Shown piece after piece: positions 1-45,892 of a DNA stretch of 45,892 nt. The stretch is taken from positions 1 through 45,892 of the IMG/VR virus record IMGVR_UViG_3300028394_001649. One strand, written 5' to 3'. The notes under the pieces are model-generated. The model searched no databases and was not told where the DNA came from. It saw only the letters and a list, made by a program, of their open reading frames with translations. The position numbers were made by a program, and so were the translations under genes. The DNA is from a virus. Numbering within the stretch: the stretch's first letter is position 1; every line of letters begins with the position of its first letter.

Positions 1-830
1 CACAGGATGAAAGATACTTTGAACAATTTGATAGTATCATCGGCGATGAGTCTCATTTGTTTAAGGCAAAATCTCTAGTAAAGATCATGAGTAAATTGAA
101 GACCTGTGAATATAGAATCGGAACCACAGGCACGCTTGATGGCACGCAGGTACATCGGTTGGTTCTTGAAGGATTATTTGGTCCTGTGCATCAAGTCACA
201 TCTACAAAAGAACTTATAGATAAAGAAGTACTAGCTCAGCTAAATATTGAATGTTTGATTCTTCGTTATACTGACAAAGATATACAGGAGATTAAGCGTG
301 CAAAATATCCTGATGAAATTGAATGGTTAGTTCTCAATGATAAACGAAATCAGTTTATTACAGATCTCGCAACTAGCATTCCTGGTAATGTGCTCGTTCT
401 TTTTAATTTTGTTGAGAAGCATGGAATACCTCTATATCAGAAGATTTCAAAGGCAAGTAAGAAACAGTCATATCTTATCTGTGGTAAAACCGAAATTGAA
501 CAAAGAGAAGAAATACGAAAGATTGTAGACAAGGGCAACAATAGCGTTCTTGTGGCATCCTATGGAACATGCAGCACAGGTATTAATATTAAAAACATTC
601 ACGCAATTGTATTTGCTTCCCCATCAAAATCAGTTGTTCGTGTTCTTCAATCCATTGGTCGTGGTCTTAGAAAGTCAGATACAAAGGAAAAAGCAACGGT
701 ATATGACATAGGAGACGATCTCAGTTGGGGCAAGTATAGAAATCATGCTCTCCGACACCTAGATGAGCGCACTACCATATATACTAATGAAGAGTTCACA
801 TTCAAGAAAACTAAAATTAAATTAAGTTAG
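1..830 (+). CDS. uvsW: UvsW-like recombination helicase, C-terminal part (5' truncated by window)
   Basis: ATP-dependent superfamily 2 DNA/RNA helicase that in T4 unwinds R-loops and branched intermediates, moving replication from origin to recombination-dependent initiation. The reading frame is open from base 3, so the true start lies outside the window. Motif II (Asp-Glu-Ser-His) is at 45-56 and is followed by the motif III-like RIGTTGTLDGT. The second RecA-like domain carries motif V (STGINIKN) and motif VI (QSIGRGLRK) near bases 570-680. The C-terminus is intact, ending in a Lys-rich tail. The stop is 9 nt before the next start, so the two genes are probably co-transcribed. Assignment rests on motifs plus synteny with gp55/47/46. 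A different SF2 helicase is possible but less likely. Confidence 0.9.
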   Translation, partial: QDERYFEQFDSIIGDESHLFKAKSLVKIMSKLKTCEYRIGTTGTLDGTQVHRLVLEGLFGPVHQVTSTKELIDKEVLAQLNIECLILRYTDKDIQEIKRAKYPDEIEWLVLNDKRNQFITDLATSIPGNVLVLFNFVEKHGIPLYQKISKASKKQSYLICGKTEIEQREEIRKIVDKGNNSVLVASYGTCSTGINIKNIHAIVFASPSKSVVRVLQSIGRGLRKSDTKEKATVYDIGDDLSWGKYRNHALRHLDERTTIYTNEEFTFKKTKIKLS

Positions 831-839
831 GAACTAACA

Positions 840-1574
840 ATGAATCTTAAAATCCTGAAACTTAGAAGCGGTGAAGAAATAATAGGTCAGATTCTTGAAG
901 AAACTGAATCCTCAGTAAAAATCTTTCAACCTATGTTCTTCAACATAATTCAATCATTTAATGATGATGGTAATCCTTGTGATATCACCACAATTCATGA
1001 TTGGTTGGTAAATACCGATGAGAAAAATGTTTCATTGCCAATGGATCATGTGGCATTCATCAGTGAACCAAATACGAACACCAAAAAACTATATGAAATT
1101 GAAAGTGTCAAAGAATTTGACAAAGATAGTTACAAGACTTCTGTCGAAGAAACAGAAAAACCACCAGCATCTTCTATTAAAATGAATGAAAAAGATGCAG
1201 ATGTGTTTGGTATGTTCTTGGAACAACTTATTAATCAATCTTTGGATTATACGCGACCTCCTACTTCTCATAGAGAATCTTCTAATAGAGAAGGTCCAAA
1301 GAGAAAAAGAAAACCAAAGAAGGACTATCTTCCACCAGATATGTCAGATGAGAGCGAATTAGAGCGTCATATGATTATGATGCAACTCTACATTCCAGCT
1401 GAGGCAATTATGAATATGGTGACCAGTGGTCTTCTAGAACCAAAAGTTCTACTTGATATGGTAAAAGAAGTCAAGAAGCGTAATAAGTTCACTGGTGATG
1501 AGAAGGATCGTGGCGATTTCGGTACTAAGTTTTCCGATTGGAATCCCGATCCTAAGTCAGATGACTATAACTAA
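840..1574 (+). CDS. Hypothetical protein with an Lsm/Sm-like N-terminus
   Basis: Protein of 244 residues. The first ~70 residues (MNLKILKLRSGEEIIGQI, then alternating short beta-strand patterns) look like an Sm/Lsm-type small barrel, as often found beside uvsW in T4-like phages of aquatic bacteria. This is a pattern judgement, not a search result. The middle (about 145-165) is Ser/Arg/Lys-rich and probably disordered, followed by a mostly helical segment with Met-rich stretches (MIMMQLYIP) and an acidic tail. AGGA at 829-832 gives a good ribosome site for the ATG at 840. If the Lsm fold holds, RNA binding would be the expected role. No catalytic motif was seen. Confidence 0.7.
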   Translation: MNLKILKLRSGEEIIGQILEETESSVKIFQPMFFNIIQSFNDDGNPCDITTIHDWLVNTDEKNVSLPMDHVAFISEPNTNTKKLYEIESVKEFDKDSYKTSVEETEKPPASSIKMNEKDADVFGMFLEQLINQSLDYTRPPTSHRESSNREGPKRKRKPKKDYLPPDMSDESELERHMIMMQLYIPAEAIMNMVTSGLLEPKVLLDMVKEVKKRNKFTGDEKDRGDFGTKFSDWNPDPKSDDYN

Positions 1575-1685
1575 TAGTTAGCTACTATAGGGATCCTTCT
1601 TTATTACCACACAGAAATTATACACGCAATGTACGATTCTTGTCAAGCCCTTATCATCAAGTTTACCAAAAATAGTATAAAACAC

Positions 1686-1713
1686 TTGAAAGATTGGTTT
1701 TCCATGCTATACT
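1686..1713 (+). promoter_or_regulatory. Sigma70-type promoter for gp55
   Basis: TTGAAA (1686-1691), 16-nt spacer, TATACT (1708-1713) with an extended TG motif two bases upstream. It lies in the 160-nt gap before gp55. The rest of that gap (1575-1685) is AT-rich and shows no gene, tRNA or convincing terminator. The 16-nt spacing and extended TG recur at other promoters in this window. A host-polymerase promoter here would allow early or middle synthesis of the late sigma factor. Confidence 0.6.
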
Positions 1714-1734
1714 TGTATTACGAACAGGATGACC

Positions 1735-2301
1735 ATGAAAAACGAAAATGAAGATCCAAAAATTATAGAACAAGAAGTAAAGACTCTGAAACATTACATA
1801 GACAATGTAAAGTTTTGCAAGTCAATGACCGAATGGAAAAAACTAGTGCATATTGCAGAGCAGTGTGGAGAAAAGCGTCCACCTGTTACTGACTATATTG
1901 CAGAATCATTTCTTAAGATTGCAGAGCATCTCTCGCATAGACCAAACTTTATCAATTATCAATTTAGAGATGATATGATTGGTGATGGTATTGAGAATTG
2001 TCTTCTATATGCTCATAATTTTGATCCTGAAAAATCATCAAATCCATTTTCATATTTTACTCAGATAATTTATTATGCTTTTCTTCGTCGCATAGAAAAA
2101 GAAAAGAAACAAGCATTTATAAAATATAAGTGCTTGCAATTAAACGATCTTGATGGTAAAGTGGTGAATTGGTTGAAGCAAGATGGAGAGGCAAGTTCAT
2201 ATGGTGAATTTTTACAAAAACATTTTGCATTAACTGAAAATGATATTGAAAAGTTAGAACCCAAAGATAAAAAGAAAAGGAAACAAAGGAAGCGCAAGTG
2301 A
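1735..2301 (+). CDS. 55: Late-transcription sigma factor gp55
   Basis: T4 gp55 homologue, a minimal sigma factor that directs host core RNA polymerase to late promoters with the -10 element TATAAATA and works with the sliding clamp as mobile enhancer. 188 residues from the chosen start (T4 gp55 is 185). The central block with NYQFRDDMIGDGIENCL and FSYFTQIIYYAFLRRIEKEK is the conserved sigma region 2-like core. The C-terminus is strongly basic. An ATG at 1729 overlaps the AGGA (1726-1729) that serves as ribosome site, so the ATG at 1735, 5 nt downstream of it, is preferred. The 3' end overlaps the gp47 start. TATAAATA elements before fibre genes in this window are plausible targets. Confidence 0.93.
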   Translation: MKNENEDPKIIEQEVKTLKHYIDNVKFCKSMTEWKKLVHIAEQCGEKRPPVTDYIAESFLKIAEHLSHRPNFINYQFRDDMIGDGIENCLLYAHNFDPEKSSNPFSYFTQIIYYAFLRRIEKEKKQAFIKYKCLQLNDLDGKVVNWLKQDGEASSYGEFLQKHFALTENDIEKLEPKDKKKRKQRKRK

Positions 2302-3359
2302 AATTAGCATTTATTTGTGATACCCATTTTGGTGTACGAAATGATTCGCCGTTCTTTTTGGATAATGCCCTATCTTTTTTTGAAAATCAATTCTTTCCAT
2401 TTTTAAAAGAAAACAATATTACTCAAGTTATTCATCTTGGTGACTTTTTTGACCGAAGGAAGTATGTTAATTTCAACACGCTTTCTTTGGTCAGAACACG
2501 ATTTGTGAATAAGTTGCAAGAACACAATATCACTTTTCATATTACCATAGGAAATCATGATACTTATTTTCGCAACACAAATGAATTAAATTCTTTGCGT
2601 GAACTTTTGACTGATCGCTACGATAATATTAAACTTTACGAAAAACCAACTACAATTAATTTTGACGACTTCTGCTTTGGAATAGTTCCTTGGGTGACTA
2701 AGGATAACGAAGCAGAAGTCGTTGATTTCGTTTCAAAATGTCCATGTAGAATGATTGGTGGACATTTTGAAATCAATGGATTCCAAGTAGTCATGGGTGT
2801 CAAGCATTCACACGGATTCACTACAGAAATCTTCAAACGATTTGATCGTGTTCTATCTGGACACTTTCATATCAAACAATCACAAGGAAATATTCATTAT
2901 CTTGGGACTCAATATCAATTGAATTTCTCAGATGTATATTCTACAAAAGGATTTCATGTTTATGACACAGAAACCGACGAGATGGATTTTATTGAGAATG
3001 CTGGCAATATATTTCATGTGTTTAACTATGACGATTCCAATCAAGATGAAGTCAAGCGTATTGTCAAATTTATAAATGAAACTAATCTAAAGAATGGGTT
3101 TATTCGTGTCACTGTAAGATCCAAGGCACGACAAGAAATCTTTGATAAATTTATTGATGCTCTTTGGGATAAAGGAATTCAAGATCTATCGGTAGTGGAA
3201 GATCAAATAGATCATAAAACATCTGGAGTTGAATTCAGTGAATCTGAGGATACAATGAGCATCATAGGTCGTGAGATTGATGCGATTGAACGCGATGTAG
3301 ATAAGGGTAAACTTAAGACTTTGATTCGTGATCTTTATATGGAAAGTCTGAAGATATGA
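2298..3359 (+). CDS. 47: Recombination nuclease subunit gp47 (SbcD/Mre11-like)
   Basis: Catalytic phosphoesterase subunit of the gp46-gp47 (SbcCD/Rad50-Mre11 type) complex that resects DNA ends for recombination-dependent replication. Metallophosphatase motifs appear in order: CDTHFG (residues 7-12), HLGDFFDRR (46-54), GNHD (85-88), GGHFEING (about 151) and SGHFHIK (about 190). 353 residues, close to the T4 size (339). The start is GTG at 2298, overlapping the gp55 stop as GTGA, with AAGGAAG just upstream. The stop overlaps the gp46 ATG, so the two subunits are probably translationally coupled. Confidence 0.95.
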   Translation: MKLAFICDTHFGVRNDSPFFLDNALSFFENQFFPFLKENNITQVIHLGDFFDRRKYVNFNTLSLVRTRFVNKLQEHNITFHITIGNHDTYFRNTNELNSLRELLTDRYDNIKLYEKPTTINFDDFCFGIVPWVTKDNEAEVVDFVSKCPCRMIGGHFEINGFQVVMGVKHSHGFTTEIFKRFDRVLSGHFHIKQSQGNIHYLGTQYQLNFSDVYSTKGFHVYDTETDEMDFIENAGNIFHVFNYDDSNQDEVKRIVKFINETNLKNGFIRVTVRSKARQEIFDKFIDALWDKGIQDLSVVEDQIDHKTSGVEFSESEDTMSIIGREIDAIERDVDKGKLKTLIRDLYMESLKI

Positions 3360-5086
3360 TTAAATTTGAAAAAGTAAGATTCAAAAACTTTGGATCTTTT
3401 GGAAACAATATCACAGAAATCGTGCTGGATAAAAACAGCACAACTCTTATCTGTGGAAGCAATGGAAGTGGAAAGTCTTTTGCTTTTCTTGATTCCATTA
3501 CATTTGCGTTGTTTGGCAAACCATTTCGTAAGATCAATATTCCTACACTCGTCAATTCAGTCAATGAAAAAGGGTGTTTAGTTGAGATTGATTTTAGTCG
3601 TGGATCCGATAAATTCATGATTCGTCGTGGTATTAATCCGCGCGTCTTTGAGATTTATAGAAACGGTGAACTTATTGATCAGGATGCCAAGAGTCTTGAT
3701 TATCAGGAACTTCTTGAGAATCAAATTCTTAAGATGAATTACAAGACATTCACGCAGGTGGTAATTCTTGGTAGTTCTTCATTTGTTCCTTTCATGCAGT
3801 TGTCGGCAGCAGATCGTCGCTCTGTTATTGAAAATATTCTTGACATCAATATATTCAGCACAATGAATATCGTGCTCAGGGGTAAGATTCTTTCATTAAA
3901 GGAAATGATCAAAGAACTCAGCATGAAGATTGAAATTGAAAAGAACAAGATTAATGTTCAAAAGAGTTATATTGCTACTCTTGAAAAGAAGAACACCGAA
4001 GATGATGATGTAAAGAATCAACGAATTACTGAACTAGAGACAAAGATTAAAACAATTCAATATGATTTAATATGCAAAAATCTTTCGGTTGAGGGTCTAC
4101 AAGAAGATATTAATAATGCAAAGAAAATTTTAAAAGACAAAACCAACAGAATTCAAGATTGTCGTACCCATATCGTCACATTGAAGACTTCAAAGGATCA
4201 GAAACAGAAGGAGATAAACTTCTTTAAGGAAAATTGTACCTGCCCAACTTGCACCCAACCTATTGATGATAAAGTCAAAAAAGAAAAGGTGTTGATGAAT
4301 AATTATGAGATTTCTAATTTAGAAGATGATATGGTAACTACCAAAGATCATAGCAATTCTCTTCAATATGATATCACTAAATTTGAAAGTCACATTCAGG
4401 ATACAACCAATCTCATATATGAAGTAACTTCCTTCAACAAAGAAATTGAAGCGTATAATAAAGAGATTGAACGGATTCGTAGCACTATGCATAAATCCGC
4501 AATCAAGGATGATCTTGTAGAGGAGAAAGAAAAACTCAAGATGTTTGAGGGTGGACTTGCTGCTTTAGATGAGGAAAAGTTAATTCATTCGAGTGATCTG
4601 ATGTATCATGAATTCGCAGGTGAGTTACTTCGCGATGGGGGAGTCAAGGGAAAGATCATCAAGTATTATCTTCCTCACATGAATAAGTTCATCAATAAGT
4701 TTCTATCGTCCATGGATTTCTTTGTGCAGTTTCAACTGGATGAGGAATTCAATGAACAGATTAAATCTCGCTATCGTGATGATTTTAGTTACATGAATTT
4801 TAGCGAAGGTGAGAAAATGCGTATAGATCTGGCACTATTGCTAGCATGGCGAGAGATCGCAAGACTCAAGAATAGCGTCAGTTGTAATCTCTTGATTCTT
4901 GATGAGGTGTTCGACTCCTCTCTAGACTCCGTTGGCATGGACGAACTTATGAAACTTTTAAAACTTATAAGCGACAAAGCGAATGTGTATGTTATTAGTC
5001 ACAAAGCAGATCAACTTGTTGATAAATTTTCAACGATTATTTCCGTTGAGAAAAAGAATAATTTTAGCAAGATCATATATAGTTAA
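3356..5086 (+). CDS. 46: Recombination ATPase subunit gp46 (SbcC/Rad50-like)
   Basis: SMC-family ATPase partner of gp47. Walker A GSNGSGKS lies at residues 34-41. A long coiled coil (roughly 170-420) is interrupted by a zinc hook, CxCPTC, near residues 294-299. The ABC signature FSEGEKMRI is near 482 and Walker B LLILDEVFDSS near 512, followed by a SHK switch segment. The 576 residues are close to T4 gp46 (560). ATGA overlap with gp47. All nucleotide-binding and hook elements look intact, so the complex should be functional. Confidence 0.95.
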   Translation: MIKFEKVRFKNFGSFGNNITEIVLDKNSTTLICGSNGSGKSFAFLDSITFALFGKPFRKINIPTLVNSVNEKGCLVEIDFSRGSDKFMIRRGINPRVFEIYRNGELIDQDAKSLDYQELLENQILKMNYKTFTQVVILGSSSFVPFMQLSAADRRSVIENILDINIFSTMNIVLRGKILSLKEMIKELSMKIEIEKNKINVQKSYIATLEKKNTEDDDVKNQRITELETKIKTIQYDLICKNLSVEGLQEDINNAKKILKDKTNRIQDCRTHIVTLKTSKDQKQKEINFFKENCTCPTCTQPIDDKVKKEKVLMNNYEISNLEDDMVTTKDHSNSLQYDITKFESHIQDTTNLIYEVTSFNKEIEAYNKEIERIRSTMHKSAIKDDLVEEKEKLKMFEGGLAALDEEKLIHSSDLMYHEFAGELLRDGGVKGKIIKYYLPHMNKFINKFLSSMDFFVQFQLDEEFNEQIKSRYRDDFSYMNFSEGEKMRIDLALLLAWREIARLKNSVSCNLLILDEVFDSSLDSVGMDELMKLLKLISDKANVYVISHKADQLVDKFSTIISVEKKNNFSKIIYS

Positions 5087-5089
5087 GAC

Positions 5090-5410
5090 ATGTCTAAAGT
5101 AGATACACTTAATTTTAGAGGAAAATTTCGGCAATATGATGTTGATGGTCATCCTTATATTTATTTTATAGGTGATTCTGTTGAACACAATTCTCAAATT
5201 TATGTTTGTGTAAAGGCAACAACCACTAAAATTCCAGGAACACAGGAAGGTTCAGCATATTGGAAAGAAACTGGAGGAAATTTTGGTTTCTTTATTCAAG
5301 AACAATTACCAAAAAATGCTGAAGTTGGAGATAGATGGTATATTCCGTCTACAGCGATAATGTACACTTATGTTAAAGAAAGAAATAATGCTTTTTGGGT
5401 TGAATTATGA
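5090..5410 (+). CDS. Small hypothetical protein with fibre-like/carbohydrate-binding-like motifs
   Basis: 106 residues, 3 nt after the gp46 stop. The N-terminal half (GDSVEHNSQIYVCVKATT, then AYWKETGG) has the Gly-Asp-x-Val ... Tyr-x-Cys-x-x-Ala plus Trp layout typical of small CBM5/12-type or virion beta modules. The C-terminal half (VGDRWYIPSTA ... YTYVKERNNAFWVEL) matches the pattern GDRWMDSDTG ... FVYINDGNSPQWVQPL in the fibre at 22199-23974. A structural-type fold in a replication operon is unexpected. No signal peptide or catalytic motif was seen. The function is unknown; it could be a misplaced virion decoration protein or an early protein reusing this fold. Confidence 0.75.
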   Translation: MSKVDTLNFRGKFRQYDVDGHPYIYFIGDSVEHNSQIYVCVKATTTKIPGTQEGSAYWKETGGNFGFFIQEQLPKNAEVGDRWYIPSTAIMYTYVKERNNAFWVEL

Positions 5411-5427
5411 TTAAAACATGGTATAAT
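5400..5427 (+). promoter_or_regulatory. Sigma70-type promoter before the small ORF and gp45
   Basis: TTGAAT (5400-5405), 16-nt spacer, TATAAT (5422-5427) preceded by TGG, overlapping the end of the 106-residue ORF. The next ATG is 11 nt further on (5438). This would drive the 59-residue ORF and the clamp/clamp-loader genes. Confidence 0.65.
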
Positions 5428-5437
5428 AGGACAAGTT

Positions 5438-5617
5438 ATGAATAACACCAATACGGGGCGTAATGAATTTAAAGAAAAGCCAAAACCACCTAAACAATTG
5501 AAATCTGTTTCCCGTAAGGAAAAAGATTCAGAGAAGAATAGATCAAAACAACAACTGAAAAATTATGTCCAAAGCAACTTTGAGGACGATAATTTTGAAG
5601 ATAACTTCATGAGGTAA
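5438..5617 (+). CDS. Small highly charged protein; possible late-transcription co-activator (gp33-like) or RNAP/clamp adaptor
   Basis: 59 residues, Lys-rich in the first 40 (KEKPKPPKQLK, RKEKDSEKNRSK) with an acidic/aromatic tail FEDDNFEDNFMR. The stop is 3 nt before the gp45 start and the tail DNA carries the gp45 ribosome site (GAGG 5611-5614). In T4-like phages gp33 and gp55 bind the gp45 clamp through short hydrophobic/acidic C-termini, and T4 has rpbA and 45.2 between genes 46 and 45. The tail composition and the position beside gp45 suggest a clamp or RNA polymerase adaptor. This is inference: no specific homology can be claimed at this length. The predicted N-terminus is disordered. 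Confidence 0.65.
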   Translation: MNNTNTGRNEFKEKPKPPKQLKSVSRKEKDSEKNRSKQQLKNYVQSNFEDDNFEDNFMR

Positions 5618-5620
5618 ATT

Positions 5621-6304
5621 ATGAGCACTGTGACTTTTTCGAAAAATACCCTAACAATTCTTAAGAACTTCTCAAGTCTAAATTCCAATATTCTAGTAAA
5701 ACCAGGAAATGTAATCAAGACGATTACACCATCCAAGACAGGTATGGCAGTCGCTACCATTGAAGAAACCTTTAATGTTGAGTTCGGCATTTGGGATCTC
5801 AATAAATTTCTTGGTGTAGTCAGTCTCTTCAATACTCCAACATTCACCTTTGGAGATAAGAGCGTCAAGATCAAGAATGGTGGAGATTCTGTAGTCAATT
5901 ATTACTACTCAGAACCACGACTATTGACATGTCCTACAAAGGATGTCAATATGCCAGAAATCAATGTGAGTATTATTCTCACCGAAAAGAACTTCAATGA
6001 ACTTCAGAAAGCAGCATCCGTGATGCAACTTCCTGATATGTCGTTTAAGTCTGACGATGGTGACATTGTTGCTATGGTTTCTGATCTTGGAGATCCTACC
6101 AGTAATTCATATAAGGTAATTTCTGGGACAAAGTATAATGGTCCCGAATTCTTGTTTAACTTTAAGATGGAGAATATCAAGATTCTTCCTGGAGATTATA
6201 AGATTAACTTTGCCAAGAATGTTGTGGGTGAATTCATTCACCAGTCTATTCCTGTCAAGTACTGGTATGCGATGGAAGCAAATACCTCTAACTATGGATC
6301 TTAA
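5621..6304 (+). CDS. 45: DNA polymerase sliding clamp gp45
   Basis: Trimeric ring-shaped processivity clamp, also the mobile activator of late transcription with gp33/gp55. 227 residues, nearly identical in length to T4 gp45 (228). T4-like landmarks include LTILKNFSSLNSNILVK at the N-terminus, IWDLNKFLGVVSLF around residues 60-73, and FNFKMENIKILPGDYKI before the C-terminal YWYAMEAN strand. Ribosome site GAGG at 5611-5614. It is followed after 2 nt by the clamp loader genes gp44 and gp62, the same order as T4. Confidence 0.95.
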   Translation: MSTVTFSKNTLTILKNFSSLNSNILVKPGNVIKTITPSKTGMAVATIEETFNVEFGIWDLNKFLGVVSLFNTPTFTFGDKSVKIKNGGDSVVNYYYSEPRLLTCPTKDVNMPEINVSIILTEKNFNELQKAASVMQLPDMSFKSDDGDIVAMVSDLGDPTSNSYKVISGTKYNGPEFLFNFKMENIKILPGDYKINFAKNVVGEFIHQSIPVKYWYAMEANTSNYGS

Positions 6305-6306
6305 TA

Positions 6307-7251
6307 ATGAAACCAGAAAATTTTCTGTGGGTTGAAAAGTATCGTCCGCAGACCATTGAAGATTGCGTTCTCCCCATGTCGCTGAAGTCTACCTTCAGCG
6401 ACATGGTTGCTAAGGGAGAACCTCAGAATTTGCTCTTCTCTGGTACTGCTGGTGTTGGCAAGACAACAGTCGCAAAGGCACTCTGCAATGAGATGGAGTG
6501 TGACTGGATTATTATTAATTGCTCAGAGGAAGGAAACATTGACACGCTGCGAACAAAGATTCGTCAGTTTGCCAGTACCGTATCTCTGAGTGGGGATACT
6601 AAAAAGGTGGTCATTTTAGATGAGTTTGATTATTCAAATGCTAATAGCATTCAACCTGCTCTGCGAGGTGCTATTGAAGAATTTGCAAATAATTGTAGGT
6701 TTATCCTTACTTGTAACTATAAATCAAGAATTATTGAACCTATTCACTCTCGTTGCACTTGTATTGACTTCGTACTTGCTGCCTCCGAAAAACCAACCAT
6801 TGCCGCAAAGATGATGGAACGGTGTTCATATATTCTTAACCAAGAAGGTGTTAAGGCAGATAAGAAGGTTCTTGGTCAATTGATCATGAAGCACTTTCCA
6901 GATATGCGTAGAATTCTAAATGAATTGCAACGGTACGGAGTGTCTGGTACGATTGATGTGGGAATTCTTTCCTCTATCGCAGAGGTAGAGATTAAGAACC
7001 TGATGACTGCACTTCGCAACAAGGATTTTGTCACGGTTCGTCGTTGGGCAGCACTCAATGCTGAAACCTCCCCCCAAGAGATCTATAGGAAAATCTACGA
7101 TGCCCTTGGTGAGCATATGGAGAATCAGACCATTCCAGAGGCGATCTTGATAATCGCAGAGGCACAGTATCGCTCTGCTTTTGTTGCTGATCAAGAGATC
7201 AATCTTGTAGCGTGTCTAGTCCAGTTGATGATGTCTTGCGCTTTCAAATAA
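6307..7251 (+). CDS. 44: Clamp loader large subunit gp44 (AAA+ ATPase)
   Basis: ATPase that with gp62 opens gp45 and loads it at primer-template junctions. 314 residues (T4 gp44: 319). VEKYRPQTIEDCVLP (9-23) is the RFC box II-like start. Walker A GTAGVGKT is at 46-53, the Walker B-type VVILDEFDYS near 101-110, and the arginine finger motif HSRCTC near 148-153. The C-terminal helical collar follows. A 14-bp perfect inverted repeat lies inside its early coding region (6374-6406). In T4 the gp44 and gp45 messages are RegA targets, and regA is two genes downstream here. Confidence 0.96.
   Translation: MKPENFLWVEKYRPQTIEDCVLPMSLKSTFSDMVAKGEPQNLLFSGTAGVGKTTVAKALCNEMECDWIIINCSEEGNIDTLRTKIRQFASTVSLSGDTKKVVILDEFDYSNANSIQPALRGAIEEFANNCRFILTCNYKSRIIEPIHSRCTCIDFVLAASEKPTIAAKMMERCSYILNQEGVKADKKVLGQLIMKHFPDMRRILNELQRYGVSGTIDVGILSSIAEVEIKNLMTALRNKDFVTVRRWAALNAETSPQEIYRKIYDALGEHMENQTIPEAILIIAEAQYRSAFVADQEINLVACLVQLMMSCAFK
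6374..6406 (+). other. Perfect 14-bp inverted repeat with 5-nt loop inside gp44
   Basis: Left arm 6374-6387 (CCATGTCGCTGAAG), loop TCTAC, right arm 6393-6406 as exact reverse complement. It begins 67 nt into gp44 and encodes residues near MSLKSTFSDM. In mRNA it would be a very stable hairpin for such AT-rich DNA. Coding constraint makes a chance perfect 14-bp stem unlikely. Possible roles are translational pausing or control, an mRNA processing or stability element, or a protein-binding site. The role is not known. Confidence 0.8.
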
Positions 7252-7252
7252 T

Positions 7253-7624
7253 ATGCTTTCCGATATCTTAAACTCAATCAATCAGACCAAGGAAAATCTC
7301 CTATCCAAAGACCCCCGTCTGGAGAAGGATTATGTTCCCTTTGTCATCAATAAATGCTTTTCGTATTTTCCCGATACCATCTTTTATGCCAATAGAATGA
7401 ATCAGTCTGCATTCTTAGATAAAAAGATGCAATATGACTATTATATTCACTCAATATCCAAGCGTAAGCGTTTTTCCAAGTGGATCAAATCCGAGGAAAG
7501 CAAGGATTTAGAGGTGATCAAGGAAGTCTATGGGTACTCAGATGCCCGTGCTAGGGAGGTAATTGACTTGCTTCCTATGGACAAATTACGCGAATTAATA
7601 CAAAAAGGTGGTCAAAAACGGTAA
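7253..7624 (+). CDS. 62: Clamp loader small subunit gp62
   Basis: Partner of gp44 in the gp44(4)-gp62(1) clamp loader. 123 residues, shorter than T4 gp62 (187), as in many distant T4-like phages. The core YVPFVINKCFSYFPDTIFYANRMN, followed by MQYDYYIHSISKRKRFSKWIK (about 24-80), matches the T4 pattern [21 protein letters not shown] ... RGKRYGKWAK. It starts 1 nt after the gp44 stop, consistent with translational coupling. Identification rests on this pattern plus its fixed position between gp44 and regA. Confidence 0.88.
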   Translation: MLSDILNSINQTKENLLSKDPRLEKDYVPFVINKCFSYFPDTIFYANRMNQSAFLDKKMQYDYYIHSISKRKRFSKWIKSEESKDLEVIKEVYGYSDARAREVIDLLPMDKLRELIQKGGQKR

Positions 7625-7659
7625 AACCCTAAATATTTTCTATAATATGGAGCATTATT

Positions 7660-8055
7660 ATGGAAGATATTTTTGAGGGATTGGGCGTGGAGATAACATT
7701 GAAAAGTGAAGAAGATTTCCTTAAAGTTAAGGAAACTCTCACTAGAATCGGTGTATCTTCTAAAACTGAAAAGAAATTATATCAATCGTGTCATATACTA
7801 CACAAGCGAGGTAGATATGCTATCATACATTTTAAAGAAATGTTTGTTCTTGATGGTCTTGACTCTGATATATCAGAAGACGATCTTGGGCGAAGAAATA
7901 CAATAGTTAAATTACTGGTAGAATGGGAATTGGTGAATGTGATAGATCCAAAACAGTATGAGCAACCACAACTTTCTCTTGCTAGATTGAAGATCATTCC
8001 GCATAAAGAAAAGAAAGAATGGACTTTGATTCCTAAGTATCACATCGGTAAGTGA
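7660..8055 (+). CDS. regA: RegA translational repressor
   Basis: RNA-binding protein that represses translation of several early phage mRNAs (including gp44/gp45 in T4) by covering initiation sites. 131 residues (T4: 122), with a short N-terminal extension before IEITLK-like VEITLKSEEDFLKVKETLTR, then LYQSCHILHKRGRYAIIHFKEM (about 46-67) and the ending EWTLIPKYHIGK, which parallels T4 EWKLVPKYTIGN. GGAG at 7649-7652 serves the ATG at 7660. In T4 gene 43 follows directly; here the glycan genes begin instead. Confidence 0.95.
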   Translation: MEDIFEGLGVEITLKSEEDFLKVKETLTRIGVSSKTEKKLYQSCHILHKRGRYAIIHFKEMFVLDGLDSDISEDDLGRRNTIVKLLVEWELVNVIDPKQYEQPQLSLARLKIIPHKEKKEWTLIPKYHIGK

Positions 8056-8082
8056 CATATATAAGTGTGGAGATTTTATATT

Positions 8083-8922
8083 ATGAAAAAAATGCAAGCA
8101 ATTGGTGCTCCATTTCAAATAGAATATTCATCAAATTCTAATTTATTGCCACAATCCTTCAGTTGGATCGCGGAAGACTTTCCTGTAAAAGTTTTTATAG
8201 ATGGTGGAATTGCCATCGGAATGTCTTATCAAAAGAAACCTGGAACACTGAAAATAGCATGGGTTTGCGAATCGCGTGCTATTTTTCATGCAATGAACTT
8301 TCCAAGAGAAGTTTGGGAAGAACAATTTTTAAATATTTGCGATTCATATGATCTTCTTTTTACTTCTGAGAAGAGTTGGTTGGGAAAGCATCCAAATGTA
8401 AGATATTGTCCAGCAGGAAGTAATCTTCCATGGATAAAGAACCAAGATATTTTTCCAAAAACAAAATTAGCATCTATGATTGCTTCTCCCAAGAAATTTG
8501 CATTTGGACATGCTATTCGTCATCAATTGGCAGAACAATATAAAAATAACCTTGATCTGTATGGTGGAGTTCTTGGATCTCGTAGATTAAGTCCAGGTGT
8601 TCCGTGGGGCGATAAGTCTGAAGGACTGAATGATTATATGTTTTCTATTACTGTGGAAAATGATAAGTACAGTACATATTATACAGAGAAAATAACTGAT
8701 TGTTTTGCTACGGGAACAATACCAGTATATTGGGGAGCACCAGATATTGGTGATATCTTCAACAAAGATGGAATTATAGAATTAACTCCAGATTTTGATC
8801 CAAAAACATTGACAAAAGAACTATATGAAAGTAAACTTGATGCAGTAAGAGACAACTTTAATCGGGTTAAAGAACTTGTTTCTGCTGATGATCAATTATT
8901 TAAATTAATCAATGAAAACTGA
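8083..8922 (+). CDS. Glycosyltransferase family 10-like (alpha-1,3-fucosyltransferase C-terminal domain)
   Basis: 279 residues from the ATG at 8083 (GGAG at 8069-8072; an upstream in-frame start at 8065 lacks a ribosome site). The block FSITVENDKYSTYYTEKITDCFATGTIPVYWGAPDIGDIF (about 193-232) follows the GT10 donor-site pattern: F-x-x-x-x-E-N ... Y-x-T-E-K-x-x-D ... G-x-I-P-V-Y-W-G-x-P. GT10 enzymes transfer fucose or related sugars from GDP-sugars. The GDP-mannose 3,5-epimerase homologue at 16726 could supply a GDP-hexose. No signal peptide or membrane segment, so it acts in the infected cell's cytoplasm. First gene of the glycan cluster. Confidence 0.82.
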   Translation: MKKMQAIGAPFQIEYSSNSNLLPQSFSWIAEDFPVKVFIDGGIAIGMSYQKKPGTLKIAWVCESRAIFHAMNFPREVWEEQFLNICDSYDLLFTSEKSWLGKHPNVRYCPAGSNLPWIKNQDIFPKTKLASMIASPKKFAFGHAIRHQLAEQYKNNLDLYGGVLGSRRLSPGVPWGDKSEGLNDYMFSITVENDKYSTYYTEKITDCFATGTIPVYWGAPDIGDIFNKDGIIELTPDFDPKTLTKELYESKLDAVRDNFNRVKELVSADDQLFKLINEN

Positions 8923-9580
8923 AATTGTATCCTTTTATTGTGATATAGATGATCGTACATACTATAGCGATCACGCGCGTCGTCTGAGAATCAATTGCAA
9001 TGAGAATAATATTCCACATGATATTCGCGAATTACCTTCGCGTGGTGAATACCGTTTAAATTGTCTTGCTAAACCAAGATTCATTCTTTCTGTGTTGGAA
9101 GAAAAGAAACGACCATTTGTGTGGATGGATGTTGATTCTTTGATTCATGCTGAACTTTCTATATTTGATACCCTGAAAGACAACTGCGATATGGCATTTG
9201 CATATCAAGGCAATCCTCCAGATGTGAATCCCAATTTACCCAAAGCATCACCAATTTATGTAAATTATACAGAAAAGACTATACAGTGTTTGACTTACTG
9301 GGTTGAACGATGCGAATTCAATGAAATGAATTTGGGTGTGAAATTTTTTGATCATGAAGTTCTGATGGGTGAAGTATTGCCAGAATTTTTATCCAAGATG
9401 CGAATTGGTATGCTTGGACATCCATATGCCATATGGCCTGGAACATCATTGCCAGAAGGATTCACGCCAATGATAACAATGGGAATTGCTGATGGAAAAT
9501 CCAAAGAAAATTCACTGAGAGAAATGGGACTTCGAGAAGAAATCGTAAAATTTAACTTAGTAGGTAATGCAAGTGAATAA
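8912..9580 (+). CDS. GT-A-type nucleotide-sugar glycosyltransferase-like protein with DxD motif
   Basis: 222 residues, overlapping the previous gene by 11 nt. The centre has a DxD-type metal/sugar-nucleotide motif in RPFVWMDVDSLIHAEL (about 69-84), then alternating hydrophobic strands and FDHEVLMGEVLPEF, typical of GT-A folds that move sugar from NDP-sugar donors. The DVDS motif and the context of about ten other glycosyltransferases support the call. The acceptor is unknown. A family number cannot be assigned from sequence alone. Confidence 0.7.
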   Translation: MKTEIVSFYCDIDDRTYYSDHARRLRINCNENNIPHDIRELPSRGEYRLNCLAKPRFILSVLEEKKRPFVWMDVDSLIHAELSIFDTLKDNCDMAFAYQGNPPDVNPNLPKASPIYVNYTEKTIQCLTYWVERCEFNEMNLGVKFFDHEVLMGEVLPEFLSKMRIGMLGHPYAIWPGTSLPEGFTPMITMGIADGKSKENSLREMGLREEIVKFNLVGNASE

Positions 9581-10307
9581 ACAAGTTTTATTTTGGCAAC
9601 CAGCTGGCATTGGTGATATATTCTTCTTACAGAAGGCAGCAAGACATTTTATATCTTCAGAATATGAAGTCATATGGCCTGTGATTCCAGAATTCCTATA
9701 CATCAAGGATTACATCAAGGGAATCAATTTTGTAAATGTAAATGAAGATTTTCCTCGTAAGGAATTATATAAGACACCAATTGCAATCAATACAGAAGAA
9801 TTCATTTATATTCCTTTTGATATTTCACATCATAGATTTGGTGTGCTACCGATGAAGGGCAAGTATCTGTTGATGCAATTCCTGGGATTTGATGTCAATG
9901 AAAATAATTGGAAAGATTATTTGCAATTTGAACGAAATCAAGAACGAGAGATTCGTTGTAAGGAAATCCTTGGTATAAAGAACGAACCATTTATTTTTGT
10001 GAATAATATGTTTGCTTCTCCACCTGATATGGTATACAGGGAAGTCAATATTACAAATTCAAATATAAAGTGTGTATACCATAAACCAGAACATATCAAA
10101 CTATTCAATGTATTTGATCTATGCTGGGTTATTGAGAATGCTGTAGAGATTCATACAGTTGAAACTTCACTTTGCTATCTTGTTGAAAAACTAAATACTA
10201 AAGGAAAACTGAACATGTATTCGCGAAAAGTGAATGACAGATTGCAGAATCCAGATTTTTCATATGTTGACCATATTTATAAAAAGGATTGGAATTATAT
10301 AATATGA
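9567..10307 (+). CDS. GT-B-like glycosyltransferase (heptosyltransferase/GT9-like)
   Basis: 246 residues. The N-terminus VLFWQPAGIGDIFFLQKAARHF (7-28) resembles the Gly-x-Gly-Asp-(I/L) nucleotide-sugar transferase start seen in GT9 heptosyltransferases. A later IENAVEIHTVETSLCYLVEKL (about 190-210) resembles the donor-site 'Thr-x-x-Ser' turn of the same fold. It starts inside the 3' end of the previous gene; GTG at 9573 is an alternative start with better spacing from TAGG (9561-9564). It ends overlapping the next start (ATGATG). The substrate is unknown. Confidence 0.6.
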   Translation: MQVNKQVLFWQPAGIGDIFFLQKAARHFISSEYEVIWPVIPEFLYIKDYIKGINFVNVNEDFPRKELYKTPIAINTEEFIYIPFDISHHRFGVLPMKGKYLLMQFLGFDVNENNWKDYLQFERNQEREIRCKEILGIKNEPFIFVNNMFASPPDMVYREVNITNSNIKCVYHKPEHIKLFNVFDLCWVIENAVEIHTVETSLCYLVEKLNTKGKLNMYSRKVNDRLQNPDFSYVDHIYKKDWNYII

Positions 10308-10684
10308 TGCTTGAAGTTTCTATTGGCGAGGCAATTGACAAATATACAATTCTTACAATCAAAGAAGAATGTATCAAAGACGAGAGAAAACTCGTAAATA
10401 TTAAAAAAGAAAGAATGGAAATTGAAAAATCCCTGATAGATCAGGGATACTTTTATTCATTCATCGAAGAGATGGCAGACTTGACTAAAGTAAATAAAAC
10501 TCTTTGGGATATAGAAGATCAGATACGAATTAAAGAAGCAAATAAACAGTTCGATCATGAGTTCATAGAACTTGCAAGATCTGTTTATATTACTAATGAT
10601 AAAAGATTTGAAATTAAAAATCAAATCAATCAAAAGTCAAATTCGAATCTCAAAGAAGAAAAGTCGTATGCCAAATACAATTGA
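10304..10684 (+). CDS. DUF6165-like protein
   Basis: 126 residues from the first ATG of ATGATG (10304/10307). The start MMLEVSIGEAIDKYTILTIKEECIKDERKL matches the pattern I know for DUF6165, a small helical family that commonly sits next to glycosyltransferase genes. No catalytic function is established for the family. The rest is charged and helical (coiled-coil-like, residues 20-100). The 3' end overlaps the next gene by 17 nt. A 20-bp near-perfect palindrome lies inside it at 10429-10448. Confidence 0.75.
   Translation: MMLEVSIGEAIDKYTILTIKEECIKDERKLVNIKKERMEIEKSLIDQGYFYSFIEEMADLTKVNKTLWDIEDQIRIKEANKQFDHEFIELARSVYITNDKRFEIKNQINQKSNSNLKEEKSYAKYN
10429..10448 (+). other. 20-bp palindrome with 2-nt centre
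   Basis: ATCCCTGAT, AG, ATCAGGGAT: 9-bp arms that are exact reverse complements. As RNA it would form an 8-bp stem with a 4-nt loop; as duplex DNA it could be a dimeric protein site. It lies inside coding sequence, so the role is open. Confidence 0.5.
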
Positions 10685-11378
10685 TATATCAGATATAACA
10701 TTTCTTGGAGTGGACGGTGTTGGTAATGATGCAACTATATTGCGTTCATTAAAATACAGCAAACAATTTTTTCCAAATGCTAAAGTTAAATTTTTAACTT
10801 CAGGAAATCATCATTCAATCGATCCTGATATTGAACATGTGCAAATACGAAATCTTGGATACGATGAATTTAGCAAATTCTGTTTAACTGAATTGTATCG
10901 GTATTTTGATACTAGTTATATGATATATTGTCATGGTGATGGGTTTGCCACAAATCCAAATGCATGGACTGGTGAATTTTTAAAATATGATTATCTAGGA
11001 GCACCTTGGCCAAGATCTAATCTAGAAAGAAGTTCAAATAGATGGGAATTGGTTAAAAAAGCGTACTACGAATCACAAAAAACTTATTTTGTTGGGAATG
11101 GTGGATTTTCATTTAGATCTAAAAAATTAATGGAATCTGTAAGTCAACTGTACAAAGATGAATATTATGGTATACCAGAAGATCTTGTCATAGCAATAAT
11201 CATGCGAAAACAACTGGAAAAACAAGGATTTAAATTTACAAGTGATATAGGAGTTGCTGGTAAGTTTTCATGTGAAGCACCCTTTGTAGATGGATACATA
11301 CTTTCATCGGATGAGAGTTTTGGATTCCATTGTGGTGGAACTCATCCCCACAAAGTGAAATTATTGGAGACTGTATGA
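10668..11378 (+). CDS. DUF5672-family glycosyltransferase-like protein (copy 1)
   Basis: 236 residues from the ATG at 10668 (AAGAAG just upstream). Blocks typical of DUF5672 are present: ITFLGVDGVGNDATILRSL near the start, YCHGDGFATNPNAWTGEFLKYDYLGAPWP (about 85-113) and a FVGNGGFSFRSKKLM segment (about 140-154). The family is a GT-A-like set of putative sugar transferases. It is a diverged paralogue of the gene at 14646-15365, which shares the same ordered blocks. ATGA overlap with the next gene. Confidence 0.78.
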   Translation: MPNTIDISDITFLGVDGVGNDATILRSLKYSKQFFPNAKVKFLTSGNHHSIDPDIEHVQIRNLGYDEFSKFCLTELYRYFDTSYMIYCHGDGFATNPNAWTGEFLKYDYLGAPWPRSNLERSSNRWELVKKAYYESQKTYFVGNGGFSFRSKKLMESVSQLYKDEYYGIPEDLVIAIIMRKQLEKQGFKFTSDIGVAGKFSCEAPFVDGYILSSDESFGFHCGGTHPHKVKLLETV

Positions 11379-12370
11379 AGGTTTTAATTACTGGTGTTGC
11401 TGGTCTTTTAGGTTCTCGTCTTGCTGATTGGTTGATTGAGAATGACAAAGCAACGGTGTATGGTATTGATGATCTTTCTGGTGGATACATCCAGAATGTA
11501 AATTCTAAAGTTGTTTTTTACAACTACGACCTTACAAGCAATAGCAAAAAAATAGAATATCTTTTCAAGGAACATAAGTTTGATTATGTCTTTCATTTTG
11601 CCGCATATGCTGCTGAAGGGTTAAGTCCTTTCATTCGTCAATATAATTATGAAAATAATCTGATTGCAACTACAAAGTTGATCAATCTTAGCATCAAGCA
11701 CAAGATCAAGAGATTTGTATTTACATCGACCATGGCAGTTTATGGCAATGGTGAAGTTCCCTTCAAGGAATCGCATCAGCAAGCACCAATAGATCCATAT
11801 GGCATTGCAAAATATGCGTGTGAGATGGATCTCCATGTTGCAGGAGAACAGCATGGTCTTGATTGGTGTATCTTTAGACCTCACAATGTATATGGTGTCA
11901 ATCAAAACATCTGGGACAAGTATAGAAATGTTTTAGGTATTTGGATGTATCAGCATCTTAACGGTATGCCAATGACGATCTATGGTGATGGAGAGCAAAC
12001 CAGAGCATTTAGTTATATTGATGACTGTGTTCCATACTTTTGGATGGGTGCTATTGAAGATAAGGCATCAAAGCAAATATTCAATATTGGTGGAGATGAT
12101 CATATTTCTATAAATGATGCTTGCAATTTGTTAATTGATGTGATAGGATCTGGAACCAAACAACATCTTGAACAACGACATGAAGTAAAACATGCATGGG
12201 TGACGCATGATAAGATCAAGGATGTTCTTGGATATAAGCAAGTAACAACTCTAAAAGACGGATTGAGTAAGATGTGGGAGTGGGCAAAAACTCAACCAAT
12301 GCGTGAAAGAAAACTATGGTCGAAGTATGAATTAGATGTGGGCATTTACAACTATTGGAAAGTGAAATAA
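11375..12370 (+). CDS. NAD-dependent sugar epimerase/dehydratase (extended SDR, UDP-glucose 4-epimerase type)
   Basis: 331 residues. The Rossmann motif GVAGLLGSRL (8-17; TGxxGxxG pattern) is followed by IDDLSGG, FAAYAAEG, the catalytic Ser/Thr region FTSTMAVYG (about 117-125) and the active-site YGIAK (Tyr-x-x-x-Lys, about 145-149). FRPHNVYG and GDGEQTRAFSYIDD (about 167 and 204-217) are typical of GalE/RmlB-type enzymes using UDP- or dTDP-sugars. Start codon overlaps the previous stop. Its last 262 bp are repeated at 13800-14061. The precise substrate cannot be set from sequence. Confidence 0.88.
   Translation: MKVLITGVAGLLGSRLADWLIENDKATVYGIDDLSGGYIQNVNSKVVFYNYDLTSNSKKIEYLFKEHKFDYVFHFAAYAAEGLSPFIRQYNYENNLIATTKLINLSIKHKIKRFVFTSTMAVYGNGEVPFKESHQQAPIDPYGIAKYACEMDLHVAGEQHGLDWCIFRPHNVYGVNQNIWDKYRNVLGIWMYQHLNGMPMTIYGDGEQTRAFSYIDDCVPYFWMGAIEDKASKQIFNIGGDDHISINDACNLLIDVIGSGTKQHLEQRHEVKHAWVTHDKIKDVLGYKQVTTLKDGLSKMWEWAKTQPMRERKLWSKYELDVGIYNYWKVK
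12109..12370 (+). repeat. Direct repeat, copy 1 (epimerase 3' end)
   Basis: 262 bp that align without gaps to 13800-14061 (offset 1691). I count about 30 mismatches (roughly 88% identity), mostly at synonymous positions. Both copies end at the same stop codon. Confidence 0.9.
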
Positions 12371-12371
12371 T

Positions 12372-13007
12372 ATGGCACAAGGTGTACATAAAATTACAGA
12401 ACAGTTCGAGGAAAAGGTAGCAGAATATACTGGTGCGCCTTATGCTGTTGCTCTTGACAACATGAGTAACGCATTGTTTCTTGCTTTGTATTATGAGAAA
12501 GTTCAAGGACTTGAGATCACAATACCAGCAAGAACTTATATGTCAGTTCCCTGTGAAATTATTCATGCTGGTGCAAAAGTAAAATTTGAACCAGTCGAAG
12601 GAACCAAGATCAAAGGTGGGTATCAACTAAAACCAACAAAGGTTTGGGATTGCGCATTGCAATTCACAACAAACATGTATGTGCCAAATACACATATGTG
12701 TTTATCTTTCACTGGACCATATAAGCATCTTAAATTGGGCAAGGGTGGCATGATAATTACTGATGATGTGGATGCGTACAAGTGGTTCAAGAAAGCAAGA
12801 TTTAGTGGAAGAAATGAGTGTTCTTATCACGAAGATACATTTGATATGTTGGGGTGGAACTTCTATATGATGCCAGAGATTGCTGCCCGTGGTCTTCTTC
12901 TGATGACACAGTTTTATAATCTTGATGGCACTCCAAAACACAATCCAGATCTTGAATTACCATATCCAGATCTTTCAAAGCATCCAGTATATACAGATAG
13001 TAAATAA
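12372..13007 (+). CDS. Short DegT/DnrJ/EryC1-type aminotransferase-like protein
   Basis: 211 residues against about 370 for typical DegT enzymes. It has the start of the PLP-binding large domain: an N-terminal EYTGAPYAVALDNMSNALFLAL, ITIPARTYMSVPCEIIHAGA (matching the 'T-x-x-S/T ... G-x-x-x-F' pattern) and SFTGPYKHLKLGKGGMII (about 114-131), where Lys in PYKHL is the expected PLP lysine. The C-terminal small domain is missing and the Asp-rich segment before the lysine is reduced. It may be a minimal family member, a half-enzyme, or degenerate. Lies between the two copies of the epimerase repeat. Confidence 0.65.
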   Translation: MAQGVHKITEQFEEKVAEYTGAPYAVALDNMSNALFLALYYEKVQGLEITIPARTYMSVPCEIIHAGAKVKFEPVEGTKIKGGYQLKPTKVWDCALQFTTNMYVPNTHMCLSFTGPYKHLKLGKGGMIITDDVDAYKWFKKARFSGRNECSYHEDTFDMLGWNFYMMPEIAARGLLLMTQFYNLDGTPKHNPDLELPYPDLSKHPVYTDSK

Positions 13008-13753
13008 TGATTCATATATTTTTTAGACATTATAATGTTGGTGGAAGCAATAATGCTGCAAGACAAGACAATCGTTATCAAGCACGATCTGCTCGTCGTT
13101 GGGGAAATGTAGACAATTGGTTTAATTATGAAAAAGTATTTTTAAATCTTCTTCGTACTACTGCTGGTGCTAATGTTAAGATTAATGTTGTTATGGATGG
13201 CATCATCGAAGAAAATTGGATTGCAAAATACAAAAATAAATTTACACCATATGAAATTGTCGGTGGAACTGATTTTGCGTCATTTTTTCCAACAATGGAT
13301 ATTGTAAAAAATGATACATCTATTCGACAAAATGATATAGTTTATCTTTTAGAAAATGATTATCTTCATGTTGATGGATGGGTTTCAAAGGTAGAAGAAC
13401 TCTACACAATGTACAATGATAATGTAAGTTATGTTTCACTATACGATCATTTGGATAAATACATTTATGATCATTATTCGCATTTGAGGGAAAAGATTAT
13501 TATAACCAGAACCCATCACTGGAGAACTACCCCAAGCACAACGGGAACATTCATGTTAAGTAAGAAAATCTTCGATGAGGATTATGATGTTCATTCGACA
13601 CGAAAAGAAGATCATGGTAAATTTGTATGGTTACAAGAAAATAGAAAAAGATTTCTGTTGACTCCTATCCCTGGATTATCAACTCATTGTGTTGGAGAAT
13701 GTTCACCCACAATTGATTGGCAAGCAATTAGCGATAGAGAGGTAATACAGTGA
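13007..13753 (+). CDS. Putative glycosyltransferase of the glycan cluster (unassigned family)
   Basis: 248 residues. The N-terminus IFFRHYNVGGSNNAARQDNRYQARSARR and a central NDIVYLLENDYLHVDGWVSKVEELY (about 108-131) suggest a GT-A-like fold, where the END segment could act as the metal-binding acidic motif; THHWRTTPSTTGTFMLSKKIF (about 167-187) resembles the acceptor-side segment. The evidence is pattern plus context only; I do not recognise a named family. Start overlaps the previous stop by 1 nt, and its stop overlaps the GTG of the next fragment. Confidence 0.5.
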   Translation: MIHIFFRHYNVGGSNNAARQDNRYQARSARRWGNVDNWFNYEKVFLNLLRTTAGANVKINVVMDGIIEENWIAKYKNKFTPYEIVGGTDFASFFPTMDIVKNDTSIRQNDIVYLLENDYLHVDGWVSKVEELYTMYNDNVSYVSLYDHLDKYIYDHYSHLREKIIITRTHHWRTTPSTTGTFMLSKKIFDEDYDVHSTRKEDHGKFVWLQENRKRFLLTPIPGLSTHCVGECSPTIDWQAISDREVIQ

Positions 13754-14061
13754 ATACAGTTGAAGAATCGTATCGTGCATTGTCTTTGAGTGCATCGGAT
13801 ATAAATGATGCTTGCAATTTGTTAATTGATGTGGTAGGATCAGGTACTAAACAGCATCTCGAACAGAGACATGAAGTAAAACATGCATGGGTGACGCATG
13901 ATAAGATCAAGGATGTTCTTGGATATAAGCAAGTGACATCTTTAAAAGATGGATTGGGTAAAATGTGGGAATGGGCAAAGACCCAACCCATGCGGGAGAG
14001 AAAGTTATGGGATAAGTATGAATTGGATAAAGGAATTTACAACTATTGGAAAGTGAAATAA
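13750..14061 (+). pseudogene. Fragment duplicate of the epimerase C-terminus
   Basis: 103 residues. After a unique 17-residue start (MNTVEESYRALSLSASD), the rest repeats the last 86 residues of the epimerase at 11375-12370 with only about five amino-acid changes. It lacks the Rossmann fold, the catalytic Tyr/Lys and the NAD site, so it cannot be an epimerase by itself. A GTG start (GTGA overlap) and GAGAGG at 13737-13742 mean it could still be translated. It is either a remnant of a second epimerase lost by deletion or a kept small domain. Confidence 0.8.
13800..14061 (+). repeat. Direct repeat, copy 2 (epimerase 3' end)
   Basis: Second copy of the 262-bp element at 12109-12370. Most differences fall in third codon positions, implying the two copies diverged while the protein was still constrained. 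Confidence 0.9.
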
Positions 14062-14063
14062 AA

Positions 14064-14588
14064 ATGAATAAACCAAATTTAAAACAAGAAAGAATGCATG
14101 GAATGGGAGATGCTGGTGGAGTTAATTATATAGAAGGATTAGATGAACTTTGTTTATTTTTTAAAATGAACAAAAATCATAAAGTTCTAGAATTAGGTTG
14201 TAATGATGGAGTTAGCACATCTTTATTTGCATACTATGCTGATGTTGTTGATACTGTTGATATAGTTTTAACAGAAAAAATGAAAAATATTTTAAATTTT
14301 CATAAAAACATTAATTTTAAACAAGGAAGTATTTCTCAGATAGTTCCAAATTTAATTGATGATTATTATGATTTTATTTATATTGACGCAGATCATTCTT
14401 TTCATTCTGTAGTACATGATATAAATGTTAGTCTTCCAAAATTAAAAAAAACTGGAATAATGTCTGGACATGATTATATACCAGATAGTCCAACATTATT
14501 TGGAGTAAGTCAAGCAGTAAATAGTTTATTTAATATTGAAAAAATTAAAGTTTTTTCTGATTATAGTTGGGCAATTATTGGAGAATAA
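14064..14588 (+). CDS. Class I SAM-dependent methyltransferase (Methyltransf_24-like), copy 1
   Basis: 174 residues from the ATG at 14064. SAM motif I VLELGCNDGVSTSLFAYYA is near 42-60, an acidic motif follows, FDFIYIDADHSFHSVVHDI (about 106-124) matches the post-I 'IDADHSY' signature of this family, and SGHDYIPDSP is near 142. Such enzymes in glycan clusters usually O-methylate sugars. The gene and its neighbour at 15369 are notably AT-rich in codon use (many AAA, TTT, ATA), more so than the epimerases. Sugar substrate unknown. Confidence 0.82.
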   Translation: MNKPNLKQERMHGMGDAGGVNYIEGLDELCLFFKMNKNHKVLELGCNDGVSTSLFAYYADVVDTVDIVLTEKMKNILNFHKNINFKQGSISQIVPNLIDDYYDFIYIDADHSFHSVVHDINVSLPKLKKTGIMSGHDYIPDSPTLFGVSQAVNSLFNIEKIKVFSDYSWAIIGE

Positions 14589-14645
14589 AATTCATGAAAT
14601 GTTTAGTAATTGCAATGGTCTTACTATACTGAAACGAGTTGGTTC

Positions 14646-15365
14646 ATGATAGATTTATCAAAAGTAACTTTAGTCACTATAGATGGTACTGGCAAAGATA
14701 CTTCCAAACTTATTGAAGTAATCGATATCTGCACTCGTAAAATAAACTTTGGGTCTGTTATTTTGATTACAGCAGATCCAGACATTCAGACTACTGCTAA
14801 AGTGACAATTCATACAATTGACAAGATGTCATATCCAGAGTATAATACATTTTGTATAACGGATTTGAATAAATATGTCAATACAGAATTTTGTTTGATT
14901 GTTCAGACTGATGGATTTATCTGCAAACCAACAAACTGGACAGATGAATTTTATAACTATGATTACATCGGTTGTCCGTGGATGGATGCCGAACCTGGAT
15001 ATTTTCCTTGGGTTACTGAACCAAAGTATCAAGTTGGTTGTGGTGGATTTTGTTTCCGTAGTAAGAAATTACTACAAACAGGAGCAAATATAAGCAGGGA
15101 ATTTATCTCAAGAATGACACACGCAGGAATGGGTGAGGATGTAATCATATGTGTATCACTGAGGGATTATTTTGAAAAAATGGATTGTAAGTTTCCAACA
15201 GGAGAATTTGCAAAGAAGTTTGCACTAGGGAGTGCTCCGCTAAAGGAAAATCAATTGGAAACTACATTTGGATTCCACAGCAATGAATATATGTCGGAAG
15301 TTAAAAAAATGATTGAAAGATGGGATGAATATGAAATTACAAGAAATACTAACAGAGGAAATTAA
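14646..15365 (+). CDS. DUF5672-family glycosyltransferase-like protein (copy 2)
   Basis: 239 residues from the ATG at 14646. KVTLVTIDGTGKDTSKLIE parallels the start of the copy at 10668. Further matches are IVQTDGFICKPTNWTDEFYNYDYIGCPWMD (about 84-113), VGCGGFCFRSKKLLQ (about 127-141) and a late GEDVIICVSLRDY segment. An in-frame TTG at 14610 is rejected because it lacks a ribosome site. A TATACT box at 14625-14630 lies 15 nt before the ATG but has no good -35. Confidence 0.78.
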   Translation: MIDLSKVTLVTIDGTGKDTSKLIEVIDICTRKINFGSVILITADPDIQTTAKVTIHTIDKMSYPEYNTFCITDLNKYVNTEFCLIVQTDGFICKPTNWTDEFYNYDYIGCPWMDAEPGYFPWVTEPKYQVGCGGFCFRSKKLLQTGANISREFISRMTHAGMGEDVIICVSLRDYFEKMDCKFPTGEFAKKFALGSAPLKENQLETTFGFHSNEYMSEVKKMIERWDEYEITRNTNRGN

Positions 15366-15368
15366 TTT

Positions 15369-15908
15369 ATGAAAGTTAGACCAATGCGACCACTTGAAGG
15401 TGTACAAGGATTGATTGATATTTGCGATTTTGTTTCTAGTAACATTAAAGTAGAAACTGCTTTAGAGTTGGGATCATATATTGGAGAATCAACTGTTACA
15501 TTTGCTAAAAATTTTAAAGATTTAAAAATTTTGTATGCAGTCGATCCGTTTAGTTTAAATTTTAATTCTGATAATTTATTTGATGAAGAAAATATAGAAG
15601 GAATAATGAACATTTTCTATAAAAATATTGAACAATATCCATCAATCAAGCATATTAGAAAAGATTCAGAAAACGCATCAAAAGATTTTGAAAATAAAAT
15701 TTTTGATTTCATTTATATTGATGGTTGTCACTCATTTGATTGTGTGATGAAGGATGTTAAATATTGGAAACCAAAAGTAAAAGAAAATTGTTATATGTCA
15801 TTCCATGACATTGATTGGTATGAAGTTGTATCTGCATTATCTTTACATTTTGATATCGATAACGGGTATATGACCAAAGACAACAGCATTACTTTTAGAG
15901 TTCAATAA
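15369..15908 (+). CDS. Class I SAM-dependent methyltransferase (Methyltransf_24-like), copy 2
   Basis: 179 residues. Motif I ALELGSYIGESTVTFAKNF (about 31-49), then YAVDPFSLNF, and FDFIYIDGCHSFDCVMKDVKYW (about 114-135), the same signature as the gene at 14064, followed by YMSFHDIDWYEV. Probable sugar O-methyltransferase by context. It follows the DUF5672 gene by 3 nt. Two related methyltransferases alternating with DUF5672 copies suggest repeated acquisition or duplication of a small module. Confidence 0.82.
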   Translation: MKVRPMRPLEGVQGLIDICDFVSSNIKVETALELGSYIGESTVTFAKNFKDLKILYAVDPFSLNFNSDNLFDEENIEGIMNIFYKNIEQYPSIKHIRKDSENASKDFENKIFDFIYIDGCHSFDCVMKDVKYWKPKVKENCYMSFHDIDWYEVVSALSLHFDIDNGYMTKDNSITFRVQ

Positions 15909-15925
15909 AATTAAGAGGAATAAAA

Positions 15926-16729
15926 ATGCAAAGAAAAATATATGATTGTTTTCAATTTTTTAACGAATTGGATATTCTTGATATTAGATTAAATGAATTG
16001 GATTCTCAAGTTGACTATTTTGTTATTGTTGAAGCAGAATTGAGTCATCAGTTAAAACCAAAACCATTATATTTTAAAGAAAATAAAGAAAGATATTCTA
16101 AATTCTTGCATAAGATCATTCATGTTGTTGTGCCAGCAGATAAATTTGTATCGAATACGGTTCAGCATTTTGCTCATCATAATGATCAAATTCAAAGAAA
16201 TTCTTTGAGAAATGGAATAGAAAATGCCAATGATGAAGATTTTATTATTATATCTGATTTAGATGAAATTGTTTCTAGTAAAAAAATACAAGATTATAAA
16301 AATTCACAGTATTGGGAATCTCCAATACCTGTTATATTTGAACAAAATTTTTATTTATGGTATTTGAATGCAAGAGCAGACGGATTCCCTTGGATTAATT
16401 CTGGAATGTGTTTAAAGAAAGATTTAGAGGAAATTGGAACAAGAGGATTCAAGGATAACAAAACTTGTTTTACATTTCCTAGAATTAAAGATGGTGGTTG
16501 GCATTTTTCTTATATTGGAAATCCTAATACTGTAAAAACAAAACTTGATAATTTTGCACATACAGAATTCTCTCATCTAACTATTGATGACTTAAAAAAG
16601 AATAGAGAAAATTTAATCGACCCATTAGGGAGAAAAGACGAAGGTATAAATATAGTTGTAGACTCAATACAGACTATGCCACAGTATGTGCAGGATAATA
16701 TAGAAAAATTCAAGGACTTTTTAATATGA
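15926..16729 (+). CDS. Glycosyltransferase family 17-like
   Basis: 267 residues. GT17 (beta-1,4-mannosyl-glycoprotein beta-1,4-N-acetylglucosaminyltransferase type) pattern: IYDCFQFFNELDILDIRLNEL at the N-terminus, YFVIVEAELSH (about 31-41), QRNSLRNGIENANDEDFIIISDLDEI (Asp-x-Asp near 112-114), FYLWYLNARADGFPW and WHFSYIGNP (about 191-199). Good ribosome site AGAGGA before the ATG. The family transfers GlcNAc-type sugars; many bacterial and viral members exist with unknown acceptors. ATGA overlap with the next gene. Confidence 0.88.
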   Translation: MQRKIYDCFQFFNELDILDIRLNELDSQVDYFVIVEAELSHQLKPKPLYFKENKERYSKFLHKIIHVVVPADKFVSNTVQHFAHHNDQIQRNSLRNGIENANDEDFIIISDLDEIVSSKKIQDYKNSQYWESPIPVIFEQNFYLWYLNARADGFPWINSGMCLKKDLEEIGTRGFKDNKTCFTFPRIKDGGWHFSYIGNPNTVKTKLDNFAHTEFSHLTIDDLKKNRENLIDPLGRKDEGINIVVDSIQTMPQYVQDNIEKFKDFLI

Positions 16730-17754
16730 AAAATATATTGGTTTTGGGTGGTGGGGGATTTATTGGTTCTCATCTCGTTAAACGACTTAAAAATGAAGGA
16801 AATTATGTAAAGGTATGTGATCTTAAATATCCAGAATATTCTGCAAGCACAGCAGATGATTTTATGATTGGAGATTTGCGCGATCAAGTGGTGTGCGACA
16901 AACTCTTTAATATGCATTATGACGAGGTTTATCAACTCGCTGCTGATATGGGTGGTGCAGGATATATCTTCACTGGAGAGAATGATGCAAATGTAATGCA
17001 TAATTCCGCTCTTATCAATTTAAATATTGTTGAGCGTTGTATGCGTACTGGAGTAGGAAGAGTGTTTTATTCTTCATCTGCTTGCATGTACCCTGCATAC
17101 AACCAGGAAGATCCAAATAATCCAAAGTGTTCAGAATCTTCCGCATACCCTGCTGCACCAGATAGTGAGTATGGATGGGAGAAACTTTTCAGCGAAAGAC
17201 TTTATCTATCTTATGCTCGCAATCATAAGTTGAATGTAAGGATTGCAAGATATCATAATATCTTTGGACCAGAAGGCACATGGAAGGGTGGCAAGGAGAA
17301 AGCACCAGCGGCACTTTGCCGTAAGGTTATAGAAGCAAAAAATGGCACGATTGATGTGTGGGGTACTGGAGAACAAACTCGGTCATTCCTATATATCGAT
17401 GAGTGTGTTGAAGCAACTCTAAGATTGATGCGATCAGATTTTTCTGGTCCAGTGAATATTGGTTCAGAGGAAATGATAACAATTAATAATCTAGCAAAGA
17501 TGGTTATTGATATCTCTGGAAAAGATGTTAAGATACACAATGTGAAAGGACCAGTTGGAGTTATGGGTAGAAATTCTGATAATAAACTCTATAAGGAAAA
17601 GATTGGTTGGGAACCATCGCAACCACTTTCTGTTGGTATTGAGAAAACTTACAAATGGATTGAAACTCAGCATGAGGATTGTTCGTCATTTACTAGCGTT
17701 CCAGTTCATGCAAATTCCGCACAACTGGACATGGAAGATAAACATAGAAAGTAA
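16726..17754 (+). CDS. GDP-mannose 3,5-epimerase homologue (extended SDR)
   Basis: 342 residues. LGGGGFIGSHL (7-17) is the NAD-binding motif. Characteristic GME signatures of plant enzymes are conserved: QLAADMGGAGYI (about 65-76), SSSACMYPAY (about 118-127), YGWEKLFSER with the active-site Tyr-x-x-x-Lys (about 149-158), RYHNIFGPEGTWKGGKEKAPAA and the GTGEQTRSFLYIDECVEATLRL block, then GPVGVMGRNSDN. GME converts GDP-mannose to GDP-L-galactose (and gulose), so this phage gene could provide a GDP-L-hexose donor. Its C-terminal ~25 residues (after IETQHED) look like an unrelated tail. TATAAATA at 16645-16652, upstream, may be a late promoter or chance. Confidence 0.9.
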   Translation: MKNILVLGGGGFIGSHLVKRLKNEGNYVKVCDLKYPEYSASTADDFMIGDLRDQVVCDKLFNMHYDEVYQLAADMGGAGYIFTGENDANVMHNSALINLNIVERCMRTGVGRVFYSSSACMYPAYNQEDPNNPKCSESSAYPAAPDSEYGWEKLFSERLYLSYARNHKLNVRIARYHNIFGPEGTWKGGKEKAPAALCRKVIEAKNGTIDVWGTGEQTRSFLYIDECVEATLRLMRSDFSGPVNIGSEEMITINNLAKMVIDISGKDVKIHNVKGPVGVMGRNSDNKLYKEKIGWEPSQPLSVGIEKTYKWIETQHEDCSSFTSVPVHANSAQLDMEDKHRK

Positions 17755-17755
17755 A

Positions 17756-17911
17756 ATGCATTACATCATCGTATATGAAGATGGTAAACCATTCTTGTCA
17801 ATACCGACATATGAAAAGAATGTTGATGTGGACAAGATAGTCAAAGACTACAGATTGAATAAAACTGTAGTAATCAAAGTAGAAGAACAAGATAAATTTA
17901 TAGGATGGTAA
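17756..17911 (+). CDS. Small hypothetical protein (51 aa)
   Basis: Starts at the ATG at 17756, 1 nt after the epimerase stop, and ends 3 nt before the next gene. Sequence begins MHYIIVYEDGKPFLSIPTYEK, with an acidic middle and KTVVIKVEEQDKFIGW at the end: a small alternating beta/charged protein. No family recognised. The tight packing on both sides supports a real gene. Confidence 0.6.
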   Translation: MHYIIVYEDGKPFLSIPTYEKNVDVDKIVKDYRLNKTVVIKVEEQDKFIGW

Positions 17912-17914
17912 ACA

Positions 17915-18781
17915 ATGAAAATTGTATTTTTTAATCATCACCCAGATGAAATGTATTGGCATATTAAAACTTTTGAAGCACTTGGTCATGATTGTCATGT
18001 TGCTACTAGAAAATTAACACTAGAATGTGGAGAGAATTATTGCTCTTTTGACGAAGAGGGGCATGTTCAAAAAGGTCCAGTATTCTATAAATGGGAACAT
18101 CTTCACCCAGACATGAACTTGAAATTTACTGACACTATTCATGGATTTGATGCTGCTGTTACAATCAGTGGAAAGATTCCATATGTGCTCGCACCAAAAA
18201 TGAAAGTCTTTGCTTGCGTAGTAGTTAAGTTTGATATTGATAAGTTTAATGGTGTGGATAATATCATCAAGATCATAGCACATCCAGATGCTAAACAATG
18301 GAATGGACATTTTGTTCCAAAGTTTGTTCCGCAATATGGAAAGATCGGTCCACAGACTTATATCAGTCAGTTGATGGAGAGATATTATACCATGTATCTT
18401 GCAGACTTGATGAAGTTGAAGCAAGAAGGATTCCCAGTCATTGTTTCTGGTGCAATCGAAGCACCAGATGGAGTTGTTCACGATCTTCGTCTATTGGAAC
18501 AAACTAGATTTCTAGTTCACGACAAGGCATATGGGATTTCATGTGGTGCTGTTCTCAAAGCATTGGACTCTGGATGTAAAATTTATATGACAAAGAAAAA
18601 TAGAATTGAAACTGGTCTTTCTGATATTCCAGATGAATGTTTCATATTTAATGATGATATATCAATTAAAGATGCATACGATAAGTATGCTGATTATGAT
18701 AAATCTCATATTCAAACCTTGTTTAGAAATGTGAGAAATTTAGATAATGCTGTCAACCATTTATCCAATTTACTAAAATGA
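17915..18781 (+). CDS. Putative GT-B glycosyltransferase
   Basis: 288 residues. N-terminal MKIVFFNHHPDEMYWHIKTFEALGHDCHVATR looks like the acceptor-side Rossmann half of GT-B enzymes ('...H...alGH.v...t'). The C-terminal half has FLVHDKAYGISCGAVLKALDSGCKIYMTKKNRIETGL (about 203-239), which resembles the donor-site loop followed by an E-x-G segment of GT4/GT1-type transferases. Substrate unknown. Overlaps the next start by 4 nt. Confidence 0.6.
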   Translation: MKIVFFNHHPDEMYWHIKTFEALGHDCHVATRKLTLECGENYCSFDEEGHVQKGPVFYKWEHLHPDMNLKFTDTIHGFDAAVTISGKIPYVLAPKMKVFACVVVKFDIDKFNGVDNIIKIIAHPDAKQWNGHFVPKFVPQYGKIGPQTYISQLMERYYTMYLADLMKLKQEGFPVIVSGAIEAPDGVVHDLRLLEQTRFLVHDKAYGISCGAVLKALDSGCKIYMTKKNRIETGLSDIPDECFIFNDDISIKDAYDKYADYDKSHIQTLFRNVRNLDNAVNHLSNLLK

Positions 18782-19614
18782 TATCGGTATTTGGATCTAG
18801 TGGATTTATTGGGTCTAGATTTGTTGATACATTCAAAGACAAATGTATCGCTATACCTAGAGAATGTAATACACCACAATCTAATACTGTTCTTTATTTA
18901 ATAAGCACAGTTGATAATTATAATGTATATACAGATCCATATTTGGATGTTAATACAAATCTCATAAAACTAATAAATGTTCTTGAACAGTGTAAAAACT
19001 TTTCAGAACCATTAACATTTAATTTTATCAGTTCTTGGTTTGTGTATGGAAAGACTAATGAATTTCCAGCAAAGGAAACTTCAATTTGCAATCCCAGAGG
19101 ATTTTATTCGATTACTAAATATGCAGCAGAAAGAATGGTTGAATCTTATTGTGAAACTTTTAACATCAACTATAAGATAATGCGATTGACCAATATAATT
19201 GGTCCTGGTGACAAAAAAGTATCCAATAAGAAGAATGCATTGCAATATATGTTCAATCAGTTGAAATCCAATGATCAGGTCAAATTGTATAATAATGGAG
19301 AAGTTATTAGAGATTATATGGGTGTTGATGATTGTTGTAATGCTATAATGACATGTATTGATAATGCAGATAATAAATCCATAACAAATATTTCCAATTC
19401 AGAACCAACAAAGATAAAAGATATAATCAATTATGCTAAAGTTAAGTTAAATTCTCAAAGTGAAATATTATCAATAGATACACCACAATTTCATAAAACT
19501 GTTCAAATTGAGAACATGTATCTTGACAATACCGCTCTTTGTATGCTAGGATATACACCAAAAAGCACTGTGTATCAGTGCGTAGATTCTATATTGAAAA
19601 TAAACAATGATTAA
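18778..19614 (+). CDS. NAD-dependent epimerase/dehydratase family protein (SDR)
   Basis: 278 residues. NAD site SVFGSSGFIGSRF (3-15; GxxGxxG), then FNFISSWFVYG (Ser region, about 80-90) and the active-site YSITKYAAERM (Tyr-x-x-x-Lys, about 109-113), followed by RLTNIIGPGD and a C-terminal substrate lobe. Likely a sugar-nucleotide reductase, epimerase or dehydratase; the short length and the pattern STVDNYNVYTDPY in place of the usual HLAA motif suggest a reductase-type variant. It could make the 4-keto reduction expected after an RfbH/E1-type step, but this is inference from adjacency. Confidence 0.82.
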   Translation: MISVFGSSGFIGSRFVDTFKDKCIAIPRECNTPQSNTVLYLISTVDNYNVYTDPYLDVNTNLIKLINVLEQCKNFSEPLTFNFISSWFVYGKTNEFPAKETSICNPRGFYSITKYAAERMVESYCETFNINYKIMRLTNIIGPGDKKVSNKKNALQYMFNQLKSNDQVKLYNNGEVIRDYMGVDDCCNAIMTCIDNADNKSITNISNSEPTKIKDIINYAKVKLNSQSEILSIDTPQFHKTVQIENMYLDNTALCMLGYTPKSTVYQCVDSILKINND

Positions 19615-20944
19615 TTTAAACACTGATAATCTTATTAAAGAAAAGTTATCAAAATTGATAACAGAGATTGTGATTTCATCTAAAAAAGAATGGATTCCAG
19701 GTATTGATTGGATTTCATATGCTGGATCTTTTATGGATGAAAACGAGTATATTGCTGCCGTCGAATGCCTATTGGATGGTTGGTTTGCTCTCGGTGAAAA
19801 TGGTATTAAATTTGAAAGACAATTTAAATTTCATATAGGGAAAAATTATGGGTTATTGACGAATAGTGGATCTAGTGCAAATTTATTGATGGTTTCTGCG
19901 CTTAAATCTAAAAATTTATACAATTTGCCAGTAGGATCAAAAATAATAACTCCATGTGCTGGATTTCCAACAACAGTAAATCCAATATTGCAAAATGGTT
20001 TTGTTCCTGTTTTTGTGGATATAGAAATTGAGACTCTTAATATTGATTTGGATCAATTTGAAAAGGCAGCAAAAGATGGAGCAAGTGCAGTAATTTTTGC
20101 ACATGTTTTAGGTAATCCTCCAAACATGGATCGTGTTATGGAGATCGTAGACAAATATAATCTTATTTTACTTGAAGATTGTTGTGATGCTCTTGGTAGT
20201 TCTTTTGATGGTAAACTTTTGGGATCGTTTGGTCAATTTGCATCATGTTCTTTTTACCCAGCACACCATATTACAATGGGAGAAGGTGGATTTGTTGGAT
20301 GTAGAACAGAAGAACAAGAAACAGTAATTAGAAGTATTCGTGATTGGGGTAGAGGTTGCTATTGCTCTGGTAAAGGTTCTGCTTGCCTGAAGAATGGAAT
20401 GTGTAAAAAGAGATTCAGCAATTGGTTGCCAGATATGCCAGATGTAATTTTTGATCACAAATATATTTACGATGAAATTGGTTATAATTTAAAACCACTA
20501 GATTTGCAAGCAGCTATTGGTCTAGTTCAGATTAAAAAAATACCTGAAATTATAAAAATAAGAAAGAATAATTTTAACAGATTATATTCTATATTTTCGA
20601 AATATGAAACAATATTTCATTTGCCCAAAGCAACTCAAAATTCAGATCCTTCATGGTTTGCATTTCCATTGACCGTGAGGGATGGTGTTCAGTTAAATAG
20701 ATCTGATTTTACTTTATATCTTGAAAATTGTAAAATACAGACTAGAAATTATTTTGGTGGTAATTTATTACTTCAACCAGCTTATCGTGGATTGTATAGT
20801 GGAAACGCAATGATAGATTTTCCAGTTGCAACAAAAATTACAAAAGATACTTTCTTTTTAGGTACAAGTCCAGTAATTTCAGATCAACAACTTGTCTACA
20901 TAGAAGAGAAAGTGAATGAATATTTTCAGTCAGTCAAGTTTTAA
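19607..20944 (+). CDS. RfbH/E1-type NDP-4-keto-6-deoxyhexose 3-dehydrase (DegT family, Fe-S)
   Basis: 445 residues, near the length of RfbH/DdhC/AscC (about 437). In the motif SFYPAHHITMGEGG (about 215-228) the usual DegT PLP-lysine is replaced by His, the hallmark of C3-dehydrases (E1) and ColD that do dehydration instead of transamination. Cys193, Cys251, Cys253 and Cys260 (ECYS spacing 57, 1 and 6) match the [2Fe-2S] cysteines known from Yersinia E1, with one residue difference in the last spacing. In hosts, E1 with a reductase (E3) makes 3,6-dideoxyhexoses such as abequose, paratose or tyvelose. No E3 gene is visible here; the host may supply it. A rare and specific gene for a phage. Confidence 0.88.
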   Translation: MINLNTDNLIKEKLSKLITEIVISSKKEWIPGIDWISYAGSFMDENEYIAAVECLLDGWFALGENGIKFERQFKFHIGKNYGLLTNSGSSANLLMVSALKSKNLYNLPVGSKIITPCAGFPTTVNPILQNGFVPVFVDIEIETLNIDLDQFEKAAKDGASAVIFAHVLGNPPNMDRVMEIVDKYNLILLEDCCDALGSSFDGKLLGSFGQFASCSFYPAHHITMGEGGFVGCRTEEQETVIRSIRDWGRGCYCSGKGSACLKNGMCKKRFSNWLPDMPDVIFDHKYIYDEIGYNLKPLDLQAAIGLVQIKKIPEIIKIRKNNFNRLYSIFSKYETIFHLPKATQNSDPSWFAFPLTVRDGVQLNRSDFTLYLENCKIQTRNYFGGNLLLQPAYRGLYSGNAMIDFPVATKITKDTFFLGTSPVISDQQLVYIEEKVNEYFQSVKF

Positions 20945-20955
20945 GAGTATTAATT

Positions 20956-22170
20956 ATGAAACCAAAAATTGCACTATCTATGATCGTTAAGAATGAATCT
21001 CATATTATTCATGAGTGTTTGAATTCTATTTACAAGTACATTGATTACTGGATTGTTTCCGATACTGGATCCACCGATGGAACTCAAGATATCATTAAGA
21101 ATTTCTTTGCAGAAAAAGGAATTCCTGGTGAGATTCATCAAGATGAGTGGAAGAACTTTGGTCACAATAGAACACAGGCACTTCGCCATTGTGATGGTAA
21201 GTGTGATTATATCTGGATGATTGATGCGGATGACTGCATAGAAGGTGATTTTAAATTTCCATTAGAAATGACAGCAGATGGATATGTGATTCGCATGGGT
21301 CGCGAAGATTTCTCTTGGTGGAGAACTCAAATTTTCCGAATGGATGCCAAGTGGGAATACAAAGGTGTTCTTCACGAATATCCAGCATGTGCTAAAGAAC
21401 AACCAATGCTTACAAAGATTGAAGGAAAGTATAATCTCAATGCACGAACTCTTGGTGCAAGAAATGTTGGAATTACTCCAGTAGAAAAATACAAGAGAGA
21501 TGCCGATATGCTTGAAATTGCAATGGTGGATGAACCAACCAACACTAGGTATCAATTCTATCTTGCACAATCGTATTTTGATTCTCAGCAATGGGAAAAG
21601 TCTGAGGCAGCATATAAGAAGCGTGCTGAAATGGGTGGATGGGCAGAGGAAGTTTATTACGCACTTTATCGTGTTGCTGTTTGTCGCGCAATGTTGGATA
21701 GACCGTGGCCTGAGATTCAAGCATCATTCCTTGATGCATATAATTATCGTCCAATTCGTTCCGAACCGTTGGTCCATATTTCCCAAGTTCTTCGTCAAAA
21801 ATATAATCAACCAGCAGCTGCATTTGTGTTTGCACGAATGGCAGCAGAAATGCCACTACCTCAAGGTGAGATTCTATTTGTTCCTGATGCCATTTATAAC
21901 TTTGTGGCATTAGATGAACTTGGAGCAACAGCATTTGCTGCTGGTAGACCAGAACTTGGATTTCTTGCGTGTAAGAAACTTTTGGAAGAAAATAGACTAC
22001 CAAAGGGCGAAATTGACAGAGTTCAGCAAAATTATAATCAATATAAAACAATTCTTGAACAAATAGATCAACAACGAAAACAATACGAAGCACACATACA
22101 AAAAACACAACCAGTTCCTGAAATTAAATCCCAAAAATTTAAGGAACGAAAGAAACAAAAAGTTAAATAA
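20956..22170 (+). CDS. GT2-family glycosyltransferase with TPR-like C-terminal region
   Basis: 404 residues. The GT2 domain begins KIALSMIVKNESHIIHECLNSI, then IVSDTGSTDGTQDI (about 34-47) and the DxD site YIWMIDADDCI (about 86-96). It contains a WEYKGVLHEY acceptor segment (about 134-143). The second half (about 170-350) has helical hairpins with TPR-like spacing (YQFYLAQSYFDSQQWEKSEAAYKKRAEMGG). The last 40 residues are Lys/Gln-rich. GT2-TPR proteins of this type glycosylate proteins or lipids; the TPR part could bind a protein acceptor, which fits a virion-protein target, though this is inference. Last gene before the fibre block. Confidence 0.85.
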   Translation: MKPKIALSMIVKNESHIIHECLNSIYKYIDYWIVSDTGSTDGTQDIIKNFFAEKGIPGEIHQDEWKNFGHNRTQALRHCDGKCDYIWMIDADDCIEGDFKFPLEMTADGYVIRMGREDFSWWRTQIFRMDAKWEYKGVLHEYPACAKEQPMLTKIEGKYNLNARTLGARNVGITPVEKYKRDADMLEIAMVDEPTNTRYQFYLAQSYFDSQQWEKSEAAYKKRAEMGGWAEEVYYALYRVAVCRAMLDRPWPEIQASFLDAYNYRPIRSEPLVHISQVLRQKYNQPAAAFVFARMAAEMPLPQGEILFVPDAIYNFVALDELGATAFAAGRPELGFLACKKLLEENRLPKGEIDRVQQNYNQYKTILEQIDQQRKQYEAHIQKTQPVPEIKSQKFKERKKQKVK

Positions 22171-22175
22171 TTTTG

Positions 22176-22183
22176 TATAAATA
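22176..22183 (+). promoter_or_regulatory. T4-type late promoter (-10 TATAAATA)
   Basis: Exact TATAAATA, the gp55-dependent late promoter consensus, 15 nt before the start of the first collagen-like fibre gene. A second TG-extended TATAGT at 22188-22193 lies 5 nt before the ATG but has no -35. No good ribosome site precedes this ATG. Confidence 0.75.
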
Positions 22184-22198
22184 GTGCTATAGTAAACT

Positions 22199-23974
22199 AT
22201 GGCATTTCCAATAAATCCAATTTCAGGAACCACACACGGCGTTAATAGTCGTGTGTGGTCATATAATGGCATCGCGTGGGATAGACTAGATCTAGGAACT
22301 AGCACAGGGGGTTCTGGTGGTATTAGTGGTCCTTATGTAATATCCATAAACGGATTCATTGGTGGGGTCACGCTCTCAGCGGGGTCTGGTATCACTCTAA
22401 GTGGTACTGGTGGAATTATAACAATTTCCACTACTGGTACTGCTGGTCAAGGAACAATATTCTATTATCAAGCTACTGGTCCAAGTTCTGGTATAACTAC
22501 TGGCGACAGGTGGATGGATTCCGATACAGGAATTGAATTTGTATACATCAACGATGGCAATTCTCCACAATGGGTTCAACCATTAAATGCTGGAACCGTG
22601 GGACCAGCAGGTGCAGCAGGAAATACTGGTAATACTGGAAATACTGGTATTCAAGGAAATACTGGTAATACTGGAAATACTGGTTCTCCAGGTATTCAAG
22701 GCAACACTGGTAATACTGGAAATACTGGTTCTCCAGGTATTCAAGGAAATACAGGTAATACTGGTGCTACAGGTATTCAAGGAAATACTGGTAATACTGG
22801 TTCTCCAGGTATTCAAGGAAATACAGGTAATACTGGTTCTCCAGGTATTCAAGGAAATACTGGTAATACAGGAAACAATGGAAACACAGGAAACACAGGT
22901 AATACTGGAAACACTGGTAATACTGGTAACAATGGAAACACAGGTGCTACTGGTTATGGATATACTGCTGCTGGTATTTCTGGTGGGTTCCTTTGGATAT
23001 CGCCAGTAGATGAATTTGGTATTCGTGGAGCATCATTCTCCATTGGATATGTTCAAGGTAATACAGGTAATACAGGAAACAATGGAAACACAGGTAATAC
23101 TGGAAACACTGGTAACAATGGAAACACAGGTGCTACTGGATCTGGTTATACTGGAATTGGTATATCTGGTGGATTCTTGTGGATATCACCAGTAAATAAT
23201 TCTGGTAAAGGTGCTTCTTTTAGTATAGGATATGTTCAAGGAAATACTGGTAATACAGGAAACAATGGAAACACAGGAAACACAGGTAATACTGGAAACA
23301 CTGGAAACACAGGTTCAACTGGTGCTACTGGTTATGGATATACTGCTGCTGGTATTTCTGGTGGGTTCCTTTGGATATCGCCAGTAGATGGATTTGGTAT
23401 TCGTGGAGCATCATTCTCTATAGGATATGTTCAAGGAAATACTGGTAATACAGGAAACACTGGTAATACAGGAAATACTGGAAATACAGGAAACACAGGT
23501 AATACAGGTGCTACTGGTAACACAGGTTCAACTGGTGCTACTGGTTATGGATATACTGCCGCTGGTCTTTCTGGTGGATTCTTGTGGATATCACCTATAG
23601 ATGGATTTGGTATTCGTGGAGCATCATTCTCTATAGGATATGTTCAAGGTAATACTGGTAATACAGGTGCTACTGGTCAAGCACCAATATTCTATTATCA
23701 AGCTACTGCTCCGACTTCTGGTATAACGACTGGCGACAGGTGGATGGATTCCGATACAGGAATTGAATTTGTATATATCTACGATGGTAACTCTCCACAA
23801 TGGGTACAACCATTAAATGCTGCATCTCAAGGTAGTCAATATCTCTACGAGTTGACTCCCGCTTCCGCTACTGCGACAGGAACAAAAGGAGACATTGTTT
23901 ACGACACAAACTACATCTATGTCTGCATAGCAACTGACACTTGGAAGCGGACAGCAATTTCTACTTGGGTGTGA
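22199..23974 (+). CDS. Collagen-like modular tail fibre/adhesin 1
   Basis: 591 residues. Residues 1-75 have an AFPINP start plus VWSYNGIAWDRLDL, a common virion-fibre N-terminal tag also seen at 24008 and 29441. GDRWMDSDTGIEFVYINDG (about 101-119) occurs twice, before and after the collagen region. Residues ~131-520 are Gly-x-Y repeats dominated by Gly-Asn-Thr, broken by four copies of a 35-residue module (SGGFLWISPV ... GASFSIGYVQG) at about 252, 314, 378 and 449. The C-terminal tip has a GDIVYD ... YVCIATDTWKR motif. By analogy with collagen-like phage fibres it would form a trimeric rod. A 10-bp hairpin lies in the first codons. Predicted virion protein, late gene. Confidence 0.88.
   Translation: MAFPINPISGTTHGVNSRVWSYNGIAWDRLDLGTSTGGSGGISGPYVISINGFIGGVTLSAGSGITLSGTGGIITISTTGTAGQGTIFYYQATGPSSGITTGDRWMDSDTGIEFVYINDGNSPQWVQPLNAGTVGPAGAAGNTGNTGNTGIQGNTGNTGNTGSPGIQGNTGNTGNTGSPGIQGNTGNTGATGIQGNTGNTGSPGIQGNTGNTGSPGIQGNTGNTGNNGNTGNTGNTGNTGNTGNNGNTGATGYGYTAAGISGGFLWISPVDEFGIRGASFSIGYVQGNTGNTGNNGNTGNTGNTGNNGNTGATGSGYTGIGISGGFLWISPVNNSGKGASFSIGYVQGNTGNTGNNGNTGNTGNTGNTGNTGSTGATGYGYTAAGISGGFLWISPVDGFGIRGASFSIGYVQGNTGNTGNTGNTGNTGNTGNTGNTGATGNTGSTGATGYGYTAAGLSGGFLWISPIDGFGIRGASFSIGYVQGNTGNTGATGQAPIFYYQATAPTSGITTGDRWMDSDTGIEFVYIYDGNSPQWVQPLNAASQGSQYLYELTPASATATGTKGDIVYDTNYIYVCIATDTWKRTAISTWV
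22229..22259 (+). other. 10-bp inverted repeat just after the fibre-1 start
   Basis: ACCACACACG (22229-22238), 11-nt loop, CGTGTGTGGT (22250-22259), perfect arms, beginning 30 nt after the ATG. GC-rich for this AT-rich region. It could modulate translation of the late mRNA; effect unknown. Confidence 0.6.
22592..22951 (+). repeat. Collagen-like Gly-Asn-Thr repeat block, fibre 1
   Basis: Coding repeat made of 9-bp Gly-Asn-Thr units mixed with Gly-Ser-Pro and Gly-Ile-Gln triplets. Codons alternate (aat/aac, act/aca, ggt/gga), so the DNA repeat is imperfect while the protein repeat is nearly perfect. Shorter blocks follow between the interspersed modules up to ~23680. Confidence 0.9.
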
Positions 23975-23985
23975 TCGTTATGGAC

Positions 23986-23993
23986 TATAAATA
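23986..23993 (+). promoter_or_regulatory. T4-type late promoter (-10 TATAAATA)
   Basis: Exact TATAAATA in the 33-nt gap, followed by AAAGGA (23996-24001) and the ATG at 24008. Strong late promoter candidate for the next structural genes. Confidence 0.75.
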
Positions 23994-24007
23994 TTAAAGG
24001 ATAATAC

Positions 24008-25156
24008 ATGCCATTAGATTTCCCTCCATCCCCAGCACCGAATTATATTTATACCTTTGGCACTTCTTCTTGGAAGTGGACTGGTGATTCGTGGACAGTT
24101 TATTCTACTCCACTTTTGGGTAACACTGGTGCTACTGGCAACACAGGTGCTACTGGTCCAGTTGGTGATTATGTAATTACATTCAATGGAAGAACTGGTA
24201 ACATTCAAGGTGTGACATCAATCAATGGTGCTACAGGTACTATAATAAATGTGGCATTTACAAATCTAGGAAATACCTTTACTGTCAGACAGGTAATGAA
24301 TGCTGGTCTTACGACTTCTTCTATAAATGTTGCTGGTGTAGCATCATTCAATCCATCAAACAGCGGACAGAATACTTTAGGCGGAACAAGTACCACTCTT
24401 GCATCAACTGCCACGACAGTTCAGAATACAGCAGCACTGCTGACTATTTCAACCACTTTCTTACCAGGAAACAATGCTACGCTCAGACTACAGGGATCTG
24501 ATGGAAGTGGTGAAACTTCATATACTAATGATATTAAACCCCAGACTACACAGACTGGAAATTTAACACATACTCTGCCAGCGACTACAGGAACATTACT
24601 GAATGATAAATTACAGTATGTTGCTTCAATAAATGGAAGAACGGGTGACATTCAAGGTGTGACATCAATCAATGGTGCTACAGGTACTATAATAAATGTG
24701 GCATTTACAAATCTTGGAAATACCTTTAGTGTTTGTCAAGTATTCAATGCTGGCATAACCGCCTCTGGTGGAATGACATTATTTGGATCATTAAATTCTT
24801 ATAGTGGAATTTCTGCTTCTGGCATCACATCAGATTCTGGGTATAAAATAACAGCTGGTGCAATCAATGCCCAAACAGTAAGTTATACTATGCTAGGATC
24901 AGACAACGGCAAAATCATAACCATGAATCCTGCTTCTACAGGAATCACACTTACTGTTCCTACTGGATTGCCCATCGGTCACACAACAACAATTATTCGT
25001 CTTAGCTCTACTCTAAATGTTGGAATAAGTGCCGCTAGTGGTGTGACAATCAATAGTTTCCAGAATCAGAAAAATATTGCTGGTCAACATGCTGCTGTAA
25101 GTTTGATTTCTTATACCACCGATACATTCAATCTTGCAGGAGGACTGACAGGATGA
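24008..25156 (+). CDS. Fibre/virion structural protein with short collagen-like stretch
   Basis: 382 residues. N-terminal tag PLDFPPSPAPNYIYTFGTSSWKWTGDSW is close to that at 29441. Residues ~37-54 carry short GNTGATG collagen-like repeats, followed by a NGRTGNIQGVTSINGATGTI block that recurs (near 57 and 206) as part of a ~106-bp internal DNA repeat. The rest is Ser/Thr/Gly-rich beta sequence with SGI ... SGY patterns typical of phage fibre shafts. ATGA overlap with the next gene. No enzyme motif; a fibre subunit or fibre tip is inferred. Confidence 0.8.
   Translation: MPLDFPPSPAPNYIYTFGTSSWKWTGDSWTVYSTPLLGNTGATGNTGATGPVGDYVITFNGRTGNIQGVTSINGATGTIINVAFTNLGNTFTVRQVMNAGLTTSSINVAGVASFNPSNSGQNTLGGTSTTLASTATTVQNTAALLTISTTFLPGNNATLRLQGSDGSGETSYTNDIKPQTTQTGNLTHTLPATTGTLLNDKLQYVASINGRTGDIQGVTSINGATGTIINVAFTNLGNTFSVCQVFNAGITASGGMTLFGSLNSYSGISASGITSDSGYKITAGAINAQTVSYTMLGSDNGKIITMNPASTGITLTVPTGLPIGHTTTIIRLSSTLNVGISAASGVTINSFQNQKNIAGQHAAVSLISYTTDTFNLAGGLTG
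24185..24290 (+). repeat. ~106-bp internal direct repeat, copy 1 (second copy ~24632-24737)
   Basis: The stretch beginning AATGGAAGAAC and ending near AATACCTTTA is nearly identical to 24632-24737, offset 447 bp, in frame. Differences include aactggtaac versus acgggtgac and ctag versus cttg. Confidence 0.85.
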
Positions 25157-25668
25157 TACTTCCTAATTGTCGTCCTGCATATTTAACACCAATACAGATC
25201 AAAGGATCCAATACTCCAGCAGCAGTGAATTGGACCAATATAAGATTTACCGCGTCTTCGGGAACACATCAATTCACAGAACAGCAAATAACAGGAATTT
25301 CAACTCCTATAGTTTTAAGTGTGAATGGAGCATGGGGATCCAATAGTACATTATATTATCGTGTTGCTCCAACTACAACGCCATTGCCAAACCCTTTACT
25401 CAATAAAGATGTATTTGTAGGAGTAACAGCATTTGATTACGCTGTAGGATTTGGATCATCCTCACAAGGATTCACTGCATGTCTTCCATTCAATAGTACT
25501 GGAAGCACTTTTGCAGTGAATAATAATGATTTTGTTGCATTTATATGCTGGGGTGCTGATCAGGCGCCTGGTCCATCAGTTATATTCCCAACATGGACAG
25601 TTACAGTCAATAACGAATCTGCTGGTGCAGCTACTTTGGATACTTTTGACGCAATAACAAATCCATAA
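25153..25668 (+). CDS. Hypothetical virion-associated protein
   Basis: 171 residues. Beta-rich: TPIQIKGSNTPAAVNWTNIRFTASSGTHQFTEQQITG with later FVAFICWGADQAPGPSVIFPTWTVTVNN. No family recognised, but composition and placement between fibre genes suggest a structural protein. Overlaps the previous gene by 4 nt. The stop codon overlaps a CATAAATA element. Confidence 0.6.
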   Translation: MILPNCRPAYLTPIQIKGSNTPAAVNWTNIRFTASSGTHQFTEQQITGISTPIVLSVNGAWGSNSTLYYRVAPTTTPLPNPLLNKDVFVGVTAFDYAVGFGSSSQGFTACLPFNSTGSTFAVNNNDFVAFICWGADQAPGPSVIFPTWTVTVNNESAGAATLDTFDAITNP

Positions 25669-25671
25669 ATA
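25664..25671 (+). promoter_or_regulatory. Late-promoter-like element CATAAATA
   Basis: One mismatch from TATAAATA, 16 nt before the ATG at 25687, with AACGGAGA as ribosome site between. Weaker than the exact copies. Confidence 0.4.
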
Positions 25672-25686
25672 TAACGGAGAAATTAT

Positions 25687-26118
25687 ATGCCAGCATCACG
25701 GTACGATATTCAAGCAGATCAGGGAGCAACATTCAAGTTGCATTTGCATTATAAATTTTCTGGTGGAACTGGAATTGATATTGGAAACTTTACAGGAAGA
25801 ATGCAAGTCCGAAGATCCTCAAAAGATCCAAATGTTATTTTATTCTTAACTCAAAATGGTGTTACTGGTGGTGGTATTACTGGAGAATTTGCTATTGGTA
25901 GTGGAATTGCTGGTAGTGGTGGAATTAGTTTCAATACTTCTATTTCTGGAGCAACAGCATTTACTGGTGGAATATTTCTAAGAGTTGATGCTGATACTAT
26001 GACTAATGTTCCAAATGGAAAGCATTTTTATGATCTTGAATTAAAGAATTCGCTCAATGAAGTGATGAGACTTATGGAAGGTTCATTTGAAGTCTCAAGA
26101 GAAATTACGAGAACATAA
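25687..26118 (+). CDS. Hypothetical virion protein (BppU-like N-terminal pattern)
   Basis: 143 residues. SRYDIQADQGATFKLHLHYKFSGGTGIDIGNFTGRMQVRRS (4-44) has the pattern of baseplate upper-protein/fibre-holder N-terminal domains: Asp-x-Gly-x-x-F ... hydrophobic strands ... G-x-x-x-R-M-Q-V-R. C-terminal LRVDADTMTNVPNGKHFYDLELKNSLNEVMRLMEG resembles the strand pair 'v..G..yYDLel' of the same type. Four nt before the large collagen-like gene. The role as baseplate/fibre connector is inferred. Confidence 0.6.
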   Translation: MPASRYDIQADQGATFKLHLHYKFSGGTGIDIGNFTGRMQVRRSSKDPNVILFLTQNGVTGGGITGEFAIGSGIAGSGGISFNTSISGATAFTGGIFLRVDADTMTNVPNGKHFYDLELKNSLNEVMRLMEGSFEVSREITRT

Positions 26119-26121
26119 CAG

Positions 26122-29091
26122 ATGGCAGAAGAGAAACCAATACTGGTAGTAACTCAAATTCCTCCGAACACAATTGTTACGGAGAGTTCTGCTAATAACT
26201 TAGTAGTCAATAACACATTACCATCCACAGTATTGATTGCTGCTGCATTGGGGCCAGCAATTGCTGGTGGTGCTGGTGCTCAAGGTATAAGAGGAACTAC
26301 AGGTGCTACTGGTGCTACTGGTTCTGGTTATACTGCAATTGGTCTTTCTGGTGGGTTTCTTTGGGTTTCTCCTGTAAGTAATACTGGAGTTCGTGGAGCA
26401 TCATTTTCCATTGGATATGTTTTAGGATCAACTGGTAACACTGGAAATACTGGTATTCAAGGTAACACTGGTAACACTGGTAATACTGGTTCTCCAGGTA
26501 TTCAAGGAAATACAGGTAACACTGGTAACACTGGAAATACTGGTTCTCCAGGTATTCAAGGTAACACTGGTAATACTGGAAACACTGGTTCTGATGGTTC
26601 TCCAGGTATTCAAGGAAATACAGGTAATACTGGTTCTCCAGGTATTCAAGGTAACACTGGTAATACTGGAAACACTGGTGCTCCAGGTATTCAAGGTAAC
26701 ACTGGTAATACTGGTTCTCCAGGTATTCAAGGAAATACAGGTAATACTGGAAACACTGGTTCTCCAGGTATTCAAGGAAATACAGGTAATACTGGTTCTC
26801 CAGGTATTCAAGGTAACACTGGTAATACTGGTAATACTGGTTCTCCAGGTATTCAAGGAAATACAGGTAATACTGGTTCTCCAGGTATTCAAGGAAATAC
26901 AGGTAATACAGGTAATACTGGAAACACTGGTGCTCCAGGTATTCAAGGAAATACAGGTAATACTGGTTCTCCAGGTATTCAAGGAAATACAGGTAACACT
27001 GGTAATACAGGTATTCAAGGAAATACAGGTAACACTGGTAATACAGGTAATACTGGTTCTCAAGGTCCATCTGGTGGTGTTAATTTTGCTTTTGGTGCAA
27101 CTGCTCCTTCCAACCCAACTGGTGGAGATCAATGGTTAGATAGCAATACTGGAGCATTGCTCACTTATTTTTATGACGGAAATTCTTCTCAATGGGTTCA
27201 ATTCCTTAAAGGAATTCCTGGTCCTCAAGGAGCAACTGGTCCGAGCGGAGTAGTCTCTGGTGATTATGTTGCTTTGTTCAATGGAAAAACTGGAAATGTT
27301 GGTATTTCTGCTGGATCGTTCATAACAATCACTCAAACAGGAAACACATTTACAATATCTTCTAGTGTAGGAACTGTTGCAGGTTCTACAGGAAATACTG
27401 GTGCTACTGGTTCTCCAGGTATTCAAGGTAACACTGGTAACACTGGTAATACAGGTATTCAAGGTAACACTGGTAACACTGGTAATACAGGTATTCAAGG
27501 TAACACTGGAAATACTGGTAACACTGGAAATACAGGTATTCAAGGTAACACTGGTAATACTGGTAACACTGGAAATACAGGTATTCAAGGTAACACTGGT
27601 AACACTGGTAACACTGGTATTCAAGGTAACACTGGTAACACTGGAAATACAGGTATTCAAGGTAATACTGGAAATACTGGAGCATGTGGTCCAACCGATA
27701 TACGATCAACAAATTCAGCATCCACATTCTATCCATTATTTGCTGGAGGTTCTGGAAATACTTACATTTATATTGATGATGTCACTACACCATTTACATA
27801 TGTCCCAAGTAGTGGTGCATTAACAGCAAAGATATTCGCCATAGCAACTGGAGTTAATTCATCCTCATTGAACGCAACCTATGTTGAATTTAATACTAGT
27901 ACAGACTCATCAAGTGTTTCTGCTACCAATATTGGTAATGTTGGATCATCACCATTTACAGTTCAATCAAATGTTAAATTAAAATTAACTGCTCCAACTA
28001 TAGAATTTTATGGATCTGGTTGGGGATATACATTCCCTGCATCAAATGGAACTACTGGTCAAGCATTACTGACAAGAGGTGATGCTGGACTTTATTGGGG
28101 AACGGTTTCTACATCTGGTGGTAGTGGAACAACTCTATTTGCTGGAAGAGGAATTACTCTAACTACAGCATCCGCAGGAACTACAGTTGCTACTATTCTA
28201 GGAATGACCAGTGCGAATGATGGATTCTTGATTTCTGGTGGTATAACCCAAAGAACTCTTGGATTTAGTGGTGGTGATGTGACAATTGAAGGTGGAACAT
28301 TTGCATCAGTAATAACATTCCCAACTGTATCTACAACACTTGTTGGAATTCACAATGCAGTAACTTCGTTCAATGGATCAACTGGTGATATTACATTCGC
28401 TGGTGGTGTTACTGGAGTGAATGGTAAAACTGGAAATGCTTTTGTGTTTGAATATTATCTAGGGTTTACTTCCACCGTAAACACTTCAACATATCCAGAA
28501 GGTGGAACTGCTAATTATGCGTCAAATCAACCAGTATATTACAGTTCCTCACCATTTAATGATATAATATCATCGGGTAGAGCAAAACCAAATAGAGTTT
28601 ATTTTAATCCATTTGTAATTCCAACCCAAACAACAATACAAATATTGCGACTTAGTGGATATCAAAACGGATTATGTGGTGGAACTGGAAATGTATTTTT
28701 AGGAATATATAATGCAAATTCTTATGGTATGCCAAAAGACAAACTATATTCGTCCAGCAGTCTAGTAGTATTAAGTGATTTTGCCAATACTCATGATTAT
28801 AATCCTTCTGGATTGATTACTCTATCTCCTGGATATTATTATCTTGCAGCAGTATTTAATAATAATCCTACACTATATTCGTTTACTACTGGAGCGCAAA
28901 CCAGTACAAGTCCATTTGGATCTCAAAATCTTGCTGGTGGATATCAGAACCGAGCTATTATTATAGATCAGGGTGGATTTACCTTACCGATAAGTGGAAT
29001 CACTAGTGGTGCTAGATTTGTTGATTATAGCGTTGGTGGAACATATACAAATCTTATGGTAAGTCCACTAATAGAATTTAGGATTCTATAA
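26122..29091 (+). CDS. Large collagen-like modular tail fibre/adhesin 2
   Basis: 989 residues. A short N-terminal domain (about 1-60), one copy of the FLWVSPV...SIGYVLG module (about 68-102), then two collagen-like blocks (about 103-319 and 421-523) with Gly-Asn-Thr plus Gly-Ser-Pro/Gly-Ile-Gln triplets. GGDQWLDSNTGALLTYFYDGNSSQWVQFL sits between them. A block with TFYPLFAGG ... DDVTTPFTYVPSSG and FYGSGWGYTFPASNG (about 532-645) is shared with the fibre at 35545. The last ~200 residues form a distinct, non-repetitive tip (YSSSPFNDIISSGR ... YGMPKDKLYS), the best candidate for receptor binding. Likely trimeric virion fibre. Confidence 0.88.
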   Translation: MAEEKPILVVTQIPPNTIVTESSANNLVVNNTLPSTVLIAAALGPAIAGGAGAQGIRGTTGATGATGSGYTAIGLSGGFLWVSPVSNTGVRGASFSIGYVLGSTGNTGNTGIQGNTGNTGNTGSPGIQGNTGNTGNTGNTGSPGIQGNTGNTGNTGSDGSPGIQGNTGNTGSPGIQGNTGNTGNTGAPGIQGNTGNTGSPGIQGNTGNTGNTGSPGIQGNTGNTGSPGIQGNTGNTGNTGSPGIQGNTGNTGSPGIQGNTGNTGNTGNTGAPGIQGNTGNTGSPGIQGNTGNTGNTGIQGNTGNTGNTGNTGSQGPSGGVNFAFGATAPSNPTGGDQWLDSNTGALLTYFYDGNSSQWVQFLKGIPGPQGATGPSGVVSGDYVALFNGKTGNVGISAGSFITITQTGNTFTISSSVGTVAGSTGNTGATGSPGIQGNTGNTGNTGIQGNTGNTGNTGIQGNTGNTGNTGNTGIQGNTGNTGNTGNTGIQGNTGNTGNTGIQGNTGNTGNTGIQGNTGNTGACGPTDIRSTNSASTFYPLFAGGSGNTYIYIDDVTTPFTYVPSSGALTAKIFAIATGVNSSSLNATYVEFNTSTDSSSVSATNIGNVGSSPFTVQSNVKLKLTAPTIEFYGSGWGYTFPASNGTTGQALLTRGDAGLYWGTVSTSGGSGTTLFAGRGITLTTASAGTTVATILGMTSANDGFLISGGITQRTLGFSGGDVTIEGGTFASVITFPTVSTTLVGIHNAVTSFNGSTGDITFAGGVTGVNGKTGNAFVFEYYLGFTSTVNTSTYPEGGTANYASNQPVYYSSSPFNDIISSGRAKPNRVYFNPFVIPTQTTIQILRLSGYQNGLCGGTGNVFLGIYNANSYGMPKDKLYSSSSLVVLSDFANTHDYNPSGLITLSPGYYYLAAVFNNNPTLYSFTTGAQTSTSPFGSQNLAGGYQNRAIIIDQGGFTLPISGITSGARFVDYSVGGTYTNLMVSPLIEFRIL
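26428..27069 (+). repeat. Collagen-like repeat block A of fibre 2
   Basis: Long array of 36-45-bp units encoding (Gly-Ser-Pro-Gly-Ile-Gln) plus 2-4 (Gly-Asn-Thr) triplets. Units are near-identical, with synonymous codon variation. All unit lengths are multiples of 9 bp, so unit gain or loss keeps the frame. Confidence 0.9.
27382..27690 (+). repeat. Collagen-like repeat block B of fibre 2
   Basis: Second array, mostly (Gly-Asn-Thr) runs with Gly-Ile-Gln breaks, ending at GACGP (a Cys near 524, where the triple helix would stop). Confidence 0.88.
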
Positions 29092-29426
29092 TGAAAGTAT
29101 TCAAACAATACAGTTTCAACGAACTCACACAAGAATCAACTTTAATAGATGATAGAGATTTTTATCATTGTAAACAATTTCAATTAAAAGAGCTAAGAAA
29201 TATTGCTAACAAACTGATTATCTCTAGTGTTCCAGAATATAAGCAAAGAAACGCAGCACTTGGATTGCTGTCTGATGAAGAAACACAACAGATTAAAGAT
29301 TCAATACAAGCAATAAGAACAATATCAAATCAAAAAGAAGCAGAGATACTCGCAGTTGTTTGGGATGGACAAGAATCCACAAGAGCAGAAGCGTGTGATA
29401 TAGTTCAGAGGATATTCTGGGAATAA
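29091..29426 (+). CDS. Small hypothetical protein of the fibre block (possible fibre-assembly factor)
   Basis: 111 residues, start overlapping the previous stop. The N-terminal half has short strands (KQYSFNELTQESTLIDDRD); the middle YKQRNAALGLLSDEETQQIKDSIQAIRTISNQKEAEI is helical. The 'kqRNaaLg' block is reminiscent of small fibre-associated proteins such as the DUF4376 type or fibre-assembly chaperones that follow fibre genes. This is position and pattern only. A chaperone role for collagen-like trimer assembly is possible. Confidence 0.5.
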   Translation: MKVFKQYSFNELTQESTLIDDRDFYHCKQFQLKELRNIANKLIISSVPEYKQRNAALGLLSDEETQQIKDSIQAIRTISNQKEAEILAVVWDGQESTRAEACDIVQRIFWE

Positions 29427-29429
29427 ATA
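29422..29429 (+). promoter_or_regulatory. Late-promoter-like element AATAAATA
   Basis: One mismatch from TATAAATA, overlapping the stop of the preceding gene and 11 nt before the ATG at 29441. Low certainty. Confidence 0.3.
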
Positions 29430-29440
29430 ATTAAACTACC

Positions 29441-30910
29441 ATGCCACTAGATTTTCCTTCAAATCCAACCCTCAATTTACCATACACTTTCAACGGAACT
29501 CAATGGAAGTGGAATGGTTCTGCTTGGTTGATTGTTGGTGATAATTTTGGTACTACAGGAGCAACAGGACCAGCTGGAAATACTGGAAACACTGGTAATA
29601 ATGGAACAACAGGTAACACTGGTGCTACGGGATCTGGTTATACTGCTGCTGGTCTTTCTGGTGGATTCTTATGGATAACTCCAGTTTTATCTTCTGGTAT
29701 ACTTGGAGCATCATTCTCCATTGGATATGTTATTGGTTCAACTGGAGCAACTGGAAGAACGGGAACAACGGGAAATACAGGAGCAACAGGATCTGGGTAT
29801 ACTGCTATTGGTATTTCTGGTGGATTTCTTTGGATATCACCAGTAGACAGTAGTGGAATCCAAGGTGCTTCATTCTCTGTGGGTAGAGTTCAAGGAACAA
29901 CTGGATCTACTGGTCCTACTGGATCTACAGGTGCTACAGGTAATAATGGAACAACAGGTAACACTGGTGCTACGGGATCTGGTTATACTGCCGCTGGTCT
30001 TTCTGGTGGATTCTTATGGATATCTCCAGTATTGAATGATGGAACTAGAGGTGCATCATTCTCTATAGGATATATTTTAGGAACAACAGGTAATACTGGA
30101 AACACTGGTAATAATGGAACAACAGGTAACACTGGTGCTACGGGATCTGGTTATACTGCTGCTGGTCTTTCTGGTGGATTCTTATGGATAACTCCAGTTT
30201 TATCTTCTGGTATACTTGGAGCATCATTCTCCATTGGATATGTTATTGGTTCAACTGGAGCAACTGGAAGAACTGGTACTACTGGATCTACAGGTGCTAC
30301 GGGATCTGGTTATACGGCTATTGGTATTTCTGGTGGATTTCTTTGGATATCACCAGTAGATAATTTTGGTATTCGCGGAGCATCATTCTCTATAGGATAT
30401 GTTCAAGGAAATACTGGAAACACTGGTAATACAGGTAATAATGGAAGTACAGGTAATACTGGAAACACTGGTAATACAGGTAATAATGGAAGTACAGGTA
30501 ATACTGGAAACACTGGTAACAATGGAAATACTGGCAACACTGGTGCTACAGGATCTGGATATACTGCTATAGGATTATCTGGTGGATTCTTGTGGATATC
30601 ACCAGTAGATGGATTTGGTATTCGTGGAGCATCATTCTCCATTGGATATGTTCAAGGTAATACAGGTAATACAGGAAATGACGGAACACCTGGAACAATT
30701 AGTGGTTCATATGTTCAGACCATAAATGGATTTACGGGTGGTGTTACATTGGCACAAGGAACCAATGTTACAATAAATTCTGTTGGAAATATAATAACAA
30801 TCAACTCATCTGGAGCTGGGGGTGGAGTAGATGGAGTTTCTACATATGATGGTAGAACTGGTAATATTTTCACACCACCATTAATTTTATACGCATTAGG
30901 AATAATTTAA
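29441..30910 (+). CDS. Collagen-like modular tail fibre/adhesin 3
   Basis: 489 residues. N-terminal tag PLDFPSNPTLNLPYTFNGTQWKWNGSAW is shared with 24008. Six copies of the ~35-residue module (SGGFLWI ... GASFSIGY) alternate with short collagen-like linkers (Gly-Asn-Thr, Gly-Ala-Thr, Gly-Ser-Thr). A perfect 182-bp direct repeat covers one module plus linker. It ends without a large tip domain: SYVQTINGFTGGVTL ... YDGRTGNIF. The short end suggests a shaft-type protein needing a separate tip, possibly the proteins encoded at 30921 and 31355. Confidence 0.87.
   Translation: MPLDFPSNPTLNLPYTFNGTQWKWNGSAWLIVGDNFGTTGATGPAGNTGNTGNNGTTGNTGATGSGYTAAGLSGGFLWITPVLSSGILGASFSIGYVIGSTGATGRTGTTGNTGATGSGYTAIGISGGFLWISPVDSSGIQGASFSVGRVQGTTGSTGPTGSTGATGNNGTTGNTGATGSGYTAAGLSGGFLWISPVLNDGTRGASFSIGYILGTTGNTGNTGNNGTTGNTGATGSGYTAAGLSGGFLWITPVLSSGILGASFSIGYVIGSTGATGRTGTTGSTGATGSGYTAIGISGGFLWISPVDNFGIRGASFSIGYVQGNTGNTGNTGNNGSTGNTGNTGNTGNNGSTGNTGNTGNNGNTGNTGATGSGYTAIGLSGGFLWISPVDGFGIRGASFSIGYVQGNTGNTGNDGTPGTISGSYVQTINGFTGGVTLAQGTNVTINSVGNIITINSSGAGGGVDGVSTYDGRTGNIFTPPLILYALGII
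29579..29760 (+). repeat. 182-bp perfect direct repeat, copy 1
   Basis: Identical base for base to 30092-30273 (offset 513 bp). The flanking bases on both sides differ. It encodes one full module plus part of the collagen linker, in frame. Confidence 0.93.
30092..30273 (+). repeat. 182-bp perfect direct repeat, copy 2
   Basis: Second copy of the 29579-29760 element. No mismatch was found across the 182 bases. Confidence 0.93.
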
Positions 30911-30920
30911 GGAAAATACA

Positions 30921-31358
30921 ATGGCAACAACCGCACAATTTGTCGCATCACCTATAATTGATATCACACAAATTGGTCCTACAGCAAATACTGGAAGAAC
31001 TGGTGGTGGAACTATTGGTACTGATATATTTTTAGTATGTTCTGGACCAACATTCTCTGGTGGATCTGGTGTTGGAAAAAGAATCACTCGCGGAGTAATT
31101 CATGGGGTCAGTGGAACTTCTAGCGGAATTGTAAGATTTTTTCTATCTCCAGACAGTGGAACAACGCGAAGAGTCATATTGGAAAAACCAGTATATGGCA
31201 CAACAGTTTCTTCCACTACTTCAGCATATAGAACAGAAATTCCAGAATTAGTTGGAATGGTAGTTCCAGGTGTAAGCGGAGCAAACGCATATCAAATATA
31301 TGCTTCAACTCATGTAGCGGATACCTATAATATAATTATTGAGAGTGGAGTTCTATGA
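30921..31358 (+). CDS. Hypothetical virion protein
   Basis: 145 residues, ATG after a TAAGGA ribosome site. ATTAQFVASPIIDITQIGPTANTGR start, a beta-rich body with GKRITRGVIHGVSGTSSGIVRFFLSPDSGTTRRVI (about 53-87), and YQIYASTHVADTYNIII near the end. This is a small jelly-roll-like composition seen in fibre-linked proteins. No family recognised. ATGA overlap with the next gene suggests co-translation with the glycine-rich protein. Confidence 0.6.
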   Translation: MATTAQFVASPIIDITQIGPTANTGRTGGGTIGTDIFLVCSGPTFSGGSGVGKRITRGVIHGVSGTSSGIVRFFLSPDSGTTRRVILEKPVYGTTVSSTTSAYRTEIPELVGMVVPGVSGANAYQIYASTHVADTYNIIIESGVL

Positions 31359-32362
31359 ATCAAGGGATATATGGATTTCCTTCTACAACTGGAATAGCAT
31401 TACCAAATATAATCAGTATTACTGAATTTGACGCAAATGCATCTTACGCTATTCCGCCTACTGCTGCATCATTGCAGATTCTTTTAATTGGTGGTGCTGG
31501 TGGTGGCGGTGGTGGTGCTGCTGGAAATAATAACAATGCAGCTGGTGGTGGTGCAGGATCAGGTGGAAGCATTATATATCTTGACTGTTTGGTTGTGGAA
31601 GATCTTCCTTCAATAACACTCAATGTGACGATTGGTGCTGGTGGTGCTGGCGGTGCTAGTGCAATTCCAGGTACTAGATCTGCCACAAATGGTGGACCTG
31701 GTGGAAATTCTAGTATATCAATGTCTGGGTTTCCAGGATTATTCATCAGAGCGCAAGGTGGTGGTGGAGGTGCAACTAGTGGAGCAACCACCCTTACAGC
31801 AGGTGGTGTTGCTGCTGGTGGTGCAAGTAAACAGTCAAATTTTGGATTTGTGAATACACCAAATTCAAGTGGGCAAAACGGTGGATTTTCTAATGCATTG
31901 CTTCCTGTTGTAATATCGGATGCAAGAAATAATAATGGTGCTGGTGGTGGTAGTTGTACTTCAGCATCCATTGCCTTCACAGGTGGGTCTATTGAAATAG
32001 CAACTAATGCAACAGTATCATCTCAACCAATTCTATATCATTTAAATTTACCACTTGTCGGTGCTGCTTTTGGAATAACAGCAGCGTTAGGTGGAGCTAT
32101 AAATGCAGGTCCAACATTAGGTGCTGGACAAAACGGTACATTTATGATTGGAACTAGTATGAAATTATTGGGTGGTGGAATTGGTGGTGCGGGTGGTGGT
32201 GGTAGTATTAGTGCTGGAGCAACCCAAGGTGGTGGTAATGGAGGCAATGGGTTTCGCGGTGGAGGCGGTGGAGGTGGAGGGGCAGCTAGAGCCACTGGAG
32301 TTCCTGGTGGAACTGGTGGGAATGGTGGAAATGGTTATTGTTGTATAGTAGCAAAGATGTAA
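31355..32362 (+). CDS. Glycine-rich adhesin-like protein (polyglycine, gp38-type)
   Basis: 335 residues with long Gly/Ala/Asn tracts (GGAGGGGGGAAGNNNNAAGG near 48; GGAGGGGSIS and GGGGGGGGAARATG near 279 and 310). The N-terminus (SITEFDANASYAIPPTAASLQILLIGGAGGG) is the typical start of phage glycine-rich domain proteins. Similar Gly-rich, polyproline-II sandwich proteins act as receptor-binding tips in T-even-like phages (the gp38 adhesin type). It lacks a collagen-like Gly-x-Y register. Strong candidate for receptor binding or fibre tip. Also consistent with a generic glycine-rich structural domain. Confidence 0.75.
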   Translation: MNQGIYGFPSTTGIALPNIISITEFDANASYAIPPTAASLQILLIGGAGGGGGGAAGNNNNAAGGGAGSGGSIIYLDCLVVEDLPSITLNVTIGAGGAGGASAIPGTRSATNGGPGGNSSISMSGFPGLFIRAQGGGGGATSGATTLTAGGVAAGGASKQSNFGFVNTPNSSGQNGGFSNALLPVVISDARNNNGAGGGSCTSASIAFTGGSIEIATNATVSSQPILYHLNLPLVGAAFGITAALGGAINAGPTLGAGQNGTFMIGTSMKLLGGGIGGAGGGGSISAGATQGGGNGGNGFRGGGGGGGGAARATGVPGGTGGNGGNGYCCIVAKM

Positions 32363-32366
32363 AAAT

Positions 32367-33263
32367 ATGTCAGCACCAAGTCCATCATTAAATTCAGGAG
32401 CGATTGATCAATTCTATAATAGAGTTGCAATTGTTCGTTCTTCTGACAGCAGAGTTATTGATATTGTTGTGTCTGGTGGTTCTGTATTCCCAGATGCATA
32501 TGGTGTGACAGTTGTTGCTATTTCAGTTTTATCTACTGAAACTTGTGAGATATATTGGATATATGATGAACTTGGTATTCCAAGATTTTATAGTGATGGA
32601 ACAAATTACGAAAGATCTTTAGAAGTACCAATAACAGTATTTCCAGGTTCTATAGCAGTTGGAAATAATCCACCTATATCAGATCGTGGATTCTATGTTC
32701 AATTTCCAGATGGAACCACACAAGATAGTGCAGTAAATAGAACAAGACTTACAACATTCACTGCTATACAAGAATTTGCTGCTGGAATTTCTTCTGGTCA
32801 AATAATCGCAACAGATACAACTGATGGTGTTGGACTTATAGCAGCAAAAGCAATGTCTGGATCTAATTCCAGAATAGGTGCAATTCGTTTAGGATATGTC
32901 AATGGTACTTCACAGTACAATACATTGCTTCACAATTCATCTGGAACATTCACGATCTATAATGGATTCAGTTCAACTGGTTCCAACCTTTTAAATATCA
33001 GTTCTACAGTTATGAATGTAAATGTTCCAGTTTCTGGAATGACATTTACTGGAAATATTTACGCACCTAATATCGTAAATTCAGTCAATGGTTGTACTGG
33101 AATACTTGGAATCACAGGAACAACGGGAGAGATAGAAGTAACAAGTATATGCCCCAATATTATCATTGGTCTTCCAAATAATGTAACAATTTCTGGTAAT
33201 TTAAATGTTGGAGGGGATATTCAAATGTTTGGTTCCATATACATAGACGGAGGGACTTACTAA
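32367..33263 (+). CDS. Fibre/virion structural protein sharing modules with the 35545 fibre
   Basis: 298 residues. The block IATDTTDGVGLIAAKAM ... GAIRLGYVNGTSQYNTLLHNSSGTFTIYNGFSSTGSN ... MNVNVPVSGMTFTGNI (about 147-235) is closely repeated in the fibre at 35545-37734. The N-terminal half (about 1-100) contains a unique beta domain with YWIYDELGIPRFYSDGTNYERS. The C-terminus is SIYIDGGTY, similar to the VDGGTY end of the next gene; the DNA encoding it carries GGAGG as the ribosome site for that gene. Structural role inferred. Confidence 0.75.
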   Translation: MSAPSPSLNSGAIDQFYNRVAIVRSSDSRVIDIVVSGGSVFPDAYGVTVVAISVLSTETCEIYWIYDELGIPRFYSDGTNYERSLEVPITVFPGSIAVGNNPPISDRGFYVQFPDGTTQDSAVNRTRLTTFTAIQEFAAGISSGQIIATDTTDGVGLIAAKAMSGSNSRIGAIRLGYVNGTSQYNTLLHNSSGTFTIYNGFSSTGSNLLNISSTVMNVNVPVSGMTFTGNIYAPNIVNSVNGCTGILGITGTTGEIEVTSICPNIIIGLPNNVTISGNLNVGGDIQMFGSIYIDGGTY

Positions 33264-33264
33264 T

Positions 33265-34995
33265 ATGTCAACAATTCGAGTTAAACGATCAACATCATCT
33301 ACTGCACCATCAGGCCTTACATTCGGCGAACCAGCGTTCGTTGATGGAATAAATTCATTATATGTCGCAAAGAATGATGGAACATCATTGCGAGTTGGTG
33401 CAGAAATTGACACCACCGTTACTCTAGGCACTAGTGATAATAAGATTCCAACCCAAAAAGCAGTAAAGGTCTATGTTGATAATAATATCGCAGGAGGTTC
33501 CATATCTTCATTGAATGGTCTTACTGGTGCGGTTAATATTTATGGTGGTTCTGGTGTCTCCGTTGCTGCTGCTGCTGGTGGAATAACCCTAACGAACACA
33601 GGCGTTGTATCTGCGGTTGCAGGAACAGGAATTTCCGTATCGGCGGCCACAGGAGCGGTCACCTTTACAAATACTGGTGTTCAGTCTGCGGTTGCAGGAA
33701 ACCAAATAACAGTTTCTGGTGCTACAGGAGCAGTTACTGTTGCGGTAACTGCTACTCCAAGTTTCACCACAATCTCAACCTCTGGAGATGGTACGGTTGG
33801 TGGAAATTTAGTTGTTACTGGTAATCTGACAATCAACGGAACTACCACCACCGTTAACAGCAATACGATGACCATAGACGATCCGCTGCTTACCCTTGGA
33901 ACCTCGGGTGGTCTACCGATTTCCGCATCGGATTCAGGAAAAGATCGTGGTATTGTATTTAATTATTATGATACTGCTGGTCGCACAGGATTCTTTGGTT
34001 GGGATGCAAGTGCTGCTGAATTCGTATTTCAGAAGAATTCAACGGTTACTGGTGAAGTGGTCACAGGAGTTTCCTATGGAAATCTTCATGTTGCAAGTTT
34101 AGTATTACAAAATGGTGCGGTTACACCAGATACGGTTATTGGCAGTGCAGCAGGAAATCAAACTCATACATTTAGAGATTACGGCGGAACCATTGTTACC
34201 GTCAATGGTGAACCCACAACAGGATATATTCTCAAGGGAAATTCTCTTGGAGCACACACTTGGCAAAACCCAAATGCCGCAGGATTTACTGCATTCGCAG
34301 CGACTAGTTTAGCAACTGCTCGTACATTCTCCCTGACAGGTGATGTCACGGCAACTGGAATCACCTTTGATGGAACTGGCAATGTCACACTGTCCACAAC
34401 GATTGCAGCTAATTCAGTAGCACTCGGAACTGATACCACAGGAAATTATGCTCAAGATGTTAGTGTTGCTGGTTTAGGTCTTACTATAAGTGGTGCAGCA
34501 GGAGAAGGCACACAATACATCATAACATCTGGTGCGACTTCTGCAAATACAGCATCTCAGATTGTTGCTAGAGATGCTTCTGGTAATTTCACAGCAGGAA
34601 CAATAACCGCAAACTTGACTGGAAATGTTTCTGGTAGTGCTGCTACACTAACAACTTCTCGTACAATAGGTCTTACTGGCGATATATTTGGATCAGCATC
34701 CTTCAATGGATCTGCTGATGCAACTATTACTGCTACTATTGCGGCAGGATCCATTCTTGATGCAGATATTAATGCATCTGCTGGTATAGTAGATACTAAA
34801 CTTGCTACTATATCTACTGCTAATAAAGTTTCTATATCTGCATTGGATATAGATGGCGCAACATCCGCAGGAAACATCGTAGGAGCTGACCTCTTGATTG
34901 TGGATGACGGCGCAAACGGCACAAACAGAAAAGTCACGGTTGACAATCTATTCGGATCAACCAGCACTGCTATTGTTGATGGTGGAACATACTAA
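33265..34995 (+). CDS. Tail fibre protein with Mtd/fibre-N-like domain
   Basis: 576 residues. The N-terminus STIRVKRSTSSTAPSGLTFGEPAFVDGINSLYVAKNDGTSLRVG (2-45) is the pattern of a widespread fibre/tropism-determinant N-terminal domain ('IkrSt ... P..L..GE.a....'). GTSDNKIPTQKAVKVYVDNNIAG (about 53-75) is a common cyanophage-type fibre motif. The rest is a repetitive beta shaft with TGNV ... GAVTV units. Local GC content is visibly higher than in the collagen-like genes, suggesting a different origin. C-terminus VDGGTY. Likely a trimeric fibre. Confidence 0.85.
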   Translation: MSTIRVKRSTSSTAPSGLTFGEPAFVDGINSLYVAKNDGTSLRVGAEIDTTVTLGTSDNKIPTQKAVKVYVDNNIAGGSISSLNGLTGAVNIYGGSGVSVAAAAGGITLTNTGVVSAVAGTGISVSAATGAVTFTNTGVQSAVAGNQITVSGATGAVTVAVTATPSFTTISTSGDGTVGGNLVVTGNLTINGTTTTVNSNTMTIDDPLLTLGTSGGLPISASDSGKDRGIVFNYYDTAGRTGFFGWDASAAEFVFQKNSTVTGEVVTGVSYGNLHVASLVLQNGAVTPDTVIGSAAGNQTHTFRDYGGTIVTVNGEPTTGYILKGNSLGAHTWQNPNAAGFTAFAATSLATARTFSLTGDVTATGITFDGTGNVTLSTTIAANSVALGTDTTGNYAQDVSVAGLGLTISGAAGEGTQYIITSGATSANTASQIVARDASGNFTAGTITANLTGNVSGSAATLTTSRTIGLTGDIFGSASFNGSADATITATIAAGSILDADINASAGIVDTKLATISTANKVSISALDIDGATSAGNIVGADLLIVDDGANGTNRKVTVDNLFGSTSTAIVDGGTY

Positions 34996-35001
34996 TAAAT
35001 A
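34994..35001 (+). promoter_or_regulatory. Late-promoter-like element AATAAATA
   Basis: One mismatch from TATAAATA, overlapping the end of the previous gene, 15 nt before the ATG at 35017, with GGAGG between. Low certainty. Confidence 0.35.
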
Positions 35002-35016
35002 CTATGGAGGTATATA

Positions 35017-35541
35017 ATGGAAGAAGTGAATTATAATGATAAGGTCGTGCTACCATTCTTAGAGAAGAAGTGTAAAGACTTATTAAGTCTAAACCTTGTA
35101 TTTGAGGCGAAGTTATTGATTGAGCAAAACAAGGTAAAGGACTTTGAGGCTTTTGCAAATCAAGAAAATGAAAAAGTAGAAGGTCTTGTCAATCAAATAG
35201 AGAATCTCAAACTCAATATAGAGAATATCAATAAATCTATCGGCGAGTATACATCTGCCAGAAACGATGCAGTAAATCAGTTGAATCAACTGCAACAGGA
35301 TATGTCCAATCTGAATAATAGATTTATACGAGAAGAGTCAATGAAGAATAATGCCATTGGAGAATATGATATTCTACAGAAACGGTGTTCTGCTCTTGAA
35401 CTTGAGAATTCGCAATTGAAGAACACTATTGCTGAAAGCAAAGAACTAAATATTAAATATTCTGCTCTTGAAGTTGAGAATTCGGAATTGAAGAACACTA
35501 TTGCTGAAAGTAAAGTTAAAAAACAAAAAGTAGCAGTGTAA
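35017..35541 (+). CDS. Coiled-coil hypothetical protein
   Basis: 174 residues, ribosome site GGAGG just upstream. Residues ~45-165 are strongly heptad-like (Leu/Ile/Asn with Glu/Lys): NEKVEGLVNQIENLKLNIENINK and later CSALELENSQLKNTIAESKE, which appears twice as a ~20-residue repeat (ALELENSQLKNTIAESKE / ALEVENSELKNTIAESKV, about 125-170). No enzyme or membrane segment. A rod-like bundle accessory to fibres, or an assembly scaffold, is possible; the function is unknown. Confidence 0.7.
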   Translation: MEEVNYNDKVVLPFLEKKCKDLLSLNLVFEAKLLIEQNKVKDFEAFANQENEKVEGLVNQIENLKLNIENINKSIGEYTSARNDAVNQLNQLQQDMSNLNNRFIREESMKNNAIGEYDILQKRCSALELENSQLKNTIAESKELNIKYSALEVENSELKNTIAESKVKKQKVAV

Positions 35542-35544
35542 CAC

Positions 35545-37734
35545 ATGGCAAAAGTTTTATTAAAGAATTCCTTTACATCAGCATCTGTTCCTGCTGGTCT
35601 TTCTGCGGGTGAACTAGCGGTAAATGTAACCGATAGAAAATTATTTGTTGGAAATGCCGTTGGTGGCGTTGTTACTCTTATTGACCCAAATGCACTTGTA
35701 ACTTCAGTCAATGGAGCAACTGGTGCAGTAACAAACATCAATGCAGCAACTGTCACTACCACATCGTCCAATAGTTCTTCTACATTTTATCCCCTATTTG
35801 CTGGAGGAGCAGGAAACACTGCACTCTATGTGGACGATGTCACTACACCATTTACATATGTTCCAAGTAGTGGTACATTAAATATAAGAAATTTAAATGC
35901 CCTTAATGGAAACACGGGTACTTTCCTTACTACATCTAACTTAGGAGTAGTGAATTCTCTTGATAGTACTGAGTTATCTATAAGTGCTTTAAATCATGTA
36001 CCATCCTCATCAAATTCTTTTACTGTCAGTTCAACAAATTCATTAAAATTATCAGGATCAACTGTGCAATTTTATGGATCTGGTTGGGGATATACATTCC
36101 CAACATCAAATGGAAGTGCTAATCAAGTACTGACAACCAATGGAGCAACCCCAGCAACATTGACTTGGTCAACACCATCGAGTGGTATTACAACGGGGAC
36201 TGCAAATACATTCACCGCACTCCAAACATTCTCTGCGGGTATTACCTCAACTACACTATATGCCTCTGCTGGTGTGACATTTAATAGCACATCAGCACAC
36301 ACAGGTCTTGGTACATTCTCTGCTGGTATTACCTCAACTACACTATATGCCTCTGCTGGTGTGACATTTAATAGCACATCAGCACACACAGGTCTTGGTA
36401 CATTCTCTGCTGGTATTACCTCAACTACACTATATGCCTCTGCTGGTGTGACATTTAATAGCACATCAGCACACATAGGTCTTGGTACATTCTCTGCTGG
36501 TATTACCTCAACTACACTATATGCCTCTGCTGGTGTGACATTTAATAGCACATCAGCACACACAGGTCTTGGTACATTCTCTGCTGGAATAATCGCAACA
36601 GATACAACTGATGGAATTGGTGTTATTTCCACAAAAGGTGCGCTTGATACATCACCTGCAAGAAACGGCGCAATTCGTTTAGGATATGTCAATAGTACTC
36701 CGTCGTATAATATATTGCTTAACAATGCATCTGGACTTTTTACAATTTATAATGGATTTAGTTCAACTGGATCCAACCTTCTCAATATTAATTCAACAGT
36801 CATGAATGTAAATGTTCCAGTTTCTGGAATGACATTCACGGGCAACATCTCAGCACCAAACATTGTTACTGGTATATCTGGAGCGACTGGACCTATTGGT
36901 TTAGTTGCTGGTACAAATATTACTATTGCTCAATCGGGAAAAACATTTACTTTTTCTTCTAGTTCTAGTGGTGGAACACAGGTAGGAGTCACATCATCTG
37001 GTCAATTATTTGATGTTAAGAGTTGGGCTTTTTCGTATTGTGATTTCCATGGCGGACCAGGACCATTTGGTACTGTTCTTGGTGCTAGTGGTGGAGATGT
37101 TGTTTATTATGTAGATTCACCAGGTTCTCACATTTTCACTAATTATCAAAAATATACTGGTGTGGCATCTTTAAGAACTGGAGCGAGTGGAAGTTATGTT
37201 GCATTGGGTTGTGTAACACCAAGTGCTTCATATAGCACAGCTGTTGGACCATTTAGTATGGGTCTTACATTTGAATTTAGAACAAGAATTAGTACTGATT
37301 ATGGTAACGATTCTACGGCTACAAATAATTTTACTATTTATGCTGGTGTGGATGAACAGTCTGCTTTGTATCCAACTTTTAATACAAGTAATGGAGCAGC
37401 TTGTTGGTTTGAATATAATCACGCTTCGAATAGTGGAAATTGGACTGCCAACCTTTGTGAATATTTTGGAAGAACTGCTTCTGTTGGTACTACATTTGCC
37501 TATACTAATGCTGATAATAAATTTGATATAATAAGAGGTATGAGTGGTGGAACAGGACACTTCTTCATGTATATCAATGGTGTTACTGTTGCTGGATTTA
37601 GTTTCGACCAAGGACTCCTTGGACAAGGTCAAGGAAATGCCAGAATTGTTGTAAGACGAACTGCATCTGCTGCCAGTGTAACTAGAAGAACATTCGTAGA
37701 TTATCTTTCTATACTTCAGCAAAGGGGTACATAA
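35545..37734 (+). CDS. Large tail fibre with four tandem 29-residue repeats and a jelly-roll-like tip
   Basis: 729 residues. The N-terminus KVLLKNSFTSASVPAGLSAGELAVNVTDRKLFVGN (3-37) is the fibre/tropism N-domain pattern. Blocks shared with fibre 2 (TFYPLFAGGAGN, FTYVPSSG, FYGSGWGYTFP) lie around 77-190. Four tandem copies of FSAGITSTTLYASAGVTFNS plus TSAHTGLGT (29 residues) lie around 228-343. The shared DTTDGIG ... GSNLLNI block follows near 352-435. The C-terminal ~240 residues (from VKSWAFSYCDFHGGPGPFGTVLGASGG) look like a lectin-like jelly roll (WFEYNHASNSGNWTANLCEYFG), a plausible receptor-binding tip. Confidence 0.86.
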   Translation: MAKVLLKNSFTSASVPAGLSAGELAVNVTDRKLFVGNAVGGVVTLIDPNALVTSVNGATGAVTNINAATVTTTSSNSSSTFYPLFAGGAGNTALYVDDVTTPFTYVPSSGTLNIRNLNALNGNTGTFLTTSNLGVVNSLDSTELSISALNHVPSSSNSFTVSSTNSLKLSGSTVQFYGSGWGYTFPTSNGSANQVLTTNGATPATLTWSTPSSGITTGTANTFTALQTFSAGITSTTLYASAGVTFNSTSAHTGLGTFSAGITSTTLYASAGVTFNSTSAHTGLGTFSAGITSTTLYASAGVTFNSTSAHIGLGTFSAGITSTTLYASAGVTFNSTSAHTGLGTFSAGIIATDTTDGIGVISTKGALDTSPARNGAIRLGYVNSTPSYNILLNNASGLFTIYNGFSSTGSNLLNINSTVMNVNVPVSGMTFTGNISAPNIVTGISGATGPIGLVAGTNITIAQSGKTFTFSSSSSGGTQVGVTSSGQLFDVKSWAFSYCDFHGGPGPFGTVLGASGGDVVYYVDSPGSHIFTNYQKYTGVASLRTGASGSYVALGCVTPSASYSTAVGPFSMGLTFEFRTRISTDYGNDSTATNNFTIYAGVDEQSALYPTFNTSNGAACWFEYNHASNSGNWTANLCEYFGRTASVGTTFAYTNADNKFDIIRGMSGGTGHFFMYINGVTVAGFSFDQGLLGQGQGNARIVVRRTASAASVTRRTFVDYLSILQQRGT
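36226..36573 (+). repeat. Four tandem 87-bp repeats in the fibre
   Basis: Units start with ACATTCTCTG at 36226, 36313, 36400 and 36487, and a fifth partial unit starts at 36574. Units differ at only one or two bases (GCGGGT versus GCTGGT; ACATAGG versus ACACAGG). Each encodes 29 residues in frame. Confidence 0.93.
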
Positions 37735-37739
37735 ACTTT

Positions 37740-38153
37740 ATGAGATACGCAATACTCCGAGATGACACTAGAGATTATGTGATTAATATAAGAGATACTG
37801 ATATAGTATATGATTCAGATCAGTTAATATTATTAAATGATGGTGAAGTATGTGGTAAATTTTATAGATATTTCCCAAATGAAACACCAAGATTTTTACC
37901 ACCATTACCATACCATGTGTATACAACATTTCAATTTTTATTAAAATTTACTGCGGAAGAACGAGCAGCAATGCGATTGCTCGCACAAACGGATACTAGT
38001 TTGGCAGATTTTTTACAATTATGTCAATCCGCACAACAAATAGAAAATATCCATCCCATGACATTACAGGGAATGAATTATTTGGTTTATCTTAATATCA
38101 TTAGTGAGCAAAGAAAAAATGAAATATTAGATTTGAATGATAATAATGATTAA
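37740..38153 (+). CDS. Small hypothetical protein of the fibre block (possible assembly factor)
   Basis: 137 residues, 5 nt after the fibre stop. The N-terminal half has short strands (RDDTRDYVINIRDTDIVYDSDQLI), the middle has FRYFPNETPRFLPPLPYHVYTTF (about 43-60), and the second half is helical (LLKFTAEERAAMRLLAQTDTSLADFLQLCQSAQQIENIHP). The 'FTaeErAaIR...D..ladFl.ll...d.I.l..p' layout is common in proteins located near phage fibres. It is the last gene of the fibre block; the 60-nt gap behind it contains a promoter. Exact role not known. Confidence 0.6.
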   Translation: MRYAILRDDTRDYVINIRDTDIVYDSDQLILLNDGEVCGKFYRYFPNETPRFLPPLPYHVYTTFQFLLKFTAEERAAMRLLAQTDTSLADFLQLCQSAQQIENIHPMTLQGMNYLVYLNIISEQRKNEILDLNDNND

Positions 38154-38181
38154 TATCACTAATATTATCAATAGTTGACTC

Positions 38182-38209
38182 TTGACTTGAATTGTATTTA
38201 TGGTATAAT
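38182..38209 (+). promoter_or_regulatory. Consensus sigma70-type promoter abutting the dUTPase start
   Basis: TTGACT (38182-38187), 16-nt spacer, TGG-TATAAT (38204-38209), then 6 nt, then ATG at 38216. The expected transcription start coincides with the ATG, implying a leaderless transcript. Near-identical layout to 41845-41872 and 43198-43226. Confidence 0.82.
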
Positions 38210-38215
38210 TGAGTT

Positions 38216-38734
38216 ATGGAATTAAAACTGTTTAAACTTCACAATAATGTCCATGAACCAAAATATGGTTCAGAGAATGCGGCATGTTTTGATCTCAGCG
38301 CATTTTTACATTATCAGGGATCAGTAAAAGCATACACCAAAGAAAATGATCTTATGGAAATGCTTGTAACTCAGGATCCTGCTGGTAAGAATTATATTGA
38401 TATTCCTGGTGAATGGAGAGTATTGATTCCTACTGGATTGATCATGGATATTCCATGTAATCATTCTGTAAGAATTTATCCAAGATCTGGGATTTCTACC
38501 AAACAAGGGTTGAATCTTATTAATTGTGTTGGTATAATTGATTCTGATTATGTACATGAAGTTTTTATTCCTGTGTATAATACAGCACAGAAAAAGATCA
38601 GAATCTATGATAATGATAGAATTGCTCAGGGAGAAATGGTCTTTAATTACAAGACCTTAATTAATTTTACAAATGAAAGACCACTTGCGAGAGGTAATCG
38701 TGATGGTGGGTTTGGATCTACAGGAATACAATGA
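38216..38734 (+). CDS. dut: dUTPase (dUTP diphosphatase)
   Basis: Trimeric dUTPase, hydrolysing dUTP to dUMP and PPi so that uracil is kept out of phage DNA and dUMP is supplied. All five motifs are present: AACFDLSA (about 22-29), YPRSGIST (about 87-94), NCVGIIDSDYVHEV (about 103-116), DRIAQGEMV (about 139-147) and RDGGFGSTG (about 162-170). 172 residues, typical single-domain length. The C-terminal arm with motif V is intact. No ribosome site; the ATG directly follows the -10 box by 6 nt. ATGA overlap with the next gene. Confidence 0.95.
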   Translation: MELKLFKLHNNVHEPKYGSENAACFDLSAFLHYQGSVKAYTKENDLMEMLVTQDPAGKNYIDIPGEWRVLIPTGLIMDIPCNHSVRIYPRSGISTKQGLNLINCVGIIDSDYVHEVFIPVYNTAQKKIRIYDNDRIAQGEMVFNYKTLINFTNERPLARGNRDGGFGSTGIQ

Positions 38735-40068
38735 ATACAGCAAAACTTGATGATGTTGTGAACTTTCTGAAGAAGTTCGCTGGTGATGATGGTATACCAA
38801 TTATTGGTGGAACTGATTGGGAAGAGATGAATACTCTCTTCAAGAAAGAAGAAATCAAAGAAGGAATGGCAGAATATATTTCAAAGTATTCTGTATTATT
38901 TCCTTTTAGACAAATTCCAATTGAAGACTCCGAAAAGAAATTTCGTGAACTTCGTGCTGCTCCGCATATGGAATTTATTATGCGTGAATCGGGAGAAGTC
39001 GTTGAAAAATATGAGGATTACAAATATCCATATTCAACTCATGGTAAATTTGTAATTTCATTTGGTCATTATTTCAATGACATTAGCAATTACTATCATC
39101 AACGCAATCGCTATGATTGCGGATCGCATGGATTTGTTTCTCCAAATGAATACTGGTATTCTCCCGACCTACTCAAGAAAATGAATTGGACATTCTGGAG
39201 AATGGAAGATCGTGGAATCAATCATGGAAAGATTCGTGGATCCTTTCGTCTTGGAGCATATGTTGCTACTCAGTTTAAACCACAAGTAGCAAAGACAATC
39301 TTTGATTTTGTTAAGTTCAAGGTAAAGGCTCATCAATTCCGTGTTCTTGATTTTAGTATGGGGTGGGGAGATCGCCTTGCAGGATTTTATACATCAAAGG
39401 CGACTCAGTATCTGGGAACAGATCCAAATCCAAGTGTATTTCGTGTATATAAGGATCAGTGTATTGCATATGAAAAACTAATCAGTGGTAAGGATCCAAT
39501 TATCACTGATTTTCAAAAAGAAGTGAATGGGCATTTCTATGATGCTTTCCGTTGCGTTGGTTCTTCTGGTAAAGAAGTGATTGTGTACAATGCTCCTGCT
39601 GAAGATATCCTTGATGTTGTTCGCGCTAATAAATATGATTGTATCTTTACATCTCCTCCATATTTTGCAACTGAACTATATGATGAGGGTGGAGATGATT
39701 GGAAACAGTCTTGGTTTCGTTACAGCGAATATGACAATTGGTGGAATAAGTTCTACGCACCAGTAATGAAAGCGTGTTATGAATCCCTTACCGACAATGG
39801 AGCGATGATGATTAATATCATGGATCCACATGTATATGGTAAACGATATAATACATGTGATCAGATGGTAGATTATATCAAGAGTCTTGGTGGAACATTT
39901 GATGGTCAGATTGGAATGAGAATCAAGCAGCGTCCAAAAAATGTTGATGCTGCTGATCTTAAAGAACATTTAACCACAACCTTTATTGAGAATATTTGGT
40001 GTTTTTCCAAGAATGGATTTGACTTATCCCCAGGATTTGCTACACTAGAAGGACTATTTGGAGACTAA
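38731..40068 (+). CDS. DNA methyltransferase-like protein (SPPY motif; N6-adenine or N4-cytosine type)
   Basis: 445 residues. A SAM-binding motif I-like VLDFSMGWGDRLAGFYTS (about 205-222) precedes the catalytic motif IV TSPPYFATELY (about 307-317), an order seen in alpha/gamma-type amino-methyltransferases. The 200-residue N-terminal region has no recognised family and may carry target recognition or a separate function. Neighbours are dUTPase and a nucleotide-modification-type protein, so DNA base methylation or modification is plausible. It could instead modify a different substrate. Start overlaps the dUTPase stop. Confidence 0.78.
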   Translation: MNTAKLDDVVNFLKKFAGDDGIPIIGGTDWEEMNTLFKKEEIKEGMAEYISKYSVLFPFRQIPIEDSEKKFRELRAAPHMEFIMRESGEVVEKYEDYKYPYSTHGKFVISFGHYFNDISNYYHQRNRYDCGSHGFVSPNEYWYSPDLLKKMNWTFWRMEDRGINHGKIRGSFRLGAYVATQFKPQVAKTIFDFVKFKVKAHQFRVLDFSMGWGDRLAGFYTSKATQYLGTDPNPSVFRVYKDQCIAYEKLISGKDPIITDFQKEVNGHFYDAFRCVGSSGKEVIVYNAPAEDILDVVRANKYDCIFTSPPYFATELYDEGGDDWKQSWFRYSEYDNWWNKFYAPVMKACYESLTDNGAMMINIMDPHVYGKRYNTCDQMVDYIKSLGGTFDGQIGMRIKQRPKNVDAADLKEHLTTTFIENIWCFSKNGFDLSPGFATLEGLFGD

Positions 40069-40069
40069 T

Positions 40070-40378
40070 ATGACTCGTGATGAACTTTTTAAAATGCATG
40101 AAGATATGTGTTGCTCTGCACTTGACCTTATGAGAAAAAAGAATGCAGACTACGCTGGCAGTGGTAGTGATCCCTTTGCGAACTTTCGTCGTGCAGAAGC
40201 ATTGGGGGTTTGCTCCACTGAGCAAGCATTCCTTGTTCGCATGACCGATAAGATGTCACGATTGACATCATTCGCCAGCAGAGGGAAATTGAGTGTTGAA
40301 GATGAAACCGTGTATGATACTCTAGAAGATTTGATCAATTACTCTGTGCTGCTTGCAGCATACCTAAAATCCAAATGA
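40070..40378 (+). CDS. DUF1599/Nmad1-like protein
   Basis: 102 residues from the ATG at 40070 (GGAGA just upstream; an in-frame ATG at 40058 lacks a ribosome site). KNADYAGSGSDPFANFRRAEALG (about 24-46) and FLVRMTDKMSRLTSFASRG with DTLEDLINYSVLLAAYL at the end match the pattern of DUF1599 (nucleotide modification associated domain 1), common in phages. The family has no proven enzymatic role; a MazG/all-alpha-like nucleotide-related fold is suspected. ATGA-type overlap with the polymerase gene. Confidence 0.8.
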   Translation: MTRDELFKMHEDMCCSALDLMRKKNADYAGSGSDPFANFRRAEALGVCSTEQAFLVRMTDKMSRLTSFASRGKLSVEDETVYDTLEDLINYSVLLAAYLKSK

Positions 40379-41856
40379 ATTTCTATACAAATGTATTTTA
40401 TGATTTCAAGTCCATTCTTTATGCAGAAAAAGAGAATGGCATAACTGTCTATAGGAGTGAGGAATATGTTCCAAGCGTTTATCTGCCGTCTAAAAAGAAA
40501 ACTGATTCTCTTTCGATTCATGGTCAGTATGTTCATGAAATGACATTTGATTCTTATCAGTCATACAAGGAATTCTCTGAGAAGTATGCTGATGTCCCCA
40601 ATTTTGAGATTCATGGTGATATTCAAACCGAATATCAGTTCATCAATCGCAAATATGGAACTGATATTTCCTATGATTTTTCACAGATAGACATCATGTA
40701 TATTGACATTGAAACCACCTCTGAGAAGGGGTGGCCTTCAATTGAAGATCCTGAAGAAGAGATCATTGCGATTACTGTATTTTCCAGTAAGCATGGAAAT
40801 GCAACTTTCTGTCTTGGTATATTCAATCCTGGCGATATGGATATCAAGGTATTTGAATATCAAGATGAACAGAAACTACTCAGAGAATTCCTTGAATACT
40901 TTGCCAAGAATTATCCCGATGTTGTGAGTGGTTGGAACATTCGTTTCTTTGACTTTCCATATCTCATCAAGAGAATCAAAAAGGTTCTTGGACATAAAGC
41001 AGCAAAGATGCTTTCTCCTTGGGGTATTCTAAAGGAAAAGTATATCACTCGCAATGGTAAGGAAGATCTGATGTATGATATCATCGGAGTCTCCATGCTC
41101 GACTACTTTGAAGTCTACAAGACATTCACATATGTCAATCAGGAATCTTATCGTCTTGATCATATTGCGTATGTTGAATTAGGTCAGCGTAAATTGGCAT
41201 ATGATGAATACGAGAGTATGAATGAGTTCTACAAGAAGGATTTCCAGAAGTTTATTCAGTATAATATCCGAGATGTTGAACTCGTTCAGAAATTGGAAGA
41301 GAAGTTAAAGCTTATAGAACTCTCTGTGGCACTTGCATATTCAGCAGGAGTTAATTTTCAGGATGTATTCTCTCAGGTTCGTACATGGGATGTAATCATC
41401 TATAATTACTTGAGCAAGAAGAACATCGTCATTCCTCCCAAGAAGAGGGGACGAAAGGATGAGCAATATGCTGGTGCTTATGTCAAGGAACCTCTTGTCG
41501 GTATGCATGAATGGGTAGTATCCTTTGACTTGAATTCACTTTATCCGCATCTCATCATGCATTATAATATTTCCACAGAGACAATCACACCCGATGAAGT
41601 GCGTGGTCTTATTTCACCAGATGCTATTCTCAAAGGTGATGTTGTTGCCACTAAATTAATACAACAATTCAAGGAAAAGAATCTATCCGTTGCTGCCAAT
41701 GGGACAACCTATCGCAAGGATATTCGTGGATTCTTACCAGAACTTATGGATACGATGTATCAAGAGCGTAAAACATTCAAAAATAAAATGATTGAATCGC
41801 AAAAACATTTAGAGGAAATCACTAAGGAACTCATGCGTAGGGCATTGACAAAGTAA
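40375..41856 (+). CDS. 43A: DNA polymerase gp43, N-terminal part (gp43A): exonuclease and palm motif A
   Basis: Family B replicative polymerase, first half, 493 residues. The 3'-5' exonuclease motif YIDIETT carries the catalytic Asp at ~111 and Glu at ~113 (T4: 112, 114). Further exonuclease motifs include VVSGWNIRFFDFPYL (about 184-198) and YNIRDVELV (about 301-309). Polymerase motif A FDLNSLYPHLI has its catalytic Asp at ~385. The chain ends with the fingers helix QERKTFKNKM ... LMRRALTK and a true stop at 41854. Motifs B and C are absent here and are found in the gene at 43436. The two parts must assemble. No intein or splice motif seen at the end. Confidence 0.93.
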   Translation: MNFYTNVFYDFKSILYAEKENGITVYRSEEYVPSVYLPSKKKTDSLSIHGQYVHEMTFDSYQSYKEFSEKYADVPNFEIHGDIQTEYQFINRKYGTDISYDFSQIDIMYIDIETTSEKGWPSIEDPEEEIIAITVFSSKHGNATFCLGIFNPGDMDIKVFEYQDEQKLLREFLEYFAKNYPDVVSGWNIRFFDFPYLIKRIKKVLGHKAAKMLSPWGILKEKYITRNGKEDLMYDIIGVSMLDYFEVYKTFTYVNQESYRLDHIAYVELGQRKLAYDEYESMNEFYKKDFQKFIQYNIRDVELVQKLEEKLKLIELSVALAYSAGVNFQDVFSQVRTWDVIIYNYLSKKNIVIPPKKRGRKDEQYAGAYVKEPLVGMHEWVVSFDLNSLYPHLIMHYNISTETITPDEVRGLISPDAILKGDVVATKLIQQFKEKNLSVAANGTTYRKDIRGFLPELMDTMYQERKTFKNKMIESQKHLEEITKELMRRALTK

Positions 41857-41872
41857 AGTTTTCTGGTATAAT
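41845..41872 (+). promoter_or_regulatory. Consensus sigma70-type promoter abutting the SPOUT methyltransferase start
   Basis: TTGACA (41845-41850), 16-nt spacer, TGG-TATAAT (41867-41872), 6 nt, ATG at 41879. The -35 lies inside the last codons of gp43A. Full consensus in both boxes. The expected +1 falls on the start codon. Confidence 0.88.
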
Positions 41873-41878
41873 AGACGG

Positions 41879-42418
41879 ATGGAAACGAGGAACATTATTG
41901 ACTACTTTCATTACTGGACGCACGAAGCGATTATTGCAGATCTTGATGCAAAACGGAATAATTTTACCGTTCTTTGCAGCAATCTTTACAATGATTTCAA
42001 CATCGCTACAGTCATTCGTAACTCAAATGCGTTCCTCGCGAAGCAGGTGATCCTATACGGATCCAAGCAGTATGATCGCCGTGGCACTGTTGGAACACAT
42101 CATTATACTAATTTCATTCATGCCAAGACTTTTACCGAACTAGATGAAAGAATGAAGATTCTTCGTCAGACCTATGGTACGGTAAAGATCATCGGCATAG
42201 ATAATGTTCCAGGTGCTACGGCGATTGATACTTTTGAATGGAACACAAATACACATTATGTTCTAGCGTTCGGTCAAGAACAAGTCGGTCTACCAACAGA
42301 AATCCTCGACATCTGTGATCACATCTTGTATATTAAACAATATGGAACTGTCAGGAGTCTGAATGTAGGAACCGCGAGTGGTATCGCAATGTACGCACTC
42401 GCAAGTAATGTGTTTTAA
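41879..42418 (+). CDS. SPOUT (TrmH/SpoU-family) RNA 2'-O-methyltransferase
   Basis: 179 residues. The three conserved SpoU motifs are present: FNIATVIRNSNAFLAKQVILYG (about 40-60), HYVLAFGQEQVGLP (about 124-137) and YGTVRSLNVGTASGIAMYAL (about 155-174). The last forms the trefoil-knot SAM site. Family members methylate the 2'-OH of tRNA or rRNA (TrmH acts on Gm18, TrmL on the wobble base of tRNA-Leu(UAA)). Its stop codon is immediately followed by two tRNA genes, suggesting tRNA as substrate. The gene interrupts the polymerase. No ribosome site; predicted leaderless. Confidence 0.9.
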   Translation: METRNIIDYFHYWTHEAIIADLDAKRNNFTVLCSNLYNDFNIATVIRNSNAFLAKQVILYGSKQYDRRGTVGTHHYTNFIHAKTFTELDERMKILRQTYGTVKIIGIDNVPGATAIDTFEWNTNTHYVLAFGQEQVGLPTEILDICDHILYIKQYGTVRSLNVGTASGIAMYALASNVF

Positions 42419-42489
42419 TACCCCGTGGTGAAATGGTATCACAGAAGCCTTTGGAGCTTCTTTTCTTGGTTCGAATCCAAGCGGGGTAG
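42419..42489 (+). tRNA. tRNA-Gln (anticodon TTG)
   Basis: Acceptor stem TACCCCG / CGGGGTA (7 perfect pairs), D arm GTG/CAC with GG in the loop, anticodon stem GAAGC/GCTTC (42444-42448, 42456-42460), loop CTTTGGA with anticodon TTG at 42451-42453 reading CAA, T arm CTTGG-TTCGAAT-CCAAG, discriminator G at 42489. 71 nt, CCA not encoded. Begins at the base after the methyltransferase stop. Would support the AT-rich codon usage of the phage. Confidence 0.93.
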
Positions 42490-42494
42490 TTTTT

Positions 42495-42567
42495 GGGGAT
42501 GTAGTCCAATGGCAGAGACAAATCACTTAAAATGATTCCAGTGTGGGTTCGAGTCCCACCATCCTTA
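42495..42567 (+). tRNA. tRNA with Leu anticodon TAA but short (class I) variable loop
   Basis: Acceptor GGGGATG / CATCCTT (two terminal G-U pairs), D arm GTC/GAC with GG in the loop, anticodon stem AATCA/TGATT, loop CTTAAAA with anticodon TAA (42528-42530, reads UUA), variable loop of only 5 nt (CCAGT, 42538-42542), T arm GTGGG-TTCGAGT-CCCAC, discriminator A at 42567. Bacterial tRNA-Leu normally has a long variable arm, so identity and charging are uncertain. CCA not encoded. Confidence 0.85.
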
Positions 42568-42587
42568 TTAAATCGGAGACGACGATA

Positions 42588-42830
42588 ATGTATGGAATTA
42601 TGACCAAACTGAACAACTTCGTTGACGACAACCTGAAAGACTCCTTGGGAGTACCTCGTAAGGGCGTTCTGGCATTTAAGAAGAAGACTAGTGCGGTCAC
42701 CGAATGTGATGCCCTGAATGACCTCCTGACGACTAAGAAAACTAAACCATATGTGGTTGCCAAGTTTCCAGAAGATGAAACCTCATCATATGGATTTATT
42801 GTGGATGGTGTGTGGAAGCAAAAATTATAA
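42588..42830 (+). CDS. Small hypothetical protein (80 aa)
   Basis: Starts at the ATG at 42588 with GGAG at 42575-42578; an in-frame GTG inside the tRNA is rejected. YGIMTKLNNFVDDNLKDSLGVPRKGVLAFKKKTSAVTECDALNDLL is followed by an acidic C-terminal half with YGFIVDGVWKQKL. No recognised family; no membrane segment. The last codons contain the late-promoter element at 42826. Confidence 0.65.
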   Translation: MYGIMTKLNNFVDDNLKDSLGVPRKGVLAFKKKTSAVTECDALNDLLTTKKTKPYVVAKFPEDETSSYGFIVDGVWKQKL

Positions 42831-42833
42831 ATA
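42826..42833 (+). promoter_or_regulatory. T4-type late promoter (-10 TATAAATA)
   Basis: Exact TATAAATA overlapping the previous stop codon, 19 nt before the ATG at 42853, with AGAGGA as ribosome site between. One of three exact copies placed directly before genes in this window. Confidence 0.72.
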
Positions 42834-42852
42834 CTTCATAAGAGGAACAATT

Positions 42853-43212
42853 ATGGAATGTATTTCGAAATTACTGACACTTCAAAACCAACTTCGCGTT
42901 CACCATTGGCAAACACCATCATATGCTGAACACAAAGCATTGGGTAAGGCATACGCAGGATTGGATCCACTAATTGATACCTTTGTGGAAACATATATGG
43001 GCAAGTATGGAAAAGATACACAGCAGAATAGAAGTATTGATCTACAAGGGTACGAAACTGCTCATCCAATGCCAGTATTGAAGTATTTTGAAAATTATTT
43101 AATCAATGAACTTCCAAACGATTTGTCTGAACAAGATACAGAACTTTTAAATATTCGCGATGAAATGTTAAGTGTTCTCAATCAGACTAAGTATCTCTTG
43201 ACTCTACATTGA
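42853..43212 (+). CDS. Ferritin-like/DUF5856-type phage protein
   Basis: 119 residues from the ATG at 42853 (ribosome site AGAGGA). The N-terminal MECISKLLTLQNQLRVHHWQTPSYAEHKALGKAYAGLDPLIDTFVETYMGKYG is the pattern of a small helical-bundle family found in T4-like phages, resembling a ferritin/Dps-type bundle: HWQT ... EHKALG ... D.LIDTFVE. It lacks the full Dps length (about 160) and no second helix pair with metal ligands is obvious. Function unproven; possible metal or DNA protection role. It lies inside the polymerase gap. Confidence 0.75.
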   Translation: MECISKLLTLQNQLRVHHWQTPSYAEHKALGKAYAGLDPLIDTFVETYMGKYGKDTQQNRSIDLQGYETAHPMPVLKYFENYLINELPNDLSEQDTELLNIRDEMLSVLNQTKYLLTLH

Positions 43213-43226
43213 GTTTGTAGTATCAT
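43198..43226 (+). promoter_or_regulatory. Sigma70-type promoter abutting the ATG at 43233
   Basis: TTGACT (43198-43203), 17-nt spacer, TATCAT (43221-43226), then exactly 6 nt to the ATG at 43233. Third example of the -10-N6-ATG layout. The -35 overlaps the end of the preceding gene. Confidence 0.75.
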
Positions 43227-43232
43227 GTGTGA

Positions 43233-43475
43233 ATGATTTACGAGTTTAAAAATCCAATTCCTGTAACCACACCTATGGGTGATGGTTATATTTTATATGT
43301 TCGCGATGGCGGAACATGGGAAAACGATATTTTCGCCGTGGTCTTGACTGAAGGTGGAACGATTCGGCATTTTAGAAGTGATCAGTTGAATGTTTGGGCG
43401 AATGCCACCTTTGGAATTAAAAAGGATTCTACATTATGTCAAAAGACTACTCCAAGTTCACCGATGCCCAACTAA
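43233..43475 (+). CDS. Conserved phage hypothetical protein (80 aa)
   Basis: MIYEFKNPIPVTTPMGDGYILYVRDGGTWENDIFAVVLTEGGTIRHFRSDQLNVWANATFGI: a small beta-rich protein of the type commonly found near replication genes in T4-like phages of aquatic bacteria; function unknown. Its last 40 nt overlap the start of gp43B (43436) in another frame, and the ribosome site of gp43B (AGGA 43423-43426) is inside it, so the two may be translationally coupled. No ribosome site of its own; predicted leaderless start. Confidence 0.75.
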   Translation: MIYEFKNPIPVTTPMGDGYILYVRDGGTWENDIFAVVLTEGGTIRHFRSDQLNVWANATFGIKKDSTLCQKTTPSSPMPN

Positions 43476-44587
43476 TGGCACTGAAAAAACAAACTGAACA
43501 TGATATATCCAAGTATCATAATTTTCAGTTGGTTCGCAAGATTCAGTTAAACTCCGCTTACGGTGCGATAGGGAACCAATATTTTAGATATTATTCTACC
43601 GAACTCGCAGAGGCGATTACTCTGTCGGGTCAATTGTCAATTCAATGGATCGGTCAAGAACTAAACAAATATCTCAACAAGATTATTGGCACTACCGATG
43701 TGGATTATGTGATTGCATCAGATACAGATTCTGTTTATCTGTGTCTTAATAATCTAGTCTTGAAGGTATTTCCAAACACAGGTCTTTTTGATGGAAAACC
43801 AGTTTCGCGACCACCGACAAAGACCGTAGTTGATTTCTTAGATAAGTCTGCGGAACAGGCGATCATTCCATTCATTGAGAAGAAGTTTGCTGAACTCGCA
43901 CTCACCATGAATGCATACGAGAACAAAATGCAGATGGGTCGGGAAGTCATTGCCGACAAGGGAATATGGACTGCCAAGAAACGGTATATGTTGAATGTTT
44001 GGGATTCTGAAGGTGTGCGCTATGCAGAACCTAAACTCAAGATCATGGGAATTGAAACTACTCGTTCTTCAACTCCAGAGTTTGTCCGTAAGCATCTTAA
44101 GAAGGCTATCAATATTACCATGAATGGCACTGCACAGGATATGATAGACTTTGTTGAGAAGTGTCGTAATGAATTTTACGCACTGCCTCCAGAGGATATT
44201 GCATTTCCTCGTAGCGTAAACGGATTGGAAAAATATATTGATCGTTCTGCAATTTATAAAAAATCAACACCTATTGCCGTAAAGGGTGCTTTGATTTACA
44301 ATCATTATCTTGCTAAATTCAAGATTGGTAAGAAATATAGGAAGATTATTGAAGGAGATAAGATTAAATTTCTAATGCTCAAGAAACCAAATCCTGTTGG
44401 TGGTTGCATTGGAGAAGATCAGGTTATTTCTTTTCCAAATGTTCTTCCAAAAGAATTTGAACTTGAGAAATATATTGATTATAAAACGCAATTTGAGAAA
44501 TCTTTTATTGATCCTCTGACCGCCATTCTAGATACTATTGGGTGGTCAACTGAAAAGAAAAATACATTAGAAAACCTATTTGGTTGA
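43436..44587 (+). CDS. 43B: DNA polymerase gp43, C-terminal part (gp43B): motifs B and C, thumb
   Basis: 383 residues, second half of the split family B polymerase. Fingers motif B RKIQLNSAYGAIGN (about 34-47; catalytic Lys at ~35) and motif C IASDTDSVYL with catalytic Asp ~96 and ~98 are here. The thumb follows (KKRYMLNVWDSEGVRYAEPKLKIMGIE near 180-210). The C-terminus TLENLFG resembles the clamp-binding tail of gp43. Own ATG and AGGA ribosome site. Together the two halves (876 residues) match the length of intact T4 gp43 (898), with no gap in the conserved motifs, so the break lies in the fingers helix pair. Confidence 0.93.
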   Translation: MSKDYSKFTDAQLMALKKQTEHDISKYHNFQLVRKIQLNSAYGAIGNQYFRYYSTELAEAITLSGQLSIQWIGQELNKYLNKIIGTTDVDYVIASDTDSVYLCLNNLVLKVFPNTGLFDGKPVSRPPTKTVVDFLDKSAEQAIIPFIEKKFAELALTMNAYENKMQMGREVIADKGIWTAKKRYMLNVWDSEGVRYAEPKLKIMGIETTRSSTPEFVRKHLKKAINITMNGTAQDMIDFVEKCRNEFYALPPEDIAFPRSVNGLEKYIDRSAIYKKSTPIAVKGALIYNHYLAKFKIGKKYRKIIEGDKIKFLMLKKPNPVGGCIGEDQVISFPNVLPKEFELEKYIDYKTQFEKSFIDPLTAILDTIGWSTEKKNTLENLFG

Positions 44588-44597
44588 AAGGAATATT

Positions 44598-45641
44598 ATG
44601 AGTGATTTTTTATCGTCTATGGTTAAGAATTCTGGAAACAAATACGCATCACTGGTTTCCGATGGTCTTGAGGGAAGTGATGTAAATGGATTCGTGGATA
44701 CTGGATGTTATATTCTGAATGGACTACTGTCGGCATCCATTTATAATGGAATGCCAAATAATAAAATTACAGCGATTGCGGGAGAAACATCCACAGGAAA
44801 GACTTATATCGCTTTGGGAATTGCCTCTAAGTTTTTACGGGATAATCCCAATGCTGTTGTTTTATATTTTGATTCTGAACAAGCAGTTACTTCTGAGATG
44901 TTCAAGAATCGTGGAATTGACCCAAAGCGAATTGCAGTATTTCCAGTATCAACGGTGGAGGAATTTCGTCATCAAGTAATTACGATTGTGGACAAATATA
45001 TTGACCTTCCCAAAGGGGAACAGAAACCAACCTTCATCGTTCTTGATTCGTTGGGAATGTTGTCCACGACCAAAGAGATGACTGATACCGCTGATGGAAA
45101 AGATACAAGGGATATGACCCGCGCACAAATCATCAAGGCTACATTTAGAGTCTTGACGGTAAAACTTGGTGTGGCGAAGATTCCTCTTCTGATGACAAAC
45201 CACACATATCAATCCATGGGAATGTTCCCAACGGCAGAACTTGCTGGTGGTCAGGGATTGAAGTATGCGGCATCAACTATTCTTTATCTTTCCAAGCGAA
45301 AGGATAAGAATTCTGATGGTGAGGTTGTTGGAAATATCATTCATTGTAAACTTTATAAGGGTAGATTCACCAAAGAAAATAGCATGGTGGATATTCGGTT
45401 GAATTACGAAACTGGACTTGACCCATATTATGGTCTTGTGGATGTTGCGGTATCTGCTGGAATATTCAAAAAGAATTCAACGCGCATTGAACTTCCAGAT
45501 GGAACCAAAGCGTTTGAGAAGACGATTTATGATAATCCAGAAAAGTATTTTACCAAAGATGTTCTTGCGTTAGTGGAGAAGGCAGTGTATACTCAGTTCA
45601 GTTATGGTGGAGAGAAAACCATAGAGAACACCGATGACTGA
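44598..45641 (+). CDS. uvsX: RecA-like recombinase UvsX
   Basis: Strand-exchange protein of recombination-dependent replication. 347 residues from the ATG at 44598 (AAAGGA at 44587-44592; an in-frame ATG at 44580 overlaps the gp43B stop). Walker A GETSTGKT (62-69), the catalytic acid region YFDSEQAVT (about 94-102), Walker B FIVLDSLGML (about 145-154), and a LMTNHTYQSMGMFPTAELAGGQGLKYAAS segment (DNA-binding loop L2 region) are in RecA/UvsX order. The start and Walker motifs are close to T4-like UvsX. It ends overlapping the gp41 start. Confidence 0.95.
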   Translation: MSDFLSSMVKNSGNKYASLVSDGLEGSDVNGFVDTGCYILNGLLSASIYNGMPNNKITAIAGETSTGKTYIALGIASKFLRDNPNAVVLYFDSEQAVTSEMFKNRGIDPKRIAVFPVSTVEEFRHQVITIVDKYIDLPKGEQKPTFIVLDSLGMLSTTKEMTDTADGKDTRDMTRAQIIKATFRVLTVKLGVAKIPLLMTNHTYQSMGMFPTAELAGGQGLKYAASTILYLSKRKDKNSDGEVVGNIIHCKLYKGRFTKENSMVDIRLNYETGLDPYYGLVDVAVSAGIFKKNSTRIELPDGTKAFEKTIYDNPEKYFTKDVLALVEKAVYTQFSYGGEKTIENTDD

Positions 45642-45892
45642 TGTTGAAAAACTAATTCTTCACAACCTTCTCAAGAACGAGACATACGCACGAAAAGTTA
45701 CTCCCTTCCTACAGAGGGAGTATTTTCATGATCGTGGACTACGATTTGTTTTTGAGACTATTCATGAATTTATTCTAAAATATAATAACCTTCCCACAAA
45801 GGAAGCGATCTATATCATTCTTGATAAGAACAAAAGTATTAATCAAGAAGAGATGAAGCGCATCACAAATTATGTCGAGGAGATTTCCAATT
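45634..45892 (+). CDS. 41: Replicative DNA helicase gp41, N-terminal part (3' truncated by window)
   Basis: Starts at ATG 45634, overlapping the uvsX stop. MTDVEKLILHNLLKNETYARKVTPFLQREYFHDRGLRFVFETIHEFILKYN is the N-terminal domain of the DnaB-type helicase gp41, as in T4-like phages. The Walker A domain lies beyond the window end. Assignment rests on this pattern and on T4 synteny (43-uvsX-41). Confidence 0.88.
   Translation, partial: MTDVEKLILHNLLKNETYARKVTPFLQREYFHDRGLRFVFETIHEFILKYNNLPTKEAIYIILDKNKSINQEEMKRITNYVEEISN

Follow-up and report, generated by a model that had tools for sequence, protein, structure and literature searches.

Does a phage that carries a large set of sugar genes beside its collagen-like fibre genes glycosylate its own fibres, and if so, with which of these genes? 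We asked this of the window, the whole 45,892-nucleotide stretch of the virus record IMGVR_UViG_3300028394_001649, in which the order is uvsW-gp55-47-46-45-44-62-regA, a sugar island, a glycosyltransferase gene with a TPR-like domain (GT2-TPR), the fibre genes, and dUTPase-split gp43-uvsX (Table 1). The window is from a T4-like phage, as the gp47-46-45-44-62-regA order in its replication region indicates. These names follow the T4-type genes; regA is presumed from T4-type gene order, and the dUTPase is taken to be one from its sequence. The gp46 product matched 3826 phage records, the best being Synechococcus phages at about 45%. Among the contigs used below, G001 is the same phage as the window and L002 belongs to its own species.

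Table 1. Features of the sugar and fibre region and its borders, in positions of the window
Feature	Position	Strand	Remarks
regA	7660..8055	+	left border of island; syntenic in relatives
Sugar island	8065..20944	+	hypervariable; several ORFs without family match
RfbH-type dehydrase (E1-type)	19607..20944	+	last island gene; NCBIfam NF011936, 477.2 bits against cut-off 423
GT2-TPR glycosyltransferase, 404 aa	20956..22170	+	proposed fibre Thr O-glycosyltransferase
Fibre module	22199-37734		between GT2-TPR and dUTPase
Collagen-like fibre 1, 591 aa, GNT-rich	22199..23974	+	Pfam Collagen; Thr in 56/75 Y positions
Fibre-like protein, short collagen stretch (6 triplets)	24008..25156	+	
Unannotated protein in fibre module	25153..25668	+	no PHROG match
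Adaptor-like protein, conserved in fibre module	25687..26118	+	PHROG 1084 and 3304 'L-shaped tail fiber protein assembly'; relatives adjoin GT2-TPR
Collagen-like fibre 2, 989 aa, GNT-rich	26122..29091	+	PHROG tail fiber matches; Thr in 75/121 Y positions
Small protein	29091..29426	+	relatives in G001, G002, G003, G017, G020
Collagen-like fibre 3, 489 aa, Thr-rich	29441..30910	+	PHROG tail fiber matches; Thr in 48/58 Y positions
dUTPase	38216..38734	+	right border of fibre module; syntenic in relatives
DNA methylase	38731-40068		

The first fibre gene starts 28 bases past the GT2-TPR stop codon, and its product matches the Pfam family Collagen (PF01391) at 108 bits (cut-off 27.2, 1.9e-31). The initial annotation described three fibre genes dominated by Gly-Asn-Thr (GNT) triplets directly after the sugar genes. 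Three collagen-like genes are indeed present, with other ORFs between them. As read from L002, GNT dominates the first two (45/71 and 65/117 of the counted triplets); the third is not GNT-dominated because only 20/58 of its triplets are GNT. The Y position, said to be almost always Thr, shows a strong Thr bias that falls short of this wording: over the four fibre ORFs, Thr occupies 183/260 Y positions (70%) versus 12/260 X positions. Beneath the collagen parts, tandem repeats were detected by Tandem Repeats Finder. The premise that hydroxyproline cannot be made in bacteria proved too strong, since the 2OG-Fe(II) oxygenase family PF13640 occurred in 2 of the 14 control genomes, both of them bacterial. 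The same family was found in 0 of the 19 relative records.

The gene before the fibres had been described as a GT2 with a TPR-like domain, and this holds: its product matches PF00535 (GT2) at 54.3 bits (cut-off 23.3), and the predicted structure (AF2 pLDDT 90.8) ends in a helical-repeat, TPR-like C-terminus. The predicted fold, a GT-A domain followed by helices, is of the SunS type. Structural comparison gave Z 23.4 for SunS (7msp; 266 residues, 2.6 Å) and Z 21.8 for ThuS, with the next family at Z 16.9, and Foldseek gave E 1.8e-16 for SunS versus 4.5e-7 for the best other family; SunS and ThuS ranked top by both Foldseek and VIA. Sequence matches in the PDB comprised four distinct sequences, namely GmaR, SunS (two) and 7msk (ThuS). 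These relatives of known structure transfer sugars to proteins or peptides, GmaR to flagellin, a protein acceptor. The hint in the initial annotation that GT2-TPR is the putative protein-binding member of the cluster gains support. GT2-TPR resembles the peptide S-glycosyltransferases SunS and ThuS (SPbeta yolJ) in fold, in phage or prophage origin and in a polypeptide acceptor, which here is proposed, but adjoins fibres and not a bacteriocin gene. GmaR is the best PDB sequence match for the GT2 part, although the match covers only about 98 residues and the acceptor differs. Membership in the SunS family itself (TIGR04195) was rejected at 47.3 bits against an equivalog cut-off of 350. Among the candidates in viral contigs there were 128 relatives of GT2-TPR, of which the best 80 were kept. 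The DTGS-D-T motif, the DxD and the HE are invariant in both of our alignments (A1, 49 rows; A2, 17 rows), and the gene has a fixed place across the window's phage group.

The fold also bears on a possible role of the transferases in modifying bases of the phage DNA. The thymidylate synthase family PF00303, which includes dCMP hydroxymethylase, was found in 0/18 records, mostly fragments; the nearest folds are peptide transferases, and a DNA methylase is present instead. T-even phages do glucosylate their DNA, as stated in PMC9614988, but for the present genes we regard this as extremely improbable.

The pairing of GT2-TPR with Thr-rich collagen recurs in many phages. With a profile built solely from relatives of the window's enzyme, the gene was found beside 42/289 Thr-rich versus 2/211 Thr-poor non-redundant collagen loci (Fisher p 8e-9); a wider profile within 3 kb gave 37/271 versus 3/234. 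The association held after GC stratification (p 5.6e-6) and after removal of the commonest lineage (31/257 versus 2/203, p 1.5e-6). The reverse survey started from 46 groups of GT2-TPR loci that lay in none of the collagen scans, with Thr-rich defined as Thr in at least 40% of Y positions. Within 5 kb, collagen was Thr-rich in 31/46 groups, Thr-poor in 0/46 and absent in 15/46, and where the contig spanned 5 kb on both sides, Thr-rich collagen was present in 10 of 12 groups. Directly adjoining pairs also occur in phages with another capsid family. Among bacteria, the GT2-TPR gene was found at only 1/67 in-frame GNT loci, which speaks against the pairing being general there.

Such a signal could also arise by hitch-hiking, if fibres and glycosyltransferases are swapped jointly as host-range cassettes and the two partners are merely common in the same lineages. 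One lineage supplies 12 of the 45 GT2-TPR loci, and a marker family of the commonest lineage shows a still stronger skew (15 to 0). Adjacency of GT2-TPR and collagen within loci is modest, with 16 cases versus 9.6 expected for a random gene at 300 bp (p 0.014), a mild excess. Nevertheless, the signal survives both the lineage removal and the GC strata, the commonest of the other families at these loci reaches only 58 versus 25, and grouping the 45 loci by the genes they share yields 16 or 26 groups, of which, in this collagen-selected sample, a single one lacks Thr-rich collagen. We consider hitch-hiking improbable, with confounding by lineage and habitat only partly removed.

Thr-rich collagen is tied to the single GT2-TPR gene with exceptions, namely GT2-TPR phages with Thr-poor collagen or none. 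The 59 non-redundant GT2-TPR loci of the window's own group, whose flanks are cut, include 31 with Thr-rich collagen, 23 with Thr-poor collagen (14 with both, 9 with Thr-poor only) and 19 with neither. G021 and G022 run regA-GT2TPR-dUTPase with the fibres absent there; G022 had no collagen over 77 kb, and G012 had no Thr-rich run of more than 5 triplets over 146 kb. In five of eight phage records (PaBG, Lu11, HRDY3, Yoloswag and Sen-NF), no collagen was found in the flanks of the GT2-TPR relative, which lies in apparently structural regions, so the range of acceptors may extend beyond collagen. This persistence without nearby collagen is also consistent with a host surface protein or polysaccharide as the target, changing a receptor or blocking superinfection, in which case the gene and its fibre neighbours would simply share a host-recognition region. 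GmaR, a flagellin-modifying enzyme and one of the nearest solved relatives, points the same way. So does the host recognition cluster of pelagimyophages and cyanomyophages, which are T4-like: as described in PMC7029224, it holds glycosyltransferases, tail fibres and triple collagen repeats, and its glycosyltransferases are assigned to the host O-chain, unlike our fibre reading. The window's region is likewise hypervariable with tail fibres and glycosyltransferases, but it lies between regA and dUTPase/gp43 instead of VrlC and gp14. With a host target, there would be no reason to expect GT2-TPR to favour Thr-rich collagen over the Thr-poor kind, and we regard such a target as unlikely.

The initial annotation proposed the whole sugar cluster as a candidate system for decorating the fibres. 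Its gene content is confirmed, while its count of about 20 comes down to 16 non-overlapping ORFs between regA and GT2-TPR (in G001), or 18 forward ORFs of at least 100 aa. The families are GT10, DUF6165, DUF5672 (two), NAD-dependent epimerase/dehydratase (three), DegT-type (two), Methyltransf_24 (two) and GT17. With the E1-type RfbH, which scores over its cut-off and which we take to be the 3-dehydrase of CDP-4-keto-6-deoxyglucose, the enzyme kinds for a decorated deoxysugar are there, as the initial annotation had it. A dedicated pathway that builds this sugar and transfers it to the GNT fibres would fit the RfbH, epimerase and methyltransferase content, the adjacency, and the related island and GNT fibres in both the window and G002, two haplotypes of one species. 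However, the gap between regA and GT2-TPR in relatives is either 18-42 bp or 7-22 kb, and the island is absent from this site in 4/17 contigs (G021, G022, G024 and G030), where GT2-TPR stands alone. Two 41-43 kb contigs of other phages, possibly fragments, have GT2-TPR next to GNT fibres but lack epimerase-family genes. Moreover, G020 shares eight island genes at 69-86% identity, versus 42-65% for core genes, and the collagen behind this cassette is long and Thr-poor, so the island does not depend on fibres rich in Thr. G020 comes close to refuting the claim, although it keeps two short Thr-rich runs (5 and 8 triplets) elsewhere in the contig. The whole-cluster pathway is thus very unlikely. 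We judge the island to be a separately exchanged cassette, distinct from the fibre system, which most likely serves the host surface or an optional glycan extension.

The tested precedent for O-glycosylation of collagen Thr is SgtA of Clostridioides difficile. According to PMC7157674, it is a 358-aa protein with a glycosyltransferase domain and four TPRs, encoded immediately upstream of bclA3, and in vitro it modifies Thr residues of collagen-repeat peptides with beta-O-GlcNAc. By this description GT2-TPR is alike, with a glycosyltransferase domain followed by TPR in a gene directly adjoining a Thr-rich collagen-like gene, but the acceptor we propose is a phage tail fibre with GNT and not GPT triplets, in place of the spore protein BclA3. 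For a virus-encoded enzyme that glycosylates a collagen-like protein of the virus, as proposed here, Mimivirus L230 offers a parallel. This bifunctional enzyme puts glucose on hydroxylysine; glucosylation in the virion itself is given as not confirmed in PMC9614988. Glycosyltransferases of one mycobacteriophage have likewise been proposed to modify a virion protein, which unlike ours is a capsid protein; the abstract of PMC11256854 does not mention collagen.

Gene order, fold class, conserved motifs, Thr position and the recurrent pairing are what we observed, and together they make it probable that GT2-TPR is a phage O-glycosyltransferase for Thr of its own collagen-like fibres. This part of the initial annotation gains support from the Thr-rich association and the fold. 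Enzymatic activity, acceptor residue, donor sugar and glycan role we infer as follows. The GT-A (GT2) catalytic domain would use a nucleotide-sugar donor to attach a sugar to Thr (perhaps Ser) of the fibres encoded by the next genes, mainly to the Y-position Thr of Gly-X-Thr triplets, while the TPR-like helical arm would grip the extended chain ahead of triple-helix closure. As donor, the enzyme may draw on host nucleotide sugars, UDP-GlcNAc for example, or, with less certainty, on a product of the neighbouring island. The glycans could stabilise or shield the fibre; a search for a prolyl-hydroxylase-type gene to serve it found none.

Collagen-like repeats are frequent in phage fibres and are stable there without hydroxyproline; phage glycosyltransferases, for their part, are usually classed as DNA- or host-surface-modifying. 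We found no description of the GT2-TPR/Thr-rich collagen pairing in the open-access literature. It provides a direct, testable link that predicts O-glycans on phage fibres, and it singles out the first gene to test within a 20-kb region. If true, GT2-TPR would be a tool for collagen glycosylation, and fibre O-glycans would bear on the host range and recognition of phages. That so many phages share the pairing suggests a habit among phages of putting sugars on the fibres they make. More tentatively, and at somewhat less than even likelihood, this may be a system spread widely among tailed phages, T4-like and others: a dedicated GT2-TPR would glycosylate Y-position Thr to stabilise and cloak triple-helical fibres without hydroxyproline, selection would hold fibre Thr content and enzyme together, and in some phages, including the window's, a swappable island may extend the first sugar into a strain-specific glycan.

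The record is a 45.9-kb fragment of a T4-like phage, and contigs nearly identical to it exist, including one of 117,772 bases (G001). Its replication genes are named after T4 gene order and after known families; a search with the gp46 product had its best matches in Synechococcus phages, at about 45% identity. The gp43 split seen in the window is also present in G001 and in four other contigs (G002, G010, G011 and G014), and gp43 of contig G020 is one ORF of 857 aa. The DNA methylase of the replication region has relatives in several contigs. Within the sugar cluster RfbH scored above its NCBIfam cut-off, and nine of the ten cluster proteins tested against PHROGs had no match. The fibres are collagen-like: across four ORFs, Thr occupies 183 of 260 Y positions vs 12 of 260 X positions of the Gly-X-Y triplets. 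The family matches and this Thr count bear out the gene contents and the Thr-rich collagen fibres described in the initial annotation.

Positions of the features discussed (in the window unless a locus is named)
Positions	Feature	Remarks
3-8055	uvsW end, gp55, gp47, gp46, gp45, gp44, gp62, regA	left of the cluster
8065-20944	sugar island: GT10, DUF6165, DUF5672 (two), epimerase/dehydratase (three), DegT-type (two), methyltransferase (two), GT17	families by Pfam and NCBIfam
11330-12370	epimerase	
12109-12370 and 13800-14061	262-bp direct repeat	89% identity
12372-13007	short DegT-type protein, 211 aa	profile match strongest at positions 26-93 of 360
13007-13753	ORF	
13750-14061	codes again for the end of the epimerase 11330-12370	copies bracket the short DegT-type gene and the ORF 13007-13753
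20956-22170	GT2 (GT2-TPR)	last cluster gene
22199-23974	first fibre	non-collagen insert of about 40-50 aa (GFLW.SPV...GASFS.G.V), several copies
26122-29091	fibre	same insert
29441-30910	third fibre	same insert, several copies
35545-37734	fibre	
36226-36587	87-bp tandem repeat, 4.2 copies, 98% matches	within fibre gene 35545-37734
	dUTPase, DNA methylase, MazG-like gene, gp43 in two parts, uvsX, start of gp41	right of the cluster
38731-40068	DNA methylase (N6_N4_Mtase)	
40375-41856 and 43436-44587	gp43 DNA polymerase, two ORFs	SpoU-like gene, tRNA-Gln, tRNA-Leu and small ORFs between
6624-13628 of L196	fibre of at least 2335 aa	656 Gly-X-Y triplets, Thr in 91% of Y

The PDB sequences matching GT2-TPR were GmaR, SunS and 7msk, the last of which is ThuS by the Foldseek listing. 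For the predicted model of the enzyme (pLDDT 90.8), Foldseek returned SunS at 1.8e-16 and ThuS at 1.2e-14 vs 4.5e-7 for the best other family, and VIA-align gave Z scores of 23.4 and 21.8 vs 16.9 for the next family. A second model (pLDDT 92.3), built for divergent relatives of 353 aa in other phages, had the same top matches. Judged by these models, GT2-TPR looks like a protein glycosyltransferase, and its acceptor is not shown by the predicted fold alone.

Viral contigs were gathered by degenerate DNA patterns for Thr-rich (GNT, GPT, GAT) and Thr-poor (GPQ, G[DE]K) repeats. Frames were checked, loci without an in-frame motif and nine of the window's own species were dropped, and loci sharing 90% identity over 30% of the shorter one were merged as redundant. 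The sample comprised at least 565 viral loci; those beyond the displayed ones were assigned to a pattern by number, after which their motif was checked in frame. Six groups holding both collagen kinds were counted on both sides in the per-repeat and distance counts; in the later tests (GC, family, lineage and profile A1) any group with both kinds counted as Thr-rich.

The wider profile C includes sequences picked beside Thr-rich collagens (those of profile A2) and is biased that way; among the matches listed, it found GT2-TPR at 15/64 GNT, 23/117 GPT and 12/109 GAT loci, and at 3/119 GPQ and 1/115 G[DE]K loci. By distance, again among the matches listed, the counts were 37/271 Thr-rich vs 3/234 Thr-poor within 3 kb and 16/271 vs 0/234 within 300 bp. 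With the same profile and on the same basis, the bias was kept in GC strata (p = 5.6e-6). When the association was repeated with profile A1, chosen solely by likeness to the window's enzyme, GT2-TPR was found, among the matches listed, in 42 of 289 loci of the Thr-rich kind vs 2 of 211 of the Thr-poor kind (p = 8e-9). The family comparison, covering 289 + 211 loci, had ten gene families in at least 12 loci each; among the matches listed, the GT2-TPR family stood at 38 Thr-rich to 1 Thr-poor and the most frequent other family at 58 to 25. One family was more skewed, at 15 to 0, and marks a lineage later removed. The lineage analysis used the 280 + 206 loci that carry one or more genes of 100 aa other than collagen; with the commonest lineage removed, the wider profile still gave 31/257 vs 2/203 among the matches listed. 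Any GT2 (PF00535 over its cut-off) was present in 18 of 35 Thr-rich vs 8 of 35 Thr-poor longer records (two-sided p = 0.025). Direct adjacency of GT2-TPR and collagen was only mild, and the argument therefore rests on co-occurrence. A bacterial (GNT)3 scan matched many kinds of bacteria; 67 of the 80 listed loci were in frame and one had GT2-TPR. Across phages, GT2-TPR co-occurs with Thr-rich collagen.

The reverse search started from divergent GT2-TPRs. Here, Thr-rich meant a run of at least 5 triplets with Thr in at least 40% of Y, and Thr-poor below 15% over at least 8 triplets. The query, A2, was made from collagen-selected sequences and could steer the sample to such lineages; it yielded at least 80 loci in 56 groups, 40 of them with Thr-rich collagen within 5 kb and none with Thr-poor, among the matches listed. 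Once groups touched by the collagen scans were set aside, the counts among the matches listed were 31/46 Thr-rich, 0/46 Thr-poor and 15/46 with none, superseding a looser exclusion (GNT scan plus A2 seeds, 33/50); with the A2 seed groups alone left out, the count is 33/49. Of the 12 groups whose contig extends 5 kb in both directions, 10 had Thr-rich collagen, among the matches listed. In an enzyme tree of 96 representatives, partly collagen-selected, the 3 kb around the gene had Thr-rich collagen in 67 cases, Thr-poor only in 5 and neither in 24.

In six loci (L158, L166, L174, L195, L208 and L845), the GT2-TPR frame begins 5-23 bases past the last codon of a GNT fibre; L845 carries a Phage_capsid_3 capsid protein. 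In the T4-like L196, a tandem pair of GT2-TPR genes directly follows regA, and behind both lies its very Thr-rich fibre. No epimerase-family gene was found in the records of L167 and L845 (41-43 kb), and the L167 record has a single GT2, so within the span of these contigs a private sugar pathway appears dispensable.

Among 59 loci of the window's own group, 9 had Thr-poor collagen only and 19 none in the flanks. Two long contigs, G012 (146 kb) and G022 (77 kb), keep GT2-TPR, and neither has a Thr-rich collagen run longer than 5 triplets. Of eight phage records around GT2-TPR relatives, three had flank collagen, with Thr at 0.37-0.70 of Y: DSL-LC01, Tunturi_5 and a faecal clone. Actinomycetia phage DSL-LC01 has two Thr-rich collagens (Thr 0.70 and 0.64 of Y) at a distance of about 3 kb from the enzyme gene, and in Tunturiibacter phage Tunturi_5 a fibre of 1469 aa (95 triplets, Thr 0.61) lies 3.7 kb off, on the opposite strand. 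The other five, PaBG, Lu11, Yoloswag, HRDY3 and Sen-NF, carry relatives with no collagen in the flanks read. Since GT2-TPR loci occur with Thr-poor or no collagen, either further virion proteins are substrates of these enzymes, or the family is broader and tied to collagen in just one of its uses. The surroundings of the gene in the five named phages look structural, which hints that virions lacking collagen may be glycosylated as well. In these five (L934, L935, L937, L939 and L940) the relative lies close to a DNA ligase gene. Many T4-like relatives (L019, L041, L044, L045, L047, L067, L069, L071, L072, L074 and others) have near GT2-TPR a Thr-poor collagen-like protein of 55-59 triplets (GPQ, GEK, GKD and the like), whose near-constant length suggests a structural ruler. 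Two further routes were rejected: DNA glycosylation, with PF00303 in 0 of 18 records, and prolyl hydroxylation, with PF13640 in 0 of 19.

The sugar island behaves differently from the enzyme. In 17 contigs holding both genes, three of them of the window's own species, the gap from regA to GT2-TPR was 18-42 bp in 4 and 7.1-22.4 kb in 13. Contigs G021 and G022 have the plain order regA, GT2-TPR, dUTPase with gaps of 10-22 bp, and dUTPase is the next gene after GT2-TPR in 9 of the best 80 relatives' loci. From these gaps and orders, the place of GT2-TPR is fixed, with sugar genes inserted before it and fibres after it. In G020 (locus L043; 153,850 bases), eight island proteins, from the first DUF5672 onward, are 69-86% identical to the window's with order kept, vs 42-65% for replication proteins and 56% for GT2-TPR, so the cassette most likely moved between distant phages. 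The first four island proteins are 39-47% identical, two in swapped order, and at the cut-off used G020 gave no match to several window genes, namely the RfbH-type enzyme, the two methyltransferases and the third epimerase. The short DegT-type protein is kept in this cassette at 86% identity. The 262-bp direct repeat of the window is a likely trace of cassette insertion.

The fibres behind the G020 cassette include a long collagen of 56 triplets, in which Thr fills 2% of Y positions. The initial annotation had proposed that the whole cluster glycosylates the fibres, and had named related phages with the cluster and without Thr-rich collagen as one case against it. G020 comes close to that case, with much of the cassette and Thr-poor collagen, but Thr-rich runs of 5 and 8 triplets, its only ones, remain. 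Contigs G023, G025 and G031 have an island and just 0.6-0.7 kb from GT2-TPR to dUTPase; G025, with no fibres beside GT2-TPR, has elsewhere a collagen of 121 triplets, 46% of whose Y positions are Thr. G002, almost the window's phage (GT2-TPR 99.5%), retains GNT fibres behind a partly different island. The epimerase family was present in 7 of 11 records tested, G024 and G051 (the record of L196) holding epimerase genes elsewhere in the contig; a DegT-based control scan gave only 18 loci, and several of these belonged to the species of the window. On the evidence of G020 and the contigs without an adjacent island, we reject the idea that the island tracks Thr-rich fibres. The 13-kb island is a separate exchangeable cassette, and its tie to the fibres is unsupported.

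A bacterial precedent fits the single enzyme. According to PMC7157674, C. difficile SgtA has 358 aa with a GT and four TPR, its gene lies immediately upstream of bclA3, and in vitro it puts beta-O-GlcNAc on Thr of BclA3 collagen peptides, and on Ser variants too. Many phage enzymes beside collagens have 350-370 aa and share this two-part GT + TPR layout. A viral enzyme, mimivirus L230, is reported in PMC9614988 to glycosylate viral collagen; the chemistry given there differs from the Thr O-glycosylation proposed for GT2-TPR. Pelagimyophage islands of GT and fibre genes are published, and PMC7029224 interprets the GTs as modifying the host O-chain. Our search of open-access papers found no description of the GT2-TPR/Thr-rich fibre pair. 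The most likely reading, which we hold with moderate confidence, is that a predicted single enzyme, GT2-TPR, would O-glycosylate Thr on the collagen-like fibres. It would be a phage variant of known bacterial collagen O-glycosylation, and its chemistry would not be new.
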